Below, one piece after another: positions 1 to 64,000 of a stretch of 64,000 nucleotides of DNA. The notes beneath the pieces were generated by a model. That model saw only the letters and a program-made list of their open reading frames with translations, was not told where the DNA came from and ran no database searches. Position 1 is the stretch's first letter; every line of letters starts with the position of its first letter. Both the position numbers and the translations under genes were made by a program. Origin of the DNA: Spirosoma profusum (lineage in GTDB: Bacteria > Bacteroidota > Bacteroidia > Cytophagales > Spirosomataceae); assembly GCF_014699005.1 (NCBI RefSeq), contig NZ_JACWZY010000007.1, positions 62,001 to 126,000 on the forward strand, written 5' to 3'.

Positions 1-30
1 CAGGTTATTGTGGAAAATGTAAAATGAAGA

Positions 31-91
31 ATGAGCGATGAGTTGGTTGACACCAGCAATTATTAAGTGCGTCAGCAAACTCATCGCTCAT
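31..91. repeat. Intergenic inverted repeat before the tssG-like gene
   Basis: Fourteen bases at 31-44 (ATGAGCGATGAGTT) are perfectly complementary to 78-91. The preceding A/T-rich stretch at 8-30 resembles the AATGTAAAATG-type words in the hairpins before porU and purD. The right arm ends 17 bp before the ATG at 109, so a longer reading frame from GTG 67 would begin inside the repeat. Confidence 0.7.
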
Positions 92-108
92 CACTAAAAT
101 TGAGCTTG

Positions 109-1041
109 ATGGAACTCCTGAACAACTACGCTGAACGCCTGAAACACCTGCCGTTTGACCTAAGGGCCGAGGTGATGCTGGCTGACATGCTTGACGATGG
201 AATTTCGTTCGATGAACTGATTCTGAATCCAATTGGTCCTCATAAACGAGCTTTTGGACGCGACATTGATAGTACCGAATGGATCGAATCACAGCGAAAG
301 GCGCAGCGGTGGTTGCAAATTAACCTGAATCGTAGTGGGCTGTATGACCTGTTGCCCGAAGGGGTTTTTCACCAGCCAACCACCGGCAAGACACTTACTG
401 ATAAGGAAGAAGTGTTGCGTGAAATGGACATTCAGCGTCAGCGGGAAGAAGCCTCACGTCGATTTTTTCTGCCAATTGAACAGGAGTTTCTGCGGCAACG
501 CGTCCGGATTGAGCAGGAAGAGCGCCAGTTTCTGAATACGGCCGACAATATTCCCGATGAGCTGATGGAGCGTTTCTGGACGCTCCCATCGTTTCTGACG
601 CCGATTCAGAAAAAACGTTTGCTGTTGCTGATCCCACTCATGCATCAACTGGCTGGAGACCTGAATGCCATGACAGCCTGTTTTGAGGAATTAATCGAGG
701 AGCGGGTAAGTCTGGCATTCGACGTAGCAGGCGGTACGTTGATTCAAGCCGACGTAGCACCGCTGGGGCAGTGGGAGCTAGGCGAAACGTCGCTGTTCGA
801 TGGATGGCTACCCAACGATGAACCTACATTATGCCTAACGATACGTATCGACCAAAACGAACGTATCGCAAACTATTTGCCAGGGCAACCCGGACGTCAG
901 TTCATTGAATGGCTAAGCGGCTATCTAGTCCCGTTGGATGTGAATTTTCGACTGGAGCTTGATACGTCGGCTATTGAGGATGCTTTTTTATTGGAAGATA
1001 ATGACCAATTCGGTCGACTGGATTTTAATACGTATGTATGA
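109..1041 (+). CDS. tssG: T6SS-iii baseplate protein, TssG-like
   Basis: A soluble protein of about 310 residues immediately upstream of tssK. The N-terminal half holds the segment GLYDLLPEGVFHQP, which is typical of T6SS baseplate wedge proteins, followed by a charged helical stretch around FFLPIEQEFLRQRVRIEQEE. TssG joins TssF and TssE in the wedge that connects the VgrG hub to the sheath. I assign TssG rather than TssF from its length and its position just before tssK; no unique motif settles it. I chose ATG 109 because the upstream in-frame GTG at 67 lies inside an inverted repeat. tssE and tssF are not in the window and are presumably further upstream. Confidence 0.68.
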   Translation: MELLNNYAERLKHLPFDLRAEVMLADMLDDGISFDELILNPIGPHKRAFGRDIDSTEWIESQRKAQRWLQINLNRSGLYDLLPEGVFHQPTTGKTLTDKEEVLREMDIQRQREEASRRFFLPIEQEFLRQRVRIEQEERQFLNTADNIPDELMERFWTLPSFLTPIQKKRLLLLIPLMHQLAGDLNAMTACFEELIEERVSLAFDVAGGTLIQADVAPLGQWELGETSLFDGWLPNDEPTLCLTIRIDQNERIANYLPGQPGRQFIEWLSGYLVPLDVNFRLELDTSAIEDAFLLEDNDQFGRLDFNTYV

Positions 1042-1100
1042 GGTATGATGTAGGATATATTACTTACGCGTGAATTACATCATATATCCTATATTTAACT
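1031..1100. repeat. Imperfect hairpin between the tssG-like gene and tssK
   Basis: The short gap holds TATGATGT and TAGGATAT on the left and ACATCATA and ATATCCTA on the right, giving an imperfect inverted repeat. The same words recur before the M20 peptidase (about 27120-27147) and purB (29986-30063). Confidence 0.5.
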
Positions 1101-1115
1101 AATAACCACTCTCTT

Positions 1116-2273
1116 ATGACTATTCCTGATCTCACCTACCTGCCAGTAAACTGGATTGACGGCATGAAAATCGCCCGGCGGCACTTCACCGAGTGGGAGA
1201 ACTTCATGCATGATCAACTGCGTGATAGTAACTCGCTCGGACTATCCCGATTTCGGTATGGAATCCTGCCCGCCGAAGGTGCGCTTGATATGCAGGTTCA
1301 GTGTGATTTCAATCAGCAAATTCGGGTACATCTTCGAAGCTGTCGCGGCATTACGCCCCACGGCGGACGTATCGATTACCATAATCCAGCCGAAGGTATT
1401 ACCTGCACTACGTCGTTTGCGGCTCTGGCCGAGACGTATGGCTTACAAACCGGCAAACCGCAGACATTCGACGTAGTACTCACAGTCGACCCCTTTAAAC
1501 GAGTTCCTGCCGGCGAGCCTGTTCTGACCGAAACACCTCCGCGTCATCCGTATACCCGACCCAATTATCAACTCAACGTAGTGCCTTCGGGGCAGGTACG
1601 TCCGGGCGAATTGAATTATCAACTGATTATCGGGCGGGTACGATATGGGAACGGTGAAGTGCAGCAGGATACGGATTATCTGCCCGCCTGCACCTCGATT
1701 CATAGTTTGCCGAAGCTCCAGCAATGGTATCAGCAATTTGGTAAACACCTCGAATCGCTGGAAACTAATGCGTATAAAATTTTGCAGAAGAGTAAGGAAC
1801 GTGACCTGAAAAATCCGCTTCAGAACAGCACCTTATTGATGGCTGAGCGGCTGGCTTTTACGTTGGGCGACATCAGTACGCGCTATAGCTGGATCATTCC
1901 GTACGAACCCCCTATCCAGATGATGGAACTGCTCATGCGGCCAGTACAGGCCATCCGCGTGGTGATGACCATGCTGAGTGGTCGTGAGCGTGAGGAATTT
2001 GTGGGGTACATCAGCGAGTGGGCCGACCTGACGCCGGGCGCGCTCGAAGCGCAGCTCAACGCTACGTTACAGCTACCGTATGAACATACTGAGCTAACAA
2101 AGCTGCTTACCGAAGTCGAAATGCTTTACCGAACCTTGTCAAACGTATTCTACAAACTGGCTCAGTTGGATTTTATCGGCAAACGGAAGGGACAAAACGT
2201 CTTCATTATTGAGCATGAAGTAAAGGAAACGCCACCCGAAAAACCTCGTTCGCGCTGGAGCCCACTTGGGTAA
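1116..2273 (+). CDS. tssK: T6SS baseplate protein TssK
   Basis: This 385-residue protein opens with the TssK signature region: the family pattern (V/I)xWxEGMFLxPQHF is represented by VNWIDGMKIARRHFTEWE at residues 11-28. TssK trimers connect the baseplate wedges to the trans-envelope complex. The length is slightly short of proteobacterial TssK (about 440) and fits the Bacteroidetes subtype. The last ~30 residues are charged and proline-rich and probably disordered. The gene follows the tssG-like gene after a 74 bp gap filled by an imperfect hairpin and precedes tssO by 130 bp. Confidence 0.88.
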   Translation: MTIPDLTYLPVNWIDGMKIARRHFTEWENFMHDQLRDSNSLGLSRFRYGILPAEGALDMQVQCDFNQQIRVHLRSCRGITPHGGRIDYHNPAEGITCTTSFAALAETYGLQTGKPQTFDVVLTVDPFKRVPAGEPVLTETPPRHPYTRPNYQLNVVPSGQVRPGELNYQLIIGRVRYGNGEVQQDTDYLPACTSIHSLPKLQQWYQQFGKHLESLETNAYKILQKSKERDLKNPLQNSTLLMAERLAFTLGDISTRYSWIIPYEPPIQMMELLMRPVQAIRVVMTMLSGREREEFVGYISEWADLTPGALEAQLNATLQLPYEHTELTKLLTEVEMLYRTLSNVFYKLAQLDFIGKRKGQNVFIIEHEVKETPPEKPRSRWSPLG

Positions 2274-2403
2274 TTACCGCTAAATAAGTGAACGTAAGTA
2301 TCTGTTTGAAAATACCTTAACATTGACTTCTTAAGTTTCTGGTTTCCTGTTACCGTAGTCAGTCAACTTGAAACCTGGAATTTAAAATAGTAACCCTCTA
2401 TCT

Positions 2404-3336
2404 ATGGAACCACTCAATAAACCCGAACGGCAGCAGGCTTTCAGTCGATTTATGGGCGTTTACTGCCTGTCACTCAGTGTACCAGTACTGGCGGTATATC
2501 TGCTTTTCAGCGCTCCCAACTACGTATTGAAGCAGGAAAACGCCCGACTTACCGAAACCCTCGCCGAACAAAACCAGAAACTGATGAAGCCGATGGACGC
2601 GGTAACGGCTAATATCAAAAACATACAAACCACCGATCAGGCGTATCTGAAGGCGACTGATATTGAAAGAGGAAGCCTGAAAACGCAGCTTTCGAGCCTT
2701 GAAAACGGTCTTCAGCAGCAGGTAAATGGCTTAAAAGCCGATACAGCTCAGCTACAACCTACCAATAAACAACTATCGAGTGGCCTCATCAGTGCGTACG
2801 ATGCTGTGCTGACGTATCGCAATAACATTAGCTATCTGCGCGATGTGATGGAGAAAAAAGGCATTGATGCCAGCCAGATTGACAAGCTGACGGCGGCCCT
2901 TCTTCAGGCTCGGCAGGAAAATGAAATGCTGAAACTACTGGCCGCAAAAACGGCAGCAGCCCCTGCCGCAGCTCCTGCTGCCGCGCCATCGGGGGGAGGA
3001 GGCCCAAATTATTTGTCTCAGTTTCAGGAGTGCACAAGGAAAATGGTTGACGCCCAAAGTCGTATCAATGAACTAACGGCACAGCTTAAAGCGGCTGGCA
3101 GTGCCCCTGCGCCAACGGTAGCTGCTCCGACGGTAGCGGGTGTTTCGCGGTCTGATGTTGAAATGGATATCGTAGACCGTTGCGAGAAAAAAGCGGATGC
3201 TACCAACCGACCACCACTCTGGCGACGGCCGCTCTATGAATTTGCTGTCGAAACGCTTGAAAAAAATACTCGGCCCGATGCTCAGCAACGTATCACGGCC
3301 ATCAATGCCAAACTCCGTCGGTTAGGCTCTGATTGA
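2404..3336 (+). CDS. tssO: T6SS-iii membrane protein TssO
   Basis: The N terminus (LNKPERQQAFSRF then a single hydrophobic span at about residues 18-37) matches TssO, a subunit specific to Bacteroidetes T6SS-iii thought to contribute to the membrane complex that replaces TssJLM. After the membrane span come a long predicted coiled coil (about residues 40-185), an Ala/Pro/Gly-rich linker (about 186-205) and a C-terminal helical domain. At 310 residues it is longer than the TssO proteins I recall, mainly through the coiled coil and linker. Topology is probably one N-terminal anchor with a periplasmic body. It lies 41 bp upstream of clpV. Confidence 0.75.
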   Translation: MEPLNKPERQQAFSRFMGVYCLSLSVPVLAVYLLFSAPNYVLKQENARLTETLAEQNQKLMKPMDAVTANIKNIQTTDQAYLKATDIERGSLKTQLSSLENGLQQQVNGLKADTAQLQPTNKQLSSGLISAYDAVLTYRNNISYLRDVMEKKGIDASQIDKLTAALLQARQENEMLKLLAAKTAAAPAAAPAAAPSGGGGPNYLSQFQECTRKMVDAQSRINELTAQLKAAGSAPAPTVAAPTVAGVSRSDVEMDIVDRCEKKADATNRPPLWRRPLYEFAVETLEKNTRPDAQQRITAINAKLRRLGSD

Positions 3337-3377
3337 TTATTGATAACCCATGACCAATTCCTAAATTCCTTACTCCG

Positions 3378-5909
3378 ATGGCATACACGGAAGACGTAAA
3401 ACGGGCGATTCAGATTGCTCAGGCCCTTTCGAAGGAGTACCAGAACGAAATGTTTGCACCGGCTCATTTGCTTATGGGGCTGTTGCACAATGAGATAGGG
3501 CTGGCATCCTGGCTGGGTGTTCTCGGACAGGACGTACCGTACCTGCGTGAGTGGGCAGAGGTACGTATTGAAGCCAGTCCGAAATCAAGTCGTCTGTCCA
3601 CCAATCCGCCGGGTGATGAACTGGTGAAAACGGCGATGGAACTGGCCGACCTGGTAGCCTTGCAGTTAGGAAAATCCCAAACCGATCCGGTTTGTGTGCT
3701 GGCGGCTCTGCTCAAACCGGGCGTTGGTTTCACGGCCGAACAATTAAAAAGTTTTCCGCTGACCCAGGCTGAACTCATGCAGGCAGCTCTGGCCGACGCC
3801 GACGTGCAAACCGCCGTTGCGCCTGAGAGTAAGGAGAGTGGTCAGCGTCCAGCCAACGTATCGTCAGGGGCAGCTGGGCAGGCGTTGCTACGTTACTGCG
3901 TCGACAAAACGGCGATGGCTGCTGAAGGTCGTTTAGATCCTATTCTGGGTCGTGACCGAGAAGTGCGGATGATGACCGAAACGCTGGGGAGACGTACCAA
4001 ACCGAACGTTATTCTAGTGGGCGAACCGGGTGTTGGGAAAACAGCGTTGGCCGATGGTTTTGCGTTAAACATTGTAGCTCGGCAAGTTCCTGATCATTTG
4101 AAAAATGCCCGCCTGCTTGAACTTGACTTGGGCGCACTGGTCGCTGGAGCGTCTTACAAAGGCGAGGTAGAGGATCGGCTTAAGAGCATTTTGAAGGAGT
4201 TGAAGCAGGATGCTAAAATCATTCTGTTCATCGACGAAATTCATCAGCTTCTCGATAGTCGGGGACCGTTGGGTACGGGCGTAGCGAACCTGCTCAAACC
4301 TGAACTTGCCAAAGGAAACCTGACGGTTATTGGCGCTACTACGTTGGACGAATACCGGAAATACATTGAAACCGATGAAGCTTTTAGTCGCCGGTTCGAT
4401 GTGCTACGTGTGGAGGAACCCGATGTCGATACGGCCATTCGAATGGCGCAGCGCCTGGTGCCATTCTACGAAAATCACCATCAGCTTACCGTTGGGACCG
4501 ATGCTGTGGCCGAAGCGGTTATTCTGGCCAAACGCTACAGCCGAAATCGACGCTTACCCGATGCCGCCGTCGATCTGCTTGACCGAACGTTGTCGGCGGT
4601 ACGTATGATCAGCGAACGTACTCCTGCGGAGGTGACGCAACTGACGGAGCAACTTGATCAGCTAGTGTCTACAAATACGGATACGCTACGTGAACTGCGT
4701 TATCTGTATCAGGAACTGGAAGCCAAAATCAGCCCGATTCTGCTGGCAAATTTAAGTGCGGATGACGTAGCAGATGAAGAATCGAAGGAGGATCCTTTTG
4801 AATCAGCATCGGGCCTGACGGATCATATTCGCGAAACGTTACGTCGACTTTCTGACCTGACAACGACGGCCAAGACTACTGTGGACCGCCACGACGTAGC
4901 GGCTGTGATTTCTCATAAAACCGGTATTCCGCTGGGTAAAATTCAAAGTCAGGAGCGCGACAAATTGCTGGCGATGGATGAAATATTGAAACAACGGGTC
5001 ATCGGTCAGGATCATGCCGTGAAGGCCGTGGCCGATGCTATTCTGGAAGCACGTTCCGGTTTGACGAAAGCAGGACAACCCATTGGATCTTTCTTCCTGC
5101 TGGGACCAACCGGAACCGGGAAAACCGAACTAGCGAAATCCCTGGCCGATTTTCTGTTCAACGATGAGTCGTTTCTAATTCGGTTCGACATGTCGGAGTT
5201 CAAGGAGGAGCATTCGGCGGCTTTACTGTACGGCGCTCCTCCGGGCTACGTTGGGTACGAGGAAGGCGGTTTGCTGGTGAACAAAATCCGCGAGAAACCC
5301 TACTCGGTCGTGCTCTTCGATGAAATTGAAAAAGCACACCCATCGGTATTCGACATCTTTCTGCAAATTCTGGACGAAGGCCGTCTGCACGACCGGCTCG
5401 GCAAAGAAGGCGACTTCTCGGACGCCGTTGTACTATTCACATCGAACATTGGCAGTCAATTGGTTATCCAGCGTTTTGGTGAAGGAAAAATTCCTTCCAA
5501 TACAGAATTGATGGAAACCATGAGTCGCCACTTCCGACCAGAGTTTTTGGCGCGTCTGACAGAGATTGTGCCTTTTGCGCCGATTTCGGAAGAAAACGCT
5601 GTTCGAATTTTTAACCTGCACCTGCGTGGCCTGACCGACCAACTGGTCAAACAAGGCATTACACTCGATTTAACGCCCGACGTACGGCGGCATCTGGCAC
5701 TTTCAGGATTTACGCCCCAATACGGCGCCCGGCAGCTAAAAGGCGTGATTCGGAATCAACTACGTCGCCCAATTTCGCGGATGATTGTTGGGGGCGAGGT
5801 TACGAAGGGAACGACGATTCATGTCGGGCTGGAAAATGACGAATTGATTTGGTCGATTACCCACGAAGAAACTAAACAACCCGCCGACGTATCGGCTCAA
5901 CCCGCCTAA
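3378..5909 (+). CDS. clpV: T6SS sheath-disassembly ATPase ClpV/TssH
   Basis: This 843-residue Clp/Hsp100 ATPase has an N-terminal Clp repeat domain (about 1-150) and two AAA+ modules. Walker A motifs are GEPGVGKT near residue 214 and GPTGTGKT near 575. Walker B motifs are FIDEIH near 284 and LFDEIEKAHP near 647. ClpV extracts contracted TssB/TssC sheath for recycling. It is distinguished from housekeeping ClpB by its position among tss genes, a reduced middle region and a divergent N domain. The stop codon is 3 bp from the PAAR start, so the two are very probably co-translated. Confidence 0.93.
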   Translation: MAYTEDVKRAIQIAQALSKEYQNEMFAPAHLLMGLLHNEIGLASWLGVLGQDVPYLREWAEVRIEASPKSSRLSTNPPGDELVKTAMELADLVALQLGKSQTDPVCVLAALLKPGVGFTAEQLKSFPLTQAELMQAALADADVQTAVAPESKESGQRPANVSSGAAGQALLRYCVDKTAMAAEGRLDPILGRDREVRMMTETLGRRTKPNVILVGEPGVGKTALADGFALNIVARQVPDHLKNARLLELDLGALVAGASYKGEVEDRLKSILKELKQDAKIILFIDEIHQLLDSRGPLGTGVANLLKPELAKGNLTVIGATTLDEYRKYIETDEAFSRRFDVLRVEEPDVDTAIRMAQRLVPFYENHHQLTVGTDAVAEAVILAKRYSRNRRLPDAAVDLLDRTLSAVRMISERTPAEVTQLTEQLDQLVSTNTDTLRELRYLYQELEAKISPILLANLSADDVADEESKEDPFESASGLTDHIRETLRRLSDLTTTAKTTVDRHDVAAVISHKTGIPLGKIQSQERDKLLAMDEILKQRVIGQDHAVKAVADAILEARSGLTKAGQPIGSFFLLGPTGTGKTELAKSLADFLFNDESFLIRFDMSEFKEEHSAALLYGAPPGYVGYEEGGLLVNKIREKPYSVVLFDEIEKAHPSVFDIFLQILDEGRLHDRLGKEGDFSDAVVLFTSNIGSQLVIQRFGEGKIPSNTELMETMSRHFRPEFLARLTEIVPFAPISEENAVRIFNLHLRGLTDQLVKQGITLDLTPDVRRHLALSGFTPQYGARQLKGVIRNQLRRPISRMIVGGEVTKGTTIHVGLENDELIWSITHEETKQPADVSAQPA

Positions 5910-5912
5910 GCT

Positions 5913-6215
5913 ATGGGACAACCAGCCGCTCGATTAACAGATATGCACGTTTGCCCGATGCAAACGCCCGCCGTTGTTCCCATTCCGCACGTTGGTGGCC
6001 CTATTACGGGACCGGGTATGCCGACGGTGCTCATTGGCGGTATACCCGCAGCCGTCATGGGCGATATGTGTGTCTGTGTCGGCCCTCCCGACGTGATTGT
6101 AAAAGGGTCTGCTACGGTGATGATCGGCGGAAAACCAGCCGCTCGCCTGGGTGATACGACGGCTCACGGAGGTAGCATCGTAGCGGGTTTCCCCACCGTA
6201 ATGATCGGAGGGTAA
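5913..6215 (+). CDS. PAAR-domain spike tip protein
   Basis: A compact 100-residue PAAR protein that begins PAARLTD and repeats the module near residue 73 (KPAARLGD). It is rich in Gly/Pro with V(L/M)IGG turns at regular spacing, as expected for the cone that sharpens VgrG. No N- or C-terminal effector extension is present, so it is a bare tip. It starts 3 bp after clpV and ends on GG. It is encoded several kilobases from vgrG but within the same run of plus-strand tss genes. Confidence 0.93.
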   Translation: MGQPAARLTDMHVCPMQTPAVVPIPHVGGPITGPGMPTVLIGGIPAAVMGDMCVCVGPPDVIVKGSATVMIGGKPAARLGDTTAHGGSIVAGFPTVMIGG

Positions 6216-6265
6216 AAGCTGAAACTACACAACGTATTAATTTATAACCACTTAACTAATAGATT

Positions 6266-6712
6266 ATGTTCGACTATGGAATTGGTGGACAGGAGCGTAA
6301 GCTCAACGTCAGCGAGAGTATCGTTGACATCCCCCAGAACAAAACCCTGCTCATTGAGAAATTAACGTCTGATCCTCCAGTTCGTCCGGAAGTAGTTGAA
6401 GGACTCAAAACAGTGGGCGAAGTGTTTGCCCATTTCCGGCCCGAACAGGAAGTGGAATTCGACACTGAAGACGGAAGCACCATCAGCGAAACCCTGCGCT
6501 TTAACTCGCTCGCCGATTTTGGTAAAAAAGGCGTCATTGCCCAAAGCGAATACCTACAGCAACTGAACATGACCTTCGAAGATTTTCAGCGATACGTCCG
6601 GCAACTGAAGTCGAACAAAATTCTGAAAACAATGCTCGAAAATCCCGATGGGAAAGCCGCTTACGTAGCAGCCATTCAGGCCATGATCCGCGAACTGGAA
6701 GAGGTACAATAA
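6266..6712 (+). CDS. tssB: T6SS contractile sheath small subunit TssB
   Basis: This 148-residue protein matches TssB/VipA in length and architecture. It has a conserved acidic and aromatic middle (VEFDTEDGS ... LRFNSLADFGKKGVIAQS) and a helical C-terminal half ending in IRELEEV. TssB pairs with TssC to form the contractile sheath. It starts 50 bp after the PAAR gene and is followed by tssC after 71 bp, the conserved order. Confidence 0.92.
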   Translation: MFDYGIGGQERKLNVSESIVDIPQNKTLLIEKLTSDPPVRPEVVEGLKTVGEVFAHFRPEQEVEFDTEDGSTISETLRFNSLADFGKKGVIAQSEYLQQLNMTFEDFQRYVRQLKSNKILKTMLENPDGKAAYVAAIQAMIRELEEVQ

Positions 6713-6783
6713 AACTGTTCCATGTTTTTGCAACAGCGACTTGGAATTTGACACATGGAGTTTAGAACCCGAAACATCAAAAT

Positions 6784-8145
6784 ATGGAAGCTCAGGACAA
6801 ACCATTAAAAACAGGCGAAAAATTCGCTGAAGATATACCCTCGCTTGACGCGAGTACTACTAAACTGGCTAAATACGGTGGCTTTGCCATTCTAGAAACT
6901 ACGATTGAGGGCGTTCAGAACCTGAATCCGGAGAAAAAAGCCCGTAAAAAAATATTTCTGACTGAACAGGGCAAAGAACATGAACGTAGCGAACTGAAAA
7001 AGCGGCTCAACCTGATGCTCGAATTGCTGACCGGGGCCGATAACGTAGCAGATCTGGTGCAGACGGCACAGGAAAAAGCCGATGGCGCTCAGACGCTTCT
7101 GTCCGAAAACTTACGTCGGGCGTTTGAGGCTAGTCGTGGACTGGAGCAGTCGTACCGGTCGGTAGCTAGTTTCTATGCAAACACCGATCAGGATAAAGTG
7201 AAGAACGTCAACATCATGAATGCTGAGCCGGACCAGATGACCGACCTCGACAATACGTTGTTCATTGATGCTGTGGCCGAAGAGTTTGCCCGCAACTACG
7301 ACCGTCTCGACCTGCGCGACAGTTATTCATTACTGGTTATGCCTGGCTATCTGGGTAAGAAAAAGGTAGTGGATAAGTGGGCGCAGATAGCGCATAAAAA
7401 CAAGGTGATGATGGTGACGGATTTTCAGCACCTCGACGCACCGGACGACGTAGTAGACCTTTTCGAATCGGCTGATTTGACGGGGGGGGATGCTTACCTT
7501 TCGAACGTAATGATGACCTGCAACTGGCTGGCCGGACGTGGTCGCCATCAGGACGTAGGAGAAGAAGAGGACCTCTACGTACCAGGGTCGGGCGCGCTGG
7601 CAGGAAAACTCTATGCTACTGTCATGTCGCAGGTATCGGCTGGCCGCAAGCATGGAGCACTCAATGAAGCCGATGGTGTGCGGTTTCCGCTGAAGAAAAG
7701 CGAAATCGCTACGTTGGAAAAAATGGGTCTGATTCCGATGGTCAACGAATACGGAAAGGTGATGCCGTTCTCGGCCAAAACGCTTTTCAACGGCGACAAT
7801 CTTGGGCTTCAGACGTATTCGGTGGTACGTGTCTTCGATTATATCACAAAGGTGTTGATTGACTTCCTGAACCGCCGGGCGTTCGAGAATTTCAATTTTA
7901 ACACACGTACCGACATTCAGAAGCAGATTGTTAAGTTCCTGGATAGCGTAACGGGACCGGGTAAACTCATCGAGAAGTTCAAATTGCTACGTTTCGAGCA
8001 GGACCCGCAGCAGAAAGACCGCATTTACCTCGACATCCATATGGTGCCGTATTTTCCGGCTAAAACGTTCCTGCTTAAACTCGACGGGCAGAAGGGCGAC
8101 GACCCCGATACGGCCCAGTGGCGAGCCGATTATAACCAGCAATAA
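6784..8145 (+). CDS. tssC: T6SS contractile sheath large subunit TssC
   Basis: This 453-residue protein fits TssC/VipB. The first ~150 residues are charged and helical (the part that pairs with TssB), followed by the conserved core with VMPGYLGKKKVVDKW, NVMMTCNWLAGRG and FLDSVTGPGKLI. Bacteroidetes TssC is somewhat divergent from the proteobacterial form but has the same length. It follows tssB and precedes the first hcp by 32 bp. Confidence 0.92.
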   Translation: MEAQDKPLKTGEKFAEDIPSLDASTTKLAKYGGFAILETTIEGVQNLNPEKKARKKIFLTEQGKEHERSELKKRLNLMLELLTGADNVADLVQTAQEKADGAQTLLSENLRRAFEASRGLEQSYRSVASFYANTDQDKVKNVNIMNAEPDQMTDLDNTLFIDAVAEEFARNYDRLDLRDSYSLLVMPGYLGKKKVVDKWAQIAHKNKVMMVTDFQHLDAPDDVVDLFESADLTGGDAYLSNVMMTCNWLAGRGRHQDVGEEEDLYVPGSGALAGKLYATVMSQVSAGRKHGALNEADGVRFPLKKSEIATLEKMGLIPMVNEYGKVMPFSAKTLFNGDNLGLQTYSVVRVFDYITKVLIDFLNRRAFENFNFNTRTDIQKQIVKFLDSVTGPGKLIEKFKLLRFEQDPQQKDRIYLDIHMVPYFPAKTFLLKLDGQKGDDPDTAQWRADYNQQ

Positions 8146-8177
8146 TCAATTCTTACACCTTTTAACATAGATACATC

Positions 8178-8564
8178 ATGGCTTCATATCGTGCTGAATT
8201 GGAAATAGATGGTGGAGACCCTCTTCCGATAAAACGACTCTTTTTTACAGCTACCCGAAAACGGGATGCTAATGGTAGACCCGCTTCGTCAACGAGCTGG
8301 CGTGTGCTTGTGGCCCTCGATACTGCCGAAGATAACACCTTTACGCAGTGGATGATAGACCCTAAAAGTCAGAAGGACGTAACGGTTAAGTATCGCAATA
8401 TTGAAGACGATTCAGTGTTGAAGCAGTGGGAACTGAAAAAGGCATATTGCTATGGCATGAAAGAATCGTTTGTGGGAGATGCTATGTTCATGGTGACTGA
8501 TTTGCTGGTAGCCGGTCAGGAAGTGACAAATGGGAATGCGACCTTAAAATATGAGTGGAAATAA
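8178..8564 (+). CDS. tssD: T6SS tube protein Hcp/TssD, paralogue 1
   Basis: A 128-residue Hcp-like protein with the Bacteroidetes TssD layout: an N-terminal strand (YRAELEIDGG), the DANGRPAS loop, the FTQWMIDPKSQKDV segment, the KKAYCYGMKESF segment and a last strand ending ATLKYEW. Hcp hexamers stack to form the expelled tube. This copy has standard length with no insertion and lies closest to tssB and tssC, so it is the likely structural tube subunit. The TACGT/ACGTA word common in neighbouring genes is sparse in hcp1 and hcp2. Confidence 0.9.
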   Translation: MASYRAELEIDGGDPLPIKRLFFTATRKRDANGRPASSTSWRVLVALDTAEDNTFTQWMIDPKSQKDVTVKYRNIEDDSVLKQWELKKAYCYGMKESFVGDAMFMVTDLLVAGQEVTNGNATLKYEWK

Positions 8565-8591
8565 TTATTCACGGCTTTAAACCAACTAGTC

Positions 8592-9128
8592 ATGGCATAC
8601 GATGCAACCTTATCCGTCGCTGGAAATGATATACCCGTGTTTGAATTTTATATAAGTCTTTCACAGGGGCACGATAACCAGGGAAAGCCAGCTTCGAGCG
8701 TATTTACCGGCGATATTTTTATCATCGCGGAAGGGGGAAACGACCTTTTTTTTGAATGGGTTTGCGACCAGACCCGGATGGAAAGCGGGAAGTTAAAAGT
8801 AATGCAAACCGATCAGCAGTCGACGTTCGTGGAATATGCGTTCGAAAAAGCGTTTGTTACCGACATATCTGAAAGTTTTGTCTACAGTAACGATATCCAG
8901 AACGAGTTCAACCGAGTCTCTGTCGACGAAGGGGAAAGTAACCTGGGCATGTTGGTATACAATCAGGCTCGTGAAAAGGCGGGTGATTTCCAGCCTTTAA
9001 TGAGTGCCTATCGGAAAACACGCGACTTCCAGCGACGTACCGGAAACGCTTTCTGCATATTTTTTTCACTCTCCTGTGAGAAAATCAGAATCCGGGATAT
9101 AGAACACCAAAATCTGTGGGGGAAATAG
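8592..9128 (+). CDS. T6SS Hcp/TssD, paralogue 2 with an internal insertion
   Basis: A 178-residue Hcp relative. The first ~105 residues follow the Hcp fold (DNQGKPAS loop, FFEWVCD, FEKAFVTDISESF). About 50 charged residues are then inserted (roughly 100-155, helical in character), after which the usual closing strand resumes (SCEKIRIRDIEHQNLW). The insertion lies where canonical TssD has only a short loop before its last strand. It could project into the lumen or outside the tube, or act as a small cargo or effector segment; that is inference. It starts 27 bp after paralogue 1 and is followed by a perfect 21 bp-stem hairpin. Confidence 0.8.
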   Translation: MAYDATLSVAGNDIPVFEFYISLSQGHDNQGKPASSVFTGDIFIIAEGGNDLFFEWVCDQTRMESGKLKVMQTDQQSTFVEYAFEKAFVTDISESFVYSNDIQNEFNRVSVDEGESNLGMLVYNQAREKAGDFQPLMSAYRKTRDFQRRTGNAFCIFFSLSCEKIRIRDIEHQNLWGK

Positions 9129-9131
9129 TCA

Positions 9132-9185
9132 GTTTAAAAGAATCCGCAATGAATTTCAATACGATCATTGCGGATTCTTTTAAAC
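9132..9185. terminator. Perfect 21 bp-stem hairpin between hcp2 and hcp3
   Basis: The arms at 9132-9152 and 9165-9185 are perfectly complementary over 21 bp around a 12-base loop. The stem starts 3 bp after the hcp2 stop and ends 18 bp before the hcp3 ATG, with A-rich and T-rich outer ends. It could be a terminator, an attenuator or an mRNA-stabilising structure within the hcp array. Confidence 0.8.
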
Positions 9186-9203
9186 GTATCAAACGCTTTT
9201 TAT

Positions 9204-9575
9204 ATGTCTTTTGAGGGAACCTTGAACGTCGATGGAACGGCGTATAATATAATCTGGATGTTGCTACGTATCATGCGTAACGAAAATGATCGGGGGCAAC
9301 CTTCCTCCCGCCCTGGCTGGGGGTTGTCTTTGAGCTTAGACGCTATGGATGATAGCGCCATTAAAAACTGGATGATTGACCCCCATATGCAGAAAGATGG
9401 AAAGGTTATCCTGAGCCGTATCGACGAATCGGCTACGTTTAAAGAAATCGAGTTTAAAAAGGCCTATTGTATAAACTATCAGGATGAATTTTTTGCGGAT
9501 ATGGATTACCTGAACACAACGATTTATATAGTTGGCGGAGAACTTACTATTAATAAGGCAACGCTACGGGTATAA
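9204..9575 (+). CDS. T6SS tube protein Hcp/TssD, paralogue 3
   Basis: About 123 residues from ATG 9204 (MSFEGTLNVDG); an earlier in-frame TTG lies inside the preceding hairpin and is unlikely. It has the Hcp hallmarks NDRGQPSS, IKNWMIDPHMQKDG, EFKKAYCINYQDEF and a final strand ITINKATLRV. No insertion is present, so like paralogue 1 it is plain tube-type. Perfect 21 bp-stem hairpins with 12-base loops flank it on both sides, which could give it separate transcript ends or expression. Confidence 0.85.
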   Translation: MSFEGTLNVDGTAYNIIWMLLRIMRNENDRGQPSSRPGWGLSLSLDAMDDSAIKNWMIDPHMQKDGKVILSRIDESATFKEIEFKKAYCINYQDEFFADMDYLNTTIYIVGGELTINKATLRV

Positions 9576-9582
9576 ACTGAAG

Positions 9583-9636
9583 AATTTTCGGGTTTCAGGT
9601 TGGGTGACATATTCGCCAACCTGAAACCCGAAAATT
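9583..9636. terminator. Perfect 21 bp-stem hairpin between hcp3 and hcp4
   Basis: The arms at 9583-9603 and 9616-9636 are perfectly complementary over 21 bp with a 12-base loop, the same dimensions as the hairpin at 9132-9185 but a different sequence. It starts 7 bp after the hcp3 stop and ends 28 bp before the hcp4 ATG. Confidence 0.8.
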
Positions 9637-9664
9637 AAAACTGGTCAACAAAACGTATTCAGCT

Positions 9665-10171
9665 ATGTCATTCAAGGCCACATTAACGGTAGAAGGTAAA
9701 GAGTTCAATGTGTTGCAGTGCACCCATACGCTGTCGCAGAAATACGAGAAGGGGCGGGCCACGTCAGGTGTGCGTGGAGGAGTGATAATTATGATACTGG
9801 ACGGTACTGACGACGATATGTTAGGCGACTGGGCAACCGGTCCTACCACAAAAAAAGATGGTGAAATAAAATTTGACCGTATCGACCAACAGTCAACACT
9901 GCAAAAACTCGAATTTAAAGAAGCTTACGCCACACTGTACTTCGAATTTATGGCATCGCGCTATATAGATGATTTAGATGGTGTTATGGAAGCCATTAAC
10001 GCAAACATAGCTACCGATATCGTTAAGGAAAATCTGATGCTTGAGCGGTTAGTTAACAATACGAATACTATACTCCGGTTTGCCAACCGAACCCGTGTCA
10101 GTAATTGTATTCTTTTGCGATTATCAGCCGGAAAGATCAAACTCGACGGTATTGATCACCAAAACACTTAA
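9665..10171 (+). CDS. T6SS Hcp/TssD, paralogue 4 with an internal insertion
   Basis: A 168-residue Hcp relative. The core starts SFKATLTVEGKEFNVLQC and contains LGDWATGPTTKKDGEI and LEFKEAYATLYFEF. About 45 residues (roughly 100-148, helix-like, starting near YIDDLDGVMEAI) are inserted before the closing strand LSAGKIKLDGIDHQNT. The insertion is in the same place as in paralogue 2 but its sequence differs, while the closing strands are alike (IxxxxIxHQN). The gene ends 3 bp before vgrG, which suggests co-translation with the spike and perhaps a paired Hcp-VgrG delivery unit (inference). Confidence 0.8.
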   Translation: MSFKATLTVEGKEFNVLQCTHTLSQKYEKGRATSGVRGGVIIMILDGTDDDMLGDWATGPTTKKDGEIKFDRIDQQSTLQKLEFKEAYATLYFEFMASRYIDDLDGVMEAINANIATDIVKENLMLERLVNNTNTILRFANRTRVSNCILLRLSAGKIKLDGIDHQNT

Positions 10172-10174
10172 CGA

Positions 10175-11950
10175 ATGGCCAAACAGGTCATTACCCACGT
10201 AGAACTGGAAGGCGGGAAGGAACTGAAACAGGTTTCGGGGCTCACCATTGAGCAGGATTTGTTCGGCCACCATCAGTTTGAACTTGCCGTGCCGTTTGAA
10301 GAACTGGAAGACCGCAACGAGCTATTCTTTCATGAGTCGCACCGGAACGTAATCGGCAAAACCATTCAGTTTTCATTCGAGCCGCTACTCGAAAAAGGCT
10401 CTTTCGATTTCAAATTCAAAGGCATCATTACCGAACTGGCGCTGAAAAACACCAGCGACATGTCCAATGTTTTTTTATTGAAAGGATACGGTCTGACTAT
10501 TCTGTTGGAAGACAGTCGATTACGTCGATCTTTTCTGCAATGCTCGATCAGCGATATTGTCGATAAAGTGTTGAGTCCGTATCCGAGCAATCTGCTGAAA
10601 CGTTCGGTTAAACCGAAGCATACCGACCCCCTGAAATACGTCGTTCAGTACGACGAAACGGCCTTTGAGTTTCTGGCGCGGCTGGCTGCCGAATATGGTG
10701 AATGGTGTTTCTACGACGGGCAGCAACTAATTTTCGGCAAACCCGACGATAATAAAGTAGACTTCCTGGTCGATGGCATGCAGACGTTTGCCATGAGTTT
10801 GCGACTGAAACCCGCCAAATTTCTCTATACCCGCTACGACTACATCGCCGACCGTACCTACGAAAGTCACTCCAAAGATCAGCAGGTGAGTGGCCTGGGT
10901 CAGTGGGGCGATTTTACGTTGGATGAATCCGAGAAAATGTTCAGTCAGGAGTCACAAGTACCGCTGCCCAAACTCGTGTATGGACAAAGCGAACTGGATG
11001 AAGTCGCGAAAACGCAGAAAGCGATGGATGCCAGCCGGCTAGTTGATTTTCAGGGATTTGGTGAAAATCCGGACGTATCGGTCGGAACGGTTATTTCTGT
11101 AAAAGGGACACGTATCACCGAGCGTGGTACGTCCGAAGAAAACTTTGGAAGCTATCGGGTTACACACGTATCACACTCGCTGGATAGCAGCGGAAATTAC
11201 GCCAATACGTTCCGGGCCGTTCCTGATTCCGTTACGTATCCACCGCCAAATCCAACGTATCGGTTGCCAATTGGCCAACCCGAATTGGCCAAAGTGATTG
11301 ATAATGAAGATCCTGATAAACTAGGCCGTGTAAAAGTAGAATTTATGTGGCCTGGCCAGGACAAACAGTCCGACTGGTTGCGAGTGGCCCATACCTACAC
11401 CTCTGATGGCGAAGGAATGCTGTTTGTGCCGGAAATCGATGCTCAGGTCATGATCGCCTACGAGTCGAACCTGGCCGAATATCCCTACGTATTGACAAGC
11501 CTTTACCCAAAAAATAACGATGTCGATTACACGTATCGCGATAACGTACAGAAAACCATCCAGACAAAAGGCGGCAATAAGATTAGCCTATATGACAAAG
11601 ATGGCGAACAGAAAATTGAACTGACCAACGTCAACAAAACCGATACGCGCGTACTGCTCTCCTTTGATGGTGATGGTAAAATTACCATCGAAACGCAGGG
11701 CCTGATTCACATTGAAGGGAAAGATATTGAGGTAAAAGCTCAGAACGATATCAAGATGGAGGCTATGAACAACATCGAATTAAAAGCGACAAACAGCGTA
11801 AAAATTGAAGGCACAGCCAACGTCGAAATCAAGGGTGCTCAGGTCAAAGCCGAAGCCGATGCCACTGCCGAAATAAAAGCCAATGCACAACTGTCGCTCA
11901 ACGGCAGTGCCATGGTGGAAGTCAAAGGTGGAGTGATTATGCTAAACTAG
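10175..11950 (+). CDS. vgrG: T6SS spike protein VgrG/TssI
   Basis: A 591-residue VgrG. The gp27-like hub covers roughly 1-360 (phage tail/late-control-D fold, with YDETAFEFLARLAAEYGEWCFYDG near 157-180). The OB domain follows (LGRVKVEFMWPGQ ... WLRVAHTY) near 375-430. The C terminus is a gp5-like beta-helix of short repeats (IELKATNSVKIEGTANVEIK style), ending VKGGVIMLN. No effector domain follows the needle, so toxic cargo must be non-covalent or encoded elsewhere. It starts 3 bp after hcp4 and is the last plus-strand tss gene here. Confidence 0.94.
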   Translation: MAKQVITHVELEGGKELKQVSGLTIEQDLFGHHQFELAVPFEELEDRNELFFHESHRNVIGKTIQFSFEPLLEKGSFDFKFKGIITELALKNTSDMSNVFLLKGYGLTILLEDSRLRRSFLQCSISDIVDKVLSPYPSNLLKRSVKPKHTDPLKYVVQYDETAFEFLARLAAEYGEWCFYDGQQLIFGKPDDNKVDFLVDGMQTFAMSLRLKPAKFLYTRYDYIADRTYESHSKDQQVSGLGQWGDFTLDESEKMFSQESQVPLPKLVYGQSELDEVAKTQKAMDASRLVDFQGFGENPDVSVGTVISVKGTRITERGTSEENFGSYRVTHVSHSLDSSGNYANTFRAVPDSVTYPPPNPTYRLPIGQPELAKVIDNEDPDKLGRVKVEFMWPGQDKQSDWLRVAHTYTSDGEGMLFVPEIDAQVMIAYESNLAEYPYVLTSLYPKNNDVDYTYRDNVQKTIQTKGGNKISLYDKDGEQKIELTNVNKTDTRVLLSFDGDGKITIETQGLIHIEGKDIEVKAQNDIKMEAMNNIELKATNSVKIEGTANVEIKGAQVKAEADATAEIKANAQLSLNGSAMVEVKGGVIMLN

Positions 11951-12030
11951 GGAAATTGTCGTCTGGACGTCCACGTCCGGGTGTGAAAAATCTGAGTCGC
12001 CCGGACGTGGACGTCCAGACGACAGTTTCC
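11951..12030. terminator. Bidirectional terminator hairpin between vgrG and tssN
   Basis: A perfect 24 bp stem (11958-11981 with 12000-12023), extended by 7 bp with one mismatch, around an 18-base loop. It fills the gap between two converging genes almost completely. Confidence 0.85.
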
Positions 12031-12033
12031 CAC

Positions 12034-12792
12034 TCACGCTCTCCGCGCAATAATAGTCGCGTTATCAACTAACTGATTCTGTGAAAAATCGAGCGCCGGG
12101 TCCAGATAAACTGGGCGCTGCCACCAACCCGCTTTTTTGGTGAATACCCAGCCAAACGGACGCCCCGCTGTATCGACGAATTGTATGGGACTGTTGGGCG
12201 TTCGCTCGTTATAATCGTTGATAAAGACCAGAAATAAATCGCCTAAAGGCATCGCAACGGGTGCTTTCGCTTTGAAATTTGTAAAATTCTTGTCTTCCGG
12301 AGTTTTCAAAAACTCAAATTGGAGCACTAAAATTTTCGATAAGTCGAGCAAATCGACGTCGGGCATATCTCCATTGACGGGATAATACCATTTCTTATAA
12401 TCGGCGGGCGGAATTTGTAAATAATAATGATAGGCTTCCCGCACCAGAAACGGAGCCATAAACGGTAGGAGGCTTGTTACGAACGGCCACCGGTCTGCCA
12501 GATAGCCGGTACGTTGGTAGATGAACAGCGCAACGCCCATACCAGCCAGCAGTATCAGAAAGGTTGTGACAACCCCACGTCCGAACGTAACAAAGCCAGC
12601 TTCTAAAAATCGGGGTCCCAGCCATACATGAAGCACACCGATTCCGACCGCCAGCAATTGTACTATAAAATAATTACGTTGAAAATTGACACTTTCGAGT
12701 GTACCGGCAAAACCCGCTGCTCCGAGCAGCAACGCAATGACAATGCCATACAGAAGCCCCGGAAATCGTTTTGCAAAAGATAAATTGGGCAT
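12034..12792 (-). CDS. tssN: T6SS-iii membrane protein TssN-like
   Basis: About 252 residues from ATG 12792 (MPNLSFAKRF); an upstream in-frame start at 12882 would add an unlikely 30-residue extension. The N-terminal half has several hydrophobic spans (LLYGIVIALLLGAAGFAG, a segment near FIVQLLAVGIGVLHVWLG, TTFLILLAGMGVALFIY, FVTSLLPFMAPFLV). A soluble C-terminal domain follows, ending with GWVFTKKAGWW, then LDPALDFSQNQLVDN and a terminal IIARR. This matches TssN, a T6SS-iii-specific membrane subunit, as I recall the family. It converges on vgrG, so it is transcribed separately from the main tss run. Confidence 0.7.
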   Translation of the reverse strand: MPNLSFAKRFPGLLYGIVIALLLGAAGFAGTLESVNFQRNYFIVQLLAVGIGVLHVWLGPRFLEAGFVTFGRGVVTTFLILLAGMGVALFIYQRTGYLADRWPFVTSLLPFMAPFLVREAYHYYLQIPPADYKKWYYPVNGDMPDVDLLDLSKILVLQFEFLKTPEDKNFTNFKAKAPVAMPLGDLFLVFINDYNERTPNSPIQFVDTAGRPFGWVFTKKAGWWQRPVYLDPALDFSQNQLVDNATIIARRA

Positions 12793-12939
12793 TACAAATA
12801 AAAAGTGTTGATAACGAAAGAGCTGTTTCGGTCTATTTTGGCAATATCGGCCAAAATTTAAGTGAACGAGCCGAAAAAGCAATGATAAGCTGTAAATACG
12901 GTGCTAAAAAACACCTTTCCTCCAATCCCGAATAATCTT

Positions 12940-12947
12940 TACCTTTG
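12940..12947 (+). promoter_or_regulatory. Bacteroidetes -7 element for nuoK
   Basis: TACCTTTG matches the Bacteroidetes TAnnTTTG element, 26 bp before the nuoK ATG. No clear -33 TTG was found. Confidence 0.6.
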
Positions 12948-12973
12948 CGGTACTTTTTATTAACTGGCAAGCC

Positions 12974-13318
12974 ATGCAACCCACGCAGGACGTCCTCATT
13001 CCGGAAGTCATTCAGCAAATACCGCTCACGTATTATCTGATTCTCAGTACCGCACTGTTCGTTATCGGCATCATTGGCGTACTGACCCGACGCAACGCGA
13101 TCATTATCTTCATGTCAATTGAGTTGATGCTAAATGCAGTGAATTTATTACTCATTGCTTTTTCTTCGTATCGCTCCGACTCAGCCGGTCAGGTATTTGT
13201 TTTTTTTATAATGGCCGTTGCCGCTGCCGAAGTATCGGTTGGGTTGGCTATTATTGTTATGATTTACCGCAACACCCGCTCCATCGACGTGGGATTGCTC
13301 AACAAACTGAAATGGTAA
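12974..13318 (+). CDS. nuoK: NADH-quinone oxidoreductase subunit K
   Basis: A 114-residue, three-helix membrane subunit of respiratory complex I. Family hallmarks are the second helix [20 protein letters not shown] with its conserved membrane Glu, and the third helix [18 protein letters not shown] with a second conserved Glu. Both are part of the proton path. A strong promoter-like TACCTTTG sits just upstream and the preceding gene is an oppositely oriented tss gene, so this starts a nuoKLMN transcription unit. nuoA-J are not next to it. Confidence 0.95.
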
Positions 13319-13352
13319 AAGAACAGATGGGTATTTGCTGGAACGCCAGCCT

Positions 13353-13382
13353 ATTCACTCATTCGCTCATTCACTCATTCGC
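13353..13382 (+). repeat. Short tandem direct repeat between nuoK and nuoL
   Basis: The unit ATTCACTCATTCGCTC is present nearly twice in tandem just before the nuoL start codon. The words resemble the arm of the hairpin at 24807-24878. Its role is unknown. Confidence 0.6.
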
Positions 13383-13391
13383 AATTAGTAA

Positions 13392-15305
13392 ATGAAACTA
13401 GAATTACTCTGCGCCCTCATTCCTCTTTTACCACTGATTGGCTTTCTTATCAATGGCCTCGGCTTTCGGCGACTTCCGACGGGTTTGGCGGGCGTCGTGG
13501 CGACTGGGGCCGTTGTCGTTTCCTTTCTACTATCGATCTCTTTGTTTGGAACGTTCCAGTCAGGAAATAGCCAACCCATCATCGCCAACCTCTTCGACTG
13601 GATTAGCGTAGGTGATTTGCACATCAATTTCTCGTTCCAGATTGATCAGTTATCGCTACTGATGCTGCTGGTTGTTACGGGCGTTGGTTCGCTGATTCAT
13701 CTGTATAGCATTGGCTACATGAGCCACGACGAAGGTTTTGGGAAGTTTATGGCGTTCCTGAACCTGTTTATTTTCTTCATGCTTTTGCTGGTGATGGGTT
13801 CCAACTACGTCATTATGTTCATTGGCTGGGAGGGCGTTGGTCTGTGTTCTTACCTGCTCATTGGCTTCTGGAACAAGAATACCAGTTATAACAATGCCGC
13901 CCGGAAAGCTTTCGTCATGAACCGTATTGGCGATTTAGGGTTTCTGCTCGGGATATTCATGCTGATCAATACGTTCGGTACAGTTGAATACCTGGACGTA
14001 TTTAAACAGGCAACGAGTTTAGAAGTTGGTGATAAAACCATACTGGCCATTACGTTGCTGCTGTTTGTGGGCGCTATGGGTAAATCGGCCCAGATTCCGC
14101 TCTACACCTGGCTGCCCGACGCTATGGCGGGCCCTACTCCAGTTTCTGCTCTGATTCACGCAGCAACGATGGTGACGGCGGGTATCTACATGGTGGTACG
14201 TTCGAACGTATTATACACGCTTTCTCCGCTAACGCTTGAGATTATTGGCATTATTGCTATTGCAACCGCCCTGCTGGCCGCTTCGATTGGCCTGCTCCAG
14301 AACGACATCAAGAAAGTACTGGCTTACTCAACCGTATCGCAATTGGGCTATATGTTCCTTGGTCTGAGTGCTACGGCGTATACGGCGGGTATGTTCCACG
14401 TAATGACACACGCTTTCTTCAAAGCCTTGTTATTCTTGGGCGCTGGTAGTGTCATTCACGCTATGTCCGACGAGCAGGATATTCGTAAGATGGGCGGTCT
14501 GCGGAAAGCATTACCTATTACGTTTGTTACGTTCCTGATTGGTACGATTGCAATTTCGGGCTTGCCACCTTTTGCTGGTTTCTTCTCGAAAGATGAAATT
14601 CTGGCGCACGTTTTCGAACATAACAAACTGCTCTGGGCATTAGGCGTACTTGGTTCAGGACTTACGTCCTTCTACATGTTCCGTCTGCTGTTCCTGACAT
14701 TCTTCGGTGATTTCCGGGGGACAGAACAACAGAAACATCATTTACATGAATCACCCCTTTCGATGACACTACCCCTGATGGTACTAGCTGTTCTGTCAGC
14801 TTTAGGAGGTGGCTTGAATCTTCCCAGTGGCGGATGGCTGAGTAATTTCATGGCTCCATTGTTTGAGGGTTCCCGCCAGGTAAATCCCGAAGCCTTTGGC
14901 GAATCGCATCTGTCGCATAGCACCGAATACGTATTGATGGCAGTTTCGGCTGGCGTTGCGTTGGTCTCCATGATTATCGCTTACGCCATGTACGTGCGTC
15001 GTCAGGCGGTTCCCGTTTCTGATGCAACCGACCGTTCCCTGCCCGAACAGGTCATTTACAACAAATACTACGTCGATGAATTGTACGAGAGTATCATTGT
15101 CCGGCCAATCCGTGGTTTGGGTGATGCGCTGTACAGTTTTGGCGAAGGATTGGTCGATGGCATTGTAAATGGGGTGGCCTGGCTGGTACGTCAGAGTTCG
15201 GCGCAACTGCGGTTGTTGCAGAATGGCTCCATTGGCTTTTACGTACTGGCGATGGTGGTCAGTATTGTGCTCATTTTCGCCCTGCGATTCTTCGTAAGAT
15301 TCTAA
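13392..15305 (+). CDS. nuoL: NADH-quinone oxidoreductase subunit L
   Basis: A 637-residue antiporter-like subunit of complex I with about 14-16 membrane spans. Conserved features are GWEGVGLCSYLLIGFW, the TWLPDAMAGPTPVSALIHAATMVTAG proton-channel region near residues 236-261, and FLGAGSVIHAM. The C-terminal part (about 490-637) should include the lateral amphipathic helix that couples the antiporter subunits. Length and start (MKLELLCALIPLLPLIGF) are normal. It lies 73 bp after nuoK. Confidence 0.96.
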   Translation: MKLELLCALIPLLPLIGFLINGLGFRRLPTGLAGVVATGAVVVSFLLSISLFGTFQSGNSQPIIANLFDWISVGDLHINFSFQIDQLSLLMLLVVTGVGSLIHLYSIGYMSHDEGFGKFMAFLNLFIFFMLLLVMGSNYVIMFIGWEGVGLCSYLLIGFWNKNTSYNNAARKAFVMNRIGDLGFLLGIFMLINTFGTVEYLDVFKQATSLEVGDKTILAITLLLFVGAMGKSAQIPLYTWLPDAMAGPTPVSALIHAATMVTAGIYMVVRSNVLYTLSPLTLEIIGIIAIATALLAASIGLLQNDIKKVLAYSTVSQLGYMFLGLSATAYTAGMFHVMTHAFFKALLFLGAGSVIHAMSDEQDIRKMGGLRKALPITFVTFLIGTIAISGLPPFAGFFSKDEILAHVFEHNKLLWALGVLGSGLTSFYMFRLLFLTFFGDFRGTEQQKHHLHESPLSMTLPLMVLAVLSALGGGLNLPSGGWLSNFMAPLFEGSRQVNPEAFGESHLSHSTEYVLMAVSAGVALVSMIIAYAMYVRRQAVPVSDATDRSLPEQVIYNKYYVDELYESIIVRPIRGLGDALYSFGEGLVDGIVNGVAWLVRQSSAQLRLLQNGSIGFYVLAMVVSIVLIFALRFFVRF

Positions 15306-15381
15306 CTATTTTCTGTCGATTGGCAACGTAACGCTCGTCGAACGAACCGGAGTACCGGAACGTAATTCGTAAATCATTGAT

Positions 15382-16863
15382 ATGCTTACACTATTTCTGA
15401 TTTTATTTCCTGTTGTAGCCGCTACGTTAATCCTATTGATAGGAGGGAGCGAACGTACTAAACAGATCGCATTGGTAGCAACCCTGGTCGAGTTGGCGGG
15501 CGCAGGTTATGCGTTTGCCGTATTCAAACCAGATGCTACGTCGCAGTTTGCCTTCGATTACCCTTGGATCGGCTCTTTAGGTATTCGCTTCAGTGCTGGA
15601 ATTGACGGCATTAGCGTATTACTGGTGCTACTGACCGGGCTGCTGGTTCCGTTCATTGTACTTTCTACCTTTAATCGGAATTACCCGCGCCCTGCTACGT
15701 TCTACGCGCTCATGATCTATATGCAGGCGGCTCTGATGGGCGTATTTACGGCCCGTGATGGTTTCCTGTTTTACCTATTCTTTGAAGCGGCTTTGATTCC
15801 GATTTACTTCCTGGCTGCCATGTGGGGTGGCGAAAATCGGGTGCCCGTTACGTTCAAGTTTTTTATCTATACGATTTTCGGGAGTCTGTTCATGCTGGTG
15901 GCATTGGTCTATCTATATTACCAGACACCCGCCACAGCCGGTGCAACTCACTCGGCCGCCATCGTTGATTTTTACAAGCTCAAACTTACCCCCGAAGCAC
16001 AGAACTGGGTTTTCTGGGCATTCTTTATCGCATTTGCTATCAAAATGCCAGTGTTCCCGTTCCATACATGGCAACCTGATACGTATGTAGAGTCGCCAAC
16101 ACCCGCTACGATGTTGCTGGCCGGTATTATGCTGAAAATGGGTGTGTATGGCCTGATACGTTTCATTCTGCCCATCGTGCCGCTTGGTATGGAAACCTGG
16201 GGAAAAACGGCCATTATTCTTTCGGTAATCGGTATTCTTTACGGCGCTATCATCGCCATTCGCCAGCGCGATATGAAACGGCTAATTGCGTACTCGTCAT
16301 TCTCACACGTTGGCCTGATGGCGGCTGGTGTTTTCTCGCAAACGGAAACAGGTATGCAGGGCGCATTGGTACAGATGCTGGCACACGGTATCAACGTAGT
16401 GGGCATGTTCTTTGTCGCCGATGTGATTTTCTCGCGAGCCAACACGCGCCAGCTCGACCAGCTTGGCGGAATCACTCAATCGACGCCGAAATTGACGGTT
16501 TATTTCATGATTATGCTGCTAGGTAGTGTGGCATTGCCGCTTACCAATGGTTTTGTCGGTGAGTTTTTACTGCTGCATGGCGTCTATACCTACAACCCTT
16601 ACCTGGGATTAGCCGCTGGCTTCACTATTATTTTCGGAGCGGTGTATATGCTACGTATGTTCCAGAAAAGTATGTTCGGTGCTACTACGTCTCGTACCGA
16701 GTCGTTTGCCGATCTTACTACGTCTGAAAGCTGGGTACTGATTCCGCTGGTTTTCATGGTTTTCTGGATTGGTATTTACCCGCATTCATTTTTGAACGTA
16801 ACCGAACCCGCCGTTGCTAACCTGATGAAATATATCGGCACTACGGCTGTATCTATGAAGTAA
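15382..16863 (+). CDS. nuoM: NADH-quinone oxidoreductase subunit M
   Basis: A 493-residue antiporter-like membrane subunit of complex I. Diagnostic segments are FFEAALIPIYFLAAMWGG near residue 134 with its conserved membrane Glu, the FPFHTWQPDTYVESPTPAT loop near 225, and AYSSFSHVGLMAAGVF near 305. It is of normal length, lies 76 bp after nuoL and is followed by nuoN after an 81 bp gap containing an imperfect inverted repeat. Confidence 0.96.
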   Translation: MLTLFLILFPVVAATLILLIGGSERTKQIALVATLVELAGAGYAFAVFKPDATSQFAFDYPWIGSLGIRFSAGIDGISVLLVLLTGLLVPFIVLSTFNRNYPRPATFYALMIYMQAALMGVFTARDGFLFYLFFEAALIPIYFLAAMWGGENRVPVTFKFFIYTIFGSLFMLVALVYLYYQTPATAGATHSAAIVDFYKLKLTPEAQNWVFWAFFIAFAIKMPVFPFHTWQPDTYVESPTPATMLLAGIMLKMGVYGLIRFILPIVPLGMETWGKTAIILSVIGILYGAIIAIRQRDMKRLIAYSSFSHVGLMAAGVFSQTETGMQGALVQMLAHGINVVGMFFVADVIFSRANTRQLDQLGGITQSTPKLTVYFMIMLLGSVALPLTNGFVGEFLLLHGVYTYNPYLGLAAGFTIIFGAVYMLRMFQKSMFGATTSRTESFADLTTSESWVLIPLVFMVFWIGIYPHSFLNVTEPAVANLMKYIGTTAVSMK

Positions 16864-16940
16864 GTCGATCGCTTCAATCGATAGTCGTAAGGCTATCTAA
16901 AATGAGGGCTTTCGGCTAATGACTATCGACTAACGACTTA
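16861..16940. repeat. Imperfect hairpin between nuoM and nuoN
   Basis: TAAGTCG at 16861-16867 pairs with CGACTTA at 16934-16940, and TCGATAGTC at 16878-16886 with GACTATCGA at 16921-16929. The element covers the whole nuoM-nuoN gap and ends 5 bp before the nuoN start. Confidence 0.65.
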
Positions 16941-16944
16941 AAAT

Positions 16945-18351
16945 ATGCTTCCAATTGTTCTGTTATCGGTTTTTGGGATTGTCCTGCTATTTCTGGGCTT
17001 TCTGAAATCAAAAGCGATTCTGTTGCCCGCTACGTTGTTGTGCCTGCTGCTCACGCTGGTCGTCAACTTTATCGACTGGAATAAAAACTACGTGTATTTC
17101 AACGGAATGCTGAAAACCAACAATCTGTCGATGGTTTTTACGGCCATCGTGTTGGGTTCGGCGTTTATGGTCGTGGCTTTATCAAGTAGCTTCACAGAAA
17201 ATGAGGAGTCGCAACCCGCTGAATACTATGGTCTTATTCTGTTCTCGTTAGTAGGAGCTATCATGATGGTGAGCTTCGAGAACCTGATTATGCTGTTTGT
17301 TGGGGTAGAGATTCTGTCAGTAGCCATGTACGTACTGACCGGGAGCGACAAACGGAATCTGCGTTCGAACGAAGCGGCTTTGAAATACTTTCTAATGGGT
17401 GCTTTCGCCACGGGAATTATGCTGTTTGGTATGGCACTACTTTATGGCGCTACTGGCTCGTTTACCATTGCGGGAATTGGCTCGTATGCCGCCAATCCGC
17501 AGGTTGGCCTTTCTTTATTGCTCTACGTAGGGTTGCTAATGCTGCTGATTGGCTTGCTGTTTAAAGTATCGGCGGCTCCCTTCCATTTCTGGACACCCGA
17601 CGTATACGACGGCGCACCAACCATTTTCACGGCGTTCATGTCGACAGTTGTTAAAACGGCTGGATTTGCGGCTCTGTTTCACCTGTTATCAGCCTCATTT
17701 ACGGGTGTTTATGCGTTCTGGTGGACTATTTTAGCCATTATCACGGCCATTACGTTGGTAGCCGGTAACGTAACAGCGGTGTACCAGAACAGCTTTAAGC
17801 GAATGATGGCCTATTCCAGCATTTCACACGCGGGATATCTCCTGATTGGATTGGCTGCATTGGGTTCACAAACGAAACAAGCTATTGTATTTTATTCACT
17901 GGCTTATTCCGTCGCAACGATTTCGGCATTTGGCGTGCTACTATTGGTTGCCCAGCAACGTAGCACGCAAACAATTACAGGCGAAGGGAACATTGCCGAA
18001 AATTTTGACTCCTTTAATGGACTGGCTCGTCAGAATCCTTTGTTGGGTTTTGCCATGACCGTTTCGATGCTGTCGTTGGCTGGTATTCCGCTGACAGCTG
18101 GGTTCTGGGGTAAATTCTATATGTTTTCTACCGCTGTAGAACGAGGTCAGATCTGGCTGCTGGTTGTGGCTGTATTGATGTCGGCGGTGGGTATTTATTA
18201 TTATTTCCGGGTTATCATTGCCATGTATTTTCGGGATGGAGCCACTGAGCCAATTCAGGTTGCTCCTTTTTATCGATACGTTTTGCTGGCTGCCACTATT
18301 TTAACATTGGGTTTGGGTATTGTTCCGGGCGTGTTGCAAGGAATTTTTTAG
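16945..18351 (+). CDS. nuoN: NADH-quinone oxidoreductase subunit N
   Basis: A 468-residue third antiporter-like subunit of complex I. Markers are FVGVEILSVAMYVLTG near residue 117 with its conserved Glu, the SAAPFHFWTPDVYDGAPT loop near 210, and AYSSISHAGYLLIGLAALG near 290. Some 13-14 membrane spans are visible. It is the last gene of the nuoKLMN unit; a separate promoter follows for the next gene. Confidence 0.96.
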   Translation: MLPIVLLSVFGIVLLFLGFLKSKAILLPATLLCLLLTLVVNFIDWNKNYVYFNGMLKTNNLSMVFTAIVLGSAFMVVALSSSFTENEESQPAEYYGLILFSLVGAIMMVSFENLIMLFVGVEILSVAMYVLTGSDKRNLRSNEAALKYFLMGAFATGIMLFGMALLYGATGSFTIAGIGSYAANPQVGLSLLLYVGLLMLLIGLLFKVSAAPFHFWTPDVYDGAPTIFTAFMSTVVKTAGFAALFHLLSASFTGVYAFWWTILAIITAITLVAGNVTAVYQNSFKRMMAYSSISHAGYLLIGLAALGSQTKQAIVFYSLAYSVATISAFGVLLLVAQQRSTQTITGEGNIAENFDSFNGLARQNPLLGFAMTVSMLSLAGIPLTAGFWGKFYMFSTAVERGQIWLLVVAVLMSAVGIYYYFRVIIAMYFRDGATEPIQVAPFYRYVLLAATILTLGLGIVPGVLQGIF

Positions 18352-18390
18352 TAAACGGCTAGCGTATTTTATACGATATGACAAGGTAGA

Positions 18391-18423
18391 TTGTAAGCCT
18401 TTGGCGTCTATTTCGTACTTTTG
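18391..18423 (+). promoter_or_regulatory. Bacteroidetes promoter for the GtrA-like gene
   Basis: TTG at 18391-18393 and TACTTTTG at 18416-18423 are separated by 22 bp, matching the TTG / TAnnTTTG arrangement. The downstream start lies about 55 bp further on. Confidence 0.65.
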
Positions 18424-18478
18424 ACGTATTGTATTAAAAATAGTCCAGCTAATAACTTGTAATAAGTTTCGTAATTCA

Positions 18479-18982
18479 GTGAATGTGAGCAGTATTCAAC
18501 CGCCTAAGCATAAAGAATTTAGGGAATTTTTTACGTATTTCCTAACAGCGTTGTTGGGTGCTTCCATCAATTTTGTTAGCCGTATTTTCTATCGCCACTA
18601 CTTCGAGCTAGATTACGCGACCAGTGTACTGTGCGGTTATCTAACGGCTACTGTGCTCACATTTATTCCTACCAAAAAATACGCCTTTTCTGCCGGTAAA
18701 ACTGGAAATACAGCTCGCGAGGCCATCAAATTTCTAGGTATCGCATTAGTAGCTCTAGTAGTTCAGGTTTACGTATCCAAGTATACCCTGGAGTGGGTAG
18801 CAACACCCCTGTTGCCTTCTCCTAATTTGAAAATCTGGCGCGAAACGGGATCTCACGTAGTGGGAATGGGTGCTAGCTTCATGGCAAATTACTTCGGGCA
18901 TAAACTCCTTACATTCCGGAGTACGGGATTCTACGACAAACTCCGATCACGCTCTTCGAAGCAGGAAGAAAATCAACTGTAA
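18479..18982 (+). CDS. GtrA-like small membrane protein
   Basis: A 167-residue protein with four hydrophobic spans and GtrA-family features: the first span follows FFTYFLTALLGASINF, and the last ends in the conserved ANYFGHKLLTFR motif (family pattern NFxxxKxxxF). GtrA proteins are associated with moving polyprenyl-linked sugars across the inner membrane. No glycosyltransferase gene is adjacent, so the substrate cannot be inferred. The start is a GTG at 18479, with a promoter match 55 bp upstream. The C-terminal ~20 residues are basic and hydrophilic. Confidence 0.65.
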   Translation: MNVSSIQPPKHKEFREFFTYFLTALLGASINFVSRIFYRHYFELDYATSVLCGYLTATVLTFIPTKKYAFSAGKTGNTAREAIKFLGIALVALVVQVYVSKYTLEWVATPLLPSPNLKIWRETGSHVVGMGASFMANYFGHKLLTFRSTGFYDKLRSRSSKQEENQL

Positions 18983-19062
18983 TCAATCTTAGATAAATTA
19001 AATCTGAAATTGTATATTTTTAAGCTAATATTCCCTTTTAGCTTAATTATCACTGTATATTA

Positions 19063-19091
19063 TTGTATTTACTATTTAAAAACTATATTTG
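19063..19091 (+). promoter_or_regulatory. Bacteroidetes promoter for the small lipoprotein
   Basis: TTG at 19063-19065, an 18 bp spacer and TATATTTG at 19084-19091, 30 bp before the ATG. The surrounding sequence is very A/T-rich. Confidence 0.65.
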
Positions 19092-19121
19092 TTTCCAAAA
19101 ACCTAAAATAGCAAAACAAGA

Positions 19122-19313
19122 ATGAAAAAGGTATTCGCCTTATTGTTTGTTGGTAGCATGCTGACCTTCGCTGCTTGCCAAAGCAAACCTAAAACTGAAG
19201 AAGCATCTGCTGATTCGACTGCTACGTTGTCGACCGACACCACTACGATGGCTACGGATTCTACCTCGACGATGGCTGGTGATACAGCTGCGGCTGCCGA
19301 CAGCGCTAAGTAA
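19122..19313 (+). CDS. Small Thr/Ser/Asp-rich lipoprotein
   Basis: A 63-residue precursor with a Lys-Lys start, a hydrophobic signal segment (VFALLFVGSMLTFAAC) and a lipobox ending in Cys19. The mature ~44-residue tail is almost entirely Ala, Ser, Thr, Asp and Glu, with TDSTST-like repeats, and is probably disordered. No enzymatic function is visible; a surface or periplasmic spacer role is possible. It is monocistronic, with its own promoter and a strong terminator, which argues for a real and probably well expressed gene. Confidence 0.8.
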   Translation: MKKVFALLFVGSMLTFAACQSKPKTEEASADSTATLSTDTTTMATDSTSTMAGDTAAAADSAK

Positions 19314-19335
19314 TAGCTTACGACTTTACAATTTT

Positions 19336-19367
19336 GCAAAAAGCCCTATTTTTATAGGGCTTTTTGC
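19336..19367 (+). terminator. Intrinsic terminator after the lipoprotein gene
   Basis: A perfect 14 bp stem (19336-19349 with 19354-19367) around TTTT, with GCCC/GGGC at the top of the stem and a run of Ts at its base. Confidence 0.9.
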
Positions 19368-19404
19368 GTTTTAGTACTACCTAACACACACTTTGTAGTA
19401 AAAA

Positions 19405-20046
19405 TTGACTGATCCATTTATTCAATATCTTCCGCCTGTAGCTGTTAACTATTGCCGACAGCTTTGGCAACAATATGCGTTTACATTTCGTGTGGTAAAA
19501 CCGCGCCGGACTCGGTTGGGTGATTTTAGAGTCATGCCACAGGGGCAAACTCAAATTACAGTAAACGCCAATCTGAATCCGTATGCCTTTCTTATTACGT
19601 ATGTGCATGAGGTAGCGCATGCTGCTGTGCATCAGTATTACCGAAGTCAGTGGCGTATTGGTAGAAAACGGGTTGAAGCGCCCCACGGCAAACGATGGAA
19701 AACGACTTTTCAGCAGTTGATGCAGCCGCTACTTTCCGAAACCGTGTTTCCTGTTGAAATTCTACAGCCACTGACTCACTACATAGCTAATCCGGCAGCT
19801 ACTACCTACGCTCACCCTGCATTGGTAGTAGCACTGAGGCAGGCGGACGTAGCAGTAGCCGCTCCTATTTCGGTTCGACGGATCATGTTAAAAGATTTGC
19901 CGGAAGGAAAAGATTTTCAATTTGCAAAAAAGACATTCAGGCGTGGTACGTTACGGCGGACCCGCGTCGTTTGTAAAGAAATGTCGTCGGGTAAATCCTA
20001 CACAATTTTGGCACACGCATTGGTAGAAGTAGACTATGATGAATAA
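19405..20046 (+). CDS. SprT-like zinc metalloprotease-domain protein
   Basis: A 213-residue protein with the HExxH motif HEVAHA at about residues 68-73 and a downstream APHGKRW whose His is a plausible third zinc ligand, as in SprT/Wss1-type proteases. The C-terminal half is rich in Arg and Lys, suggesting nucleic-acid contact. SprT-like proteins in eukaryotes remove DNA-protein crosslinks; the role in Bacteroidetes is not established. The start is a TTG at 19405; no ATG start is better. Its 3' end overlaps the porU start by 11 bp inside an inverted repeat. Confidence 0.75.
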   Translation: MTDPFIQYLPPVAVNYCRQLWQQYAFTFRVVKPRRTRLGDFRVMPQGQTQITVNANLNPYAFLITYVHEVAHAAVHQYYRSQWRIGRKRVEAPHGKRWKTTFQQLMQPLLSETVFPVEILQPLTHYIANPAATTYAHPALVVALRQADVAVAAPISVRRIMLKDLPEGKDFQFAKKTFRRGTLRRTRVVCKEMSSGKSYTILAHALVEVDYDE

Positions 20047-23000
20047 TGTAAAATGGATAATGGGCAATGGGTTTCTCCGACGTAGTTGGACCTATTATCT
20101 ATTACTCCTCATTATCCATTATTCATTATCCATTATTCATGCCCCAGCTTTGGCTCAATCGGTGCTTCGGGAAGGTATCTGGGTAAAAATTGGTGTTACG
20201 TCTTCTGGCGTTTATCGACTTAGTCAGTCGCAGTTAGCACGTATCAGTCCTGCTTTTGCGTCCACCGACCCTCGCAAACTGCGACTCTACGGAAATGGCG
20301 GAGCTGTGTTACCTCAACCGAACTCGACTCCCCGAATTAATGATCTGGCCGAAAATGCCATTCAGGTTGCAGGTGAAGCTGATGGCCGATTCGACGCCGA
20401 TGACGCAATTATATTTTTTGGACAAAGCCCGCATGTGATACGTTATGATTCCGTCGCCCGACGGTTTTCGCACCAGATCAATGCGTATTCAGATACAACT
20501 TTTTATTTTCTGACAATCGGTACTACGTCGGGACTGCGTATTCAGGAACGGCCAGCGGGCGCAGTGTCTGCTACGGCTGCTAATACTACGTTCGATGATT
20601 ATCAGTTTCAGGAAAAGGATTTGGTAAAAACACCGACGGTGCGTTCGGGACGCGAGTGGCTGGGTGAATACCTAACTATTGATACCACCAAAATCATTAC
20701 GTTCGATATGCCGGGTTTGGTAGCGAATTCGCCCATTCGGGTGGTTTCGTCAGTGATGGCGGGCGCTACGTCGTCGACTGCATATCGTTTTGGGCTAAAC
20801 GACGTAGCAATTGGCTCAGTGGCTATTCCATCTGTTTCGGGTTATGAGTATGATTTTCAGGGCGTTCTACGTAGTATCGATACGTTGGTAGCTAAACCAA
20901 CGGCTATCAGTCCATTACGTATCAGTGTTACGTTCCAGAAGCGCGGACAGATTTCTGCGCAGGGTTATTTGAATTTTGTGGGCGTTCAGGCTCGTCGTGA
21001 ACTCCGTCAATATGATTCCCCGACCTGGGCACGTCGGCTGGGGGCTGGTTCCTATGCGGTTCGGCAGGCAACGAATGCGCTACGTATCTGGGACGTAACG
21101 AATCCACTCGTGCCCGCCACGCAGTCGTATTCGCTATCAAGTGCGCAGGATGCCGCCTGGTCATCGACACGGATGGCCGATTATTTCCTGTTTACGGATA
21201 CACAATTAATTACGCCGGTATCGCTGGTTTCGGTAGCCAATCAGGATTTGCACAGCCAGCCTACGCCTGATTTGGTCATTGTGACTCCTGCCGCCTGGCG
21301 CGATCAGGCCGAAAGGCTCGCTACGTTCCGGCGCGAACATGATCAATTGTCAGTATTGGTAGCCACTACGTCGCAGGTTTACAATGAGTTCGGTTCGGGG
21401 CGCCCTGACGTAACGGCGATTCGGGATATGGTACGTTATTTCTACCTGAAACAACCCAATAAACTCCGGTACTTGCTCCTGTTTGGCGACGCTACGTATG
21501 ATTACCGGAACATTATGGGGATGACCAACCCTACGCAACAGGCCAATATGGTGCCTGTGTATGAAAGTCGTGAATCGCAGCATCCGGTCCTGAGTTATTC
21601 TTCCGATGATTACTTCGGATTTATGGGTGCTGATGAAGGCGAGTGGCCTGAGTCGGTGGCAGGTGATTACCAGATGGTAATCGGGGTCGGTCGGTTGCCC
21701 GTCAAGTCGGCTTCCGAAGCGCAAACTGTCGTTGATAAATTGATTCGATACAGCTCCGATAAATCGGTGACTGGCGACTGGCAAACCAAGGTAATGATGA
21801 TTGCCGATGATGGCGATGGAAATATTCATCAGGGGGATGCCAATTCGCTGGCCGCGATTGTTGAAACGCAGTCGCCTATGTATCGCCCTGAGCGCGTTTT
21901 TCTGGATGCCTTCCCACAGGAAAATACAGCCAATGGCCAAAAAGCGCCAACGGTGAATCAATTGATCAATCAGGCGATGGTCGATGGACGATTGGTGATT
22001 AATTACAGCGGACACGGGGGCGTATTGGCACTAGCCGATGAGCAGATTGTTACCCTTCAGGACATTCTTTCCTGGAAAAATCGTCGGCTTCCGTTGATGG
22101 TTACTGCTACGTGTCAGTTTGGTCGCTACGACGACCCAAATGTTAATTCGGGAGCGGAGTTGGCTTTGCTGAGCCGCATCGGTGGTCCTATTGGCTTACT
22201 GACAACCACTCGCCCTGTTTACGCCAACACAAACCTGCTCCTGAATGAAGCCTTTTACCGATTTCTGTTTAAGCCAATTAATGGACAGATGCCGCGTCTG
22301 GGCGATGTAATACGGCTTACCAAAAACAATAGTCTGGCCGGTTCTCTCAACCGGAATTTCGCCCTATTGGGTGACCCATCCATGCGGTTGGCTTATCCTC
22401 AGGCGCAGGTACAGCTTACGCAGATAAACGGCAAACTATTGACGGACACTGCTCGAATCGATACGTTAAAAGCGCTTCAAACGGTTGAATTATCCGGTGA
22501 AATTCGGCAGCAAGGCTCCCGCCTGGCCGATTTTTCCGGTACGTTGCGGCTAACATTATACGACAAATCAGTCACTCGTGCTACGTTGGGTTCTGAGGCT
22601 GGCAGCCCCAGGATGACGTATCAGATTTACAATAGTCCGTTATTTACGGGTCAGGTTCCTGTACAGCAGGGGAGGTTTGTAGTTCGGTTTACCATGCCGA
22701 AAGACATTAATTATACAGTCGGCCCCGGCAAAATTTATACGTACGCTATTCGATCTGACAGTACGCTGGAAGCGTTGGGAAATTACGACAGCCTGCGCGT
22801 TGGCGGCAGTGTTTTCGCCGATACGGTTGATAATCAGCCGCCAGTCGTTGCACTTTCGGCTATCGGTGGAATAACTGACGGTGACGTAGTGCGCGTGACC
22901 GGACCAGACGTAGCGATACGTATCGGACTGACTGACAATCGAGGCATTAATATTGCTAGGTCAGGACTAGGGCATGAACTAACAGTGCGGCTAAACGACC

Positions 23001-23494
23001 AGACACCAGTTATTGTGAATGACCTGTACGTAGCAACGGGCGTTGGTGGGCGAGTGGGCGAAGTCCTTTATACGTTCCAAAATCTTGAACCTGGTACGTA
23101 TACGATTCGAGCCAAAGCCTGGGATATCAACAATAATTCGGGAGAGGGGTCGTTGACCATAGTAGTTTCGGAACGACCAGGTTTGACGTTACGTTCTTTC
23201 CGGGCCAGTCCGAATCCGGTAGTAGCGCAGGCAACCCTGACGGCTGAACTGGATCGCTCAGGTGAACCACTCGACTGGACGTGGAGTGTGTATAATCTGA
23301 GCGGACTGTTGATAACTCAGCAGACAGGGCAGTGTACCGATTGTGAGGCTTTGGTGGAAATCGGTACGTGGGATGGTCGGGCTGTTAATGGTCAGCCGAT
23401 GCCAAATGGCCTGTATCTTGTTCAGTTACAGATTCATTCGGCCGCCGATGGCACAAGTGCTAAGGGCGCCGGTCGATTAATTCTATTGAAATGA
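20036..23494 (+). CDS. porU: Type IX secretion sortase PorU
   Basis: A 1152-residue C25-family (gingipain-like) protein with the PorU layout. The catalytic His lies in INYSGHGG near residue 658 and the catalytic Cys in TATCQFGRYDD near 691. C-terminal beta domains end in a T9SS-type C-terminal domain (FRASPNPV ... PNGLYLVQL). PorU removes the C-terminal signal of T9SS cargo at the cell surface and attaches it to lipid-linked polysaccharide. The signal peptide (about residues 18-42) is encoded largely by an inverted-repeat element at 20039-20140. ATGs at 20036, 20039 and 20060 are all possible starts. It overlaps the sprT-like gene by 11 bp and is followed by porV. Confidence 0.92.
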   Translation: MMNNVKWIMGNGFLRRSWTYYLLLLIIHYSLSIIHAPALAQSVLREGIWVKIGVTSSGVYRLSQSQLARISPAFASTDPRKLRLYGNGGAVLPQPNSTPRINDLAENAIQVAGEADGRFDADDAIIFFGQSPHVIRYDSVARRFSHQINAYSDTTFYFLTIGTTSGLRIQERPAGAVSATAANTTFDDYQFQEKDLVKTPTVRSGREWLGEYLTIDTTKIITFDMPGLVANSPIRVVSSVMAGATSSTAYRFGLNDVAIGSVAIPSVSGYEYDFQGVLRSIDTLVAKPTAISPLRISVTFQKRGQISAQGYLNFVGVQARRELRQYDSPTWARRLGAGSYAVRQATNALRIWDVTNPLVPATQSYSLSSAQDAAWSSTRMADYFLFTDTQLITPVSLVSVANQDLHSQPTPDLVIVTPAAWRDQAERLATFRREHDQLSVLVATTSQVYNEFGSGRPDVTAIRDMVRYFYLKQPNKLRYLLLFGDATYDYRNIMGMTNPTQQANMVPVYESRESQHPVLSYSSDDYFGFMGADEGEWPESVAGDYQMVIGVGRLPVKSASEAQTVVDKLIRYSSDKSVTGDWQTKVMMIADDGDGNIHQGDANSLAAIVETQSPMYRPERVFLDAFPQENTANGQKAPTVNQLINQAMVDGRLVINYSGHGGVLALADEQIVTLQDILSWKNRRLPLMVTATCQFGRYDDPNVNSGAELALLSRIGGPIGLLTTTRPVYANTNLLLNEAFYRFLFKPINGQMPRLGDVIRLTKNNSLAGSLNRNFALLGDPSMRLAYPQAQVQLTQINGKLLTDTARIDTLKALQTVELSGEIRQQGSRLADFSGTLRLTLYDKSVTRATLGSEAGSPRMTYQIYNSPLFTGQVPVQQGRFVVRFTMPKDINYTVGPGKIYTYAIRSDSTLEALGNYDSLRVGGSVFADTVDNQPPVVALSAIGGITDGDVVRVTGPDVAIRIGLTDNRGINIARSGLGHELTVRLNDQTPVIVNDLYVATGVGGRVGEVLYTFQNLEPGTYTIRAKAWDINNNSGEGSLTIVVSERPGLTLRSFRASPNPVVAQATLTAELDRSGEPLDWTWSVYNLSGLLITQQTGQCTDCEALVEIGTWDGRAVNGQPMPNGLYLVQLQIHSAADGTSAKGAGRLILLK
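20039..20140. repeat. Inverted-repeat element overlapping the porU start
   Basis: ATGAATAATG (20039-20048) pairs with CATTATTCAT (20131-20140), and ATGGATAATG (20053-20062) with CATTATCCAT at 20110-20119 or 20124-20133. It belongs to the same word family as the gap before purD. The left arm contains the sprT-like stop and porU start; the right arm encodes the hydrophobic core of the PorU signal peptide. Confidence 0.8.
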
Positions 23495-23538
23495 TTTGCG
23501 GGTTAAATAAACCCTTTTTTCTAATCCAACATTCGTCG

Positions 23539-23546
23539 TAATTTTG
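23539..23546 (+). promoter_or_regulatory. -7 element for porV
   Basis: TAATTTTG matches TAnnTTTG, 60 bp upstream of ATG 23607. No clear -33 element, so confidence is moderate. Confidence 0.45.
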
Positions 23547-23606
23547 AGCCCAGACGATTGCCACACGCACATCAACCCGTTGTCGTCGTTGACCAACATT
23601 CTTTAT

Positions 23607-24803
23607 ATGAAGCACAATATTTCCCGTGTTCTTCTCGGTTTCAGTTGTTTTCTTCCCCTTTTCGCATCGGCCCAGGGCAAACTAGACCTTAATGGTCGAC
23701 GAAATGTACCTACTTCGGCTGTGCCTTTTCTAAATTTCACACCCGATGCGCGTTCCGGCGCGTTAGGCGATGCTGGGGTAGCCCTGGGTGATGCCGACGC
23801 AAACGCTATTTACTGGAATCCATCGAAGCTGATTTTCGCCAAACAAGACAAAGGGGCTTCTATTTCCTACACTCCGTGGCTGCGGAACCTCATCGGCGAT
23901 ATGTATTACACCTACCTGAGTGGCTATTCCAAAATGGGCAAAAACTCAGTAATCGGTGGCTCGCTGTTGTATTTCGATCTGGGAACTGTTGATTTTACGA
24001 CCAATACAGGCGTAGCAGCTGGTACGTTCAACTCCCGCGAATACGCCATTACGGCCTCATTTGGTCAGCGTCTGTCGCAGAATACTTCGCTTGCTGTCGA
24101 TTTGAAATACTTGAACTCCAACCTGGCTGCGGGGGGAACGAATTCGGGCTTAAAGCCAGGTGGTACTGCAGCTGCTGATATCAGCCTTTACCATCGCGAT
24201 GAAGCTCGTGATAATGCAACCGGCAAAGGCGTTGGCTGGGCGTTTGGCGCAATGATTTCTAACCTCGGCGGTCGTATTAACTATGGTGGTAACGAACGTT
24301 ATTATATTCCGACAAACTTGCGGATTGGTACTTGCTTGACGCTGTTTGCCGATCAGTATAACAAGTTCAACTTCGTAGTAGATGCCAATAAGTTGATGGT
24401 ACCAACCCCTGATATTCAGAATGTTAACGGGCAAATTGTAGATTTGAATGCTGGTAAAAATTACTTCAGTTCGGTTTTCGGCTCATTCGCTGATGCACCG
24501 GGTGGATTTAGTGAAGAACTGGCAGAAATCACGTTATCAACGGGTATCGAATATTGGTATAACGATCAGTTTGCCGTCCGCGCTGGGTATTTCAATGAGT
24601 CCGACCAGAAAGGCGGCCGCAAATACGTAACAACGGGTATCGGCCTACGGCTGCAACAACGGTTTGGTGTTGATTTCTCCTACCTGATTCCCATTAAAAC
24701 GGGTAACCCACTATCTGATACGTTCCGACTTTCGTTACTGTTGAATTTTAACGGTGGTGACGCCGTCGGTGAAGACGATTCCACAACCGACGATTCAAAC
24801 TAA
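23607..24803 (+). CDS. porV: Type IX secretion outer-membrane protein PorV
   Basis: A 398-residue beta-barrel from ATG 23607 (MKHNISRVLLGFSC). A signal peptide ends near SAQG, followed by the family segment AVPFLNFTPDARSGALGDAGVAL. The rest alternates strand-like segments rich in Gly, Tyr and Asn (such as YTYLSGYSKMGKNSVIGGSLLYFDLG) and ends in an acidic tail. PorV shuttles T9SS cargo from the translocon to PorU, and porU-porV adjacency is conserved. An upstream in-frame ATG at 23544 would put 21 residues before the signal peptide, so 23607 is preferred. Confidence 0.93.
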   Translation: MKHNISRVLLGFSCFLPLFASAQGKLDLNGRRNVPTSAVPFLNFTPDARSGALGDAGVALGDADANAIYWNPSKLIFAKQDKGASISYTPWLRNLIGDMYYTYLSGYSKMGKNSVIGGSLLYFDLGTVDFTTNTGVAAGTFNSREYAITASFGQRLSQNTSLAVDLKYLNSNLAAGGTNSGLKPGGTAAADISLYHRDEARDNATGKGVGWAFGAMISNLGGRINYGGNERYYIPTNLRIGTCLTLFADQYNKFNFVVDANKLMVPTPDIQNVNGQIVDLNAGKNYFSSVFGSFADAPGGFSEELAEITLSTGIEYWYNDQFAVRAGYFNESDQKGGRKYVTTGIGLRLQQRFGVDFSYLIPIKTGNPLSDTFRLSLLLNFNGGDAVGEDDSTTDDSN

Positions 24804-24806
24804 AGC

Positions 24807-24878
24807 GCGAAATAATGAAAGAGTGAAAGAGCGAATCTGCCGGATGGTATTCGCTCTTTCACTCTTTCATTATTTCGC
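24807..24878. terminator. Perfect 30 bp-stem hairpin between porV and the M16 gene
   Basis: The arms at 24807-24836 and 24849-24878 are perfectly complementary over 30 bp with a 12-base loop, the same loop length as the two hcp hairpins. It starts 3 bp after the porV stop and ends 17 bp before the next ATG. Confidence 0.85.
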
Positions 24879-24895
24879 TCTTTTATATCTTTTTC

Positions 24896-26191
24896 ATGAC
24901 TCTCGATAGAACCCAGGCACCTCCTTTTCAGGCAATTCAGGATGTTCGGCTTCCTGATATTCAGAAACATACTTTAGATAATGGGCTTCCCTTGTACTTG
25001 ATTTCGGTTGATCAGCAGCCCATTCTGCGGATTGAATGCGTGTTTGATGCCGGCACCTGGTACGAACAAATTTTTACGCCCGATCAACCCGGTACTGCTT
25101 TCTTCGCCATGAAAATGCTGGCCGATGGTACCAAAACGCGTTCATCGGCTCAGATCAGCGAATACTTCGACCGTTACGGCGCTTTTCTGGAATTAAATAG
25201 CGGTCCTGATCGGGCTAGTGTAGTGGTCTACTGCCTGACCAAATTTCTGCCGAACGTACTGACTCTGCTACGTGAACTTATAACGGAACCCGTATTCCCG
25301 CAGAAAGAACTGGAAGACTTACGTAATATTACGTTACAGGGTCTACGTATCAATTACGAAAAAAACGCGTATCTGGCGAGTGTTCTGTTCCGGGAGAAAT
25401 TGTTTGGTCCTACACATCCATACGGACGTAGCCAGCGTCCGGACGTAGTGGCGCAGCTTCCACGCGAGGCTGTCGTTCGTTTCTACGAGCAGGCTATTCA
25501 TCACCGACCTTTTCGGATTATTGTAGCGGGCGCAGCCACAGAAAACGAGGTATTGCTGATCAATCGCGAACTTGGGCAACTCCCGATACGTAGCGAAGCA
25601 TTATCGCCTGTTTCTGGTTTGGCATTGCCGGATGATGAGCTGCCTGTGCTGTCTGAAAAAGCCGATAGTATTCAATCGTCGATTCGGTTAGGTCGTCGGC
25701 TGTTCACGCGAGCTCATCCCGATTTCTTTAAAATGCTGGTGACCAACGAAATACTGGGTGGTTATTTTGGCTCCCGACTCATGAAGAATATTCGGGAAGA
25801 AAAAGGCTTTACATACGGTGTTTCGTCGAATATGCCCTCATTCCGCCACGAGGGTTATTTCCTGATTGGTACTGATGTGAACAAAGAAAATACGCAGCAA
25901 ACGTTAGACGAAATCCATAAGGAAATTCGCATCTTACAAAACAATCCTGTCCCCACTGACGAACTGGAAATCGTGAAGAATTACATGGCGGGCGAATTTG
26001 TGGGTTCGCTCAATACACCGTTCGAAATTGCCGACCGTTACAAAGTTATTCTTCTTGATGGCATGCCAGCCGATTTTCTGACCGCTTATATCCAGCGAAT
26101 ACGCGCTGTTACGCCCGAAGAAATTATGGAAACGGCAAACCGGTATCTGACAGTTGAGCAACTGCGTGAAGTGGTGGTTGGCAGTAAATAA
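24896..26191 (+). CDS. M16-family peptidase-like protein lacking the HxxEH zinc site
   Basis: A 431-residue M16B-fold protein. The N-terminal domain keeps the family context (FDAGTWYEQ ... MLADGT), but where active members have HFLEH this protein reads FFAMK, so zinc-dependent catalysis should be absent. The C-terminal domain keeps GGYFGSRLMKNIREEKGFTYG, which matches the substrate-binding half of non-catalytic M16 subunits. It is probably the regulatory partner of a catalytic M16 protein, yet none is adjacent. There is no signal peptide, so it is cytoplasmic as read. A 30 bp-stem hairpin precedes it. Confidence 0.85.
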   Translation: MTLDRTQAPPFQAIQDVRLPDIQKHTLDNGLPLYLISVDQQPILRIECVFDAGTWYEQIFTPDQPGTAFFAMKMLADGTKTRSSAQISEYFDRYGAFLELNSGPDRASVVVYCLTKFLPNVLTLLRELITEPVFPQKELEDLRNITLQGLRINYEKNAYLASVLFREKLFGPTHPYGRSQRPDVVAQLPREAVVRFYEQAIHHRPFRIIVAGAATENEVLLINRELGQLPIRSEALSPVSGLALPDDELPVLSEKADSIQSSIRLGRRLFTRAHPDFFKMLVTNEILGGYFGSRLMKNIREEKGFTYGVSSNMPSFRHEGYFLIGTDVNKENTQQTLDEIHKEIRILQNNPVPTDELEIVKNYMAGEFVGSLNTPFEIADRYKVILLDGMPADFLTAYIQRIRAVTPEEIMETANRYLTVEQLREVVVGSK

Positions 26192-26243
26192 GGAGAAACA
26201 GAGGGTTTTTAGTACAAAATCAAGGGTTGTAACCACGCAAAGG

Positions 26244-26274
26244 TTGGTCGTTTAGTAACAATCCCTTAATTTTG
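26244..26274 (+). promoter_or_regulatory. Bacteroidetes promoter for plsY
   Basis: TTG at 26244-26246, a 20 bp spacer, and TAATTTTG at 26267-26274; the start codon is 76 bp downstream. Confidence 0.6.
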
Positions 26275-26349
26275 GGGTTACATTCTTTCAGTAAGGGCAC
26301 CTTTTTGAGTGTCAGTCTCTAGTATCAATTACGTAGTTAATTAGACTTA

Positions 26350-27000
26350 ATGAATATCTTTCTTATCATCATCGGAACGGTAGTAGCGTATTTGTTGGGC
26401 TCAATTCCCACGGCAGTTTGGTATGGGCAAGGCTTTTTCGGGCTTGATATCCGCCAATTTGGTAGTGGAAACGCCGGTGCTACGAATACATTCCGGGTGT
26501 TAGGAAAACGGGCTGGTACGATTGTGATGCTGGTCGACGTATTGAAAGGCTACACAGCCGCCAGCTTATCGACGCTGCTCTGGTACGGCGATGTTATTAC
26601 TGAGAAAGAAATGCTGACGTTTAAGATTGTCTTTGGCCTGGTGGCCGTAATTGGTCACTTATATCCAGTATTTGCCAATTTCAAAGGCGGCAAAGGCGTT
26701 GCTACGTTGCTGGGTATGATGCTGGCAACCCATCCTGAAATGGCCGCTGTCTGTATCGGTATTTTTCTGCTGGTGGTTATTGCCTCGCAGTACGTATCGC
26801 TGGGCTCCATCCTGGCTGCCCTGGCGTTTCCGGTACTCCTGCTTCTTCAAATTTTTGGTCAGAAAGAAAATCCATTGCTGATCGTGCTGGGCTTCGTTAT
26901 TTTCCTGCTTGTAGTGGTAACACACCAGAAAAATATCAGCCGGTTGCTACGTGGGGAGGAGAATAGAACCGTCCTGATTCGCTTCCGGAAAAAGTCATAG
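26350..27000 (+). CDS. plsY: Glycerol-3-phosphate acyltransferase PlsY
   Basis: A 216-residue inner-membrane acyltransferase that moves an acyl group from acyl-phosphate to glycerol 3-phosphate, the first step of phospholipid synthesis. All three cytoplasmic motifs are recognisable: GSIPTAVWYG near residue 17, GSGNAGATNTFRVLG near 38, and FKGGKGVATLLG near 114. Some five to seven membrane spans are visible. It has its own promoter; the basic tail (RFRKKS) is cytoplasmic. Confidence 0.95.
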   Translation: MNIFLIIIGTVVAYLLGSIPTAVWYGQGFFGLDIRQFGSGNAGATNTFRVLGKRAGTIVMLVDVLKGYTAASLSTLLWYGDVITEKEMLTFKIVFGLVAVIGHLYPVFANFKGGKGVATLLGMMLATHPEMAAVCIGIFLLVVIASQYVSLGSILAALAFPVLLLLQIFGQKENPLLIVLGFVIFLLVVVTHQKNISRLLRGEENRTVLIRFRKKS

Positions 27001-27147
27001 GCTAAGAAACCGCTTTTGGATAGACATAAATGCCCCGGCGTTGCGTGAAAAGTACGTAACTTCGGGGCAAAAATTTTAGATGTATGCTAGATAAGGCTAG
27101 AGCGATTGTCTATTCATATATCATACAGCCTACATCCTACATCATAT

Positions 27148-28509
27148 ATGACTGCTTTTCTCGAAACCAACAAACAGCGGTTTTTAGATGAACTGCTCGA
27201 ACTGTTGCGAATCCCATCTGTTTCGGCCGATTCCCGCTTCAAGGACGACGTGCGCCGAACCGCCGAATTTGTCAGGGATAAATTAACGGCGGCCGGATTG
27301 GATGAAGCCCAACTGTTCGAAACGGCTGGCCATCCCATCGTATACGCCGAAAAAATTGTAGATTCCGCCAAGCCTACGGTACTGGTATATGGTCACTACG
27401 ATGTTCAGCCCGCCGATCCGTATGAACTCTGGCATTCGCCCCCCTTTGAACCGACTATTCGTAACGAGCGGATCTACGCTCGTGGTGCCTGCGACGACAA
27501 AGGCCAGTTTTACATGCACATCAAAGCCATTGAAGCAATGGTGGCAACGGATGGTTTGCCCTGCAACGTAAAAGTGATGATTGAGGGCGAAGAAGAAGTT
27601 GGTTCCGATAATCTGGGCACTTTTGTTCGTGAACAAAGCGAATTACTTAAAGCCGACGTCATTCTGATTTCGGATACCAGCATCATTTCCAACGAAACGC
27701 CCTCACTCGAAACCGGCCTCCGCGGGCTTTCCTACGTAGAAGTTCAGGTTACGGGGCCGAATCGTGATTTGCACTCAGGCGTTTATGGCGGTGGTGTAGC
27801 AAATCCAGTCAACGTACTGTGCGAAATGATTGCATCGTTGCACGACGAAAACGGACGTATTAATATTCCTGGTTTTTACGATAAAGTGGCCGACCTCAGT
27901 GATGAGGAACGTAGCGAATTAGCGAAAGCACCGTTCGATCTGGAGGAATACAAGCGTGATCTGGGTATTAACGACGTAATGGGCGAAACAGGCTACTCGA
28001 CTAACGAGCGGACGTCGATTCGGCCAACGCTGGATGTGAATGGCATTTGGGGCGGTTATACGGGCGAGGGAGCCAAAACGGTACTGCCCTCGAAAGCATC
28101 GGCCAAAATCAGTATGCGATTGGTTCCTAACCAAACCCCCAACGAAATCACCGAACTGTTTACCAGGCACTTTACGTCCATTGCTCCGGCGGGTGTACAG
28201 GTGCAGGTAACGCCCCATCACGGTGGCATGCCCTACGTAACGCCCGTTGATTCAGTCGAATTTGAAGCGGCCAGTAAAGCCTTTGAAGAAGCCTGGGGTA
28301 AGAAACCCATTCCGACAAGGGGTGGAGGGAGTATTCCGATTACAGCACTATTCGAAGAGGTGTTAGGTATTAAATCGATTCTGATGGGCTTTGGTCTGGA
28401 TAGCGATGCACTGCACTCGCCTAACGAAAGTTACGGGTTATTCAATTTCTATAAAGGCATCGAAACCATTCCGTATTTCTATAAACACTACGCTGCCCTG
28501 AAGAGCTAA
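27148..28509 (+). CDS. M20-family metallodipeptidase
   Basis: About 453 residues from ATG 27148 (MTAFLETNKQRFLDEL). Zinc-ligand motifs are clear: VYGHYDVQPADP near residue 80 with the metal His, RGACDDKGQF near 114 with the bridging Asp, IEGEEEVGS near 147 with the catalytic Glu, and a late LHSPNE near 431. An inserted dimerisation domain lies in the middle. This is the dipeptidase-like branch of M20 (cytosolic non-specific dipeptidase), probably cleaving peptides in the cytoplasm. An upstream in-frame start at 27106 lies within A/T-rich repeat words and is rejected. Confidence 0.88.
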   Translation: MTAFLETNKQRFLDELLELLRIPSVSADSRFKDDVRRTAEFVRDKLTAAGLDEAQLFETAGHPIVYAEKIVDSAKPTVLVYGHYDVQPADPYELWHSPPFEPTIRNERIYARGACDDKGQFYMHIKAIEAMVATDGLPCNVKVMIEGEEEVGSDNLGTFVREQSELLKADVILISDTSIISNETPSLETGLRGLSYVEVQVTGPNRDLHSGVYGGGVANPVNVLCEMIASLHDENGRINIPGFYDKVADLSDEERSELAKAPFDLEEYKRDLGINDVMGETGYSTNERTSIRPTLDVNGIWGGYTGEGAKTVLPSKASAKISMRLVPNQTPNEITELFTRHFTSIAPAGVQVQVTPHHGGMPYVTPVDSVEFEAASKAFEEAWGKKPIPTRGGGSIPITALFEEVLGIKSILMGFGLDSDALHSPNESYGLFNFYKGIETIPYFYKHYAALKS

Positions 28510-28519
28510 TAGCCCGATG

Positions 28520-28598
28520 TCTGGGCCAAGCTCCAGCTTGGCCCGTGTAAAAAACTGGCTTGTTCTATCACGGGCCAAGCTGGAGCTTGGCCCAGACA
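28520..28598. terminator. Perfect 29 bp-stem hairpin with self-palindromic arms
   Basis: 28520-28548 pairs perfectly with 28570-28598 over 29 bp around a 21-base loop. Each arm itself contains an inverted repeat of GGGCCAAGCT and AGCTTGGCCC, so two alternative folds exist. The word recurs in the terminator at 61931-61964. Confidence 0.85.
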
Positions 28599-28615
28599 GA
28601 GTTGCTTTTATCCGT

Positions 28616-29980
28616 ATGAAAAAAACGCTGTTGTTTCTTTTACTAAGTTGTTGTTTTACAATAGTAGCCTCGGCTCAGCAGGGCCGTGTATTGACACCCG
28701 CCGAGCAGCGGCAAAAAGAGAAAATAGAAAAGGAGGTTCAGCGCGAACGACAGATTCGGGCCCAATGGTTGCAGGACCAACGGGACTATGAAGCCAAAAA
28801 GGCCGAAAAAGAACGGCAGCGTCAGGCAAAAAAAGCTGCGAAGGAGAATCCCGTCCAAAAATCGGCTCCTGCTCCGGTAGTAACGCCCACCACTACGTCG
28901 GCCCCAGCGACTGATGCGCCAGCAACGTCGGCTCCAGCCGTTGCTGAGCCTAGTCGTAAAGAAAAACGGGAGAATAAGAAAAAGGAGAAGGCTACCGAAC
29001 CGACACCCTCTCCGGCCACCACAACCCCAGTAACGACAGAAGCTCCTGCTGCAACCACACCGGCTCCTACGTCGGTCGAGCCTACGAAAGTGGCTGAGCC
29101 GGCAAAACCTAAACGGGAAAGAAAGCCGCGAGTTACCCCGAAGCCGGATTCTGCTGACGTAGCATCAGCTAATACCAGCGACCCCAACGTAGTACAGCCA
29201 CGAAAAGAGTTTCTGCCGAAAGGTCATTTGTTTGACCCGATCCTGCTTGACCCGCTCGAAGCGCAGACCTATGGAAGTGTATTGCCAGCCTACTGGACGG
29301 AAGGAAAAAAATATCCGGGAAGTATCGTTCCGTTTGCCTTTGGTTTTGCGAAGCCATTCTATCGACGTACCACCGCCGAGGGGCGTTCGTCGGAGTGGGT
29401 ACTGGATTTAGCATCGTTCACGCAATTTGAGGCTTATTACGATGCTAAAGCCGACCGCGCCCGGCGGACAATCATGAACAATGATTATAAAGTCAGTATC
29501 ATCTACAACCTTCGTCGGGGTGAGAATAACTACCGGTTCCGGGTATATCACCTCTCGTCGCACCTGGGCGATGATTACATCTACCGAAACCAGATTACGG
29601 CCCCAACGCCCAATTCGGTGAATTATGAATTGCTGGACGTAACGTACAGCCGAAATGTGAATAACTGGCGGCTCTACGGTGGCGCGGGTATTGTGCTACG
29701 TAAGTCGGAAGAGCGAAAGTTGCTGAGTGCGCAATTGGGCGCCTTCTATAAAAAGCCATCTCTCAAAGCGACCCGGCTGGTGGGTGGTCTGGATATTAAA
29801 TTCTGGCAGCAAACCGATTTTCGGCCCGGTATTCACGGAGGTATTGGCTTCGAACTAGGCCGGACACAGAACAATCTGACGTTCCTGCTGGAAGGTTATT
29901 CGGGTTTCCGACCCTACAGCCAGTTTGAAAATCAACAAACCTCCTGGATTGGCTTCGGCCTGTATCTGAACCCGTTCTGA
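28616..29980 (+). CDS. Secreted DUF1207-like outer-membrane protein with a Lys/Pro/Thr-rich linker
   Basis: A 454-residue protein from ATG 28616 (MKKTLLFLLLSCCF, signal peptide to about SAQQ). Residues ~25-85 are charged and helical, and ~85-225 form a low-complexity linker of Ala/Pro/Thr and Lys/Glu blocks. The C-terminal ~230 residues have the DUF1207 look: HLFDPILLDPLEAQTYGS, then YRFRVYHLSSHLGDDYI, then alternating strands ending in GFGLYLNPF, a terminal aromatic typical of outer-membrane barrels. The function of DUF1207 is unknown. An upstream in-frame start would encode the hairpin at 28520-28598 and is rejected. Confidence 0.75.
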   Translation: MKKTLLFLLLSCCFTIVASAQQGRVLTPAEQRQKEKIEKEVQRERQIRAQWLQDQRDYEAKKAEKERQRQAKKAAKENPVQKSAPAPVVTPTTTSAPATDAPATSAPAVAEPSRKEKRENKKKEKATEPTPSPATTTPVTTEAPAATTPAPTSVEPTKVAEPAKPKRERKPRVTPKPDSADVASANTSDPNVVQPRKEFLPKGHLFDPILLDPLEAQTYGSVLPAYWTEGKKYPGSIVPFAFGFAKPFYRRTTAEGRSSEWVLDLASFTQFEAYYDAKADRARRTIMNNDYKVSIIYNLRRGENNYRFRVYHLSSHLGDDYIYRNQITAPTPNSVNYELLDVTYSRNVNNWRLYGGAGIVLRKSEERKLLSAQLGAFYKKPSLKATRLVGGLDIKFWQQTDFRPGIHGGIGFELGRTQNNLTFLLEGYSGFRPYSQFENQQTSWIGFGLYLNPF

Positions 29981-29985
29981 TATAG

Positions 29986-30045
29986 GAAGTATGATGTATG
30001 CGATATGATGTAGAACGACGCATTATATCGCATACATCATACTTC
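29986..30045. repeat. Perfect 21 bp-stem hairpin upstream of purB
   Basis: 29986-30006 pairs perfectly with 30025-30045, loop 18 bases. It starts 5 bp after the upstream stop and ends 18 bp before the purB ATG. Words such as TATGATGT and CATACATCATA are shared with the gaps at 1031-1100 and about 27120. Confidence 0.8.
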
Positions 30046-30063
30046 ATACATTTTATATCCTAC

Positions 30064-31404
30064 ATGACTTTCTCCCCTCTCACGGCCATTTCGCCTATCG
30101 ACGGTCGTTACCGGTCGCAAGTTGATGCGCTGGCTCCTTATTTCTCGGAATACGGCCTGATTCATTATCGGGTACGTATCGAAATTGAATACTTCATTGC
30201 GCTTTGTGAGTGGCCGATTCCGCAATTAGCATCGGTAGAACCTGCACAGTTTACCGGACTTCGAGCGATCTATCAGAACTTTACAGAAGCCGATGCGCTA
30301 CGTATCAAGGAAATCGAGAAAACGACGAACCATGACGTAAAGGCGGTCGAGTATTTCATTAAGGAGAAATTGCAGGGTTCGCCGGTTGAGCCGTTTTTAG
30401 AGTTTATTCACTTCGGACTGACCTCGCAGGATATCAATAATACGGCTACACCACTGCTTCTAAGCGAAGCCCTCGAAACAGAAATAGTGCCGACGTATCG
30501 ACAGGTTTTTGTTCGTTTGCAGGAGCTGGCTCAGCAATGGGACAACGTACCAATGCTGGCCCGCACACACGGGCAGCCTGCTTCGCCTACGCGCTTGGGC
30601 AAAGAGTTGATGGTCTTCGTGGAACGTATCGAAAAGCAGCTTCATTTGCTGGATTCCATTCCGACGGCGGCAAAATTTGGTGGTGCGACTGGAAATTTCA
30701 ACGCTCACGTAGTAGCCTATCCGAACGAAGACTGGAAAAAATTCGGCGATAAATTCGTAGAAAGTCTGGGTATGGTACGTAGTCAGTTTACCACTCAGAT
30801 TGAGCATTACGATATGTTGGCCGCTACGTTCGATGCCTTCAAGCGGTTGAATACCATCCTCATTGACCTCGACCGGGATATCTGGACTTACGTATCAATG
30901 AACTATTTCAAGCAGCGACTGAAAGAGGGAGAAGTCGGTTCGTCGGCTATGCCGCACAAAGTAAACCCCATTGATTTTGAAAATTCGGAAGGGAATCTGG
31001 GGATTGCCAACGCCTTATTCGAGCATTTATCGGCCAAGTTGCCTATCTCGCGGCTCCAGCGCGATTTAACCGATTCGACCGTGCTACGTAGTACCGGCGT
31101 TCCGTTTGCCCATTCTGTGATTGCCCTAAAATCGCTGTTGAAAGGATTGAATAAGCTGGAACTGAACGTAGCAGCACTTAACGCTGATTTGGAAGATAAC
31201 TGGGCCGTAGTGGCCGAAGCAATCCAAACCGTTCTCCGACGCGAGGCATATCCGAAGCCCTATGAAGCACTGAAGGCGTTAACGCGTACCAATGAAAAAG
31301 TTACGGAACAAACCATCAGCCAGTTTATTGATGAATTGAACGTAACGGATGCTGTAAAAACTGAATTGCGAGCCATCACGCCGTTTACTTATACCGGGAT
31401 TTAG
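30064..31404 (+). CDS. purB: Adenylosuccinate lyase
   Basis: About 446 residues from ATG 30064 (MTFSPLTAISPIDGRYRSQV). PurB catalyses two fumarate-releasing steps in purine synthesis. The fumarase/aspartase signature appears as GSSAMPHKVNPIDFENSEGN near residue 293. The N-terminal ISPIDGRY and the segment HFGLTSQDINNTA near 118 are also typical. Length agrees with the longer, E. coli-like PurB branch. The in-frame start at 29998 lies inside the preceding hairpin and is rejected. Confidence 0.95.
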   Translation: MTFSPLTAISPIDGRYRSQVDALAPYFSEYGLIHYRVRIEIEYFIALCEWPIPQLASVEPAQFTGLRAIYQNFTEADALRIKEIEKTTNHDVKAVEYFIKEKLQGSPVEPFLEFIHFGLTSQDINNTATPLLLSEALETEIVPTYRQVFVRLQELAQQWDNVPMLARTHGQPASPTRLGKELMVFVERIEKQLHLLDSIPTAAKFGGATGNFNAHVVAYPNEDWKKFGDKFVESLGMVRSQFTTQIEHYDMLAATFDAFKRLNTILIDLDRDIWTYVSMNYFKQRLKEGEVGSSAMPHKVNPIDFENSEGNLGIANALFEHLSAKLPISRLQRDLTDSTVLRSTGVPFAHSVIALKSLLKGLNKLELNVAALNADLEDNWAVVAEAIQTVLRREAYPKPYEALKALTRTNEKVTEQTISQFIDELNVTDAVKTELRAITPFTYTGI

Positions 31405-31724
31405 GGATTTTTACTGTTTTCTATGTTTAAAAAGGTAATTCCAATTATATATAGATATCCTCATCGATTACATCTATTATTCTATTTTATAGATAAGGGT
31501 TGGCATACTATTTGATATTATAATTAAAGGAGTTACTTACTGGGTAGTTAGTTTGTTGGTAGGTATATCGAAAACTGTAAGCCGAATACATAGGGTACCG
31601 AATAATATATAGTAGGTAAGTTATAGTTATTGATTTGCCCCAAGGCATAGCCTTTGTAATCCGTATGACGGGTGCAAAGGCTATGCCTTTTGTGCTTTAA
31701 TGTACCTCCCTAATAATCTACCGT
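31405..31724. other. A/T-rich gap between purB and the giant secreted protein gene
   Basis: 320 bp without a convincing gene. It is strongly A/T-rich and contains a perfect 15 bp inverted repeat at 31642-31656 and 31675-31689 ending 35 bp before the next ATG. I found no exact TAnnTTTG element; the nearest is TACTATTTG near 31508, with one base too many in the spacer. Confidence 0.6.
31642..31689. repeat. 15 bp-stem hairpin upstream of the giant gene
   Basis: AAGGCATAGCCTTTG pairs perfectly with CAAAGGCTATGCCTT around an 18-base loop. It could be a leader hairpin or the terminator of the preceding unit. Confidence 0.7.
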
Positions 31725-34700
31725 ATGTCCACTTGTACTTTGACAGGCTTCTGTCGCTGGGGAAATCGTACCCCCACCGACCGAAGCCAGGTTTCGTTTC
31801 CGATACGTAATAATCTAATTGCTTTCCTGCTAAAACTTGTTAAGCTAGAAATTATTGGGCTGTTGTTGCTTGGTATGAGTGTTGCTCAGGCGCAATACCT
31901 TCAATGGAGCACATCGGCGCCCAATAAACATGCTGGCCAGGGAGTTGCCCATAAAATTGGCCCCGATGGCGCTATTTACGTATTGACCGAAGGTCAGAAC
32001 AACGCATCGGGCTACTCAACTGGCGATATAAAGGAGTTTGGGCCGCCTTTATGGGGAGCGGGTGGTGGTTATAACGCGATTTTATCGAAATACTCGCCCG
32101 ACGGTAATACGTTGTTGTGGGTACGAATCTTCAATGGGGGCGACAACAGCAGTTTTGCACCATTGGATTTCGAACTGGCGCCAAACGGCGAACTGGTTCT
32201 GCTTTGTTCAGTGAACGGAAGTGATCACGTACCAGCACTGATTACACCCAACGGCTTCCAGACGAGCCCGTCCAACGGGAACGTAGCGATTCTGATGAAG
32301 CTATCGCCAGATGGTAAAACGATTAATTACGGTACGTATCTGGGATCTGTTAATGGTGGCGCCAACGAGCGGTCGAGGTTCTGGAATGAATCGCCTTATT
32401 TCCAGAATCTGATTGTCGCTCCAGATGGCGCTATGATTCTGATGCTCCAGAACCAAACCTGGTCGGGGGCCTTACCAACTACGCCCAACGCCTACCAGGC
32501 CATGCCAAAAGGAGGTAGCGACGACCCTTACATGGCTATTTTCAATCAGGATGGCACGTTACGTTACGCTTCGTATTACTCGACCAACGCACCCGGCGCC
32601 CAATTTCCAACCGATATTCTGGCGGATGCGGATGGAAGTTTCCACGTAACGTATCGAAATGGCAACGGTCATATGCTGCCCGTTACGCCCGGAACCGCCT
32701 ACGCTACTCCATCGCTGGCCAATCAGGTAGGGTACATTGGCCATTATAATTCGTCGGGTCAGCTAATGGAAGCGACGTCCTTGCCTGGAACGCAGGTGCA
32801 GGGCATTCGGAAACGGCCCAACGGAAATATTGTGGTAATGGGCGTTCTGACCACACCCGCCGAATTTACGATTGTGGGTTCGTCGCCTTATACGGCCTCG
32901 CAGAACGGGCAATTAACATTGACCGAATTCGACCCGACGTTACGAACAGTAATTCGAAGCGTAGTGATTAGCCCCGGCAATGTGGATGCGTCGGATATGG
33001 AGATTGACGAGCAGGGGCGGATTCACATCAGCGGGAAAGCCAATGCAGCGGGGGCCATCAGTCCGACACCGGGTGCGCTGCATTCATCGTTTGGCAACAA
33101 CAATACGTATTACCTGGTAGTCGACTGCAATTTTGATAAGGTTCTATACGCTACGTATCTGAATACCGGCGAAAACAACGCCACCACGGGCGCTTACGAT
33201 CTGGAACTGAGTGGCTGTCGGGCGACCATTCTGGCGACAGCCGGTTCGCAGCAGCCTTACCCGGTTACACCAATCGGGCTAGCCAATGACGGTACGTCAA
33301 CGCTGACGGGCTATAACCTGACCGCTAATCCGGAAGGGTCTACGGTTTACCTGACTGCCTTCAATTTTGCGAAATACGTCCCTACTACAAATACAATTGC
33401 GGCTACCGTTACTTCCTATTGCGAAGGAGCGGGATTATTTCCGATAACTGGCTCGAGGCTAACCTATACAACGCCTACCCTCAAAGGAGTCGCCGATGCT
33501 AATCCGGCTCCTTACTCGCTGTATTATCAGTGGCAAAGCAGCGCGTCGATGGCTGGTCCGTGGACCGATATTCCAGGTGCGACGACCAAAGATTATACAC
33601 CGGTTTCCTTAACGGCCGGATCAGTTTTCTTTCGTCGGGCCGGTCGGCAAACACCTTTCGATGCTACGTGTTCTCCCGCTGCCAGTTGCGTCGAAACGAA
33701 TTACAGCAACGTAGTAGAATACACGGTTTCGGGAAATAAAGCCGCTTCGACAAATCTGGCCAGCCAGCCGTACGGTATTTGTAGTGGTGCTACGTTGTCG
33801 TTAAACGTAGTAATTACGCCGGGAAGCGATGGCGACCACGGCGCCTATGCCTACCAACTTAGTCCCTTAGGTGGAGGATCGCCGGTTTTTTCGGGAACCG
33901 TTGCTACGTCGGCAACACCAATTACGTTGCCCATTACCACCGAAGGTGAGTTTTGGCTGAACGTAACGGATAGTCGAGGCTGCACTAGTTATGATACGTT
34001 AAAAACGCTATTCTTCGACATAAAACTTCCCGCCCGAACGGTGTTTACCTGCGGAAATTCAAGCGTTACGTTGGGACCACCGGCCTTACCGCCAACCTAT
34101 GCCAACGTACCAACCAATACGTTCAGCTGGTCGCCGACGGCCGGGCTCGACAATCCGAACGGCATCAATCCAAGACTATCCAACTTACCGGCACCGGGCG
34201 CATCGCAGGATTATTATCTGGATTTCAACGGCTGCCGTATCGATACCGTTACGGTGACCAACCAAAGCGTGACACCGCTACCGATGTTACCCAGTTTGAC
34301 TGTCTGTCAGGGTGATACGGTTCGGCTGGGTCAGGGGCTCACGGTGCAGGCTGGCGTCGATTACCGATGGGCGCCGGGCCTTGGTATTGCCGACCCTGCT
34401 TCTATTCACCCACTTTTAACGGCTTCGTTTGCTCCGCAAGGTGCGAATACACTAACGTATACCGTACAGGCTTCCAACGGCGTATCGGGTTGTCTACAAA
34501 CTACAAATCAGCAGGTTACCATCTTCAAAACGCCAAATAATGCCTTTAATCATATCCAGCCTTACGTGTATTGCGCGCAGGCAGGGCCACCAGCCGCGAC
34601 CCATTTTGGCACTCCTTCCGAAACCGGAATCATGTATAGCTGGACGGCGGTTGTCACGAATTTATCGGCTACACAAGGCGTACCGACCCCCGAACAGGCG

Positions 34701-37700
34701 CTGACTTTTTTGAATAGCACAACCGCTTCGAACGTATCGATGCAGATGCCCGGCTCCGGAATCCCGAACGGCGGACTGGCGGATGGTGCGTATGACATTA
34801 TGTATATCCGAACCAGCCAGAACACCGTTAATGGGAGTTGTGCGCGGGCTGATACGGCCATTCTTCGATACATGATTGGTTGTGGTCCCGGTGGCGATTT
34901 CTGCCAACTCGACCAGAAAGGAGGTACTGAAGGCCAATGCGGTGGTTCTACTACGACCATCGGTCCCATCACTACGGCTGCCAATGGCATTTACACCTGG
35001 TCGCCAGTCGCTGGTTTGTCAGACCCGAATACCGGTTTGCCTTTAACACCGGGTGGGCCACATCCAGCCAGAGTAATTGCGAATCCGTCGGGGCTGGTGG
35101 CCATCGTGTATACGTTGGCGCTGGCGTTACCCGGCGTACCCGATACGTGCCGGGTGTTTGTGAAAGTCTTTCCAGCGCAGGCGTCATTACCGGTTACGTC
35201 CTACTCATCGCCACTTGCTGCCTGTAAGGGAAGTACTGTACAGATTCAGGAGACACCCATTCCGGGATATACGTATCAGTGGACGCCGGGAATCGTTGTT
35301 AACGATTCGACGATAGCAAACCCCACTACGTTGCCTTTAACGTCAGATAAAACCCTGTATGTGAACGTAACAGATGCTGCAACGGGTTGTTCGGTACGTG
35401 ATACGGTAGCCATTCTGGTAACGCCAATCGATAACAGTGCCGGTGCCGATGGTACGTATTGCGAACCATCAGGCGGTAGTGTTACGATTGGAACAGCGGC
35501 AAAATCGGGGTATACCTATTCCTGGTTTTCGCCAACAACGGGCGTTACGTTCACTTCGACTACCAGTGCCATCACCAACGTTACTATCGCTCCCAATACT
35601 CCTGGTCCGATCTTGTTTATCCGGAATGCAACCAATGGCAATACTTCGGCCAATTGTTCGTACGCCGATACAGTTTACTACCGACCGTTTACCTCGCTCT
35701 CGCTACGTATACCAACGCCCGGACGCTTGTGTAATGGGGGAGGAGGCTCCATAATTATTGGCCCTGTTTCCGACCCAAACCTAACGTATCTGTGGTCGAC
35801 GGGAGAGACGACAGCTCAGATTAGTGTATCCGCAACCGGAATGTATTCGGTAACGGCTGGGCAGGGATTATGTATCGCAACGGCAAACGTTGACGTCCAG
35901 CCAGCCATCGAACCAACGGTGAATTTTGATGCAAGTCCAATTCCGGTACCCTGTAATGGCCCTTTACTGATTGGCGTAAACAACTCGCCCGATGGCGGCT
36001 GGAGTTATAGCTGGAGTCCGTTCACGGATGTTTCGTCGTCGGCCAGAGACATGTCTACCATCAGCGTTTTCCCAAGCGCACCAACGGAATATACCCTGAC
36101 GGCTAATCACGTAACGGGTTGCGTAAAGACGTTTGTTTTCCCGGTTCCGGCTGCCAGCTACGTAGCGATTCTGCCCACGTCGCTCAACTTCTGCGAAGGC
36201 GATGGCCGTCCGCGCGAAATTCCCCTGAACGTACCGCCCCAGGGTAGTACTGTAACCTGGATCGCCAGCCCAGCCAGCGCAACAGCTTATTTAAGCTCAG
36301 TAACGGACAGCCGACCTATCTTCGACATTACGTCGGCTTCTGCCGGTACGTATAGCTACACCGCCACTGTGACGTATGGAAATGGTTGCGTATCAACGGT
36401 TTCGGTGTTGGTGAAAGTAGGAAAAGCTGCGACTGTTCTGGCAGGGGAAGATAAAACCGTTTGTCTGGGAAATTGTGTACAGATTGGCACGCCAGCACGG
36501 ATCGGCTACAGTTATGAATGGACGACGATACCGTATGATGCCACGAAAGTAGCGCAGATTTCAAACCGGACGTCGGCTATGCCTACTGTCTGCCCCACCT
36601 CGAATACGACGTATCAGGTTAGCTATTACGATGCGTCGTCAGGTTGTTCGTTCAGCGATGATCTCATCGTGCAGGCTACCACCGCCAACCCAACTTTAAC
36701 CGTTAAAAATCTGAATGTGGCTTGCCAGAATGCCAGCGGTAACGCTACGTTCGATCTGGCCAACGCTATCCTGACGAATACCGGAACAACAACGAGCTAT
36801 TTCGCCGATGCAACTGCCAGCATTCCAGTCGCCAATCCGATTTCGCTACCAACAACGTATTACATTAAGTCGGTTTCGTCTGATGGATTCTGTTCAACGG
36901 TGAAACCTGTTAGTGTTTCGTTCACTGCTTTTGCTGACGTTAAGGCAGTTGCTACGTCGCCAGTTTGCAGCACCAACGGCACTGGTACGTCGGTAAAAGG
37001 ATATGTAACGCTGAGCGATTACGTAGCGGGCAGTACGTATCAATACGTGGAAGGGATTGATTTTGCGACTGGCACGAAAATTCCGGCCAGCCCGGCAAAC
37101 CTGACCGGTTTTTCATCAGTGATTATTCAGAATCTGGATGACACTGTATTGCCGAAAACTTACACGATTCGGGTATTTAACCCGACAGATCCAACCTGCT
37201 ATTCCGAAAAACAGGTGACGGCTCAGCCATCGGGCTGCTGCTTCAAACCCGTTGCTGGCCCAGACCAGACAATCTGTGCGCCAGCTACAACGGCGAACGT
37301 AACGGCGGCTGGTGCTGGCGAAACATGGTCAGTTCAAACGGGCAATCCAGCAACCGCCAGCATTACGCAGCAGGGCGAAATTTCGGGCATGACCGCCGAC
37401 GGTACGTATCACTTCATTCTCACCGTTGGCACAGGCTGCACCGATACGTTACAAATTATACGTAGTACGCCCATTAGCCTAACCGTTTCGCCCGGCCAAT
37501 GTAATACGGTAACAAACCAGTACACGGTCAGTGGAACGGTTTCGCTTACCAATGCTCAGTTGGGTGACTTGATTATTTCTGATGGAACAGCCAGTACTAC
37601 GCTAACGATTGCCAACAGCACAACGACAGTCCCCTTCTCGTTTTCGGGCTTAACATCGGACGGGGCCAGTCATACGGTGGTTGCGATGCTCAGTAGTTGT

Positions 37701-38672
37701 GGTATGAATAGCGCTACGTATACTGCCCCGCAGCCTTGCTTACAACCAATTGTCAAACTGGAAAAACAGGTGGACAAGTCGCGCGCTCGACAAGGAGATA
37801 CACTCACCTACGCGCTGATATTGACCAATGAAGGCTCGGCTCCAGCCACAAACATCGTTGTCCGCGATTCTACGTCGAATGGTATGACTTATCTGGCGAA
37901 TTCGGCCGCCGTTCCTGCCTCTACTACGTTCAATCAGGGGGTTCCGGTCAGTACGTGGCTGGTGGCTTCGCTATCGCCGGGACAAAGCTTATCCATGACG
38001 TTTCAGGTTCGGGCCGATAGCTCGGGCATTCTGTACAACACGGCCAGCATCCCCGGCGATACAGCTATTGCCTGTACATCCATACCCGTAAAAGTATGCG
38101 CTGGCGAACAATTTACGTTCCTGATAATGGTACCTCCGGGACGTAGCAGCTACACCTGGTTGAAAGATGGCCAACCGATTCAGGGGCAGACTACCAATAC
38201 GTTATCGATAACGGCTGTCGGTACGTATAGCTTACTTACGAATAATTCGGCGGGCAATTGCCCTGATTTCAGTTGCTGTCCGTTTATCCTGGAAGAAGAG
38301 CCGGTTCCTTCTTTCAACCCTACCTCCATCGCTGCTACGTGCTTAGGTAGCGCCGTTCAATCGAATGGGCAGCTTGTACTGACGGATTTTGATGCATCTC
38401 ATACGTACCAGTATAGCGCTGGGGCCACCTTCGATGCTGCTAACGTATTGTCCGGTGCTGCCGCTACAATTCCGGCAAATGGGGTATTAGTCAATACGTT
38501 GGCGAATCCGGCAGCGAGTCAGTTTTATACAGTACGTGTGTATAACAGCACGGGTTGTTACAGAGACGTAACAGTCGTGCTTGATCCGACCGTCTGTGCC
38601 TGTCCAGCAGATCGATGCGTACCTTTTGTCGTTCAGCAGACGAAACGGCCACCGCGTATCGGCGGAAGATAA
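31725..38672 (+). CDS. Giant secreted repeat protein with DUF11 and Ig/PKD-like modules
   Basis: 2315 residues. A hydrophobic segment at about 33-57 (ending SVAQAQ) acts as a signal peptide after a long N region. Residues ~58-550 form a propeller-like section with repeated LSPDG or IGPDG units. Residues ~560-2000 hold many Cys-containing beta-sandwich-like modules with recurring patterns (xxCQGDTVRLG, YxWTPG, TYCEPSGG). A DUF11-type module lies at ~2005-2115 (KLEKQVDKSRARQGDTLTY). The C terminus ends CVPFVVQQTKRPPRIGGR. It is probably a cell-surface or secreted adhesin-like protein exported by the type IX system (inference). No catalytic motif is visible and no classical gliding-type C-terminal domain is seen. 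Confidence 0.8.
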   Translation: MSTCTLTGFCRWGNRTPTDRSQVSFPIRNNLIAFLLKLVKLEIIGLLLLGMSVAQAQYLQWSTSAPNKHAGQGVAHKIGPDGAIYVLTEGQNNASGYSTGDIKEFGPPLWGAGGGYNAILSKYSPDGNTLLWVRIFNGGDNSSFAPLDFELAPNGELVLLCSVNGSDHVPALITPNGFQTSPSNGNVAILMKLSPDGKTINYGTYLGSVNGGANERSRFWNESPYFQNLIVAPDGAMILMLQNQTWSGALPTTPNAYQAMPKGGSDDPYMAIFNQDGTLRYASYYSTNAPGAQFPTDILADADGSFHVTYRNGNGHMLPVTPGTAYATPSLANQVGYIGHYNSSGQLMEATSLPGTQVQGIRKRPNGNIVVMGVLTTPAEFTIVGSSPYTASQNGQLTLTEFDPTLRTVIRSVVISPGNVDASDMEIDEQGRIHISGKANAAGAISPTPGALHSSFGNNNTYYLVVDCNFDKVLYATYLNTGENNATTGAYDLELSGCRATILATAGSQQPYPVTPIGLANDGTSTLTGYNLTANPEGSTVYLTAFNFAKYVPTTNTIAATVTSYCEGAGLFPITGSRLTYTTPTLKGVADANPAPYSLYYQWQSSASMAGPWTDIPGATTKDYTPVSLTAGSVFFRRAGRQTPFDATCSPAASCVETNYSNVVEYTVSGNKAASTNLASQPYGICSGATLSLNVVITPGSDGDHGAYAYQLSPLGGGSPVFSGTVATSATPITLPITTEGEFWLNVTDSRGCTSYDTLKTLFFDIKLPARTVFTCGNSSVTLGPPALPPTYANVPTNTFSWSPTAGLDNPNGINPRLSNLPAPGASQDYYLDFNGCRIDTVTVTNQSVTPLPMLPSLTVCQGDTVRLGQGLTVQAGVDYRWAPGLGIADPASIHPLLTASFAPQGANTLTYTVQASNGVSGCLQTTNQQVTIFKTPNNAFNHIQPYVYCAQAGPPAATHFGTPSETGIMYSWTAVVTNLSATQGVPTPEQALTFLNSTTASNVSMQMPGSGIPNGGLADGAYDIMYIRTSQNTVNGSCARADTAILRYMIGCGPGGDFCQLDQKGGTEGQCGGSTTTIGPITTAANGIYTWSPVAGLSDPNTGLPLTPGGPHPARVIANPSGLVAIVYTLALALPGVPDTCRVFVKVFPAQASLPVTSYSSPLAACKGSTVQIQETPIPGYTYQWTPGIVVNDSTIANPTTLPLTSDKTLYVNVTDAATGCSVRDTVAILVTPIDNSAGADGTYCEPSGGSVTIGTAAKSGYTYSWFSPTTGVTFTSTTSAITNVTIAPNTPGPILFIRNATNGNTSANCSYADTVYYRPFTSLSLRIPTPGRLCNGGGGSIIIGPVSDPNLTYLWSTGETTAQISVSATGMYSVTAGQGLCIATANVDVQPAIEPTVNFDASPIPVPCNGPLLIGVNNSPDGGWSYSWSPFTDVSSSARDMSTISVFPSAPTEYTLTANHVTGCVKTFVFPVPAASYVAILPTSLNFCEGDGRPREIPLNVPPQGSTVTWIASPASATAYLSSVTDSRPIFDITSASAGTYSYTATVTYGNGCVSTVSVLVKVGKAATVLAGEDKTVCLGNCVQIGTPARIGYSYEWTTIPYDATKVAQISNRTSAMPTVCPTSNTTYQVSYYDASSGCSFSDDLIVQATTANPTLTVKNLNVACQNASGNATFDLANAILTNTGTTTSYFADATASIPVANPISLPTTYYIKSVSSDGFCSTVKPVSVSFTAFADVKAVATSPVCSTNGTGTSVKGYVTLSDYVAGSTYQYVEGIDFATGTKIPASPANLTGFSSVIIQNLDDTVLPKTYTIRVFNPTDPTCYSEKQVTAQPSGCCFKPVAGPDQTICAPATTANVTAAGAGETWSVQTGNPATASITQQGEISGMTADGTYHFILTVGTGCTDTLQIIRSTPISLTVSPGQCNTVTNQYTVSGTVSLTNAQLGDLIISDGTASTTLTIANSTTTVPFSFSGLTSDGASHTVVAMLSSCGMNSATYTAPQPCLQPIVKLEKQVDKSRARQGDTLTYALILTNEGSAPATNIVVRDSTSNGMTYLANSAAVPASTTFNQGVPVSTWLVASLSPGQSLSMTFQVRADSSGILYNTASIPGDTAIACTSIPVKVCAGEQFTFLIMVPPGRSSYTWLKDGQPIQGQTTNTLSITAVGTYSLLTNNSAGNCPDFSCCPFILEEEPVPSFNPTSIAATCLGSAVQSNGQLVLTDFDASHTYQYSAGATFDAANVLSGAAATIPANGVLVNTLANPAASQFYTVRVYNSTGCYRDVTVVLDPTVCACPADRCVPFVVQQTKRPPRIGGR

Positions 38673-38695
38673 GTTTTTAGATTGGATAGAATTGT

Positions 38696-38737
38696 ATCGC
38701 CCCAGCCAGTTCCTGTAACAGGGAAGGTTGGGGCGAT
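38696..38737. terminator. Bidirectional terminator hairpin after the giant gene
   Basis: ATCGCCCCAGCC (38696-38707) pairs with GGTTGGGGCGAT (38726-38737) with one G-T pair, and the loop holds CTGT/ACAG. It sits between converging genes. Confidence 0.75.
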
Positions 38738-38780
38738 GTGTTAATAGCTGGCCATATGAACCAGTTGATAAAGTAGTACG

Positions 38781-39548
38781 CTACGTTCCAATCATTACTT
38801 TAATACCCCGGTCTTCCAGATTTCGGACGGCCTCTGGTGACGTATTACTGTCTGTAATAACGTACTGAATCTGTTCAAGATCGCCTATTTTGCCGATACC
38901 CCGTTTGCCGAATTTCGACCAATCGGCCATAACCGCTACGGCCTGAGCGGTTTCCAGCATCTTTCGATTCAAACTAACTTCAGTGAGGTTACTAATGGAT
39001 AGCCCAAAATCGAAGTCAATTCCATCGATGCCGATAAATAAGAGGCCACACGACAGATTTTCCAGCATTTGCTCAGCCAGTGCCCCCACAACTGAATGCG
39101 AATTAGGCCGGATAAGGCCACCCAATTGCAAAACTTCTACGTTAGCGCGGCTGCTGAGTTCATGAGCTACTTTCACGGCGGGCGTAATAACAGTCAATGC
39201 TTTTGCCGGATAAAGAGAACGTGCCAGTTCGAAAACGGTTGTTCCTGAGCTAATTATGATGGAATCGTGCTGATTCACCAGCGCGAGGGCCGCTTTGGCA
39301 ATTTTTTGTTTTTCCTCCGCATTGATGAGTTCTTTCTCATCGATGGGTTTTTCAAAAGCGTACGGATTCGTGAGTGAACCACCCCCGCGCGTCCGAAACA
39401 GCAGGCTTTTGTCTTCCAGAAGTTTCAAATCCTTTCGAATCGTAACACCTGATACGTCCATGAGGTCGCTCAACTCCTGAATATTAACTCGTCCGCTTTC
39501 TTTCAGTTGCTGTAATATTAATTGATGTCTTTCCGTTATGCCTCTCAT
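38781..39548 (-). CDS. DeoR/GlpR-family transcriptional repressor
   Basis: A 255-residue regulator. The N-terminal DeoR helix-turn-helix covers about 1-58 (RHQLILQQLKESGRVNIQELS ... VSGVTIRKDLKLLE). The C-terminal DeoR sensor domain, related to ribose-5-phosphate isomerase, follows with IIISSGTTVFELARSL near 96 and FIGIDGIDFDFGLS near 178. DeoR proteins usually bind a phosphorylated sugar intermediate. It is divergent from the polyol operon (first gene starts 307 bp away), so it most probably controls that operon and itself. Confidence 0.9.
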   Translation of the reverse strand: MRGITERHQLILQQLKESGRVNIQELSDLMDVSGVTIRKDLKLLEDKSLLFRTRGGGSLTNPYAFEKPIDEKELINAEEKQKIAKAALALVNQHDSIIISSGTTVFELARSLYPAKALTVITPAVKVAHELSSRANVEVLQLGGLIRPNSHSVVGALAEQMLENLSCGLLFIGIDGIDFDFGLSISNLTEVSLNRKMLETAQAVAVMADWSKFGKRGIGKIGDLEQIQYVITDSNTSPEAVRNLEDRGIKVMIGT

Positions 39549-39855
39549 TATCAGTAAAGCGCGTAATGATATGTGTTGTTTTTACGTAGGGTTTGCTGCA
39601 TAGTCTTCTAGTGGCAAATCTATTAAAAAGCAACTCTAGTTAGTAATGTATTGTATTATAAATACTTTTAAACTGACTTTCAAAAAATTTAATTTAATTT
39701 TTATTTGTTTCGTTAAAGCTTTTCGTATTTGTTTGTGTCTATCTATTGTTACTTAAGTACAATAAGATTCTTTCAATAGCTTTTTCATGAATTTCTGAAT
39801 CGTGATTTAAATCCCGGTTCAGAAATTGACTATTCCTTCCTAAATCTGCATAAAC
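39549..39855. promoter_or_regulatory. Divergent control region between deoR-type gene and polyol operon
   Basis: A 307 bp A/T-rich gap. Two symmetrical sites stand out: the palindrome TACTTAAGTA at 39750-39759 flanked by ATTG and CAAT, and a perfect 10 bp inverted repeat AATTTCTGAA / TTCAGAAATT (39790-39799 and 39818-39827) that ends 28 bp before the transporter ATG. They are candidate repressor operators or, for the second, a leader hairpin. No exact TAnnTTTG element was found. Confidence 0.55.
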
Positions 39856-41103
39856 ATGAATTCTGTATTTGACAAAGTTGGCCTGCCTAAGCCATTGGCC
39901 TGGGGCTATCTGGGTATCATTATTTTTATGATGGGCGACGGTGTTGAGCAGGGTTGGCTCAGTCCTTATCTGCTTGAACATGGGATGAGTATCCAACAAT
40001 CGGCTTCGTTATTTACGGTTTATGGCATTACTATTGCCATTTCTTCCTGGTTTTCAGGCGTCCTGGCTGAAGGCTACGGGCCACGAAAAGCCATGCTGGC
40101 TGGTCTACTTTTATACATCATCGGCACGATTGGTTTTGTGGGCTATGGCATGGAAAAACTCAGTTTTCCGATCATGCTGCTAACCTATGCCATCCGGGGT
40201 TTTGGATATCCCTTGTTTGCTTATTCGTTTCTTGTCTGGATCACGTATCGAACCCCGCAGAACCAACTTGGGCGAGCGGTCGGCTGGTTCTGGTTCGTGT
40301 TTACGGGCGGTCTTAACGTATTTGGTGCCTGGTATTCCAGTTGGGCCATCAAGCAATTGGGGTATCAAAATACACTTTGGTCGTCGATTTTCTGGGTTTC
40401 ATTAGGCGCTTTCTTCGCGTTGATACTTAACCGCGATCAGTTTCGTCCGTCGGCAACGGCTGCCGGAGCAAAAACAAAAGAACTGCTTAACGGACTGACA
40501 ATCATCCAGAAAGAACCTAAAGTGCTCATAGGCGGTATTGTGCGGATCATCAACACGACAGCCCAGTTTGCTTTTCCGGTGTTTCTACCCATTTATATGG
40601 CTACGCATGGTTTCGATACCATTCAGTGGCTGCAAATCTGGGGGACCATTTTTACCAGCAACATTATTTTTAACCTGATTTTTGGCTTCGTCGGCGACCG
40701 GTTGGGATGGCAAAACACCATTACGTGGTTTGGGGGTGTAGGCTGTGGTATCACTACGTTATTATTCTATTATTCGCCGATCTGGTTTGAGGGTAGCTAT
40801 GGCATGGTGCTGCTTTCGGGCGTACTCTGGGGGGCGCTGCTGGCGGGATACGTACCACTAACGGCCTTAGTGCCTTCGCTAGTCAAAGAGGATAAAGGCG
40901 CTGCTATGGCCATTCTGAATCTGGGGGCTGGTCTACCCGTTTTTGTCGGTCCAGCGCTGGTGGGACTTTTTATCGGGACTATTGGCAATGAGGGTGTTGT
41001 CTGGATGCTGGCTATTCTGTATTTCATCAGTGCCATTCTGACCCGTTTCATTACGTTACCCAGCGAATCCGTTCAAACGAGTACCAAAGCTGCCACTGCC
41101 TGA
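39856..41103 (+). CDS. MFS transporter, RbtT-like polyol permease
   Basis: A 415-residue, 12-span major facilitator. It resembles the ribitol/arabinitol permease branch: GYLGIIIFMMGDGVEQGWLS, ISSWFSGVLAEGYGPRKAML, YAIRGFGYPLFAYSFLVWI, IVRIINTTAQFAFPV and IQWLQIWGTIF have direct counterparts in enterobacterial RbtT as I recall it. The probable substrate is a linear polyol or related sugar taken up by proton symport. It is the first gene of a five-gene plus-strand run (39856-45652) with short gaps, under likely control of the divergent DeoR-type repressor. Confidence 0.82.
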   Translation: MNSVFDKVGLPKPLAWGYLGIIIFMMGDGVEQGWLSPYLLEHGMSIQQSASLFTVYGITIAISSWFSGVLAEGYGPRKAMLAGLLLYIIGTIGFVGYGMEKLSFPIMLLTYAIRGFGYPLFAYSFLVWITYRTPQNQLGRAVGWFWFVFTGGLNVFGAWYSSWAIKQLGYQNTLWSSIFWVSLGAFFALILNRDQFRPSATAAGAKTKELLNGLTIIQKEPKVLIGGIVRIINTTAQFAFPVFLPIYMATHGFDTIQWLQIWGTIFTSNIIFNLIFGFVGDRLGWQNTITWFGGVGCGITTLLFYYSPIWFEGSYGMVLLSGVLWGALLAGYVPLTALVPSLVKEDKGAAMAILNLGAGLPVFVGPALVGLFIGTIGNEGVVWMLAILYFISAILTRFITLPSESVQTSTKAATA

Positions 41104-41134
41104 CCGGAATGGTCATTTTCTATCAACGCATTGA

Positions 41135-42151
41135 ATGACAACCAATATGAAAATAGTAATTACTGCCCCTTACTATCAGAAGGCGCAGGATGAATTAAAG
41201 CAACTATTTGGCGAGGTGATTTATCGCCCCTGGAAAGAACTGGGTCACGGCTACACCGAAACTGAACTCATTTCTCTATTGCAGGAAACACAAGCCGACG
41301 CGCTTATTACCGAACACGATCACGTAACGGCAGGTGTTATTGAAGCCTATCCAAACCTGCGCTTTATTGGCGTCTGTCGCGGAACGCCGTCGAACGTTGC
41401 GGTGGAGACGGCTACTCAGAAAGGCATTCCGGTTATTAACACGCCTGCCCGAAACGCACAGGCGGTTGCCGAACTGTTTATCGCCAATCTGATTACGATG
41501 TACCGGCATACACTGGCCAGTATTCGCTGGCTGGAGGGCGAAAATTGGGAAGCCGGTGCCCATACGTCTTATCTTCAGTTCAAAGGCAACGAAGTGGCGG
41601 GTAAAACGATTGGGATGGTTGGCTTCGGTGCAGTTGGGCAAACGATTGCCAATCTGATACGTCATTTCCCGACGCAGATTCAGTATTATGATCCATTCTA
41701 TACGTCTGACGATACGTATTACCAGAAAGTGACGCTGGAAGAAGTATTTGCTACCAGCGACGTAGTGTCGATTCATTTGCCAGTTACGGAAGAAACTAAA
41801 GGGCTGATCGACAAACGATTACTCTCGATGATGAAGCCGGATGCCATTTTTGTCAATACAGCCCGCGCCGTTGTGGTAAACCGGAATGATTTACTGGACG
41901 TATTGGAACAGAAGCAGATTCGCGGGGCTATCCTGGACGTGTTTGACTATGAGCCACCGGATGAGATCGATTACAAACTGATTCATCGCGACGACGTATT
42001 GGCGACTCCGCACATCGCTGGTGCTACGTTCGAGGTCGAAGACCATCACGCCGATATTTTGAACCGGGCGTTGCACAACTATTTTATTGGGAACAAAAAA
42101 TCGATTCGGCAACTGGTCAATCCGGCTGTCTTGGTAACCAACGAAGCTTGA
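41135..42151 (+). CDS. D-isomer-specific 2-hydroxyacid dehydrogenase
   Basis: A 338-residue NAD-dependent dehydrogenase. The Rossmann motif is VGFGAVGQTIANLI near 168-181. Catalytic residues fit the family: Arg in NTARAVVVNRNDL near 246, Glu in LDVFDYEPPD near 276, and His in TPHIAGAT near 298. The N-terminal domain holds VCRGTPSNVAVETA near 89. The family includes phosphoglycerate and glyoxylate/hydroxypyruvate reductases; the substrate here is unknown. It lies 31 bp after the transporter and 13 bp before the next kinase, so co-expression is likely. Confidence 0.88.
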   Translation: MTTNMKIVITAPYYQKAQDELKQLFGEVIYRPWKELGHGYTETELISLLQETQADALITEHDHVTAGVIEAYPNLRFIGVCRGTPSNVAVETATQKGIPVINTPARNAQAVAELFIANLITMYRHTLASIRWLEGENWEAGAHTSYLQFKGNEVAGKTIGMVGFGAVGQTIANLIRHFPTQIQYYDPFYTSDDTYYQKVTLEEVFATSDVVSIHLPVTEETKGLIDKRLLSMMKPDAIFVNTARAVVVNRNDLLDVLEQKQIRGAILDVFDYEPPDEIDYKLIHRDDVLATPHIAGATFEVEDHHADILNRALHNYFIGNKKSIRQLVNPAVLVTNEA

Positions 42152-42164
42152 TTTGCCATTGGAT

Positions 42165-43610
42165 ATGACTGCACAGGACGCTTATCTGATTATTGATGTT
42201 GGTACCGGAAATGTTCGGGTCGCCGTGGCCCAACCAGATGGACAGATTCTTCAGGTCGAACGGGAAGATGTTCACTATGAACGAGATAGCCAGTATCCGG
42301 AATCCATTTATTTCGATCCCGAACAGACTTGGGGGCAAATTCTTCGTCTTGCAAAAAAAGCGTTGGCCAACAGTGTTGACGTAACAATCCGGGCCATTAC
42401 GGCTACGAGCCAGCGTGAAGGTATTGTGGTGGTGAACCGGGATGGACAATCACTCATTGGCATGCCCAACATCGATCATCGGGGCCGTGAGTGGGAAAAC
42501 GACATCGCCAATAAAGATTGGATCTACAATCTGACTGGTCGTTACCCGACCTCGCTTTTTTCAGCACTGAAATTGGTGGGATTACGGCAACGTAGAGAAA
42601 ATCTCTGGCAGGAAGTTGTTACGTTTCTGAGTATCAGCGATTGGGTACAGTATCAGCTAAGTGGAATTGCTGGCTACGAACACTCGCAGGCTTCCGAAAC
42701 GCTGCTCTACGACGTAGCGGCCAAACGGTGGTCACCCGATTTGTGCACTACGTTCAGCATTGATACGTCACTTTTGCCACCTTTGATATCGTCTGGAACC
42801 GTTCTGGGAAAAATTCATGAATCGGTCGCGACGGAGCTGGCTATTTTGCCCGAAACGCTGATCATCGTTGGCGGAGCCGATACGCAACTGGCCATTCGGA
42901 GTACGCAGCCATCGATAGATGATGTCGTTATCGTGTCCGGTACCACCACGCCTATTACTAAAATTGCGGCTCACTACGTAACAGATGACCAGCAACGTAC
43001 CTGGACCAGCCGCCATACCGATGCTGACAGTTTCATCCTGGAAGCTAACGCGGGCGTAACGGGTCTCAACTATCAGCGTTTGAAAGAAATTTTCTACCCC
43101 AACGAATCCTACGAAACGATTGAGCAGGAGGTTATTGCCAGTGAACACTCGCAGTGCATAGCGGCTCTGGGTTCGTTGCTGGCCGACGAGAAAACGCCAC
43201 TCATTCGAGGTGGTTTTCTGTTCAATACGCCGGTTTCGCACCAGCTGACGCGGGGTGATTTTGTCTTTGCTACGCTCTGGGACATTGCCTGTAGCATTTA
43301 CGAAAATTACAAAAGCCTCTGTGAGGTTAGTCCGCATTCGCTGGACTACATCTGGGCGTGCGGGGGAGGGGTACAGAGTCGGGTGCTACGTCAGTATCTG
43401 GCTAATCTGACCCGAAAAAAAATCATCATTCGTGATACGTATCGACAGGCGTCGGTGGTCGGTGGGGTCTTTGTATGCAATCAGGCACTCGGCCTTCCTG
43501 ATCCTGAACCTTCCACCCTGGAAAGCCTTGTTCCGAACGATGAAGCGCGTTTTATGGATTTATACGCCGACTGGAAGCGCGTTCGTCAGACCTTTAAAAC
43601 CCTGAGTTGA
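42165..43610 (+). CDS. FGGY-family carbohydrate kinase, LsrK-like
   Basis: About 481 residues from ATG 42165 (MTAQDAYLIIDVGTGNVRVA); upstream TTG starts add little. The FGGY fold is shown by the N-terminal phosphate-1 motif IDVGTGNVRVAVAQ, the ATSQREGIVVVN segment near 87 and the C-terminal adenosine motif ACGGGVQSRVLRQYLANL near 401. It looks closest to autoinducer-2 kinase LsrK among the branches I know, but without lsr genes nearby a four- or five-carbon polyol or ketose is a better guess. Its stop overlaps the start of the second kinase by 4 bp. Confidence 0.82.
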   Translation: MTAQDAYLIIDVGTGNVRVAVAQPDGQILQVEREDVHYERDSQYPESIYFDPEQTWGQILRLAKKALANSVDVTIRAITATSQREGIVVVNRDGQSLIGMPNIDHRGREWENDIANKDWIYNLTGRYPTSLFSALKLVGLRQRRENLWQEVVTFLSISDWVQYQLSGIAGYEHSQASETLLYDVAAKRWSPDLCTTFSIDTSLLPPLISSGTVLGKIHESVATELAILPETLIIVGGADTQLAIRSTQPSIDDVVIVSGTTTPITKIAAHYVTDDQQRTWTSRHTDADSFILEANAGVTGLNYQRLKEIFYPNESYETIEQEVIASEHSQCIAALGSLLADEKTPLIRGGFLFNTPVSHQLTRGDFVFATLWDIACSIYENYKSLCEVSPHSLDYIWACGGGVQSRVLRQYLANLTRKKIIIRDTYRQASVVGGVFVCNQALGLPDPEPSTLESLVPNDEARFMDLYADWKRVRQTFKTLS

Positions 43611-45046
43611 TGCCAGCTTATTTTATCGGAATCGATATTGGTACACAGGGCGTACGGGTTGTCCTGGTTGACGAAAAGGGGGAAATGGAGGCTTCTGCGT
43701 CGGAGGTTTTTTCGTTGACCGAACAATCCCGGCTTGAACAATCGCCCCAGGAATGGTGGGACTGTTGCCGACGCTGCCTGAACGTATTGATACGTGATTT
43801 ACCATCCAACGTAATAAAACAGTCGATCAGATCGATAGCCGTTACGTCGACGTCGGGCACGGTTATTCCCCTGGATGAACGTAACGAACCGCTTCATAAC
43901 GCTCTTATGTACAGTGACCCTCGCTCGGCTGCGGAGGGAAAAATCTGCAAGACTGTTGCTGAAACGTACCATGCCGAGGGCTACACAGGCTTCAATGCGT
44001 CGAGTGGGTTGTCGAAAATCGTTTGGTTTATCAATCAGTTTCCAGAACAGGCCGCCCGGATTCATACCTGGATTCACGCGGCTGACTATATCACCGGAAA
44101 GTTGTCGGGTAATTTTGGCGTCACGGACTATACTAATGCGCTGAAATCAGGATATGACGTAGTGAACGAGTGCTGGCCAACGTATCTGTTCGATCAATTG
44201 CCGCTTCAGAAAAGTTGGATGCAGGACGTAGTGCCTTCTGGCAAACCCATTGGTACGTTGTTACCCAGATTGGTTAATGAATTTAGCCTGCCGCCCGTTA
44301 CGGTTGTAGCCGGTATGACGGATGGCTGTGCCTCGCAGGTGGCTTCAGGAGCCGTTCGGCCGGGTGACTGGAACACAACTATCGGTACTACGTTGGTCGT
44401 GAAAGGCGTTACGTACCAACCCCTTAACGACCCTGAAGGACGATTGTACAGTCATCGACATCCTGAAGGGTATTGGATGCCGGGTGGAGCCAGCAACATC
44501 GGTGCCGATTGGGTATCAACCGATTTCGGGGATAAGCTCCAGATACTGAATGAAGAAGCAGCTCAACGGATTCCTACGTCTTATGTCGCCTATCCACTAC
44601 GTCGGCCGGGAGAGCGATTTCCATTTATTTCGCCTAATGCGCGGGGGTTCGCGCCCGACGGGCTTTCGGAAGTGGCGTTATTTGCGGCTAATATGGAGGG
44701 CGTTGCCCACGTCGAGCGATACGCCTACGAACTGATCGAACAGCTATCGGGCGAAACTGTCCGTGCGGTGTATACGGCAGGTGGCACCAGCAATAGTGAT
44801 ACGTGGCTGGCGATACGTAGCGCCGTGCTGAACCGGCCCATTTATAAGTGTACTCACGTAACGGGAGCCGTTGGCGCGGCTATTCTGGCGGCTTCGCAAA
44901 CGTATTACGGGTCGTTGAGCGAGGCCGCGCGGGCAATGACGCATATCGAGAAAGAAATAGTACCGCATGCTGATTGGATACAATCTTATGACGAAGGTTA
45001 TGTACGGTTTATACAGACATTGCGAGAAAAAGGGTTTATTCATTGA
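43607..45046 (+). CDS. FGGY-family carbohydrate kinase, xylulokinase-like
   Basis: A 479-residue FGGY kinase with IGIDIGTQGVRVVLVD at residues 6-21, AVTSTSGTVIPLDERNEPL near 78-96, AGMTDGCASQVASGAV near 234, and TAGGTSNSDTWLAIRSAVLN near 389. It is distinct from the preceding kinase, to which it is translationally coupled by a 4 bp overlap (ATGA). Two different FGGY kinases in tandem suggest sequential phosphorylation, a heteromeric enzyme, or two substrates entering through one transporter. The substrate is not predictable from the sequence alone. Confidence 0.85.
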   Translation: MMPAYFIGIDIGTQGVRVVLVDEKGEMEASASEVFSLTEQSRLEQSPQEWWDCCRRCLNVLIRDLPSNVIKQSIRSIAVTSTSGTVIPLDERNEPLHNALMYSDPRSAAEGKICKTVAETYHAEGYTGFNASSGLSKIVWFINQFPEQAARIHTWIHAADYITGKLSGNFGVTDYTNALKSGYDVVNECWPTYLFDQLPLQKSWMQDVVPSGKPIGTLLPRLVNEFSLPPVTVVAGMTDGCASQVASGAVRPGDWNTTIGTTLVVKGVTYQPLNDPEGRLYSHRHPEGYWMPGGASNIGADWVSTDFGDKLQILNEEAAQRIPTSYVAYPLRRPGERFPFISPNARGFAPDGLSEVALFAANMEGVAHVERYAYELIEQLSGETVRAVYTAGGTSNSDTWLAIRSAVLNRPIYKCTHVTGAVGAAILAASQTYYGSLSEAARAMTHIEKEIVPHADWIQSYDEGYVRFIQTLREKGFIH

Positions 45047-45052
45047 AAAATT

Positions 45053-45652
45053 ATGCTGACTGTGTATTTGTTACGTCATGGCGAAACCTTCTGGAATGCT
45101 GATGGCAATCGATACTGCGGTGCTTCTGATATTGGCCTGACTGAGAAGGGTTTACAGCAGGCGCATCAGGCCGCTGACGTTCTACGTGGTATTTCGTTCG
45201 ACGCCATCTATTCGTCACCCCTGCAACGGGCTTTTCTAACGGCTCAGATTGCGTCGGGTAAACCAGACAACGTTGTCGTAGACGCCCGCTTAATCGAAGC
45301 CAGTTTTGGGCGATGGGAGGGGAAAACCCGAGCCGAATTTATAGCTGAAGCTCCGCATTTATGGGATGACTGGTGTCAGGAGCCAGACAATATCCGTGCA
45401 GGTGGCGAAGGCGATACAGCTATGGAGATTGTTAATCGGACTGATGCTTTTTTTCAGGAAATGCAGCAGAAACATCCGGGGGCAACCATTCTGGTGGTAG
45501 CTCATAACGCTGTCAATCGATTTTACATGGCCTGGAAATTGGGTATGCCGCTCAGAAATTACCGGAGACTGGTTCAGGAAAATTCGTCTGTTACGTTGTT
45601 TAGCCTGGATGAGGAAGGAGAATTTAGTTTGTTGAAGTTGAATTGTCGGTAA
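45053..45652 (+). CDS. Histidine phosphatase (phosphoglycerate mutase-like)
   Basis: A 199-residue protein with the phosphohistidine motif LRHGETFWN at residues 6-14, the second Arg in SSPLQRAFLTA near 53, the Glu-containing LIEASFGRWEG near 80 and the second catalytic His in VVAHNAVNRF near 149. This is the small cofactor-dependent phosphatase branch (CobC/GpmB-like). It begins 6 bp after the second kinase, so the operon encodes two kinases and a phosphatase. It may remove a dead-end phosphorylated product or act as a specific sugar phosphatase (inference). Confidence 0.87.
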   Translation: MLTVYLLRHGETFWNADGNRYCGASDIGLTEKGLQQAHQAADVLRGISFDAIYSSPLQRAFLTAQIASGKPDNVVVDARLIEASFGRWEGKTRAEFIAEAPHLWDDWCQEPDNIRAGGEGDTAMEIVNRTDAFFQEMQQKHPGATILVVAHNAVNRFYMAWKLGMPLRNYRRLVQENSSVTLFSLDEEGEFSLLKLNCR

Positions 45653-45666
45653 TGCCATTAAAACAC

Positions 45667-45760
45667 GTCTTTGTCATGCTGAGGCACGAAGCAGCTTAAA
45701 GTATCTTAGCTAGTTTGTTTGAATACCTTAAGATGCTTCGTGCCTCAGCATGACAAAGAC
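45667..45760. terminator. Perfect 27 bp-stem hairpin with a structured core
   Basis: 45667-45693 pairs perfectly with 45734-45760. The 40-base core between them folds further: CTTAAAGTAT and ATACCTTAAG complement at 9 of 10 positions. The core resembles that of the hairpin at 49161-49283. The arm word GTCATGCTGAGG is of a type I recall in intergenic repeats of other Cytophagales. Confidence 0.85.
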
Positions 45761-45816
45761 GGTTGTTCTTTCAAGGTTTAAACGAAAAGCCATAGCAATC
45801 TAAATCACTAATACGT

Positions 45817-46710
45817 ATGAAACGATTCTTGTACCACGGCGGAGTTGCTACGTTAATAATGTTCTGTTTCGCCAGCAATCTCAGCGCCCAGTCGTTACAA
45901 ACGCTTCCTGTAAAAACCATCCAGGACCTGCACGATTTTTTTAAGTGGTCGAACCAAAAAGCACCGATTATCAGCGGACATCGAGGTGGAATGGTGAAAG
46001 GTTTTCCGGAAAACTCAATTGCTACGTTCGAGAATACACTAAAACATACGCCCGCTTTTTTTGAAATCGATCCCCGGCTGACCAAAGACAGCGTCATCGT
46101 ACTCCTGCACGATGCTACGTTGGACCGTACCACCACAGGAACCGGAAAACTGGGCGATTATACGTGGGAAGAATTGAAAAAATTTCGGCTGAAAGATGCT
46201 GAAGGTAACGTAACAGAGCATCGAATTCCGACGCTGGCCGAAGTTATCGAGTGGGCACGTGGCAAAACCATTCTCAACCTCGATCGCAAGGACGTACCGT
46301 TTGCCATGACAGCCGCCCTTATCCGAAAACACAACGCAGACGCGTTTATGATGCTCACGGTTCATGCACCTGAACAGGCTCAGTATTACCTCAGGGATAA
46401 TAAAAATCGTATGTTTTCGGTATTCATCAAAAGCAAAGCCGAGCTGGAATCTTACGAAAAAGCAGGTGTTCCGGCCGCCAATATGATTGCGTACATCGGT
46501 CCGACTATAAAACCGGAAAACAAGGAATTGTATCAGCTGCTGAACGGTCGGGGCATTATGTGCATGATTTCGGCTGCTTCGTCGTACGATAAATTGACCA
46601 ACTCCGAAGAACGGGCTGCCGCTTACCGAGCGATTATCGCCGATGGAGCTACTATCCTGGAAACAGACCGGCCTATAGAAGTGGCCGAAGCGCTCAAAAA
46701 ACTGAAGTAG
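45817..46710 (+). CDS. Secreted glycerophosphodiester phosphodiesterase-family protein
   Basis: A 297-residue GDPD-fold protein with a signal peptide (MKRFLYHGGVATLIMF to about LSAQ). Catalytic residues fit the family: the HRGG motif (ISGHRGGMVKGFPENSIATF near 53-72), the acidic FEIDPRLTKD near 83 and the second His in LLHDATLDRTTTGTG near 97. It hydrolyses glycerophosphodiesters to glycerol 3-phosphate and alcohol, probably in the periplasm. It follows the polyol operon after a large hairpin, so it is probably a separate unit. Confidence 0.88.
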   Translation: MKRFLYHGGVATLIMFCFASNLSAQSLQTLPVKTIQDLHDFFKWSNQKAPIISGHRGGMVKGFPENSIATFENTLKHTPAFFEIDPRLTKDSVIVLLHDATLDRTTTGTGKLGDYTWEELKKFRLKDAEGNVTEHRIPTLAEVIEWARGKTILNLDRKDVPFAMTAALIRKHNADAFMMLTVHAPEQAQYYLRDNKNRMFSVFIKSKAELESYEKAGVPAANMIAYIGPTIKPENKELYQLLNGRGIMCMISAASSYDKLTNSEERAAAYRAIIADGATILETDRPIEVAEALKKLK

Positions 46711-46717
46711 GTAGTTT

Positions 46718-46750
46718 ATGGCCCAAACAGGCTCCGGCTGTTTGGGCCAT
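46718..46750. terminator. Bidirectional terminator between GDPD and WGR genes
   Basis: ATGGCCCAAACAG (46718-46730) pairs perfectly with 46738-46750 around 7 bases; it fills the gap between converging genes. Confidence 0.85.
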
Positions 46751-46757
46751 AATTCTA

Positions 46758-48182
46758 TCAGAGCGCATAAATATTACCCAGTGTTCGGTAAAAGCCTCCC
46801 TGTGCCGATTCTTCGATGGAGTCGACCAGATAAAGCTGATTCTCTTTCCGAAGGTTATGGGGGAATTGAACGTACCAGTCGTGATACCCTTCCGATACGA
46901 CTTTCACGCGGAGTTTGCCGCCTTCCCGAACGCATTTTAACATAACACCAGTTGTTCCGGCTGGCGCTGCTTCCAGCAACGTACTGGTCACTATGTCGAT
47001 GGTGGAGGCAGGTGCTTTAATATCACGAACCGTGAACGTCTGCCCGGATTTTGCCTGCTCAATGGCCTGTTCGCTCACATCTACGCAGGCGAAGGAACCG
47101 TCGGTGGTAACGATGTAAAGTTTTTCGTTCAGGTACTGCATCGAATAGGCTGATCCACAATCCGTTGCCAGTTTCCAGAGTCGTTCGCCCTTCTCGTTGA
47201 AGCAATAAAGTGATGAGCTGCTGTCACCAGCAAACACGTAGCGTCCATCGGGGGAGGCTGCACAGGAGAAAACCCCACCATCGGCCTTGAATAGCGTTTT
47301 CGGATTTCCGCTTTTGTCGAAACTGTGAATAGTTCTTGAAGCTGTACCGGCATAAACGACATTGTCGATTTGCCAGCCAAACAGCACACTTCCTGTTGGC
47401 TGATGCCAGACGACCGTGTTACTTTCCCAACCGTAGTAACAACTCACGCCCTTCGAGTCACCGTAAAAAATCCGGCCAACCTCATCGCAACGTACCATCC
47501 AGGCACTATCACCGGCTGTTTTTACGGCCCATTGTTCCTCATCTTCGTAGTTCACCGTAGTCAGATTCCCTGCGGCATCCGAAACGGCCAATAAACCACT
47601 CTGAATATCAAGCCAGTAAATGTCGATATGCTCACTTATTTCGTAGGCCAGCCGGGGCGTTTTACCCGATAAATCATATACGTTCCCGTCGTCGCAACCT
47701 ACGTAGATCCAGTTTCCATCGCCCACAATGCACTTCACGCCTTCGGCAAAACGGTACTGGACCATTACGTCGGCTTCGTGATTGAGTTTATAGACAATTC
47801 CGTCCTCATTACCGACCCAGCAACTGGTTTCATCAACAAAAATCCCGTAAGCTGGTGATCCTGAACTAAATCGCCATAAAATCGGTGCCTGATCTTTAAC
47901 CGCTGATGGCTGACTGACAATGGTTCGTCGGGTGGAGGTACGCTTTTTACGCTGCCCCTTTATGGCATCCACGTAGCCTTTGCGCTTCTTTTCGCTGATC
48001 TTTTTCTGTGCGAATTTCTCCGCTTCGGCTTCCGTCGAGAGTGTTTGCGTGCTTGCACTGCCATCGGTACCAATGCGGCCGTAGGTAATTACAACGGTCG
48101 TACCATCGACCACAACTTCATAGAATTTATGAGCACTACCAACTGTTTCTTCTTCCGAAAATTCGAGATAATAGGTGGACAT
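46758..48182 (-). CDS. WGR domain fused to a PQQ/WD-like beta-propeller
   Basis: A 474-residue protein without a signal peptide. Residues 1-80 form a WGR domain (YYLEFSEEETVGSAHKFYEV ... YGRIGTDGSASTQTLSTEAE), as found in DNA-damage-related PARPs and bacterial MolR-type proteins. A basic linker follows (KKRTSTRRTI, about 82-93). Residues ~100-370 carry repeated blades with WVGNEDGIVYKL, IYVGCDDGNVYDL, VYAGTASRTIHSFDKSGN and VFAGDSSSSLYCFNEKGE, like PQQ-type propellers. The last ~100 residues form a separate small beta domain. The function is unknown; it lies 51 bp after proC in the same direction. Confidence 0.8.
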   Translation of the reverse strand: MSTYYLEFSEEETVGSAHKFYEVVVDGTTVVITYGRIGTDGSASTQTLSTEAEAEKFAQKKISEKKRKGYVDAIKGQRKKRTSTRRTIVSQPSAVKDQAPILWRFSSGSPAYGIFVDETSCWVGNEDGIVYKLNHEADVMVQYRFAEGVKCIVGDGNWIYVGCDDGNVYDLSGKTPRLAYEISEHIDIYWLDIQSGLLAVSDAAGNLTTVNYEDEEQWAVKTAGDSAWMVRCDEVGRIFYGDSKGVSCYYGWESNTVVWHQPTGSVLFGWQIDNVVYAGTASRTIHSFDKSGNPKTLFKADGGVFSCAASPDGRYVFAGDSSSSLYCFNEKGERLWKLATDCGSAYSMQYLNEKLYIVTTDGSFACVDVSEQAIEQAKSGQTFTVRDIKAPASTIDIVTSTLLEAAPAGTTGVMLKCVREGGKLRVKVVSEGYHDWYVQFPHNLRKENQLYLVDSIEESAQGGFYRTLGNIYAL

Positions 48183-48233
48183 AATTGAATGGTTATATGG
48201 TTTTGGACGAAATAAGTTACCAATCAGCTTTAT

Positions 48234-49037
48234 TTACCCCTTCGATAATTCCGTGGCCCGCACCTGAGCAGCTTTGATACCTGCTACCAATGTATCGGAT
48301 AAGGCGCCACTCTCGAAGGTACGTAGCGCGGCTTCGGTGGTGCCACCTTTCGAGGCTACAGCTTTGATAAGGTCATCCAGCGATTTATCAGCGGTGTTGA
48401 TGAGGTGATAGGCACCGAGCATGGTTTGTTTCACCAAAAGGGCCGATACGGCATCGTCAAAACCCATCTGTTTGCCAGCGTCGATCATGGCTTTAACGAC
48501 GTAGTAAAAGTAGGCGGGACCACTGCCGCTGAGGGCTGTAACCGCATCCAGCATGGCTTCATCTTCTAAAAAAATAGACCGACCTGTAGCGTTGATGAGG
48601 TTTTCAACCCGGCGCAGATTAGCTAAATCAACCTCTTTTGCTGCTGTAAAACCGGTGATACCCATACCCAGCATGGCGGGTGTATTGGGCATGGCACGTA
48701 CGACCAGTGGGTGCGCTAGTTTTTCCTGAATCTGATTGATGGGAATGCCTGCCATAATACTCAAAACGACCTGATTAGGCTGGACAACATCACGTAGTGA
48801 TTCGTATACACTGTTGAAATCCTGCGGTTTAACCGACAGAATTATCAGGTCAGTTTCGCCCACGCGTGGGCCAATCGTATCGACAACGACCCCGGCTTTT
48901 TCGGCTTTGAGCGCTTCCGAGCGGTCGGTGCTTTTTTCGATGAGGAGCAGGTTATCTTTTTTTACCAGATCGTATTGGAGAAACGATTTGGCGAACGCCA
49001 TGCCCATATTACCACAGCCAACAATTGCAATTTTCAT
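48234..49037 (-). CDS. proC: Pyrroline-5-carboxylate reductase
   Basis: A 267-residue enzyme making proline from pyrroline-5-carboxylate with NAD(P)H. It has the N-terminal Rossmann motif IVGCGNMGMAFAKSFL, the conserved MPNTPAMLGMGITGF near 116, and the C-terminal signature SGSGPAYFYYVVKAMIDAG near 170 with VASKGGTTEAALRTFE near 230. Length is normal. An upstream promoter-like element and a leader hairpin lie between 49113 and 49152. Confidence 0.95.
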   Translation of the reverse strand: MKIAIVGCGNMGMAFAKSFLQYDLVKKDNLLLIEKSTDRSEALKAEKAGVVVDTIGPRVGETDLIILSVKPQDFNSVYESLRDVVQPNQVVLSIMAGIPINQIQEKLAHPLVVRAMPNTPAMLGMGITGFTAAKEVDLANLRRVENLINATGRSIFLEDEAMLDAVTALSGSGPAYFYYVVKAMIDAGKQMGFDDAVSALLVKQTMLGAYHLINTADKSLDDLIKAVASKGGTTEAALRTFESGALSDTLVAGIKAAQVRATELSKG

Positions 49038-49112
49038 TTTTCGAGAATAAAAAGTGAATGAATAAATCGCCGAAACGATAGAAAATGATGTAGTGCTGAT
49101 GAAGTGGTAAAC

Positions 49113-49142
49113 AAAAAGGGCCAGACTACTGAAGCCTGACCC
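49113..49142 (-). terminator. Terminator-like hairpin in the proC upstream region
   Basis: On the minus strand, GGGTCAGGCT (49142-49133) pairs with AGTCTGGCCC (49127-49118) including G-T wobbles, around a 5-base loop, followed by five Ts (49117-49113). It lies about 75 bp upstream of proC and could end readthrough from the tlpA unit or act as an attenuator. Confidence 0.6.
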
Positions 49143-49144
49143 TG

Positions 49145-49152
49145 CAAAACTA
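49145..49152 (-). promoter_or_regulatory. -7 element upstream of proC
   Basis: TAGTTTTG on the minus strand matches TAnnTTTG about 108 bp before the proC ATG. A transcript starting here would begin in or next to the hairpin at 49113-49142, which lowers confidence. Confidence 0.35.
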
Positions 49153-49160
49153 ATGAATCC

Positions 49161-49283
49161 TTTTTGTCCTGCTGACGAAGCCGGGCCGCCGGAGCGGAAG
49201 ATCTTAAATTTCCCTTCCTGGCTTGTTTGGATGCCTTAAGATGCTTCCGCTCCGGCGGCCCGGCTTCGTCAGCAGGACAAAAA
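49161..49283. terminator. Perfect 40 bp-stem hairpin after the tlpA-like gene
   Basis: 49161-49200 is perfectly complementary to 49244-49283 over 40 bp, the longest perfect stem in the window. The core continues with ATCTTAA (49201-49207) pairing TTAAGAT (49236-49242). The core shares TTGTTTG, CCTTAAGATGCTTC and spacing with the hairpin at 45667-45760, while the outer arms differ. It begins 3 bp past the stop of the minus-strand thioredoxin gene. Confidence 0.9.
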
Positions 49284-49286
49284 AAA

Positions 49287-50420
49287 TCATTGACCACCTT
49301 TGAGAACTTCTTCTAATTTTTGCTCCAACGCTTCACCCCGAAGGTTCTTGGCGATAATTTTTCCTTCTTTATCGAGCAGGAACGTAGCGGGGATGGCCTG
49401 AACGCCGTACTGTTGCGCGGCTGCCGACTGCCAGAATTTCAAATCCGATACGTGCGTCCAGGTAAGGTTATCATTACGTATAGCTTTAGTCCAGTTTGCT
49501 TTTGCCTGATCAAGCGATACGCTGTAAATAGCGAAGCCTTTGTCTTTGAACTTGTTATACATCCGTACTACGTTCGGATTTTCAGCCCGACACGGTCCGC
49601 ACCACGATGCCCAGAAATCGATTAATACGTATTTTCCACGTAGCGACGACAGCGGAACTGGATTGCCAGTGGTGTCCGTAAGCGCAATCTCCGGAGCCTG
49701 AGCACCAACTGCTACACCTTTGATACGTGCCACCCGACCGATCAGCGATTTGGCGTGTGGGCTGTTCGGATTCTCTTTCTCGAACCGAGTCGCCAGCGCG
49801 TCATACGTAGCAAAATCGTTCTCAATGTTAATGAAATTCAGGGCAAATAATGAAACCAGCGACGTGCCCATTTCGGGTAGCATGGCTTTCACTTTGGTCA
49901 CTACATCCTGCTCGGCTGCCTGGTATTCCTGCTCAATTTGAGCCGCTTTTTTGTTATCTTTTTTCTCGGTGGCGGCAGCCATCTGTTTATTCCAGTTCTG
50001 CACTTTGGTTTCCATATCGGTACGTAGCGTCATCAGCTTTTCGTAGTACTCCATATTTTTGGACCCCGTAATGGTTGCCTTGCCCGTCTGACCGGTTTTG
50101 GCATCCATCCGAAAACCGTCGGCTGTTACGTTAAGGGTTTCACCGCCTTCAACAAGTAGAGCCAGTTTCTGCCCACCTCCTACGTTCAGAACGAAAACTT
50201 CACCACCGTCGGCTACGTTGCCTTTGAGTGTGAAGGCATTAGCGGCAACTTTAGCCGAATCGAGTTTGCGGGTAGGCTGTGTGTTAGCTTCCAGATACAC
50301 GTAACTGCCAGGGGCCGCGTTTTTAACTTTGCCGATTACGGTGAAAGGCTTAGTGGCCTGAGCCTGAGCAGCGACGCCAGCGGCCAGCAAACTGAGGATG
50401 GTGAATACTACGTTCTTCAT
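49287..50420 (-). CDS. TlpA-like thioredoxin with N-terminal DUF4369-like domain
   Basis: A 377-residue exported protein. A signal peptide (VVFTILSLLAAGVAAQAQA) is followed by a DUF4369-like beta domain (about 23-125), a helical middle (about 126-225) and a C-terminal TlpA/AhpC thioredoxin domain with WASWCGPCRAENP near 271, giving a CxxC redox site, and a cis-Pro in QAIPATFLLD near 341. Such proteins act as periplasmic disulfide reductases or oxidases, often linked to nutrient-limited growth in Bacteroidetes. The start overlaps the gatB stop by 4 bp, so it is translationally coupled to gatB. Confidence 0.9.
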   Translation of the reverse strand: MKNVVFTILSLLAAGVAAQAQATKPFTVIGKVKNAAPGSYVYLEANTQPTRKLDSAKVAANAFTLKGNVADGGEVFVLNVGGGQKLALLVEGGETLNVTADGFRMDAKTGQTGKATITGSKNMEYYEKLMTLRTDMETKVQNWNKQMAAATEKKDNKKAAQIEQEYQAAEQDVVTKVKAMLPEMGTSLVSLFALNFINIENDFATYDALATRFEKENPNSPHAKSLIGRVARIKGVAVGAQAPEIALTDTTGNPVPLSSLRGKYVLIDFWASWCGPCRAENPNVVRMYNKFKDKGFAIYSVSLDQAKANWTKAIRNDNLTWTHVSDLKFWQSAAAQQYGVQAIPATFLLDKEGKIIAKNLRGEALEQKLEEVLKGGQ

Positions 50421-51922
50421 TGTTTTTGGAGTGTCTTCGCTAATAACTCATTAACCAATTTGGGGTCGGCCGAACCTTTCGATTTCTTCATGACCTCACC
50501 CATAAATAAACCCAGCAGATTTTTCTTGCCTTTCTGGTATTGCTCTACTTTGTCGGGCCAAGCCGCTAGTACTTCTTCTACCAACGTTTGTAACGTATCC
50601 GTATTGCGATTCTGAATCAATCCGTGTGCGCTGGCGAGGTCGGCGGGCGATGCTTCGGGCGCGTCAATCATCAGTGTAAAAACCTGTTGCGCAGCCGTCT
50701 GGCTTATCGTTCCTTCGTCAATTAGCTTTAGTAAAGACGCCAGTTGTTCCACCGAAACCGGAAACTTGCGCTCACGTAGTGTTTTCTCGTTGAGTTGCCC
50801 TTTTACAGGACCCATCACCCAGTTCGAAGCCGCTTTGTAATTAGTTGTTTTCGTACAAACAGCTTCATAATACTCGGCTAGCTCTTTGGCATCGGTCAGC
50901 AACGTAGCGTCGTAATCCGGCAGACCATACATGGTCGTGAATTTATGATGCAATGCAGCAGGTAACATTGGCATACGATCCTGAATATCAGCCAGCCACT
51001 CCTCCGAAATCACGACCGGCGTGAGGTCAGGATCGGGAAAGTAGCGGTAGTCATTCATGGTTTCTTTCTCGCGCATGGCATAGCTCTGGCCCGTTGCCGC
51101 GTCGAACGTACGCGTTTCCTGCGTGATACGTTCGCCAGCGCCGGATTCCGTCAGTTCAACCTGCCGCCGAAATTCTGAATCAACCGCTCGCATTACGTTC
51201 CGGATCGAGTTCAGGTTTTTTACCTCAACCTTCGTGCCGAGATGCGTTGCTCCCTTCGGTCGAATGGAAATATTTACGTCGCAACGTAGCGACCCTTCTT
51301 CCATATTACCATCGCAGATATCCAGGTAACGTACCAGTCGCCGAACTTCAGTCAGGTATTGACCGGCTTCGTCGGCGGTACGTAGGCAAGGCTCCGTAAC
51401 CATCTCAATGAGTGGCGTTCCGGCGCGGTTATAGTCCAGTTGAGTTGTCCAATCGCTGCCGTCGTGTATACTTTTCCCGGCGTCTTCTTCCAAGTGGATG
51501 TGATGGATCTGGATGGTTGTCTGGTAGGATTTGCCCGTATCAGGGTCTTTGGCGGTTATGGGAATTCCCCCGCCGACACAAATAGGCCCTTTATCCTGCG
51601 AAAGCTGATACCCTTTTGGTAGGTCGGGATAAAAATAATTTTTGCGGGCAAAAACGTTATGTCGTGTAATGGTGCAGCCACAAGCCAGCCCCATCCGAAC
51701 GGCGTATTCAACCACTTTGCGGTTGAGTTTGGGCAACGTACCGGGATAACCCAACGTAATGGCGCTGATATTTGTATTCGGCTCGGCCCCGAACGCATTG
51801 GTGTCGGCCGCGAAAATTTTACTTTGGGTTAGTAACTGACAGTGCACCTCCAGACCGATAACGGCTTCATATTTTGCCAAGATTTCTGGCGAAAGGCTTG
51901 CTTCGGCTACCATTGTGGACAT
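50417..51922 (-). CDS. gatB: Aspartyl/glutamyl-tRNA amidotransferase subunit B
   Basis: A 501-residue subunit of the GatCAB amidotransferase, which converts misacylated Glu-tRNA(Gln) or Asp-tRNA(Asn). It begins with the GatB pattern YEAVIGLEVHCQLLTQSKIF, contains LPKGYQLSQ near 113, EDAGKSIHD near 155 and a C-terminal GatB/YqeY helical domain with GLFMGEVMKKSKGSADP near 473. gatA and gatC are not in the window. It overlaps the tlpA-like gene by 4 bp. A promoter element lies 15 bp upstream. Confidence 0.96.
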   Translation of the reverse strand: MSTMVAEASLSPEILAKYEAVIGLEVHCQLLTQSKIFAADTNAFGAEPNTNISAITLGYPGTLPKLNRKVVEYAVRMGLACGCTITRHNVFARKNYFYPDLPKGYQLSQDKGPICVGGGIPITAKDPDTGKSYQTTIQIHHIHLEEDAGKSIHDGSDWTTQLDYNRAGTPLIEMVTEPCLRTADEAGQYLTEVRRLVRYLDICDGNMEEGSLRCDVNISIRPKGATHLGTKVEVKNLNSIRNVMRAVDSEFRRQVELTESGAGERITQETRTFDAATGQSYAMREKETMNDYRYFPDPDLTPVVISEEWLADIQDRMPMLPAALHHKFTTMYGLPDYDATLLTDAKELAEYYEAVCTKTTNYKAASNWVMGPVKGQLNEKTLRERKFPVSVEQLASLLKLIDEGTISQTAAQQVFTLMIDAPEASPADLASAHGLIQNRNTDTLQTLVEEVLAAWPDKVEQYQKGKKNLLGLFMGEVMKKSKGSADPKLVNELLAKTLQKQ

Positions 51923-51936
51923 TTGATTGTTTGGCG

Positions 51937-51944
51937 CAAAGATA
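51937..51944 (-). promoter_or_regulatory. -7 element for gatB
   Basis: TATCTTTG on the minus strand, 15 bp before the gatB ATG. The resulting leader would be very short, under about 10 bases. Confidence 0.5.
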
Positions 51945-51972
51945 GCGAAAAGGCACGGAGGGCGGTTTGTCT

Positions 51973-52809
51973 CTAAATCACATTTAGCCGATACTTCAGA
52001 TAGGTTTGTGCCAGAAGGGCTATTTTTTGCGGATTTGGCACCCGAATTCGTTCGTTCTGGATGCGGGAGGCTGATAACCGCTTGATTTTGTTGAACAGCG
52101 TCTGGTAATACATATAGGCCAGATAAACACCCATCCGGGCACCACGTGGCAAATTCATGATGCCAATATAGGCCTCATCGAAATCCTGCTGAATATCAGC
52201 TTCGATATGTTGCTTGGTGGCGCTACAAAAATCTTTAAAATCAACACCGGGGAAATACGTACGTCCCCGATCCACAAAATCACTTTTTAAATCGCGCAGG
52301 AAATTCACTTTTTGAAAAGCTGAACCCAGCTTTCGGGCTGGCTCGCACAGTCGGTCAAACTGGTCTTTATCGCCTTCGCAGAACACGCGTAGACACATCA
52401 GGCCCACTACTTCGGCGGAGCCGTAAATGTACTCATCATAACTATCAGCATCGTACTCCTGTTGATAGAGGTCCATTTCCATGCTTTTCAGGAAGGACTC
52501 GATCAGCTCATGTTCAATTTTATACTCTTTGACAATCAACTGGAACGATTGCAGGATGGGGTTCAGACTGATTCCCTCTTCGATAGCCTGATACGTATCG
52601 TGCCGGAAGCGTTCGAGTAGCGTTTTTTTGTCGAATTCATGGAACGTATCGACAATCTCATCAGCGTAGCGAACAAATCCATAGATGGCGTAAATCGGCA
52701 GGTGGAATTTACGATCTAGTGTCTTGATACCCAGCGTAAACGACGTACTGTACCGCTCGGTAACAAGTTTACTACATTCCAGTGCAGTTGTGTTGAACAA
52801 CGCCATCAT
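51973..52809 (-). CDS. crtB: Phytoene synthase
   Basis: A 278-residue squalene/phytoene synthase-family enzyme that joins two geranylgeranyl diphosphates. The two aspartate-rich motifs are present: YADEIVDTF near 48-56 and FLRDLKSDFVDRGRTYFP near 169-186. The substrate-binding segment AEVVGLMCLRVFC near 131 is also typical. It starts 31 bp after the crtI stop, so crtI-crtB form an operon supplying carotenoid pigment precursors. Confidence 0.94.
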   Translation of the reverse strand: MMALFNTTALECSKLVTERYSTSFTLGIKTLDRKFHLPIYAIYGFVRYADEIVDTFHEFDKKTLLERFRHDTYQAIEEGISLNPILQSFQLIVKEYKIEHELIESFLKSMEMDLYQQEYDADSYDEYIYGSAEVVGLMCLRVFCEGDKDQFDRLCEPARKLGSAFQKVNFLRDLKSDFVDRGRTYFPGVDFKDFCSATKQHIEADIQQDFDEAYIGIMNLPRGARMGVYLAYMYYQTLFNKIKRLSASRIQNERIRVPNPQKIALLAQTYLKYRLNVI

Positions 52810-52840
52810 AGCGTAAAGAGGTAAAGGTTAAGTCTGTAAG

Positions 52841-54313
52841 TTAATGAAATTCTTTAGCAACCTCATCCGCCACAACAAGGCCCGAAATCAGCGAAGGCGG
52901 CACACCCGGTCCCGGCACGGTAAGCTGACCGGTGTAGAACAAGTTGTTCACCCGTTTGTTCTTTAAAGCTGGTTTTAAAAGCGCTGTCTGTCGTAACGTA
53001 TTGGCCAGGCCATAAGCATTTCCCCGAAACGCGTTGTAATCACTTTTAAAATCGCGGTGTGCGTAACTACGTTTATAAACGATGTGATTTCGAATGTCTT
53101 CACCTACATACGCTTCGAGCCGGTCCATTAAAAGATCAAAATAATGCTCGCGCGTTGCTTCGTCGTCGGTTAAATCGGGAGCCACCGGAATCAGCAGAAA
53201 CAGATTCTCGCAGCCTTCCGGTGCTACACTAGAGTCGGTTTTCGACGGAGCCGACGCGTAAAACAGGGGTTTAGTGGGCCAGCGTGGCGTTTCGTAAATC
53301 TCCTGAGCGTGTAGCTTGAAATTTTCGTCGAAAAAAAGATTATGGTGCTGTAGTCGCGGCACTCGTTTGTTAATGCCTAAATAAAATAGCAGCGATGATG
53401 GCGCCATCACCCGGCTCTGCCAATACGTATCACTATAGTTACGATACGTAGCGTCGACAAGTTTGGATTCAACGTGATGATAATCGGCACCGGCCACCAC
53501 TACGTCGGTTTCGAAAATTCCCTGATCGGTCACTACTTTCTGCACCTGGTTTTTCACTACGTCGATTTTCTGAACGTTCTGATTCAGAAGAATTTTTACG
53601 CCTTTTTCTTCTGCCAGGCGGACCATTGCCTTAACAATTTCGTGCATGCCACCCAATGGATACCAGGTGCCCATTGCCATCTCGGCATAATTCATCAGGC
53701 TATACATTGCAGGCGTATTTTCGGGCGTAGCTCCCAGAAAAAGCACTGGAAATTCGATGATTTCGAGTAAACGGGAATTTTTAAAAAACTTGCGGGCGTG
53801 AATAGCAAACGACTGAAATACGTCCAGCCGTGCTACGTCGAAAAGCAATTTCAGGCTAAGAAATTCGGTAATCGAGCGGCTGGGTTTCCAGACGAACTGG
53901 TTCATACCCACATCGTATTTATAGGCGGCCTGTTTCAGAAATTCGCGCAGTCTGATACTGCTACCCGTTTCCATCTGCTCAAACAGTGCTTCAATCTGGG
54001 GCATCCCTGCCGGAATATCCACTACGTCGTCGGGTCCGAAAATGACGCTGTACGATGGGTCTAGCCGGATGAGGTTATAATAATCGGAAGGTTTTTTACC
54101 GAAACGGGCAAAATAATTCTCAAAAATATCGGGCATCCAATACCAGCTTGGGCCCATGTCGAAGGTAAACCCCTCAGCCTGAAATACGCGGGCGCGGCCA
54201 CCGGGCGTACTATTTTTTTCGAGAATGGTAACGTCGTAACCTTTATCGGCTAGACTGGTCGCAGCGGCCAGCCCGGCAAATCCGGCTCCGATAACAAGAA
54301 TACGTCGGGGCAT
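52841..54313 (-). CDS. crtI: Phytoene desaturase
   Basis: A 490-residue CrtI-type FAD oxidoreductase that desaturates phytoene toward lycopene. The dinucleotide-binding motif is VIGAGFAGLAAATSLADKGY near 6-25 with EKNSTPGGRA near 32. The C-terminal CrtI signature LFYTGQLTVPGPGVPPSLIS is near 458-477, as expected. Length is typical. It precedes crtB in the same direction and lies downstream of the ECF sigma gene, with three terminator-like hairpins between. Confidence 0.95.
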   Translation of the reverse strand: MPRRILVIGAGFAGLAAATSLADKGYDVTILEKNSTPGGRARVFQAEGFTFDMGPSWYWMPDIFENYFARFGKKPSDYYNLIRLDPSYSVIFGPDDVVDIPAGMPQIEALFEQMETGSSIRLREFLKQAAYKYDVGMNQFVWKPSRSITEFLSLKLLFDVARLDVFQSFAIHARKFFKNSRLLEIIEFPVLFLGATPENTPAMYSLMNYAEMAMGTWYPLGGMHEIVKAMVRLAEEKGVKILLNQNVQKIDVVKNQVQKVVTDQGIFETDVVVAGADYHHVESKLVDATYRNYSDTYWQSRVMAPSSLLFYLGINKRVPRLQHHNLFFDENFKLHAQEIYETPRWPTKPLFYASAPSKTDSSVAPEGCENLFLLIPVAPDLTDDEATREHYFDLLMDRLEAYVGEDIRNHIVYKRSYAHRDFKSDYNAFRGNAYGLANTLRQTALLKPALKNKRVNNLFYTGQLTVPGPGVPPSLISGLVVADEVAKEFH

Positions 54314-54394
54314 TAGTATGGGTTAATTGATTGAGCGGCTATGTCTGGTAAGTGTTTGTGGATGGGATTTGTTTGCTCGAAGCTATCGGATTTT

Positions 54395-54439
54395 ACCGCC
54401 CCCAACCCCCTCCTGTTTTAGGAGGGGGTTGGGGGCGGT
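54395..54439. terminator. 20 bp GC-rich hairpin upstream of crtI
   Basis: 54395-54414 pairs perfectly with 54420-54439 around a 5-base loop. The arms are C- and G-tract-rich. Confidence 0.8.
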
Positions 54440-54551
54440 CGCAGAGCAAGTAAACACGTTTCGGCTATTAACTCAAACCGCTATCTAAAAATACCTGAAA
54501 AATTTTTTGAAATTATTTTGAAAAAAGCGTGACGAGACCGTCTTGAGCAAG

Positions 54552-54602
54552 AAAAAACGTATCAGAAATCAGGTTTTGAACCTGATTTCTGATACGTTTT
54601 TT
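54552..54602. terminator. 24 bp-stem bidirectional terminator
   Basis: 54552-54575 pairs perfectly with 54579-54602 around a 3-base loop, with a run of As on one side and Ts on the other. The arms contain ACGTA/TACGT. Confidence 0.85.
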
Positions 54603-54685
54603 TAGGATACTAAATACTAGCTACGCTATTCCTGCCTTGTTCAGGCTATTTTGCTAAAAGATTGATTTTGAGTTATATAAACAAA

Positions 54686-54715
54686 AAAAGTTGGAGGGAA
54701 TTCCCTCCAACTTTT
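54686..54715 (-). terminator. Perfect 30 bp palindrome terminator after the sigma gene
   Basis: A continuous palindrome of two 15-base halves centred on GAATTC, with outer A- and T-runs. It lies 74 bp downstream of the sigma-factor stop on the minus strand. Confidence 0.85.
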
Positions 54716-54789
54716 CGAACCTTCCTCTTTTTTAACCAAAAACTACTCAATCAATATTCCTTAGACGGAGCATGATTGAAAAAGTATCG

Positions 54790-55305
54790 CTATGCATTGT
54801 AATATGCATAAACTTTTAGCTGATCTTTCAATTCCTTACGGGCAATGTGAATCCGATTTTTCACGGTGCCGATGGGGATATTTAGTTTGGCAGCAATCTC
54901 GTGGTATTTAAAACCACGGAAATGCATCATGAATGGAGTCTTATAGGTATCGTCGAGCCGATTCACAGCCCGGTTAATATCATCCTGAGCAAATGACGAA
55001 TAAGCGAGGTTATCGGTGCTGCTTTCAGTTGAGTTGATGTAGTGTAAGTTGTCCGTCGTGTCGATAAAAGTGTTCTTACGTAGCATACGTTGATAATTAG
55101 TTATGAACGTATTTTTCATAATGGTGTATAACCACGCCTTAAGGTTTGTACCGTCCGTATATTTATCGCGATTGGTAAATGCCTTTAACAAAGTATCTTG
55201 TAACAAGTCATTTGCGTCTTCAACATCTTTCGTCAGACGGAGCGCGAATGGGCGCAGAGATTTCGATACTTTGCCGATATGATGGGTAAATTCGAGAGCG
55301 GTCAT
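54790..55305 (-). CDS. ECF-type RNA polymerase sigma factor
   Basis: A 171-residue sigma-70 family protein. Region 2 includes DVEDANDLLQDTLLKAFTN near 26-44 and LKAWLYTIMKNTFITNYQR near 55-73. Region 4 includes YHEIAAKLNIPIGTVKNRIH near 135-154. There is no region 1.1 or 3, so it is the ECF class. No anti-sigma gene is adjacent. Upstream lies TAGATTTG and, further out, four TGTGGAAT repeats. Its position ahead of crtI-crtB suggests it may influence carotenoid synthesis, but three terminator-like hairpins make simple readthrough unlikely. Confidence 0.9.
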   Translation of the reverse strand: MTALEFTHHIGKVSKSLRPFALRLTKDVEDANDLLQDTLLKAFTNRDKYTDGTNLKAWLYTIMKNTFITNYQRMLRKNTFIDTTDNLHYINSTESSTDNLAYSSFAQDDINRAVNRLDDTYKTPFMMHFRGFKYHEIAAKLNIPIGTVKNRIHIARKELKDQLKVYAYYNA

Positions 55306-55331
55306 GGTCGTTTAAGTTTTTCCTGTTGAAT

Positions 55332-55339
55332 CAAATCTA
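55332..55339 (-). promoter_or_regulatory. -7 element for the ECF sigma gene
   Basis: TAGATTTG on the minus strand matches TAnnTTTG, 27 bp before the ATG; no well-spaced -33 TTG. Confidence 0.45.
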
Positions 55340-55467
55340 TCAGGCTATCAGACAAAAACATAACCAGTCTTTTCGAAAATCAGATTGTTGCTTCAAATTA
55401 TGGGATAATTGGCTGATAGTGACTACTTTAAATAGGTGTTAAAATATTTTTAATACCTATATACGTT

Positions 55468-55538
55468 TGTGGAATTTAGTGTAGAGTGTGGAATATTTCC
55501 CCCATACTGTGGAATCTTAAGCCACTCATTTGTGGAAT
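55468..55538. promoter_or_regulatory. Four phased TGTGGAAT direct repeats upstream of the ECF sigma gene
   Basis: TGTGGAAT occurs exactly at 55468, 55487, 55508 and 55531, so starts are 19, 21 and 23 bp apart, about two helical turns each. The array lies 160-235 bp upstream of the sigma ATG and looks like a cooperative binding site for a regulator. The word resembles but does not match the DnaA box (TGTGGATAA). Confidence 0.65.
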
Positions 55539-55686
55539 CATTCATGATTTTTCTTAAACAGAAAGAGTTTGGTAATGAATAACTAAAAAGGTGCACTAGT
55601 TTACAGTATTACGTTGATTATTAGCGTATTGCTTATGATTTAAGTATTATAAGCGATTAATTAAGGCAAATACTACGTTGACTTTC

Positions 55687-55909
55687 GTCGCGTAGCGGCC
55701 TAACGTAACATGAATATTGGATTAATCAACATATTGCTTCCTCGTGGGGCTTGGACAGGCTCAGCCTGACAGTCTATTTAGTTGGTTAACTCAAGCTGGC
55801 TTGTCAGGCTGAACCTGTCCAAGCCCCACGAGGAAGCAATGCGCTGTAAACGAATTAGTTAACCCCCTTGCCAACCCCTTATTCACGTTACGTTTGTTCG
55901 CTACGCGAC
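55687..55909. repeat. Nested inverted-repeat element
   Basis: The outer arms at 55687-55709 and 55887-55909 each have an 11 bp block and an 8 bp block separated by 4 unpaired bases, in exact register (GTCGCGTAGCG and AACGTAAC with their complements). Inside lies a 39 bp stem with one mismatch (55733-55771 with 55802-55840) around a 30-base loop. Confidence 0.8.
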
Positions 55910-56000
55910 GGTAACTGATATAACAAGCGTAAATAGCTATAAACATTAGCCGGGTCGTCGGAGCGGTCGCTACGCGATGAAAAGCTATATCATCTAAAAA

Positions 56001-56969
56001 TTACACCAGCCCTTCTTTTAACAGATCGTGTAAGTGCACAAAGCCTCTGAGATGACCATCTTCGGCAACAATTAATTGGGTGATGTTACGTTCCTGCATG
56101 AGTTGCAGAGCTGCCACGGCGTAATCATCAGGCGTTACGCAGACGGGCGAAGGCGTCATTACGTCACGCGCACAAAGTTGCCAGAACGATTCGTGTTGAT
56201 AGGCCATCCGACGAATATCGCCGTCTGTAACGATACCGGCCAATAAGCCCTGGTCGTCAACGATGGCCGTTGCACCGAGCCGATTTGCTGAAATATTAAA
56301 AATCAATTCCCGAACGGGCGTATCGGGCGATACGTGTGGACACTGGTTGTGGGGAAAAATATCAGCAACTTTCAAATAAAGTTTTTTGCCGAGTGAGCCG
56401 CCTGGATGATACCGGGCAAAGTCCTGTCGGGTGAATCCGCGCCTTTCGAGGAGACAAATCGCCAACGCATCGCCAAGTGCTAGCGCAACCGTAGTGCTGG
56501 TAGTTGGGGCTAGGTCCATGGGGTCGGCTTCGCGTTCGGCGTAAGCATGTACTACGTAGTCGGCGTGTTGTGCCAAATAGGATTCGCGCGCGCTCACGAG
56601 GGCAATCAGTCGAACACCCGTACGTTTGAGCAAGGGTAACAATACCTTAATTTCGGCCGTATTGCCACTTTTTGAAATCACAATCACTACGTCGTTGTCC
56701 TGGATCATGCCCAAATCGCCGTGAATGGCATCGGCCGCGTGCATAAACAGAGCAGGAGTTCCCGTAGAATTTAACGTAGCAACGATTTTCTGCCCGATCA
56801 ACGCACTTTTACCTACGCCCGTCACCACCAGCCGACCGGTTGTATGCAGGATCACATCGACTGCGGCATCGAACTGGTCGTCAAGCAAATCGGCTGCTTT
56901 TCGAATGGCTTCGGCTTCGGCTAAGAGTACCGAATGCGCAATCGTTTGCGTATTTTTTACTACTTTCAA
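56001..56969 (-). CDS. kdsD: D-arabinose 5-phosphate isomerase (KdsD/KpsF family)
   Basis: A 322-residue protein with an N-terminal SIS sugar-isomerase domain (about 30-180) and two C-terminal CBS domains (about 205-320). SIS-domain motifs include VVTGVGKSALIGQKIVATLN near 49, HGDLGMIQ near 84 and VVIVISKSGNTAEIKVLLPL near 94. It converts ribulose 5-phosphate to arabinose 5-phosphate, the precursor of Kdo in lipopolysaccharide. It is divergent from recQ, with a TATCTTTG element upstream. Confidence 0.93.
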   Translation of the reverse strand: MKVVKNTQTIAHSVLLAEAEAIRKAADLLDDQFDAAVDVILHTTGRLVVTGVGKSALIGQKIVATLNSTGTPALFMHAADAIHGDLGMIQDNDVVIVISKSGNTAEIKVLLPLLKRTGVRLIALVSARESYLAQHADYVVHAYAEREADPMDLAPTTSTTVALALGDALAICLLERRGFTRQDFARYHPGGSLGKKLYLKVADIFPHNQCPHVSPDTPVRELIFNISANRLGATAIVDDQGLLAGIVTDGDIRRMAYQHESFWQLCARDVMTPSPVCVTPDDYAVAALQLMQERNITQLIVAEDGHLRGFVHLHDLLKEGLV

Positions 56970-57025
56970 TATTAGTTTTGTTTATCAAGACCCGTTTGCT
57001 ACGTATATTCGCTAACTTTATAAAG

Positions 57026-57033
57026 CAAAGATA
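57026..57033 (-). promoter_or_regulatory. -7 element for kdsD
   Basis: TATCTTTG on the minus strand, 57 bp before the kdsD ATG. Confidence 0.5.
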
Positions 57034-57075
57034 CGCCAACAGAAAGAGTAAAGTAACTTTTGTACGATTTGTAGA

Positions 57076-59286
57076 ATGATGCAGGTTGATGAGTCAGTCC
57101 ATGCGACGCTTAAAGAGCGATTAAAAGAAATTTTTGGGTACGGTCAGTTTCGCGGAGAGCAGGAAGCCATTATTTACAGTATTATGGCGGGTCGCAACAC
57201 ATTTGTTATCATGCCCACAGGGGCCGGTAAATCACTGTGTTATCAATTGCCCGCCATTGTTAGTGATGGCACTGCGGTCGTGATTTCGCCCCTAATTGCC
57301 CTGATGAAAAATCAGGTCGACCAACTGAATGCTTTCGGTATCAATGCCCAGTTTCTGAATTCGACCTTGTCGAAAGCGGAAATGAACAAGGTTAAAAAAG
57401 ACACGCTCAACAGCTCGTTGAAGCTTCTTTATATTGCGCCCGAATCGTTGACGAAGGAAGAGAATTTGGATTTTTTAAAGAAAGCCAATATTTCATTCGT
57501 TGCCATTGATGAAGCGCACTGTATTTCCGAATGGGGTCACGACTTCCGGCCCGAGTACCGGAAAATACGGGGTATTGTCGATAACATTGGCAACCTTCCC
57601 GTGATTGCACTTACCGCTACGGCTACGCCTAAAGTGCAGCAGGATATTCAGAAAAACCTGCAAATGGAAGACGCGAATCTGTATAAGTCGTCTTTCAACC
57701 GGAAAAACCTGTATTACGAAATCAAGCCGAAAGTTGATGCCAAAAAACAGCTTATCAAATACGTTAAGCAGAATAAAGGCAAATCGGGGATTGTGTATTG
57801 CCTGAGTCGTAAGACTGTCGAAGAAATTGCCGAACTGCTGAGTGTCAATGATATAAAAGCACTTCCTTACCACGCTGGCCTCGACCCGCAAACGCGCATG
57901 CATAATCAGGATGCCTTCCTGAACGAAGATGTCGATGTAATTTGCGCGACCATTGCGTTCGGTATGGGTATCGATAAGCCGGATGTTCGGTTCGTTATTC
58001 ACTACGATGCGCCCAAATCGCTCGAAGGATATTATCAGGAAACGGGACGTGCCGGACGCGATGGGCTGGAAGGTAACTGCGTGATGTTTTACAGCTACGA
58101 CGACATCGTGAAGCTGGAAAAGTTCAACAAAGACAAGCCGGTTACTGAGCGTGACAATGCCAAACATCTGCTCCACGAAATGGTGTCGTACGCCAATCTG
58201 GGTGTTTGCCGCCGTCGGCAGTTGCTAGGCTATTTCGGTGAGTTTCTAGATAAAGATTGTGGTTTCTGCGATAACTGCATGAAGCCGACCGAAAAATATA
58301 AGGCGCAGCATGAGGTAGTACTGGCCCTACAAACTGTTCTTCAAACCGACCAGCGCTTCGACGTAGCGCACCTGGCCGACGTATTAACGGCCACCCACAA
58401 CCAATACGTAACCAGTTACGAACACGACCGGCTCGACGTATATGGAAAAGGACGTGAGTTTAACGAAGACTGTAATTTCTGGTGCTCACTCATCAAGCAG
58501 ATTACCATTTATGGATATCTGGAAAAAGATGTGGATAACCATGGCATTCTGAAACTGACGCAACGGGGTTTGAATTACATCGAAGACCCGTATCCAATCA
58601 GCCTCTCGAAAGACCACGATTATGAGCAACAAACGACCGAGACCAGAGAGGATGACGATAAAGACTCATCGCCGTCATCAGGAGGAGTAGCATATGACGA
58701 AGAATTACTCGGTTTATTAAAGGCGCTTCGGAAGAAGATTGCCAAAGAAAAAAACCTGCCGCCCTACGTTATTTTCCAGGAGACATCCATGGAAGAAATG
58801 GCGACGACCTATCCAACCACGCGGGAAGAAATGGCCCAGATTAATGGCGTTGGGATGGGTAAGGTGCAGAAATTTGGTCGGCCGTTCATTGACCTGATTA
58901 CTAAATACGTTGAAGATAATGAGATTGAGACGGCGAAAGACGTAGTAGTGAAGTCGACCGTCAATAAATCGAAAGTCAAGATTTTCATTATTCAGCAAAT
59001 CGACCGGAAGATCGATTTAGACGAAATCGCCGAATCTAAATCGCTGTCGATGGAAGATTTGATGGAGGAAATCGAACACATTTGTTATTCGGGTACTCGA
59101 TTAAATCTTGATTATTACATTAACCAGGTAATGGACGAAGACCGGCAGGATGAAATCTACGACTACTTCATGCGGGCCGAAAGCGATAATATCGCCATCG
59201 CCATGCGTGAATTTGGAGGAGATGATTTCACCGAACAGGATTTGCGGCTGATGCGCATCAAATTCCTGTCGGAAGTAGCTAATTAA
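57076..59286 (+). CDS. recQ: ATP-dependent DNA helicase RecQ
   Basis: A 736-residue RecQ. Helicase motifs include MPTGAGKSLCYQLPA near 47 (Walker A), IDEAHCISEWGHDFRPEY near 143-160 (DEAH box) and YQETGRAGRDG near 320. The RecQ-Ct zinc cluster appears as CRRRQLL with CGFCDNC near 390. An HRDC domain covers about 535-610 and an additional C-terminal helical domain the last 110 residues, the usual Bacteroidetes layout. It acts in recombination and replication-fork repair. The first ~690 bp contain no TACGT/ACGTA site, unlike most neighbours. Confidence 0.96.
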   Translation: MMQVDESVHATLKERLKEIFGYGQFRGEQEAIIYSIMAGRNTFVIMPTGAGKSLCYQLPAIVSDGTAVVISPLIALMKNQVDQLNAFGINAQFLNSTLSKAEMNKVKKDTLNSSLKLLYIAPESLTKEENLDFLKKANISFVAIDEAHCISEWGHDFRPEYRKIRGIVDNIGNLPVIALTATATPKVQQDIQKNLQMEDANLYKSSFNRKNLYYEIKPKVDAKKQLIKYVKQNKGKSGIVYCLSRKTVEEIAELLSVNDIKALPYHAGLDPQTRMHNQDAFLNEDVDVICATIAFGMGIDKPDVRFVIHYDAPKSLEGYYQETGRAGRDGLEGNCVMFYSYDDIVKLEKFNKDKPVTERDNAKHLLHEMVSYANLGVCRRRQLLGYFGEFLDKDCGFCDNCMKPTEKYKAQHEVVLALQTVLQTDQRFDVAHLADVLTATHNQYVTSYEHDRLDVYGKGREFNEDCNFWCSLIKQITIYGYLEKDVDNHGILKLTQRGLNYIEDPYPISLSKDHDYEQQTTETREDDDKDSSPSSGGVAYDEELLGLLKALRKKIAKEKNLPPYVIFQETSMEEMATTYPTTREEMAQINGVGMGKVQKFGRPFIDLITKYVEDNEIETAKDVVVKSTVNKSKVKIFIIQQIDRKIDLDEIAESKSLSMEDLMEEIEHICYSGTRLNLDYYINQVMDEDRQDEIYDYFMRAESDNIAIAMREFGGDDFTEQDLRLMRIKFLSEVAN

Positions 59287-59299
59287 ATGAAAAATGTAC

Positions 59300-59356
59300 A
59301 ATGTATAATGGATAATGCTTGCTGACACTGTCATTTTGCATTGTTCATTATACATT
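59300..59356. repeat. Hairpin upstream of purD
   Basis: AATGTATAATG (59300-59310) pairs with CATTATACATT (59346-59356). The remaining sequence of the gap is imperfectly symmetrical and shares words with the element overlapping porU. Confidence 0.65.
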
Positions 59357-59369
59357 ATTCATTCCATAA

Positions 59370-60656
59370 ATGAATATACTAATACTGGGGTCGGGTGGGC
59401 GCGAACACGCTTTTGCGTGGAAAATGGCGCAAAGCCCGCTGTGTGATACGTTGTTTGTAGCTCCCGGAAATGCGGGAACAGCACAAGTCGCTACCAATCT
59501 ACCCATTGCTTTTACGAATTTCTCGGCAGTGGCGAAGGCCATTCGCGACCACAAAATCGACCTGCTCATTGTTGGACCAGAAGAGCCGTTGGTGAAAGGT
59601 ATTGTCGATTTTCTACGTAATGACCCTAAATTAACCAACCTACGTATCGTTGGACCTGATGCAAAAGGGGCTCAATTGGAGGGAAGCAAGGATTTCTCCA
59701 AACAATTCATGCTACGTTACGGCATTCCGACGGCGGCTTCACAAACGTTTACAGCAGAAACGCTTCAGGAGGGATTAACGCACCTCGAAACGCATGCATT
59801 ACCCGTTGTGCTGAAAGCGGATGGATTGGCGGCTGGCAAGGGCGTGATTATAGCTGAAACAGCAGTTACTGCCCAGGGGGCTCTTCGGGAAATGCTGGAA
59901 GAGCAGAAGTTTGGCGAGGCTGGCAGCAAAGTGGTTGTGGAGCAATTTTTGCGTGGTATCGAACTGTCGGTTTTTGTACTGACCGACGGTGAAAACTATA
60001 AAATTTTGCCCGAAGCCAAAGATTATAAACGTATCGGCGAAGATGATACAGGGCCAAATACGGGAGGGATGGGTGCCGTTTCGCCAGTGGTGTTTGCCAA
60101 CAAAACGTTTTTGAAGAAGGTTGAAGATAAAGTTGTAAAACCGACTCTCGACGGTTTGAAGCAGGAAGGTATTCGTTACCAAGGATTTATATTTGTCGGA
60201 TTAATGAAAGTGAATGGTGAACCTTACGTTATTGAGTATAACGCACGCATGGGTGACCCTGAAACTGAAGTGGTGTTACCACGTATTCAAACCGACTTTG
60301 TTGAACTCATGGTGGCTACGGCCGATGGAGAGCTGGAAAAACTCGATGTACAGGTATCTCCACAAACGGCCGTAACGACTGTGCTGGTATCGGGTGGGTA
60401 TCCCGGTACGTATGAAACGGGTCAGGTTATTTCAGAATTAGATCGTCTGGACGACGTAATGGCGTTTCATGCCGGCACGCTGGCCAAAAATGGCGACGTA
60501 GTAACGAATGGCGGACGTGTACTGGCCATAACGGCACAGGCAAACTCGCTCGAAAATGCCGTCCGAAAGTCGCAGGAAGCGGCCCGGATGGTGCAATTTG
60601 ATGGAAAACAGTATCGCCGTGATATCGGGGTCGACCTGATACGGTATGCTGACTAA
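59370..60656 (+). CDS. purD: Phosphoribosylamine-glycine ligase
   Basis: A 428-residue ATP-grasp enzyme of purine synthesis (GAR synthetase). It starts with MNILILGSGGREHAFAWKMA, contains GPEEPLVKGIVDFL near 70, the ATP-grasp segment LPVVLKADGLAAGKGVIIAE near 147, GPNTGGMGAVSPV near 228 and the metal-site YNARMGDPETEVVLPR near 290. Length is typical. It follows recQ after a hairpin-filled 83 bp gap. Confidence 0.97.
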   Translation: MNILILGSGGREHAFAWKMAQSPLCDTLFVAPGNAGTAQVATNLPIAFTNFSAVAKAIRDHKIDLLIVGPEEPLVKGIVDFLRNDPKLTNLRIVGPDAKGAQLEGSKDFSKQFMLRYGIPTAASQTFTAETLQEGLTHLETHALPVVLKADGLAAGKGVIIAETAVTAQGALREMLEEQKFGEAGSKVVVEQFLRGIELSVFVLTDGENYKILPEAKDYKRIGEDDTGPNTGGMGAVSPVVFANKTFLKKVEDKVVKPTLDGLKQEGIRYQGFIFVGLMKVNGEPYVIEYNARMGDPETEVVLPRIQTDFVELMVATADGELEKLDVQVSPQTAVTTVLVSGGYPGTYETGQVISELDRLDDVMAFHAGTLAKNGDVVTNGGRVLAITAQANSLENAVRKSQEAARMVQFDGKQYRRDIGVDLIRYAD

Positions 60657-60660
60657 CTGA

Positions 60661-60755
60661 CTGAGTTATAAGGTTATAAGGTTGTAAAGTTATAATGTGA
60701 ATGGAATTAAGTTGACGCAATAACTATACAACCCTACAACTCGACAACTCTATAA
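60661..60755. repeat. Imperfect inverted repeat between purD and the PSP1 gene
   Basis: GAGTTATAAGGTTATAAGG-like words on the left are loosely complementary to ACTCTATAAC-like words on the right. The gap resembles a degraded hairpin. Confidence 0.45.
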
Positions 60756-60765
60756 CGATATATAT

Positions 60766-61923
60766 ATGAGTTGTAAATCCTGCGCCACTGGCGGGTGCGG
60801 CACTCAAAGCGGAGCATCCAACGGTCAAAAAACGGCTACAGTAGGATGCGGAAGTGGCGGGTGCAGTACTGGCGGTTGTAATAAATTAAATTCGTTCGAC
60901 TGGCTGAGCGACATCGCCATGCCCGGTATGAAACGATACGACGTAGTGGAGGTGAAATTTAAAGGTGGACGTAAAGAATACTACCGCAATGTTCACCAAC
61001 TCGACCTCACTACCGGCGACTACGTAGTAGCCGAAATGCAATCGGGCTTTCACATTGGTGCCGTATCTCTCCAGGGTGAACTGGTACGTTTACAGGTGAA
61101 AAAACGGGGCGTCAAAATTACCGACGACACCAAAGTGATTCACCGAATTGCTACGCCAAAAGATATGGAACGGCACGAACAGGCCGTGCTACGTGATTTG
61201 CCCGCCCTTTACCGTTCTCGCGAAATCATTCGTGAACTGAAGCTGAGCATGAAGCTGTCCGACGTTGAGTTTCAGTCGGATAACAGCAAAGCTACCTTTT
61301 ATTATTCCTCCGAAGAGCGCGTCGATTTTCGGGAGTTAATCAAAATGCTGGCCAGCGAATTCAAGGCACGTATCGAAATGCGCCAGATTAGTTTGCGGCA
61401 GGAAGCGGGCCGCTTGGGCGGAATTGGTTCCTGCGGGCGCGAACTTTGCTGTTCTACCTGGCTCACCGATTTCAAAAATATTGCTACGTCGGCGGCTCGT
61501 TACCAAAACCTGTCGCTCAATCCGGCGAAACTGTCGGGGCAATGTGGACGGTTGAAGTGCTGCCTGAATTACGAGCTCGATACGTATATGGACGCTCTCC
61601 GCGATATTCCAGCTATTGAGAAACCGCTGGAGACGCAGAAAGGCAAAGCGTATTTGCAGAAGACGGATATTTTCCGAAAGCTGATGTGGTTTGGCTACGG
61701 AGCTGAGAGTACGTGGCATCCGCTGCCTATCGTCCGAGTTCTTGAAATTGTTGAATTAAATAAGAGAGGAGTTATTCCTGAATCATTTGACGTACTGACG
61801 CCCATCGGCGAAAAAGAGCCATCGGTACCAGCGACCCTTAACAGCGATTTGCAAAAATTAGACGCCAAGTACAACTCACGTTCGCCCAATAAAAAGAAGA
61901 AGAAGAAACCCAGAGGGAATTAA
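60766..61923 (+). CDS. PSP1-domain (YaaT/RicT-like) protein with a Cys-rich N terminus
   Basis: A 385-residue cytoplasmic protein. The N-terminal ~40 residues contain seven cysteines in Gly-rich spacing (CKSCATGGCG and CGSGGCSTGGC). The PSP1 core follows, with GGIGSCGRELCCSTWL near 223 and SGQCGRLKCCLNYE near 261, the conserved Cys sets that in B. subtilis RicT (YaaT) take part in a [4Fe-4S]-linked complex. The C terminus is Lys-rich (KKKKKKPRG). The Bacteroidetes role is not known; the extra Cys cluster may bind a further metal centre (inference). Confidence 0.87.
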   Translation: MSCKSCATGGCGTQSGASNGQKTATVGCGSGGCSTGGCNKLNSFDWLSDIAMPGMKRYDVVEVKFKGGRKEYYRNVHQLDLTTGDYVVAEMQSGFHIGAVSLQGELVRLQVKKRGVKITDDTKVIHRIATPKDMERHEQAVLRDLPALYRSREIIRELKLSMKLSDVEFQSDNSKATFYYSSEERVDFRELIKMLASEFKARIEMRQISLRQEAGRLGGIGSCGRELCCSTWLTDFKNIATSAARYQNLSLNPAKLSGQCGRLKCCLNYELDTYMDALRDIPAIEKPLETQKGKAYLQKTDIFRKLMWFGYGAESTWHPLPIVRVLEIVELNKRGVIPESFDVLTPIGEKEPSVPATLNSDLQKLDAKYNSRSPNKKKKKKPRGN

Positions 61924-61930
61924 TCATTTT

Positions 61931-61964
61931 TTGTTTGGGCCAAGCTGAAGCTTGGCCCAAACAA
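61931..61964. terminator. Bidirectional terminator between PSP1 and the minus-strand gene
   Basis: TTGTTTGGGCCAAGCT (61931-61946) pairs perfectly with 61949-61964 around GA. It shares the word GGGCCAAGCT with the hairpin at 28520-28598. Confidence 0.9.
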
Positions 61965-61969
61965 TTTTA

Positions 61970-62962
61970 CTAAAAGTCGCCAGAGTAAAAGGGGCTGAAG
62001 ACGTAGTAACTGCTATCACGCTTGGCGAGTTTAGGGGCGGTCTGGACGTAGAGCACAAATCGATGAGCTCGGTTAGAACCATCGGTCCATTCGTAAAAAG
62101 GCCGCTCGCGGGTGTATAACTTGTCAACTTCCCGGATGTGTACTCCTTCGATACGTTTAGGTTCAACGGCGAGGCCATTTATCAATACGTCGATATCGGT
62201 GGCGTATTCATCGTATAGCTTCAGGTAATCGTCTTTGGTACGGGTAACAAACGCATTCTTATTGCTGAAAAATGTAGCTTCCATCAGTTTGTTCATGGAA
62301 AAGCTATTAGATTCTCCAAGTGGATGCTCTGAAACAGCGTTTGCCAACAAAAACTGTTTCCAACGTAATCGAATTTGATTCGGAGTTGGAGTTTTATGAG
62401 TTGTGCTCACAAAGATTCGATACAATTCAGGGTATCTTTCAGCTCCTTCGATGTTCTCCCACTTCTGATAAATCAAGATTTCATTGGTATTCTCAAACGA
62501 AACAGTAGACAAGTCCGCTAGTTGTGATTCCTGCGCATTAATGAAAAGTTTGATTGGCAGGGTCGGGTCTTTGAGGTCCAGATGATTATTCCGAATACAC
62601 AAAATATCCGGATAATGAGTTGTAGGCGAAGATTTAAACAATATGACCCGACCTTTATAACGTATTGTATCAGGTTTTGTGTAGTCAGCTACGAGAGCCG
62701 ACTCGCAGAACCAGGGCAAATCCGGCTGGTCGAGTTGGTTGGCTAATACACGTGTCGCATTTGTGAGCGGAAATATGGCCTTTTTTTTAGTCGAAGTTAC
62801 TTCAGTTTGCGATGAATGTCGACACGCAAATGCCATAACACTCATAACGGCCATCCAGGCAACGTAGCGCCACCAGGTTGCTGAGCCAGAACGCTGGCTG
62901 TTTATCATGTCGATACGTTGCCGCAGGCCGGAGCCATTGAAACGGTTCGTGAATGAGTACAT
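61970..62962 (-). CDS. Membrane-anchored protein resembling the C-terminal part of BlaR1/M56 proteins
   Basis: 330 residues. The N-terminal ~55 residues (RFNGSGLRQRIDMINSQRSG then a span WWRYVAWMAVMSVMAFACRH) look like the junction after an M56 peptidase domain in Bacteroidetes BlaR1-like proteins, but the peptidase domain itself is absent. The rest is soluble, probably periplasmic, with no motif I recognise; it ends YYVFSPFYSGDF. The start lies 6 bp downstream of the stop of the next gene, which suggests coupling and a possible duplication of the C-terminal part. Called as a gene of unknown function. Confidence 0.6.
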   Translation of the reverse strand: MYSFTNRFNGSGLRQRIDMINSQRSGSATWWRYVAWMAVMSVMAFACRHSSQTEVTSTKKKAIFPLTNATRVLANQLDQPDLPWFCESALVADYTKPDTIRYKGRVILFKSSPTTHYPDILCIRNNHLDLKDPTLPIKLFINAQESQLADLSTVSFENTNEILIYQKWENIEGAERYPELYRIFVSTTHKTPTPNQIRLRWKQFLLANAVSEHPLGESNSFSMNKLMEATFFSNKNAFVTRTKDDYLKLYDEYATDIDVLINGLAVEPKRIEGVHIREVDKLYTRERPFYEWTDGSNRAHRFVLYVQTAPKLAKRDSSYYVFSPFYSGDF

Positions 62963-62968
62963 AACATT

Positions 62969-64000
62969 CTATTCTTCAATGGTGTAGATCAGAATTGCTG
63001 ATATGAAGGATTCTTTGCTTTCAGAGTTTTGTTGTGATTTTTTGACAACGGAGTAGAGTTGATTGACCTTCAATTTTCCAATAGACTCAGGCGTAGCAGC
63101 TTCATTATTAACAAAGACTTTTACGGCTCCTAATCGTTCATCAATAGTTAACGTACCATCGTCCTTGACGACTACTCCACTGCTACGGGTAGTTTTATTC
63201 TTGAAAAATTCCTTCGAATAGCTTGATGATCCACTCCCTAAATCTTTGAATTTTTGCTCTCCATCTGAAAGTAAATAATCCAGGCGATGTTCCCTGAAAA
63301 ACTGAGCGGCAGCATTTTCTTCAGCAAGAGCAGTCTTTCGGAGTGATTCAGGTAAATTATCTCCGTAATAGCGAAGTGAGCCTGTGCCGCGATAGCCGAC
63401 ATTTCTGCCAATCCCTATATATCCCGCAATCGTCTCAATAGGCTTGTTACCCGTTTGTAGCTCATTCATGGTCGTACGTGCACCCTGATCTTTAACTGAG
63501 AAGATAATTCGATTAATATGAGTATAGAATAGGTCAAACTTAATCTCATTTATCTGCATACTATCGCCGTGTTTGGCAAACTCCTGACGCATCACAGCAA
63601 AATCGTCAAACGTAGTTTTTGGGGTAACAATCCAGTAAAGCCGATTGCCCTGATAAGCCATATAGCGAGAAGGACTTGAACGTAGCGAATCGACTTCTAC
63701 ACTACGTTGAACAGAATCTGCCTGTACTTTAACAAGTTGTGATGAGGGTTTAATTGTAGACGTAGCAACTTCAGATTTAATGATTGACTTACTGTCAGGG
63801 ATAGAAATAATCTCTCCGGGCTGCATTACTACGTTGGGGGTGCCACTTAGCGTAGTAATTGTCTCGACGATGGGTTGCGGAACGTAGCGTTTTATTGTCT
63901 CCACGTGCTTATGACGGGCAAAGGCCGATGCTATGGTCAGGGCTGCCAGCAAAAAAACAGGGTATTTGAGCCAGGAAATGGCAGCCGATTCTTTTCGATT
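62969..64000 (-). CDS. Probable BlaR1/M56-family protein, C-terminal part, runs off the window
   Basis: The reading frame is open to the window edge; the TTG at 63952 is only the first possible start inside the window and should not be taken as the true one. The edge-proximal residues (NRKESAAISWLKYPVFLLAALTIASAFA) resemble the membrane span that follows an M56 peptidase domain. The ~320-residue C-terminal part is soluble and of unknown function, with no recognised motif. The gene's 5' part, possibly with the HExxH peptidase domain and an adjacent BlaI-type repressor gene, would lie beyond 64000. Confidence 0.6.
   Translation of the reverse strand, partial: NRKESAAISWLKYPVFLLAALTIASAFARHKHVETIKRYVPQPIVETITTLSGTPNVVMQPGEIISIPDSKSIIKSEVATSTIKPSSQLVKVQADSVQRSVEVDSLRSSPSRYMAYQGNRLYWIVTPKTTFDDFAVMRQEFAKHGDSMQINEIKFDLFYTHINRIIFSVKDQGARTTMNELQTGNKPIETIAGYIGIGRNVGYRGTGSLRYYGDNLPESLRKTALAEENAAAQFFREHRLDYLLSDGEQKFKDLGSGSSSYSKEFFKNKTTRSSGVVVKDDGTLTIDERLGAVKVFVNNEAATPESIGKLKVNQLYSVVKKSQQNSESKESFISAILIYTIEE

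What the first reader, a model, noticed from the sequence alone, without database searches (positions are those of the whole stretch)
1..64000. Iterated TACGT/ACGTA word across coding and non-coding DNA
By hand I counted 16 sites in 20521-21540, 14 in about 43601-44600, 9 in 1116-2273 and 9 in 31741-32760; about 2 per kb are expected for a non-palindromic pentamer on both strands. It occurs in all three codon phases: as xTA CGT (Leu/Val/Ile-Arg), as NAC GTA (Asp/Asn/Tyr-Val) and as xxT ACG T (Thr). It also appears between genes (for example 26334, 27053, 39584, 45812). Synonymous choices seem bent to create it, as for HIP1 in cyanobacteria. Possible roles are a methylation or protein-binding site, a repair or chromosome-organisation signal, or a mutational bias. 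Other CG pentamers in 20521-21540 (TGCGT, TTCGT) occurred only 2-3 times.
Basis: partly seen in the sequence, partly recalled or inferred. Interest (0 to 1): 0.82.

Follow-up and report, generated by a model that had tools for sequence, protein, structure and literature searches.

The report
Genome-wide repeated DNA word in Spirosoma
In this Spirosoma bacterium one short DNA word turns up about every 200 letters throughout the genome, in genes and between them, while most close relatives lack it and some related genera favour other words, so an unknown DNA-reading machine seems to have shaped the chromosome.

Summary
ACGTA/TACGT is the most enriched pentamer in the window (511 against 168 by codon-preserving shuffle, z about 31) and in 331 kb of the same genome (2491 against 857). 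The true word is longer and asymmetric: DACGTANYR, enriched 6.8-fold. A single change in its ACGTA core removes the effect, and Y and R act as near-clean classes, as expected of a sequence-reading enzyme. The genome holds 39,401 ACGTANYR against 3,143 reversed controls. The word is strand-symmetric, unspaced, also intergenic, and not enriched in three regions judged acquired. All three other bases are depressed in all eight testable position/orientation cases, so a single mutational chemistry is excluded. Four other Spirosoma and Fibrisoma share the motif on scattered branches; most relatives lack it. Two methylase families are missing where the word is strong; two others are too widespread to tell. 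HIP1-like, but not a palindrome. Best reading: an unidentified strict reader favours word-bearing DNA site by site. In passing: CGCCKC is virtually absent from this clade (1 of 832 expected).

The parts
1..64000 (.). Dispersed word ACGTANYR (consensus DACGTANYR): 374 sites in the window (188 on +, 186 on -); 449 ACGTA/TACGT places
20521..21540 (.).
43601..44600 (.).
1116..2273 (.).
31741..32760 (.).
45809..45816 (-). Example of a full ACGTANYR site between genes

Best explanation
DACGTANYR is the recognition word of a strict sequence-reading enzyme or complex, not yet identified. It gives DNA that carries the perfect word an advantage at each site, either by steering repair or conversion of mismatched DNA towards the word-bearing strand or by protecting the bound word from change. 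Shown: the word, its strict class-like specificity, strand symmetry, lack of spacing, its presence on scattered branches, and no enrichment in three regions judged acquired. Inferred: that one heritable reader exists and that it acts through biased repair or protection rather than ordinary selection.
For: Strict recognition: perfect word x6.8; single core changes x0.6-1.3; ACGTAN followed by CA 7.8, CG 7.2, TG 5.4, TA 3.8 against 1.2-1.7 for the 12 other pairs (1.1-2.0 in the rerun). In all eight testable position/orientation cases the word base is favoured (x1.7-4.1) and the other three are depressed (0.21-0.76); in 24 word-poor Spirosoma loci the word base is at 0.76-1.63. Core-building changes on this lineage: 16, of 7 base-change kinds, 11 transitions and 5 transversions (small). 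Intergenic: 159 vs 20.7 +/- 4.6. Coding and template strands equal, 844:826. Pair correlation 1.1-1.4 at 8-100 bp, so close pairs are not avoided. Regions judged acquired: L091 6 vs 5.6, L214 10 vs 6.7, L216 (genome G171) 4 vs 6.2. The same motif classes in six genomes, two of them sisters, and weakly in two more; at least 5 changes on a tree of 34 tips.
Against: No reader gene was found. Enrichment statistics cannot separate biased repair or protection from weak selection for each site. Strictness is not perfect: a wrong Y or R still leaves x1.6, and ACGTA without NYR is at x1.4. Enrichment is only x1.7-2.4 in one codon phase, against x6.9-9.0 in the others; this may reflect less codon freedom but was not resolved. 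Clustering under 200 bp is unexplained. Ten of the 16 core-building changes are nonsynonymous. I recall no known enzyme with this behaviour.
Confidence: 0.38

Rival explanations
1. Weak selection for binding sites of an abundant chromosome-organising protein: each site adds a little to folding or packing of the chromosome.
For: About one site per 200 bp on both strands with no avoidance of close pairs and no clear skew; sites occur in coding and intergenic DNA alike.
Against: Binding energies are usually graded, yet one-off core words are not enriched. Absence in closely related species is odd for a basic chromosome protein.
Confidence: 0.24
2. HIP-like word kept by DNA methylation: a methylase marks ACGTANYR and methyl-directed mismatch repair or selection for repair efficiency accumulates sites, as Elhai (PMC4390886) proposed for HIP1.
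For: Strict IUPAC-like recognition is typical of methylases. Elhai reports that alternate HIPs go with matching methylases (abstract, passages and part 1 of section 3.4 seen). PF02384 and PF07669 members are present in each of the five word-rich Spirosoma searched, so a special subfamily is not excluded.
Against: PF01555 is absent from G000 and G171, PF02086 from G000, G162 and G171. The PF00145 methylase and the type IIG enzyme of this genome lie in DNA without word enrichment. Among nine fetched methylase regions (not all hits; eight from word-rich Spirosoma, one from G145) the methylases of different genomes are at most 29% identical, save the HsdM of G000 and G171 (56%). PF02384 and PF07669 occur widely in word-poor species. 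Elhai's model saturates near one site per kb, against about 5 per kb with no avoidance of close pairs here.
Confidence: 0.17
3. DNA-uptake (self-recognition) word: competent cells take up DNA with the word more readily, so transformation drives the word into the genome.
For: Asymmetric word on both strands, not enriched in regions judged acquired; related genera carry other words, as recalled for uptake dialects.
Against: One site per fragment should be enough, but close pairs are not avoided. Density is several times that recalled for known uptake words. One-off core words show nothing. No competence evidence was sought.
Confidence: 0.1
4. Chi-like or KOPS-like word read by a recombination nuclease or a chromosome pump.
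For: Asymmetric, strict, over-represented word; such words are recalled to differ between lineages. Six neighbouring G137 loci lean one way (79:115).
Against: No bias in the window (188:186) or between coding and template strand, and no steady bias over all 11 G137 loci (168:199); close pairs are not avoided; word-poor Spirosoma show no comparable replacement word.
Confidence: 0.06
5. Single-chemistry mutational bias, such as deamination with very-short-patch repair (Vsr).
For: ATGTA and ACATA are depleted (0.75 and 0.62); the genome has one Vsr next to its m5C methylase.
Against: Vsr and methylase sit in an island without word enrichment. Transversion alternatives and all other testable positions are depressed as well.
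Confidence: 0.03

Closest known systems
HIP1 (GCGATCGC) and alternate HIPs of cyanobacteria (Elhai 2015, PMC4390886; abstract, passages and part 1 of section 3.4 seen)
   Same: One short word is greatly over-represented through a genome; the word is lost or replaced in some related genomes.
   Different: HIPs are palindromic and are reported with matching methylases. This word is asymmetric, about 4.5 per kb genome-wide (ACGTANYR), in Bacteroidota, and no methylase could be tied to it.
DNA uptake sequences (Neisseriaceae DUS, Pasteurellaceae USS; recalled)
   Same: Asymmetric word, both strands, lineage dialects, scarce in acquired DNA.
   Different: Denser and more degenerate, no avoidance of close neighbours, no known competence link.
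Chi and KOPS words (recalled)
   Same: Asymmetric over-represented words read by a nuclease complex or a translocase.
   Different: No clear orientation skew here; much denser.
Restriction-modification recognition sites
   Same: Strict, IUPAC-class reading.
   Different: Host genomes normally avoid such sites (recalled); this one is enriched.

Membership tests
HIP (highly iterated palindrome) | Strong over-representation across coding and non-coding DNA | tested here: met
HIP (highly iterated palindrome) | The word is a palindrome | tested here: not met
   Consensus DACGTANYR; palindrome TACGTA at 0.65 of the Markov expectation from its halves
HIP (highly iterated palindrome) | A methylase for the word is present where the word is frequent | tested here: inconclusive
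   PF01555 and PF02086 missing in some word-rich genomes; PF02384 in 34 of 36 and PF07669 in 33 of 36 Spirosoma, word-rich and word-poor alike; PF00145 searched in the own genome only, found once, in an island without word enrichment. Specificities, Fibrisoma and other families not tested; methylation itself not testable here.
DNA uptake sequence | Asymmetric word on both strands at equal number | tested here: met
DNA uptake sequence | Spacing more even than random or saturating | tested here: not met
   pair correlation 1.1-1.4 at 8-100 bp; 28% of gaps under 50 bp against 22% expected
DNA uptake sequence | Promotes DNA uptake | not testable with these tools
   needs transformation assays
Chi / KOPS | Orientation bias with replication | tested here: not met
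   188:186 in the window; 168:199 over 11 G137 loci, with one stretch of six loci at 79:115; origin and terminus were not located
Chi / KOPS | Recognised by AddAB/RecBCD or FtsK | not testable with these tools
   biochemistry needed
Restriction-modification site | Strict recognition of one IUPAC word | tested here: met
   a wrong Y or R leaves a residue of x1.6
Restriction-modification site | Site neutral or avoided in the host genome | tested here: not met
   enriched 6 to 7-fold

The most novel reading that the evidence does not exclude
A self-propagating genome word: an unknown strict DNA reader in Spirosoma and Fibrisoma drives its own 9-base word into resident DNA through biased repair, conversion or protection, giving tens of thousands of sites; related genera have readers of other words, so bacterial chromosomes can be rewritten in lineage-specific dialects, perhaps without any methylase.
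Probability: 0.3. Interest if true: 0.9.

Novelty: new variant of a known kind. Interest (0 to 1): 0.74.

Why it matters
How HIP1-type words arise is, as far as I know, open, and the model read here needs methylases. This is a second, denser case in another phylum. Species with and without the word sit side by side on one tree, so the responsible gene can be sought by plain gene-content comparison, and the strict class-like motif says what to look for. The word also shifts synonymous codon choice about 7- to 37-fold in context (His to Asp before GTANYR; odds ratios from the counts), which matters for codon-usage studies in these bacteria.

Tried and rejected
Palindrome TACGTA as the unit: rejected. 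Composition or codon usage as cause: rejected by codon-preserving and dinucleotide shuffles. Deamination/Vsr: rejected. Methylases: PF01555, PF02384, PF07669, PF02086 searched in 36 Spirosoma genomes, PF00145 and Vsr in the own genome only; none could be tied to the word. Own type IIG enzyme: beside an inverted extra specificity domain and a gene that looks like a resolvase from its first residues (read by eye, not searched), in DNA without word enrichment, so judged late and variable. Even spacing or periodicity: none seen. Amino-acid shift: word-capable dipeptides as a group hardly differ (1.11 vs 1.08 of expectation; Asn-Val alone 1.10 vs 0.73). Replacement words in word-poor Spirosoma: no pentamer with z above 12.4 in eight word-poor groups. 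Ten paper searches gave nothing on this word or on iterated words in Bacteroidota; only the held open-access library was searched. PMC5317091 (passages seen) describes an unrelated 18-nt repeat in Caldithrix.

Dropped or limited rows: loci under 8 kb were left out and under 15 kb (71 named loci kept); L001-L008 were not used; the window row used only its first 25 kb; ORFs are mechanical calls; z values rest on 15-100 shuffles; intermediate genomes G145 and G120 were left out of the 24-locus low set and counted as low in the parsimony. G216 was not in the draw. Only nine methylase regions, not all hits, were compared. The tree prints 0.00 for G219 because I left its density (0.21 per kb) out of my table. 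Ratios over the long tables were made by eye.
Full report
1. What the window is. The window is part of an 8.73-Mb, 81-contig genome. Its NuoL protein is 88-90% identical to the Spirosoma sequences found, and it falls inside Spirosoma on a tree of nine concatenated proteins. Handles of named species were matched through identical TACGTA counts (for example Fibrisoma limi L063 = G001, same counts as G075). S. arboris, S. luteum and S. spitsbergense are word-poor (ACGTA x1.04-1.18).

2. Check of the observation. Counts in the four quoted intervals are 16, 13, 9 and 9. In the window ACGTA/TACGT is first of all pentamers by codon-preserving shuffle of 47 ORFs: 511 against 167.6, z 31.4; the next words in the list overlap it. 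In 331 kb of coding DNA from this genome it is 2491 against 857, z about 74-80. The 16 further own-genome loci L092-L107 show x2.3 to x3.3. Three own loci fetched for their methylases show less: the low-GC (37%) island L091 x0.88, L214 37 against 24.7, L215 40 against 21.8.

3. The real unit. The flanks and a mismatch table give DACGTANYR. The perfect word is 1500 against 221 (x6.8). One core mismatch gives x0.67-1.11 by position and x0.60-1.33 by base. Y and R behave nearly as classes: CA 7.8, CG 7.2, TG 5.4, TA 3.8, the 12 other pairs 1.2-1.7; a wrong Y or R leaves x1.6. N prefers G (10.7) over T, A and C (5.7, 4.9, 4.2), and a 5' C roughly halves the effect (3.8). The palindrome TACGTA is below what its halves predict. 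The whole genome holds 39,401 ACGTANYR against 3,143 for the reversed control word.

4. How it sits in genes. At fourfold third positions inside ACGTA the word base is favoured x1.7-4.1 and the other three bases are each depressed to 0.21-0.76, in all eight testable position/orientation cases; in 24 word-poor Spirosoma loci the word base is at 0.76-1.63. Before GTANYR, Asn AAC:AAT is 178:6, Asp 193:7, Tyr 76:5, His 35:5; in the low set 26:7, 19:34, 32:27, 8:4. Coding and template strands are equal, 844 and 826 against 137 and 130 expected. One codon phase gives only x1.7-2.4, the others x6.9-9.0. In 38 kb of intergenic DNA there are 159 against 20.7 +/- 4.6. Of 16 changes that built cores on this lineage, 11 are transitions and 5 transversions, of 7 base-change kinds, and 10 are nonsynonymous (small sample).

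5. What it is not. There is no clear strand or replication skew: 188:186 in the window, 168:199 over 11 G137 loci, although six neighbouring G137 loci lean 79:115. No periodicity was seen up to 60 bp. Close pairs are not avoided: pair correlation is 1.11 at 8-20 bp, 1.34-1.38 at 20-100 bp and about 1 beyond 400 bp. That speaks against functions that saturate once a site is near (uptake, Chi, repair direction) and for a process acting on each site. The clustering is unexplained.

6. Distribution. TACGTA density in 34 Spirosoma genomes: own 0.99 per kb, G216 0.89, G162 0.79, G171 0.60, G137 0.56, intermediate G145 0.40 and G120 0.36, the other 27 between 0.19 and 0.33; two Fibrisoma about 0.5. 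With the full motif, 6 of 390 genomes of the order exceed 4 times control (G000, G162, G171, G137, two Fibrisoma); G120 and G145 are at about 3; G216 was not in that draw. The motif classes appear in G162, G171, G216, G137 and Fibrisoma, weakly in G145 and G120, and not in G152 or in G157+G183. On the tree the word-rich tips are scattered: at least 5 changes for 6 tips among 34, about as in shuffled labels (mean 5.6; 32% at or below 5). Two deep branches have low support (0.33 and 0.42). An old word lost many times, or a transferable determinant, both fit.

7. Search for a methylase. PF00145 and Vsr: one each in the own genome, side by side in island L091, which has 6 words against 5.6 expected. 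PF01555: none in G000 or G171. PF02086: none in G000, G162 or G171. PF07669: one in G000, a type IIG enzyme in L214 (10 words against 6.7); found in 33 of 36 genomes, with strong hits in word-poor species too. PF02384: in 34 of 36. Nine fetched regions were compared, not all hits; among the methylases of different word-rich genomes only the HsdM of G000 and G171 are close (56% identity; the rest at most 29%). This HsdM lies in word-rich own DNA (26 against 6.5), but type I sites are recalled to have gaps of several bases, unlike ACGTANYR. So no methylase could be tied to the word, though a subfamily of the two widespread families is not excluded. Fibrisoma and other methylase families were not tested.

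8. Mechanism. The strict, class-like recognition points to an enzyme-type reader rather than a graded binding protein. The depression of all alternatives rules out one mutation chemistry. The lack of saturation points to action at each site. I therefore favour a reader that biases repair, conversion or protection towards word-bearing DNA, at 0.38, ahead of weak selection for protein-binding sites (0.24) and a methylation word (0.17).

9. Comparison and novelty. HIP1 is the closest known thing. Palindromy was tested and not met, and methylase association stayed inconclusive, so this is not filed as a HIP, although it works like one in being an iterated, lineage-bound word. Related genera carry other enriched words: Dyadobacter CAATGC (179 against 63), Larkinella AAACCG (225 against 76), Pontibacter AGGTATAG (57 against 4.3), Hymenobacter CA2-7 GGCTAGCC (74 against 6.0, strand-doubled). 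11 of 71 named loci have a top pentamer with z of at least 10. The ten paper searches listed under Tried and rejected gave no report of this.

10. A second finding. CGCCGC and CGCCTC are virtually absent: 1 seen of 832 expected in 869 kb of coding DNA from 31 Spirosoma genomes, with 18 one-off neighbours checked at 0.47-1.55. For CGCCTC, whole genomes of Spirosoma (34), Larkinella (9), Fibrisoma (2) and one further genus (g3, 4 genomes) hold 1-205 copies against roughly 1,900-4,800 of the reversed control; the other 151 of 200 family genomes are at about half of control or more. It does not follow the ACGTANYR word. L091 and L214, which lack word enrichment, also lack it (0 of 18 expected), but the G171 region L216 holds 6 of 16 in its genes.

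Noticed in passing
Looks like an unprotected cleavage site, such as a nuclease without a methylase; cause unknown.
   Followed up: partly
L050, L190-L193 (Hymenobacter sp. CA2-7): Three GATC pentamers are absent (GATCA 0 of 163, AGATC 0 of 137, CGATC 0 of 192 expected), while GGCTAGCC is enriched about 12-fold.
   Followed up: no
L022, L178-L181; L013-L015; L021, L182-L185; L032, L186-L189; L037: Lineage-specific enriched words in related genera: Dyadobacter CAATGC, Larkinella AAACCG, Telluribacter AGGTAC, Pontibacter AGGTATAG, Adhaeribacter AATATT.
   Followed up: partly
L091 (G000:C22:455000-473000): Low-GC island with an m5C methylase, a Vsr endonuclease and an adjacent 435-aa protein that matched no PADLOC model, possibly the partner restriction enzyme.
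   Followed up: partly
L214:5114-10095 (G000:C46): Type IIG restriction-methylase with a second, inverted TaqI-like specificity fragment and, read by eye, a resolvase-like gene next to it: may be a switchable specificity system.
   Followed up: no
genomes G325, G338, G361 (genus g77 of the order): ACGTANYR is strongly avoided there (19, 42 and 34 copies against 1280, 1396 and 1170 of the control).
   Followed up: no
own genome and 30 Spirosoma loci: Several palindromic hexamers are depleted: GGATCC 0.11, CTGCAG 0.20, CCGCGG 0.21 of expectation, as in restriction avoidance.
   Followed up: no
window 3378-11950: Type VI secretion genes: Clp-type AAA ATPase, TssC, and a baseplate hub/OB protein.
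   Followed up: no
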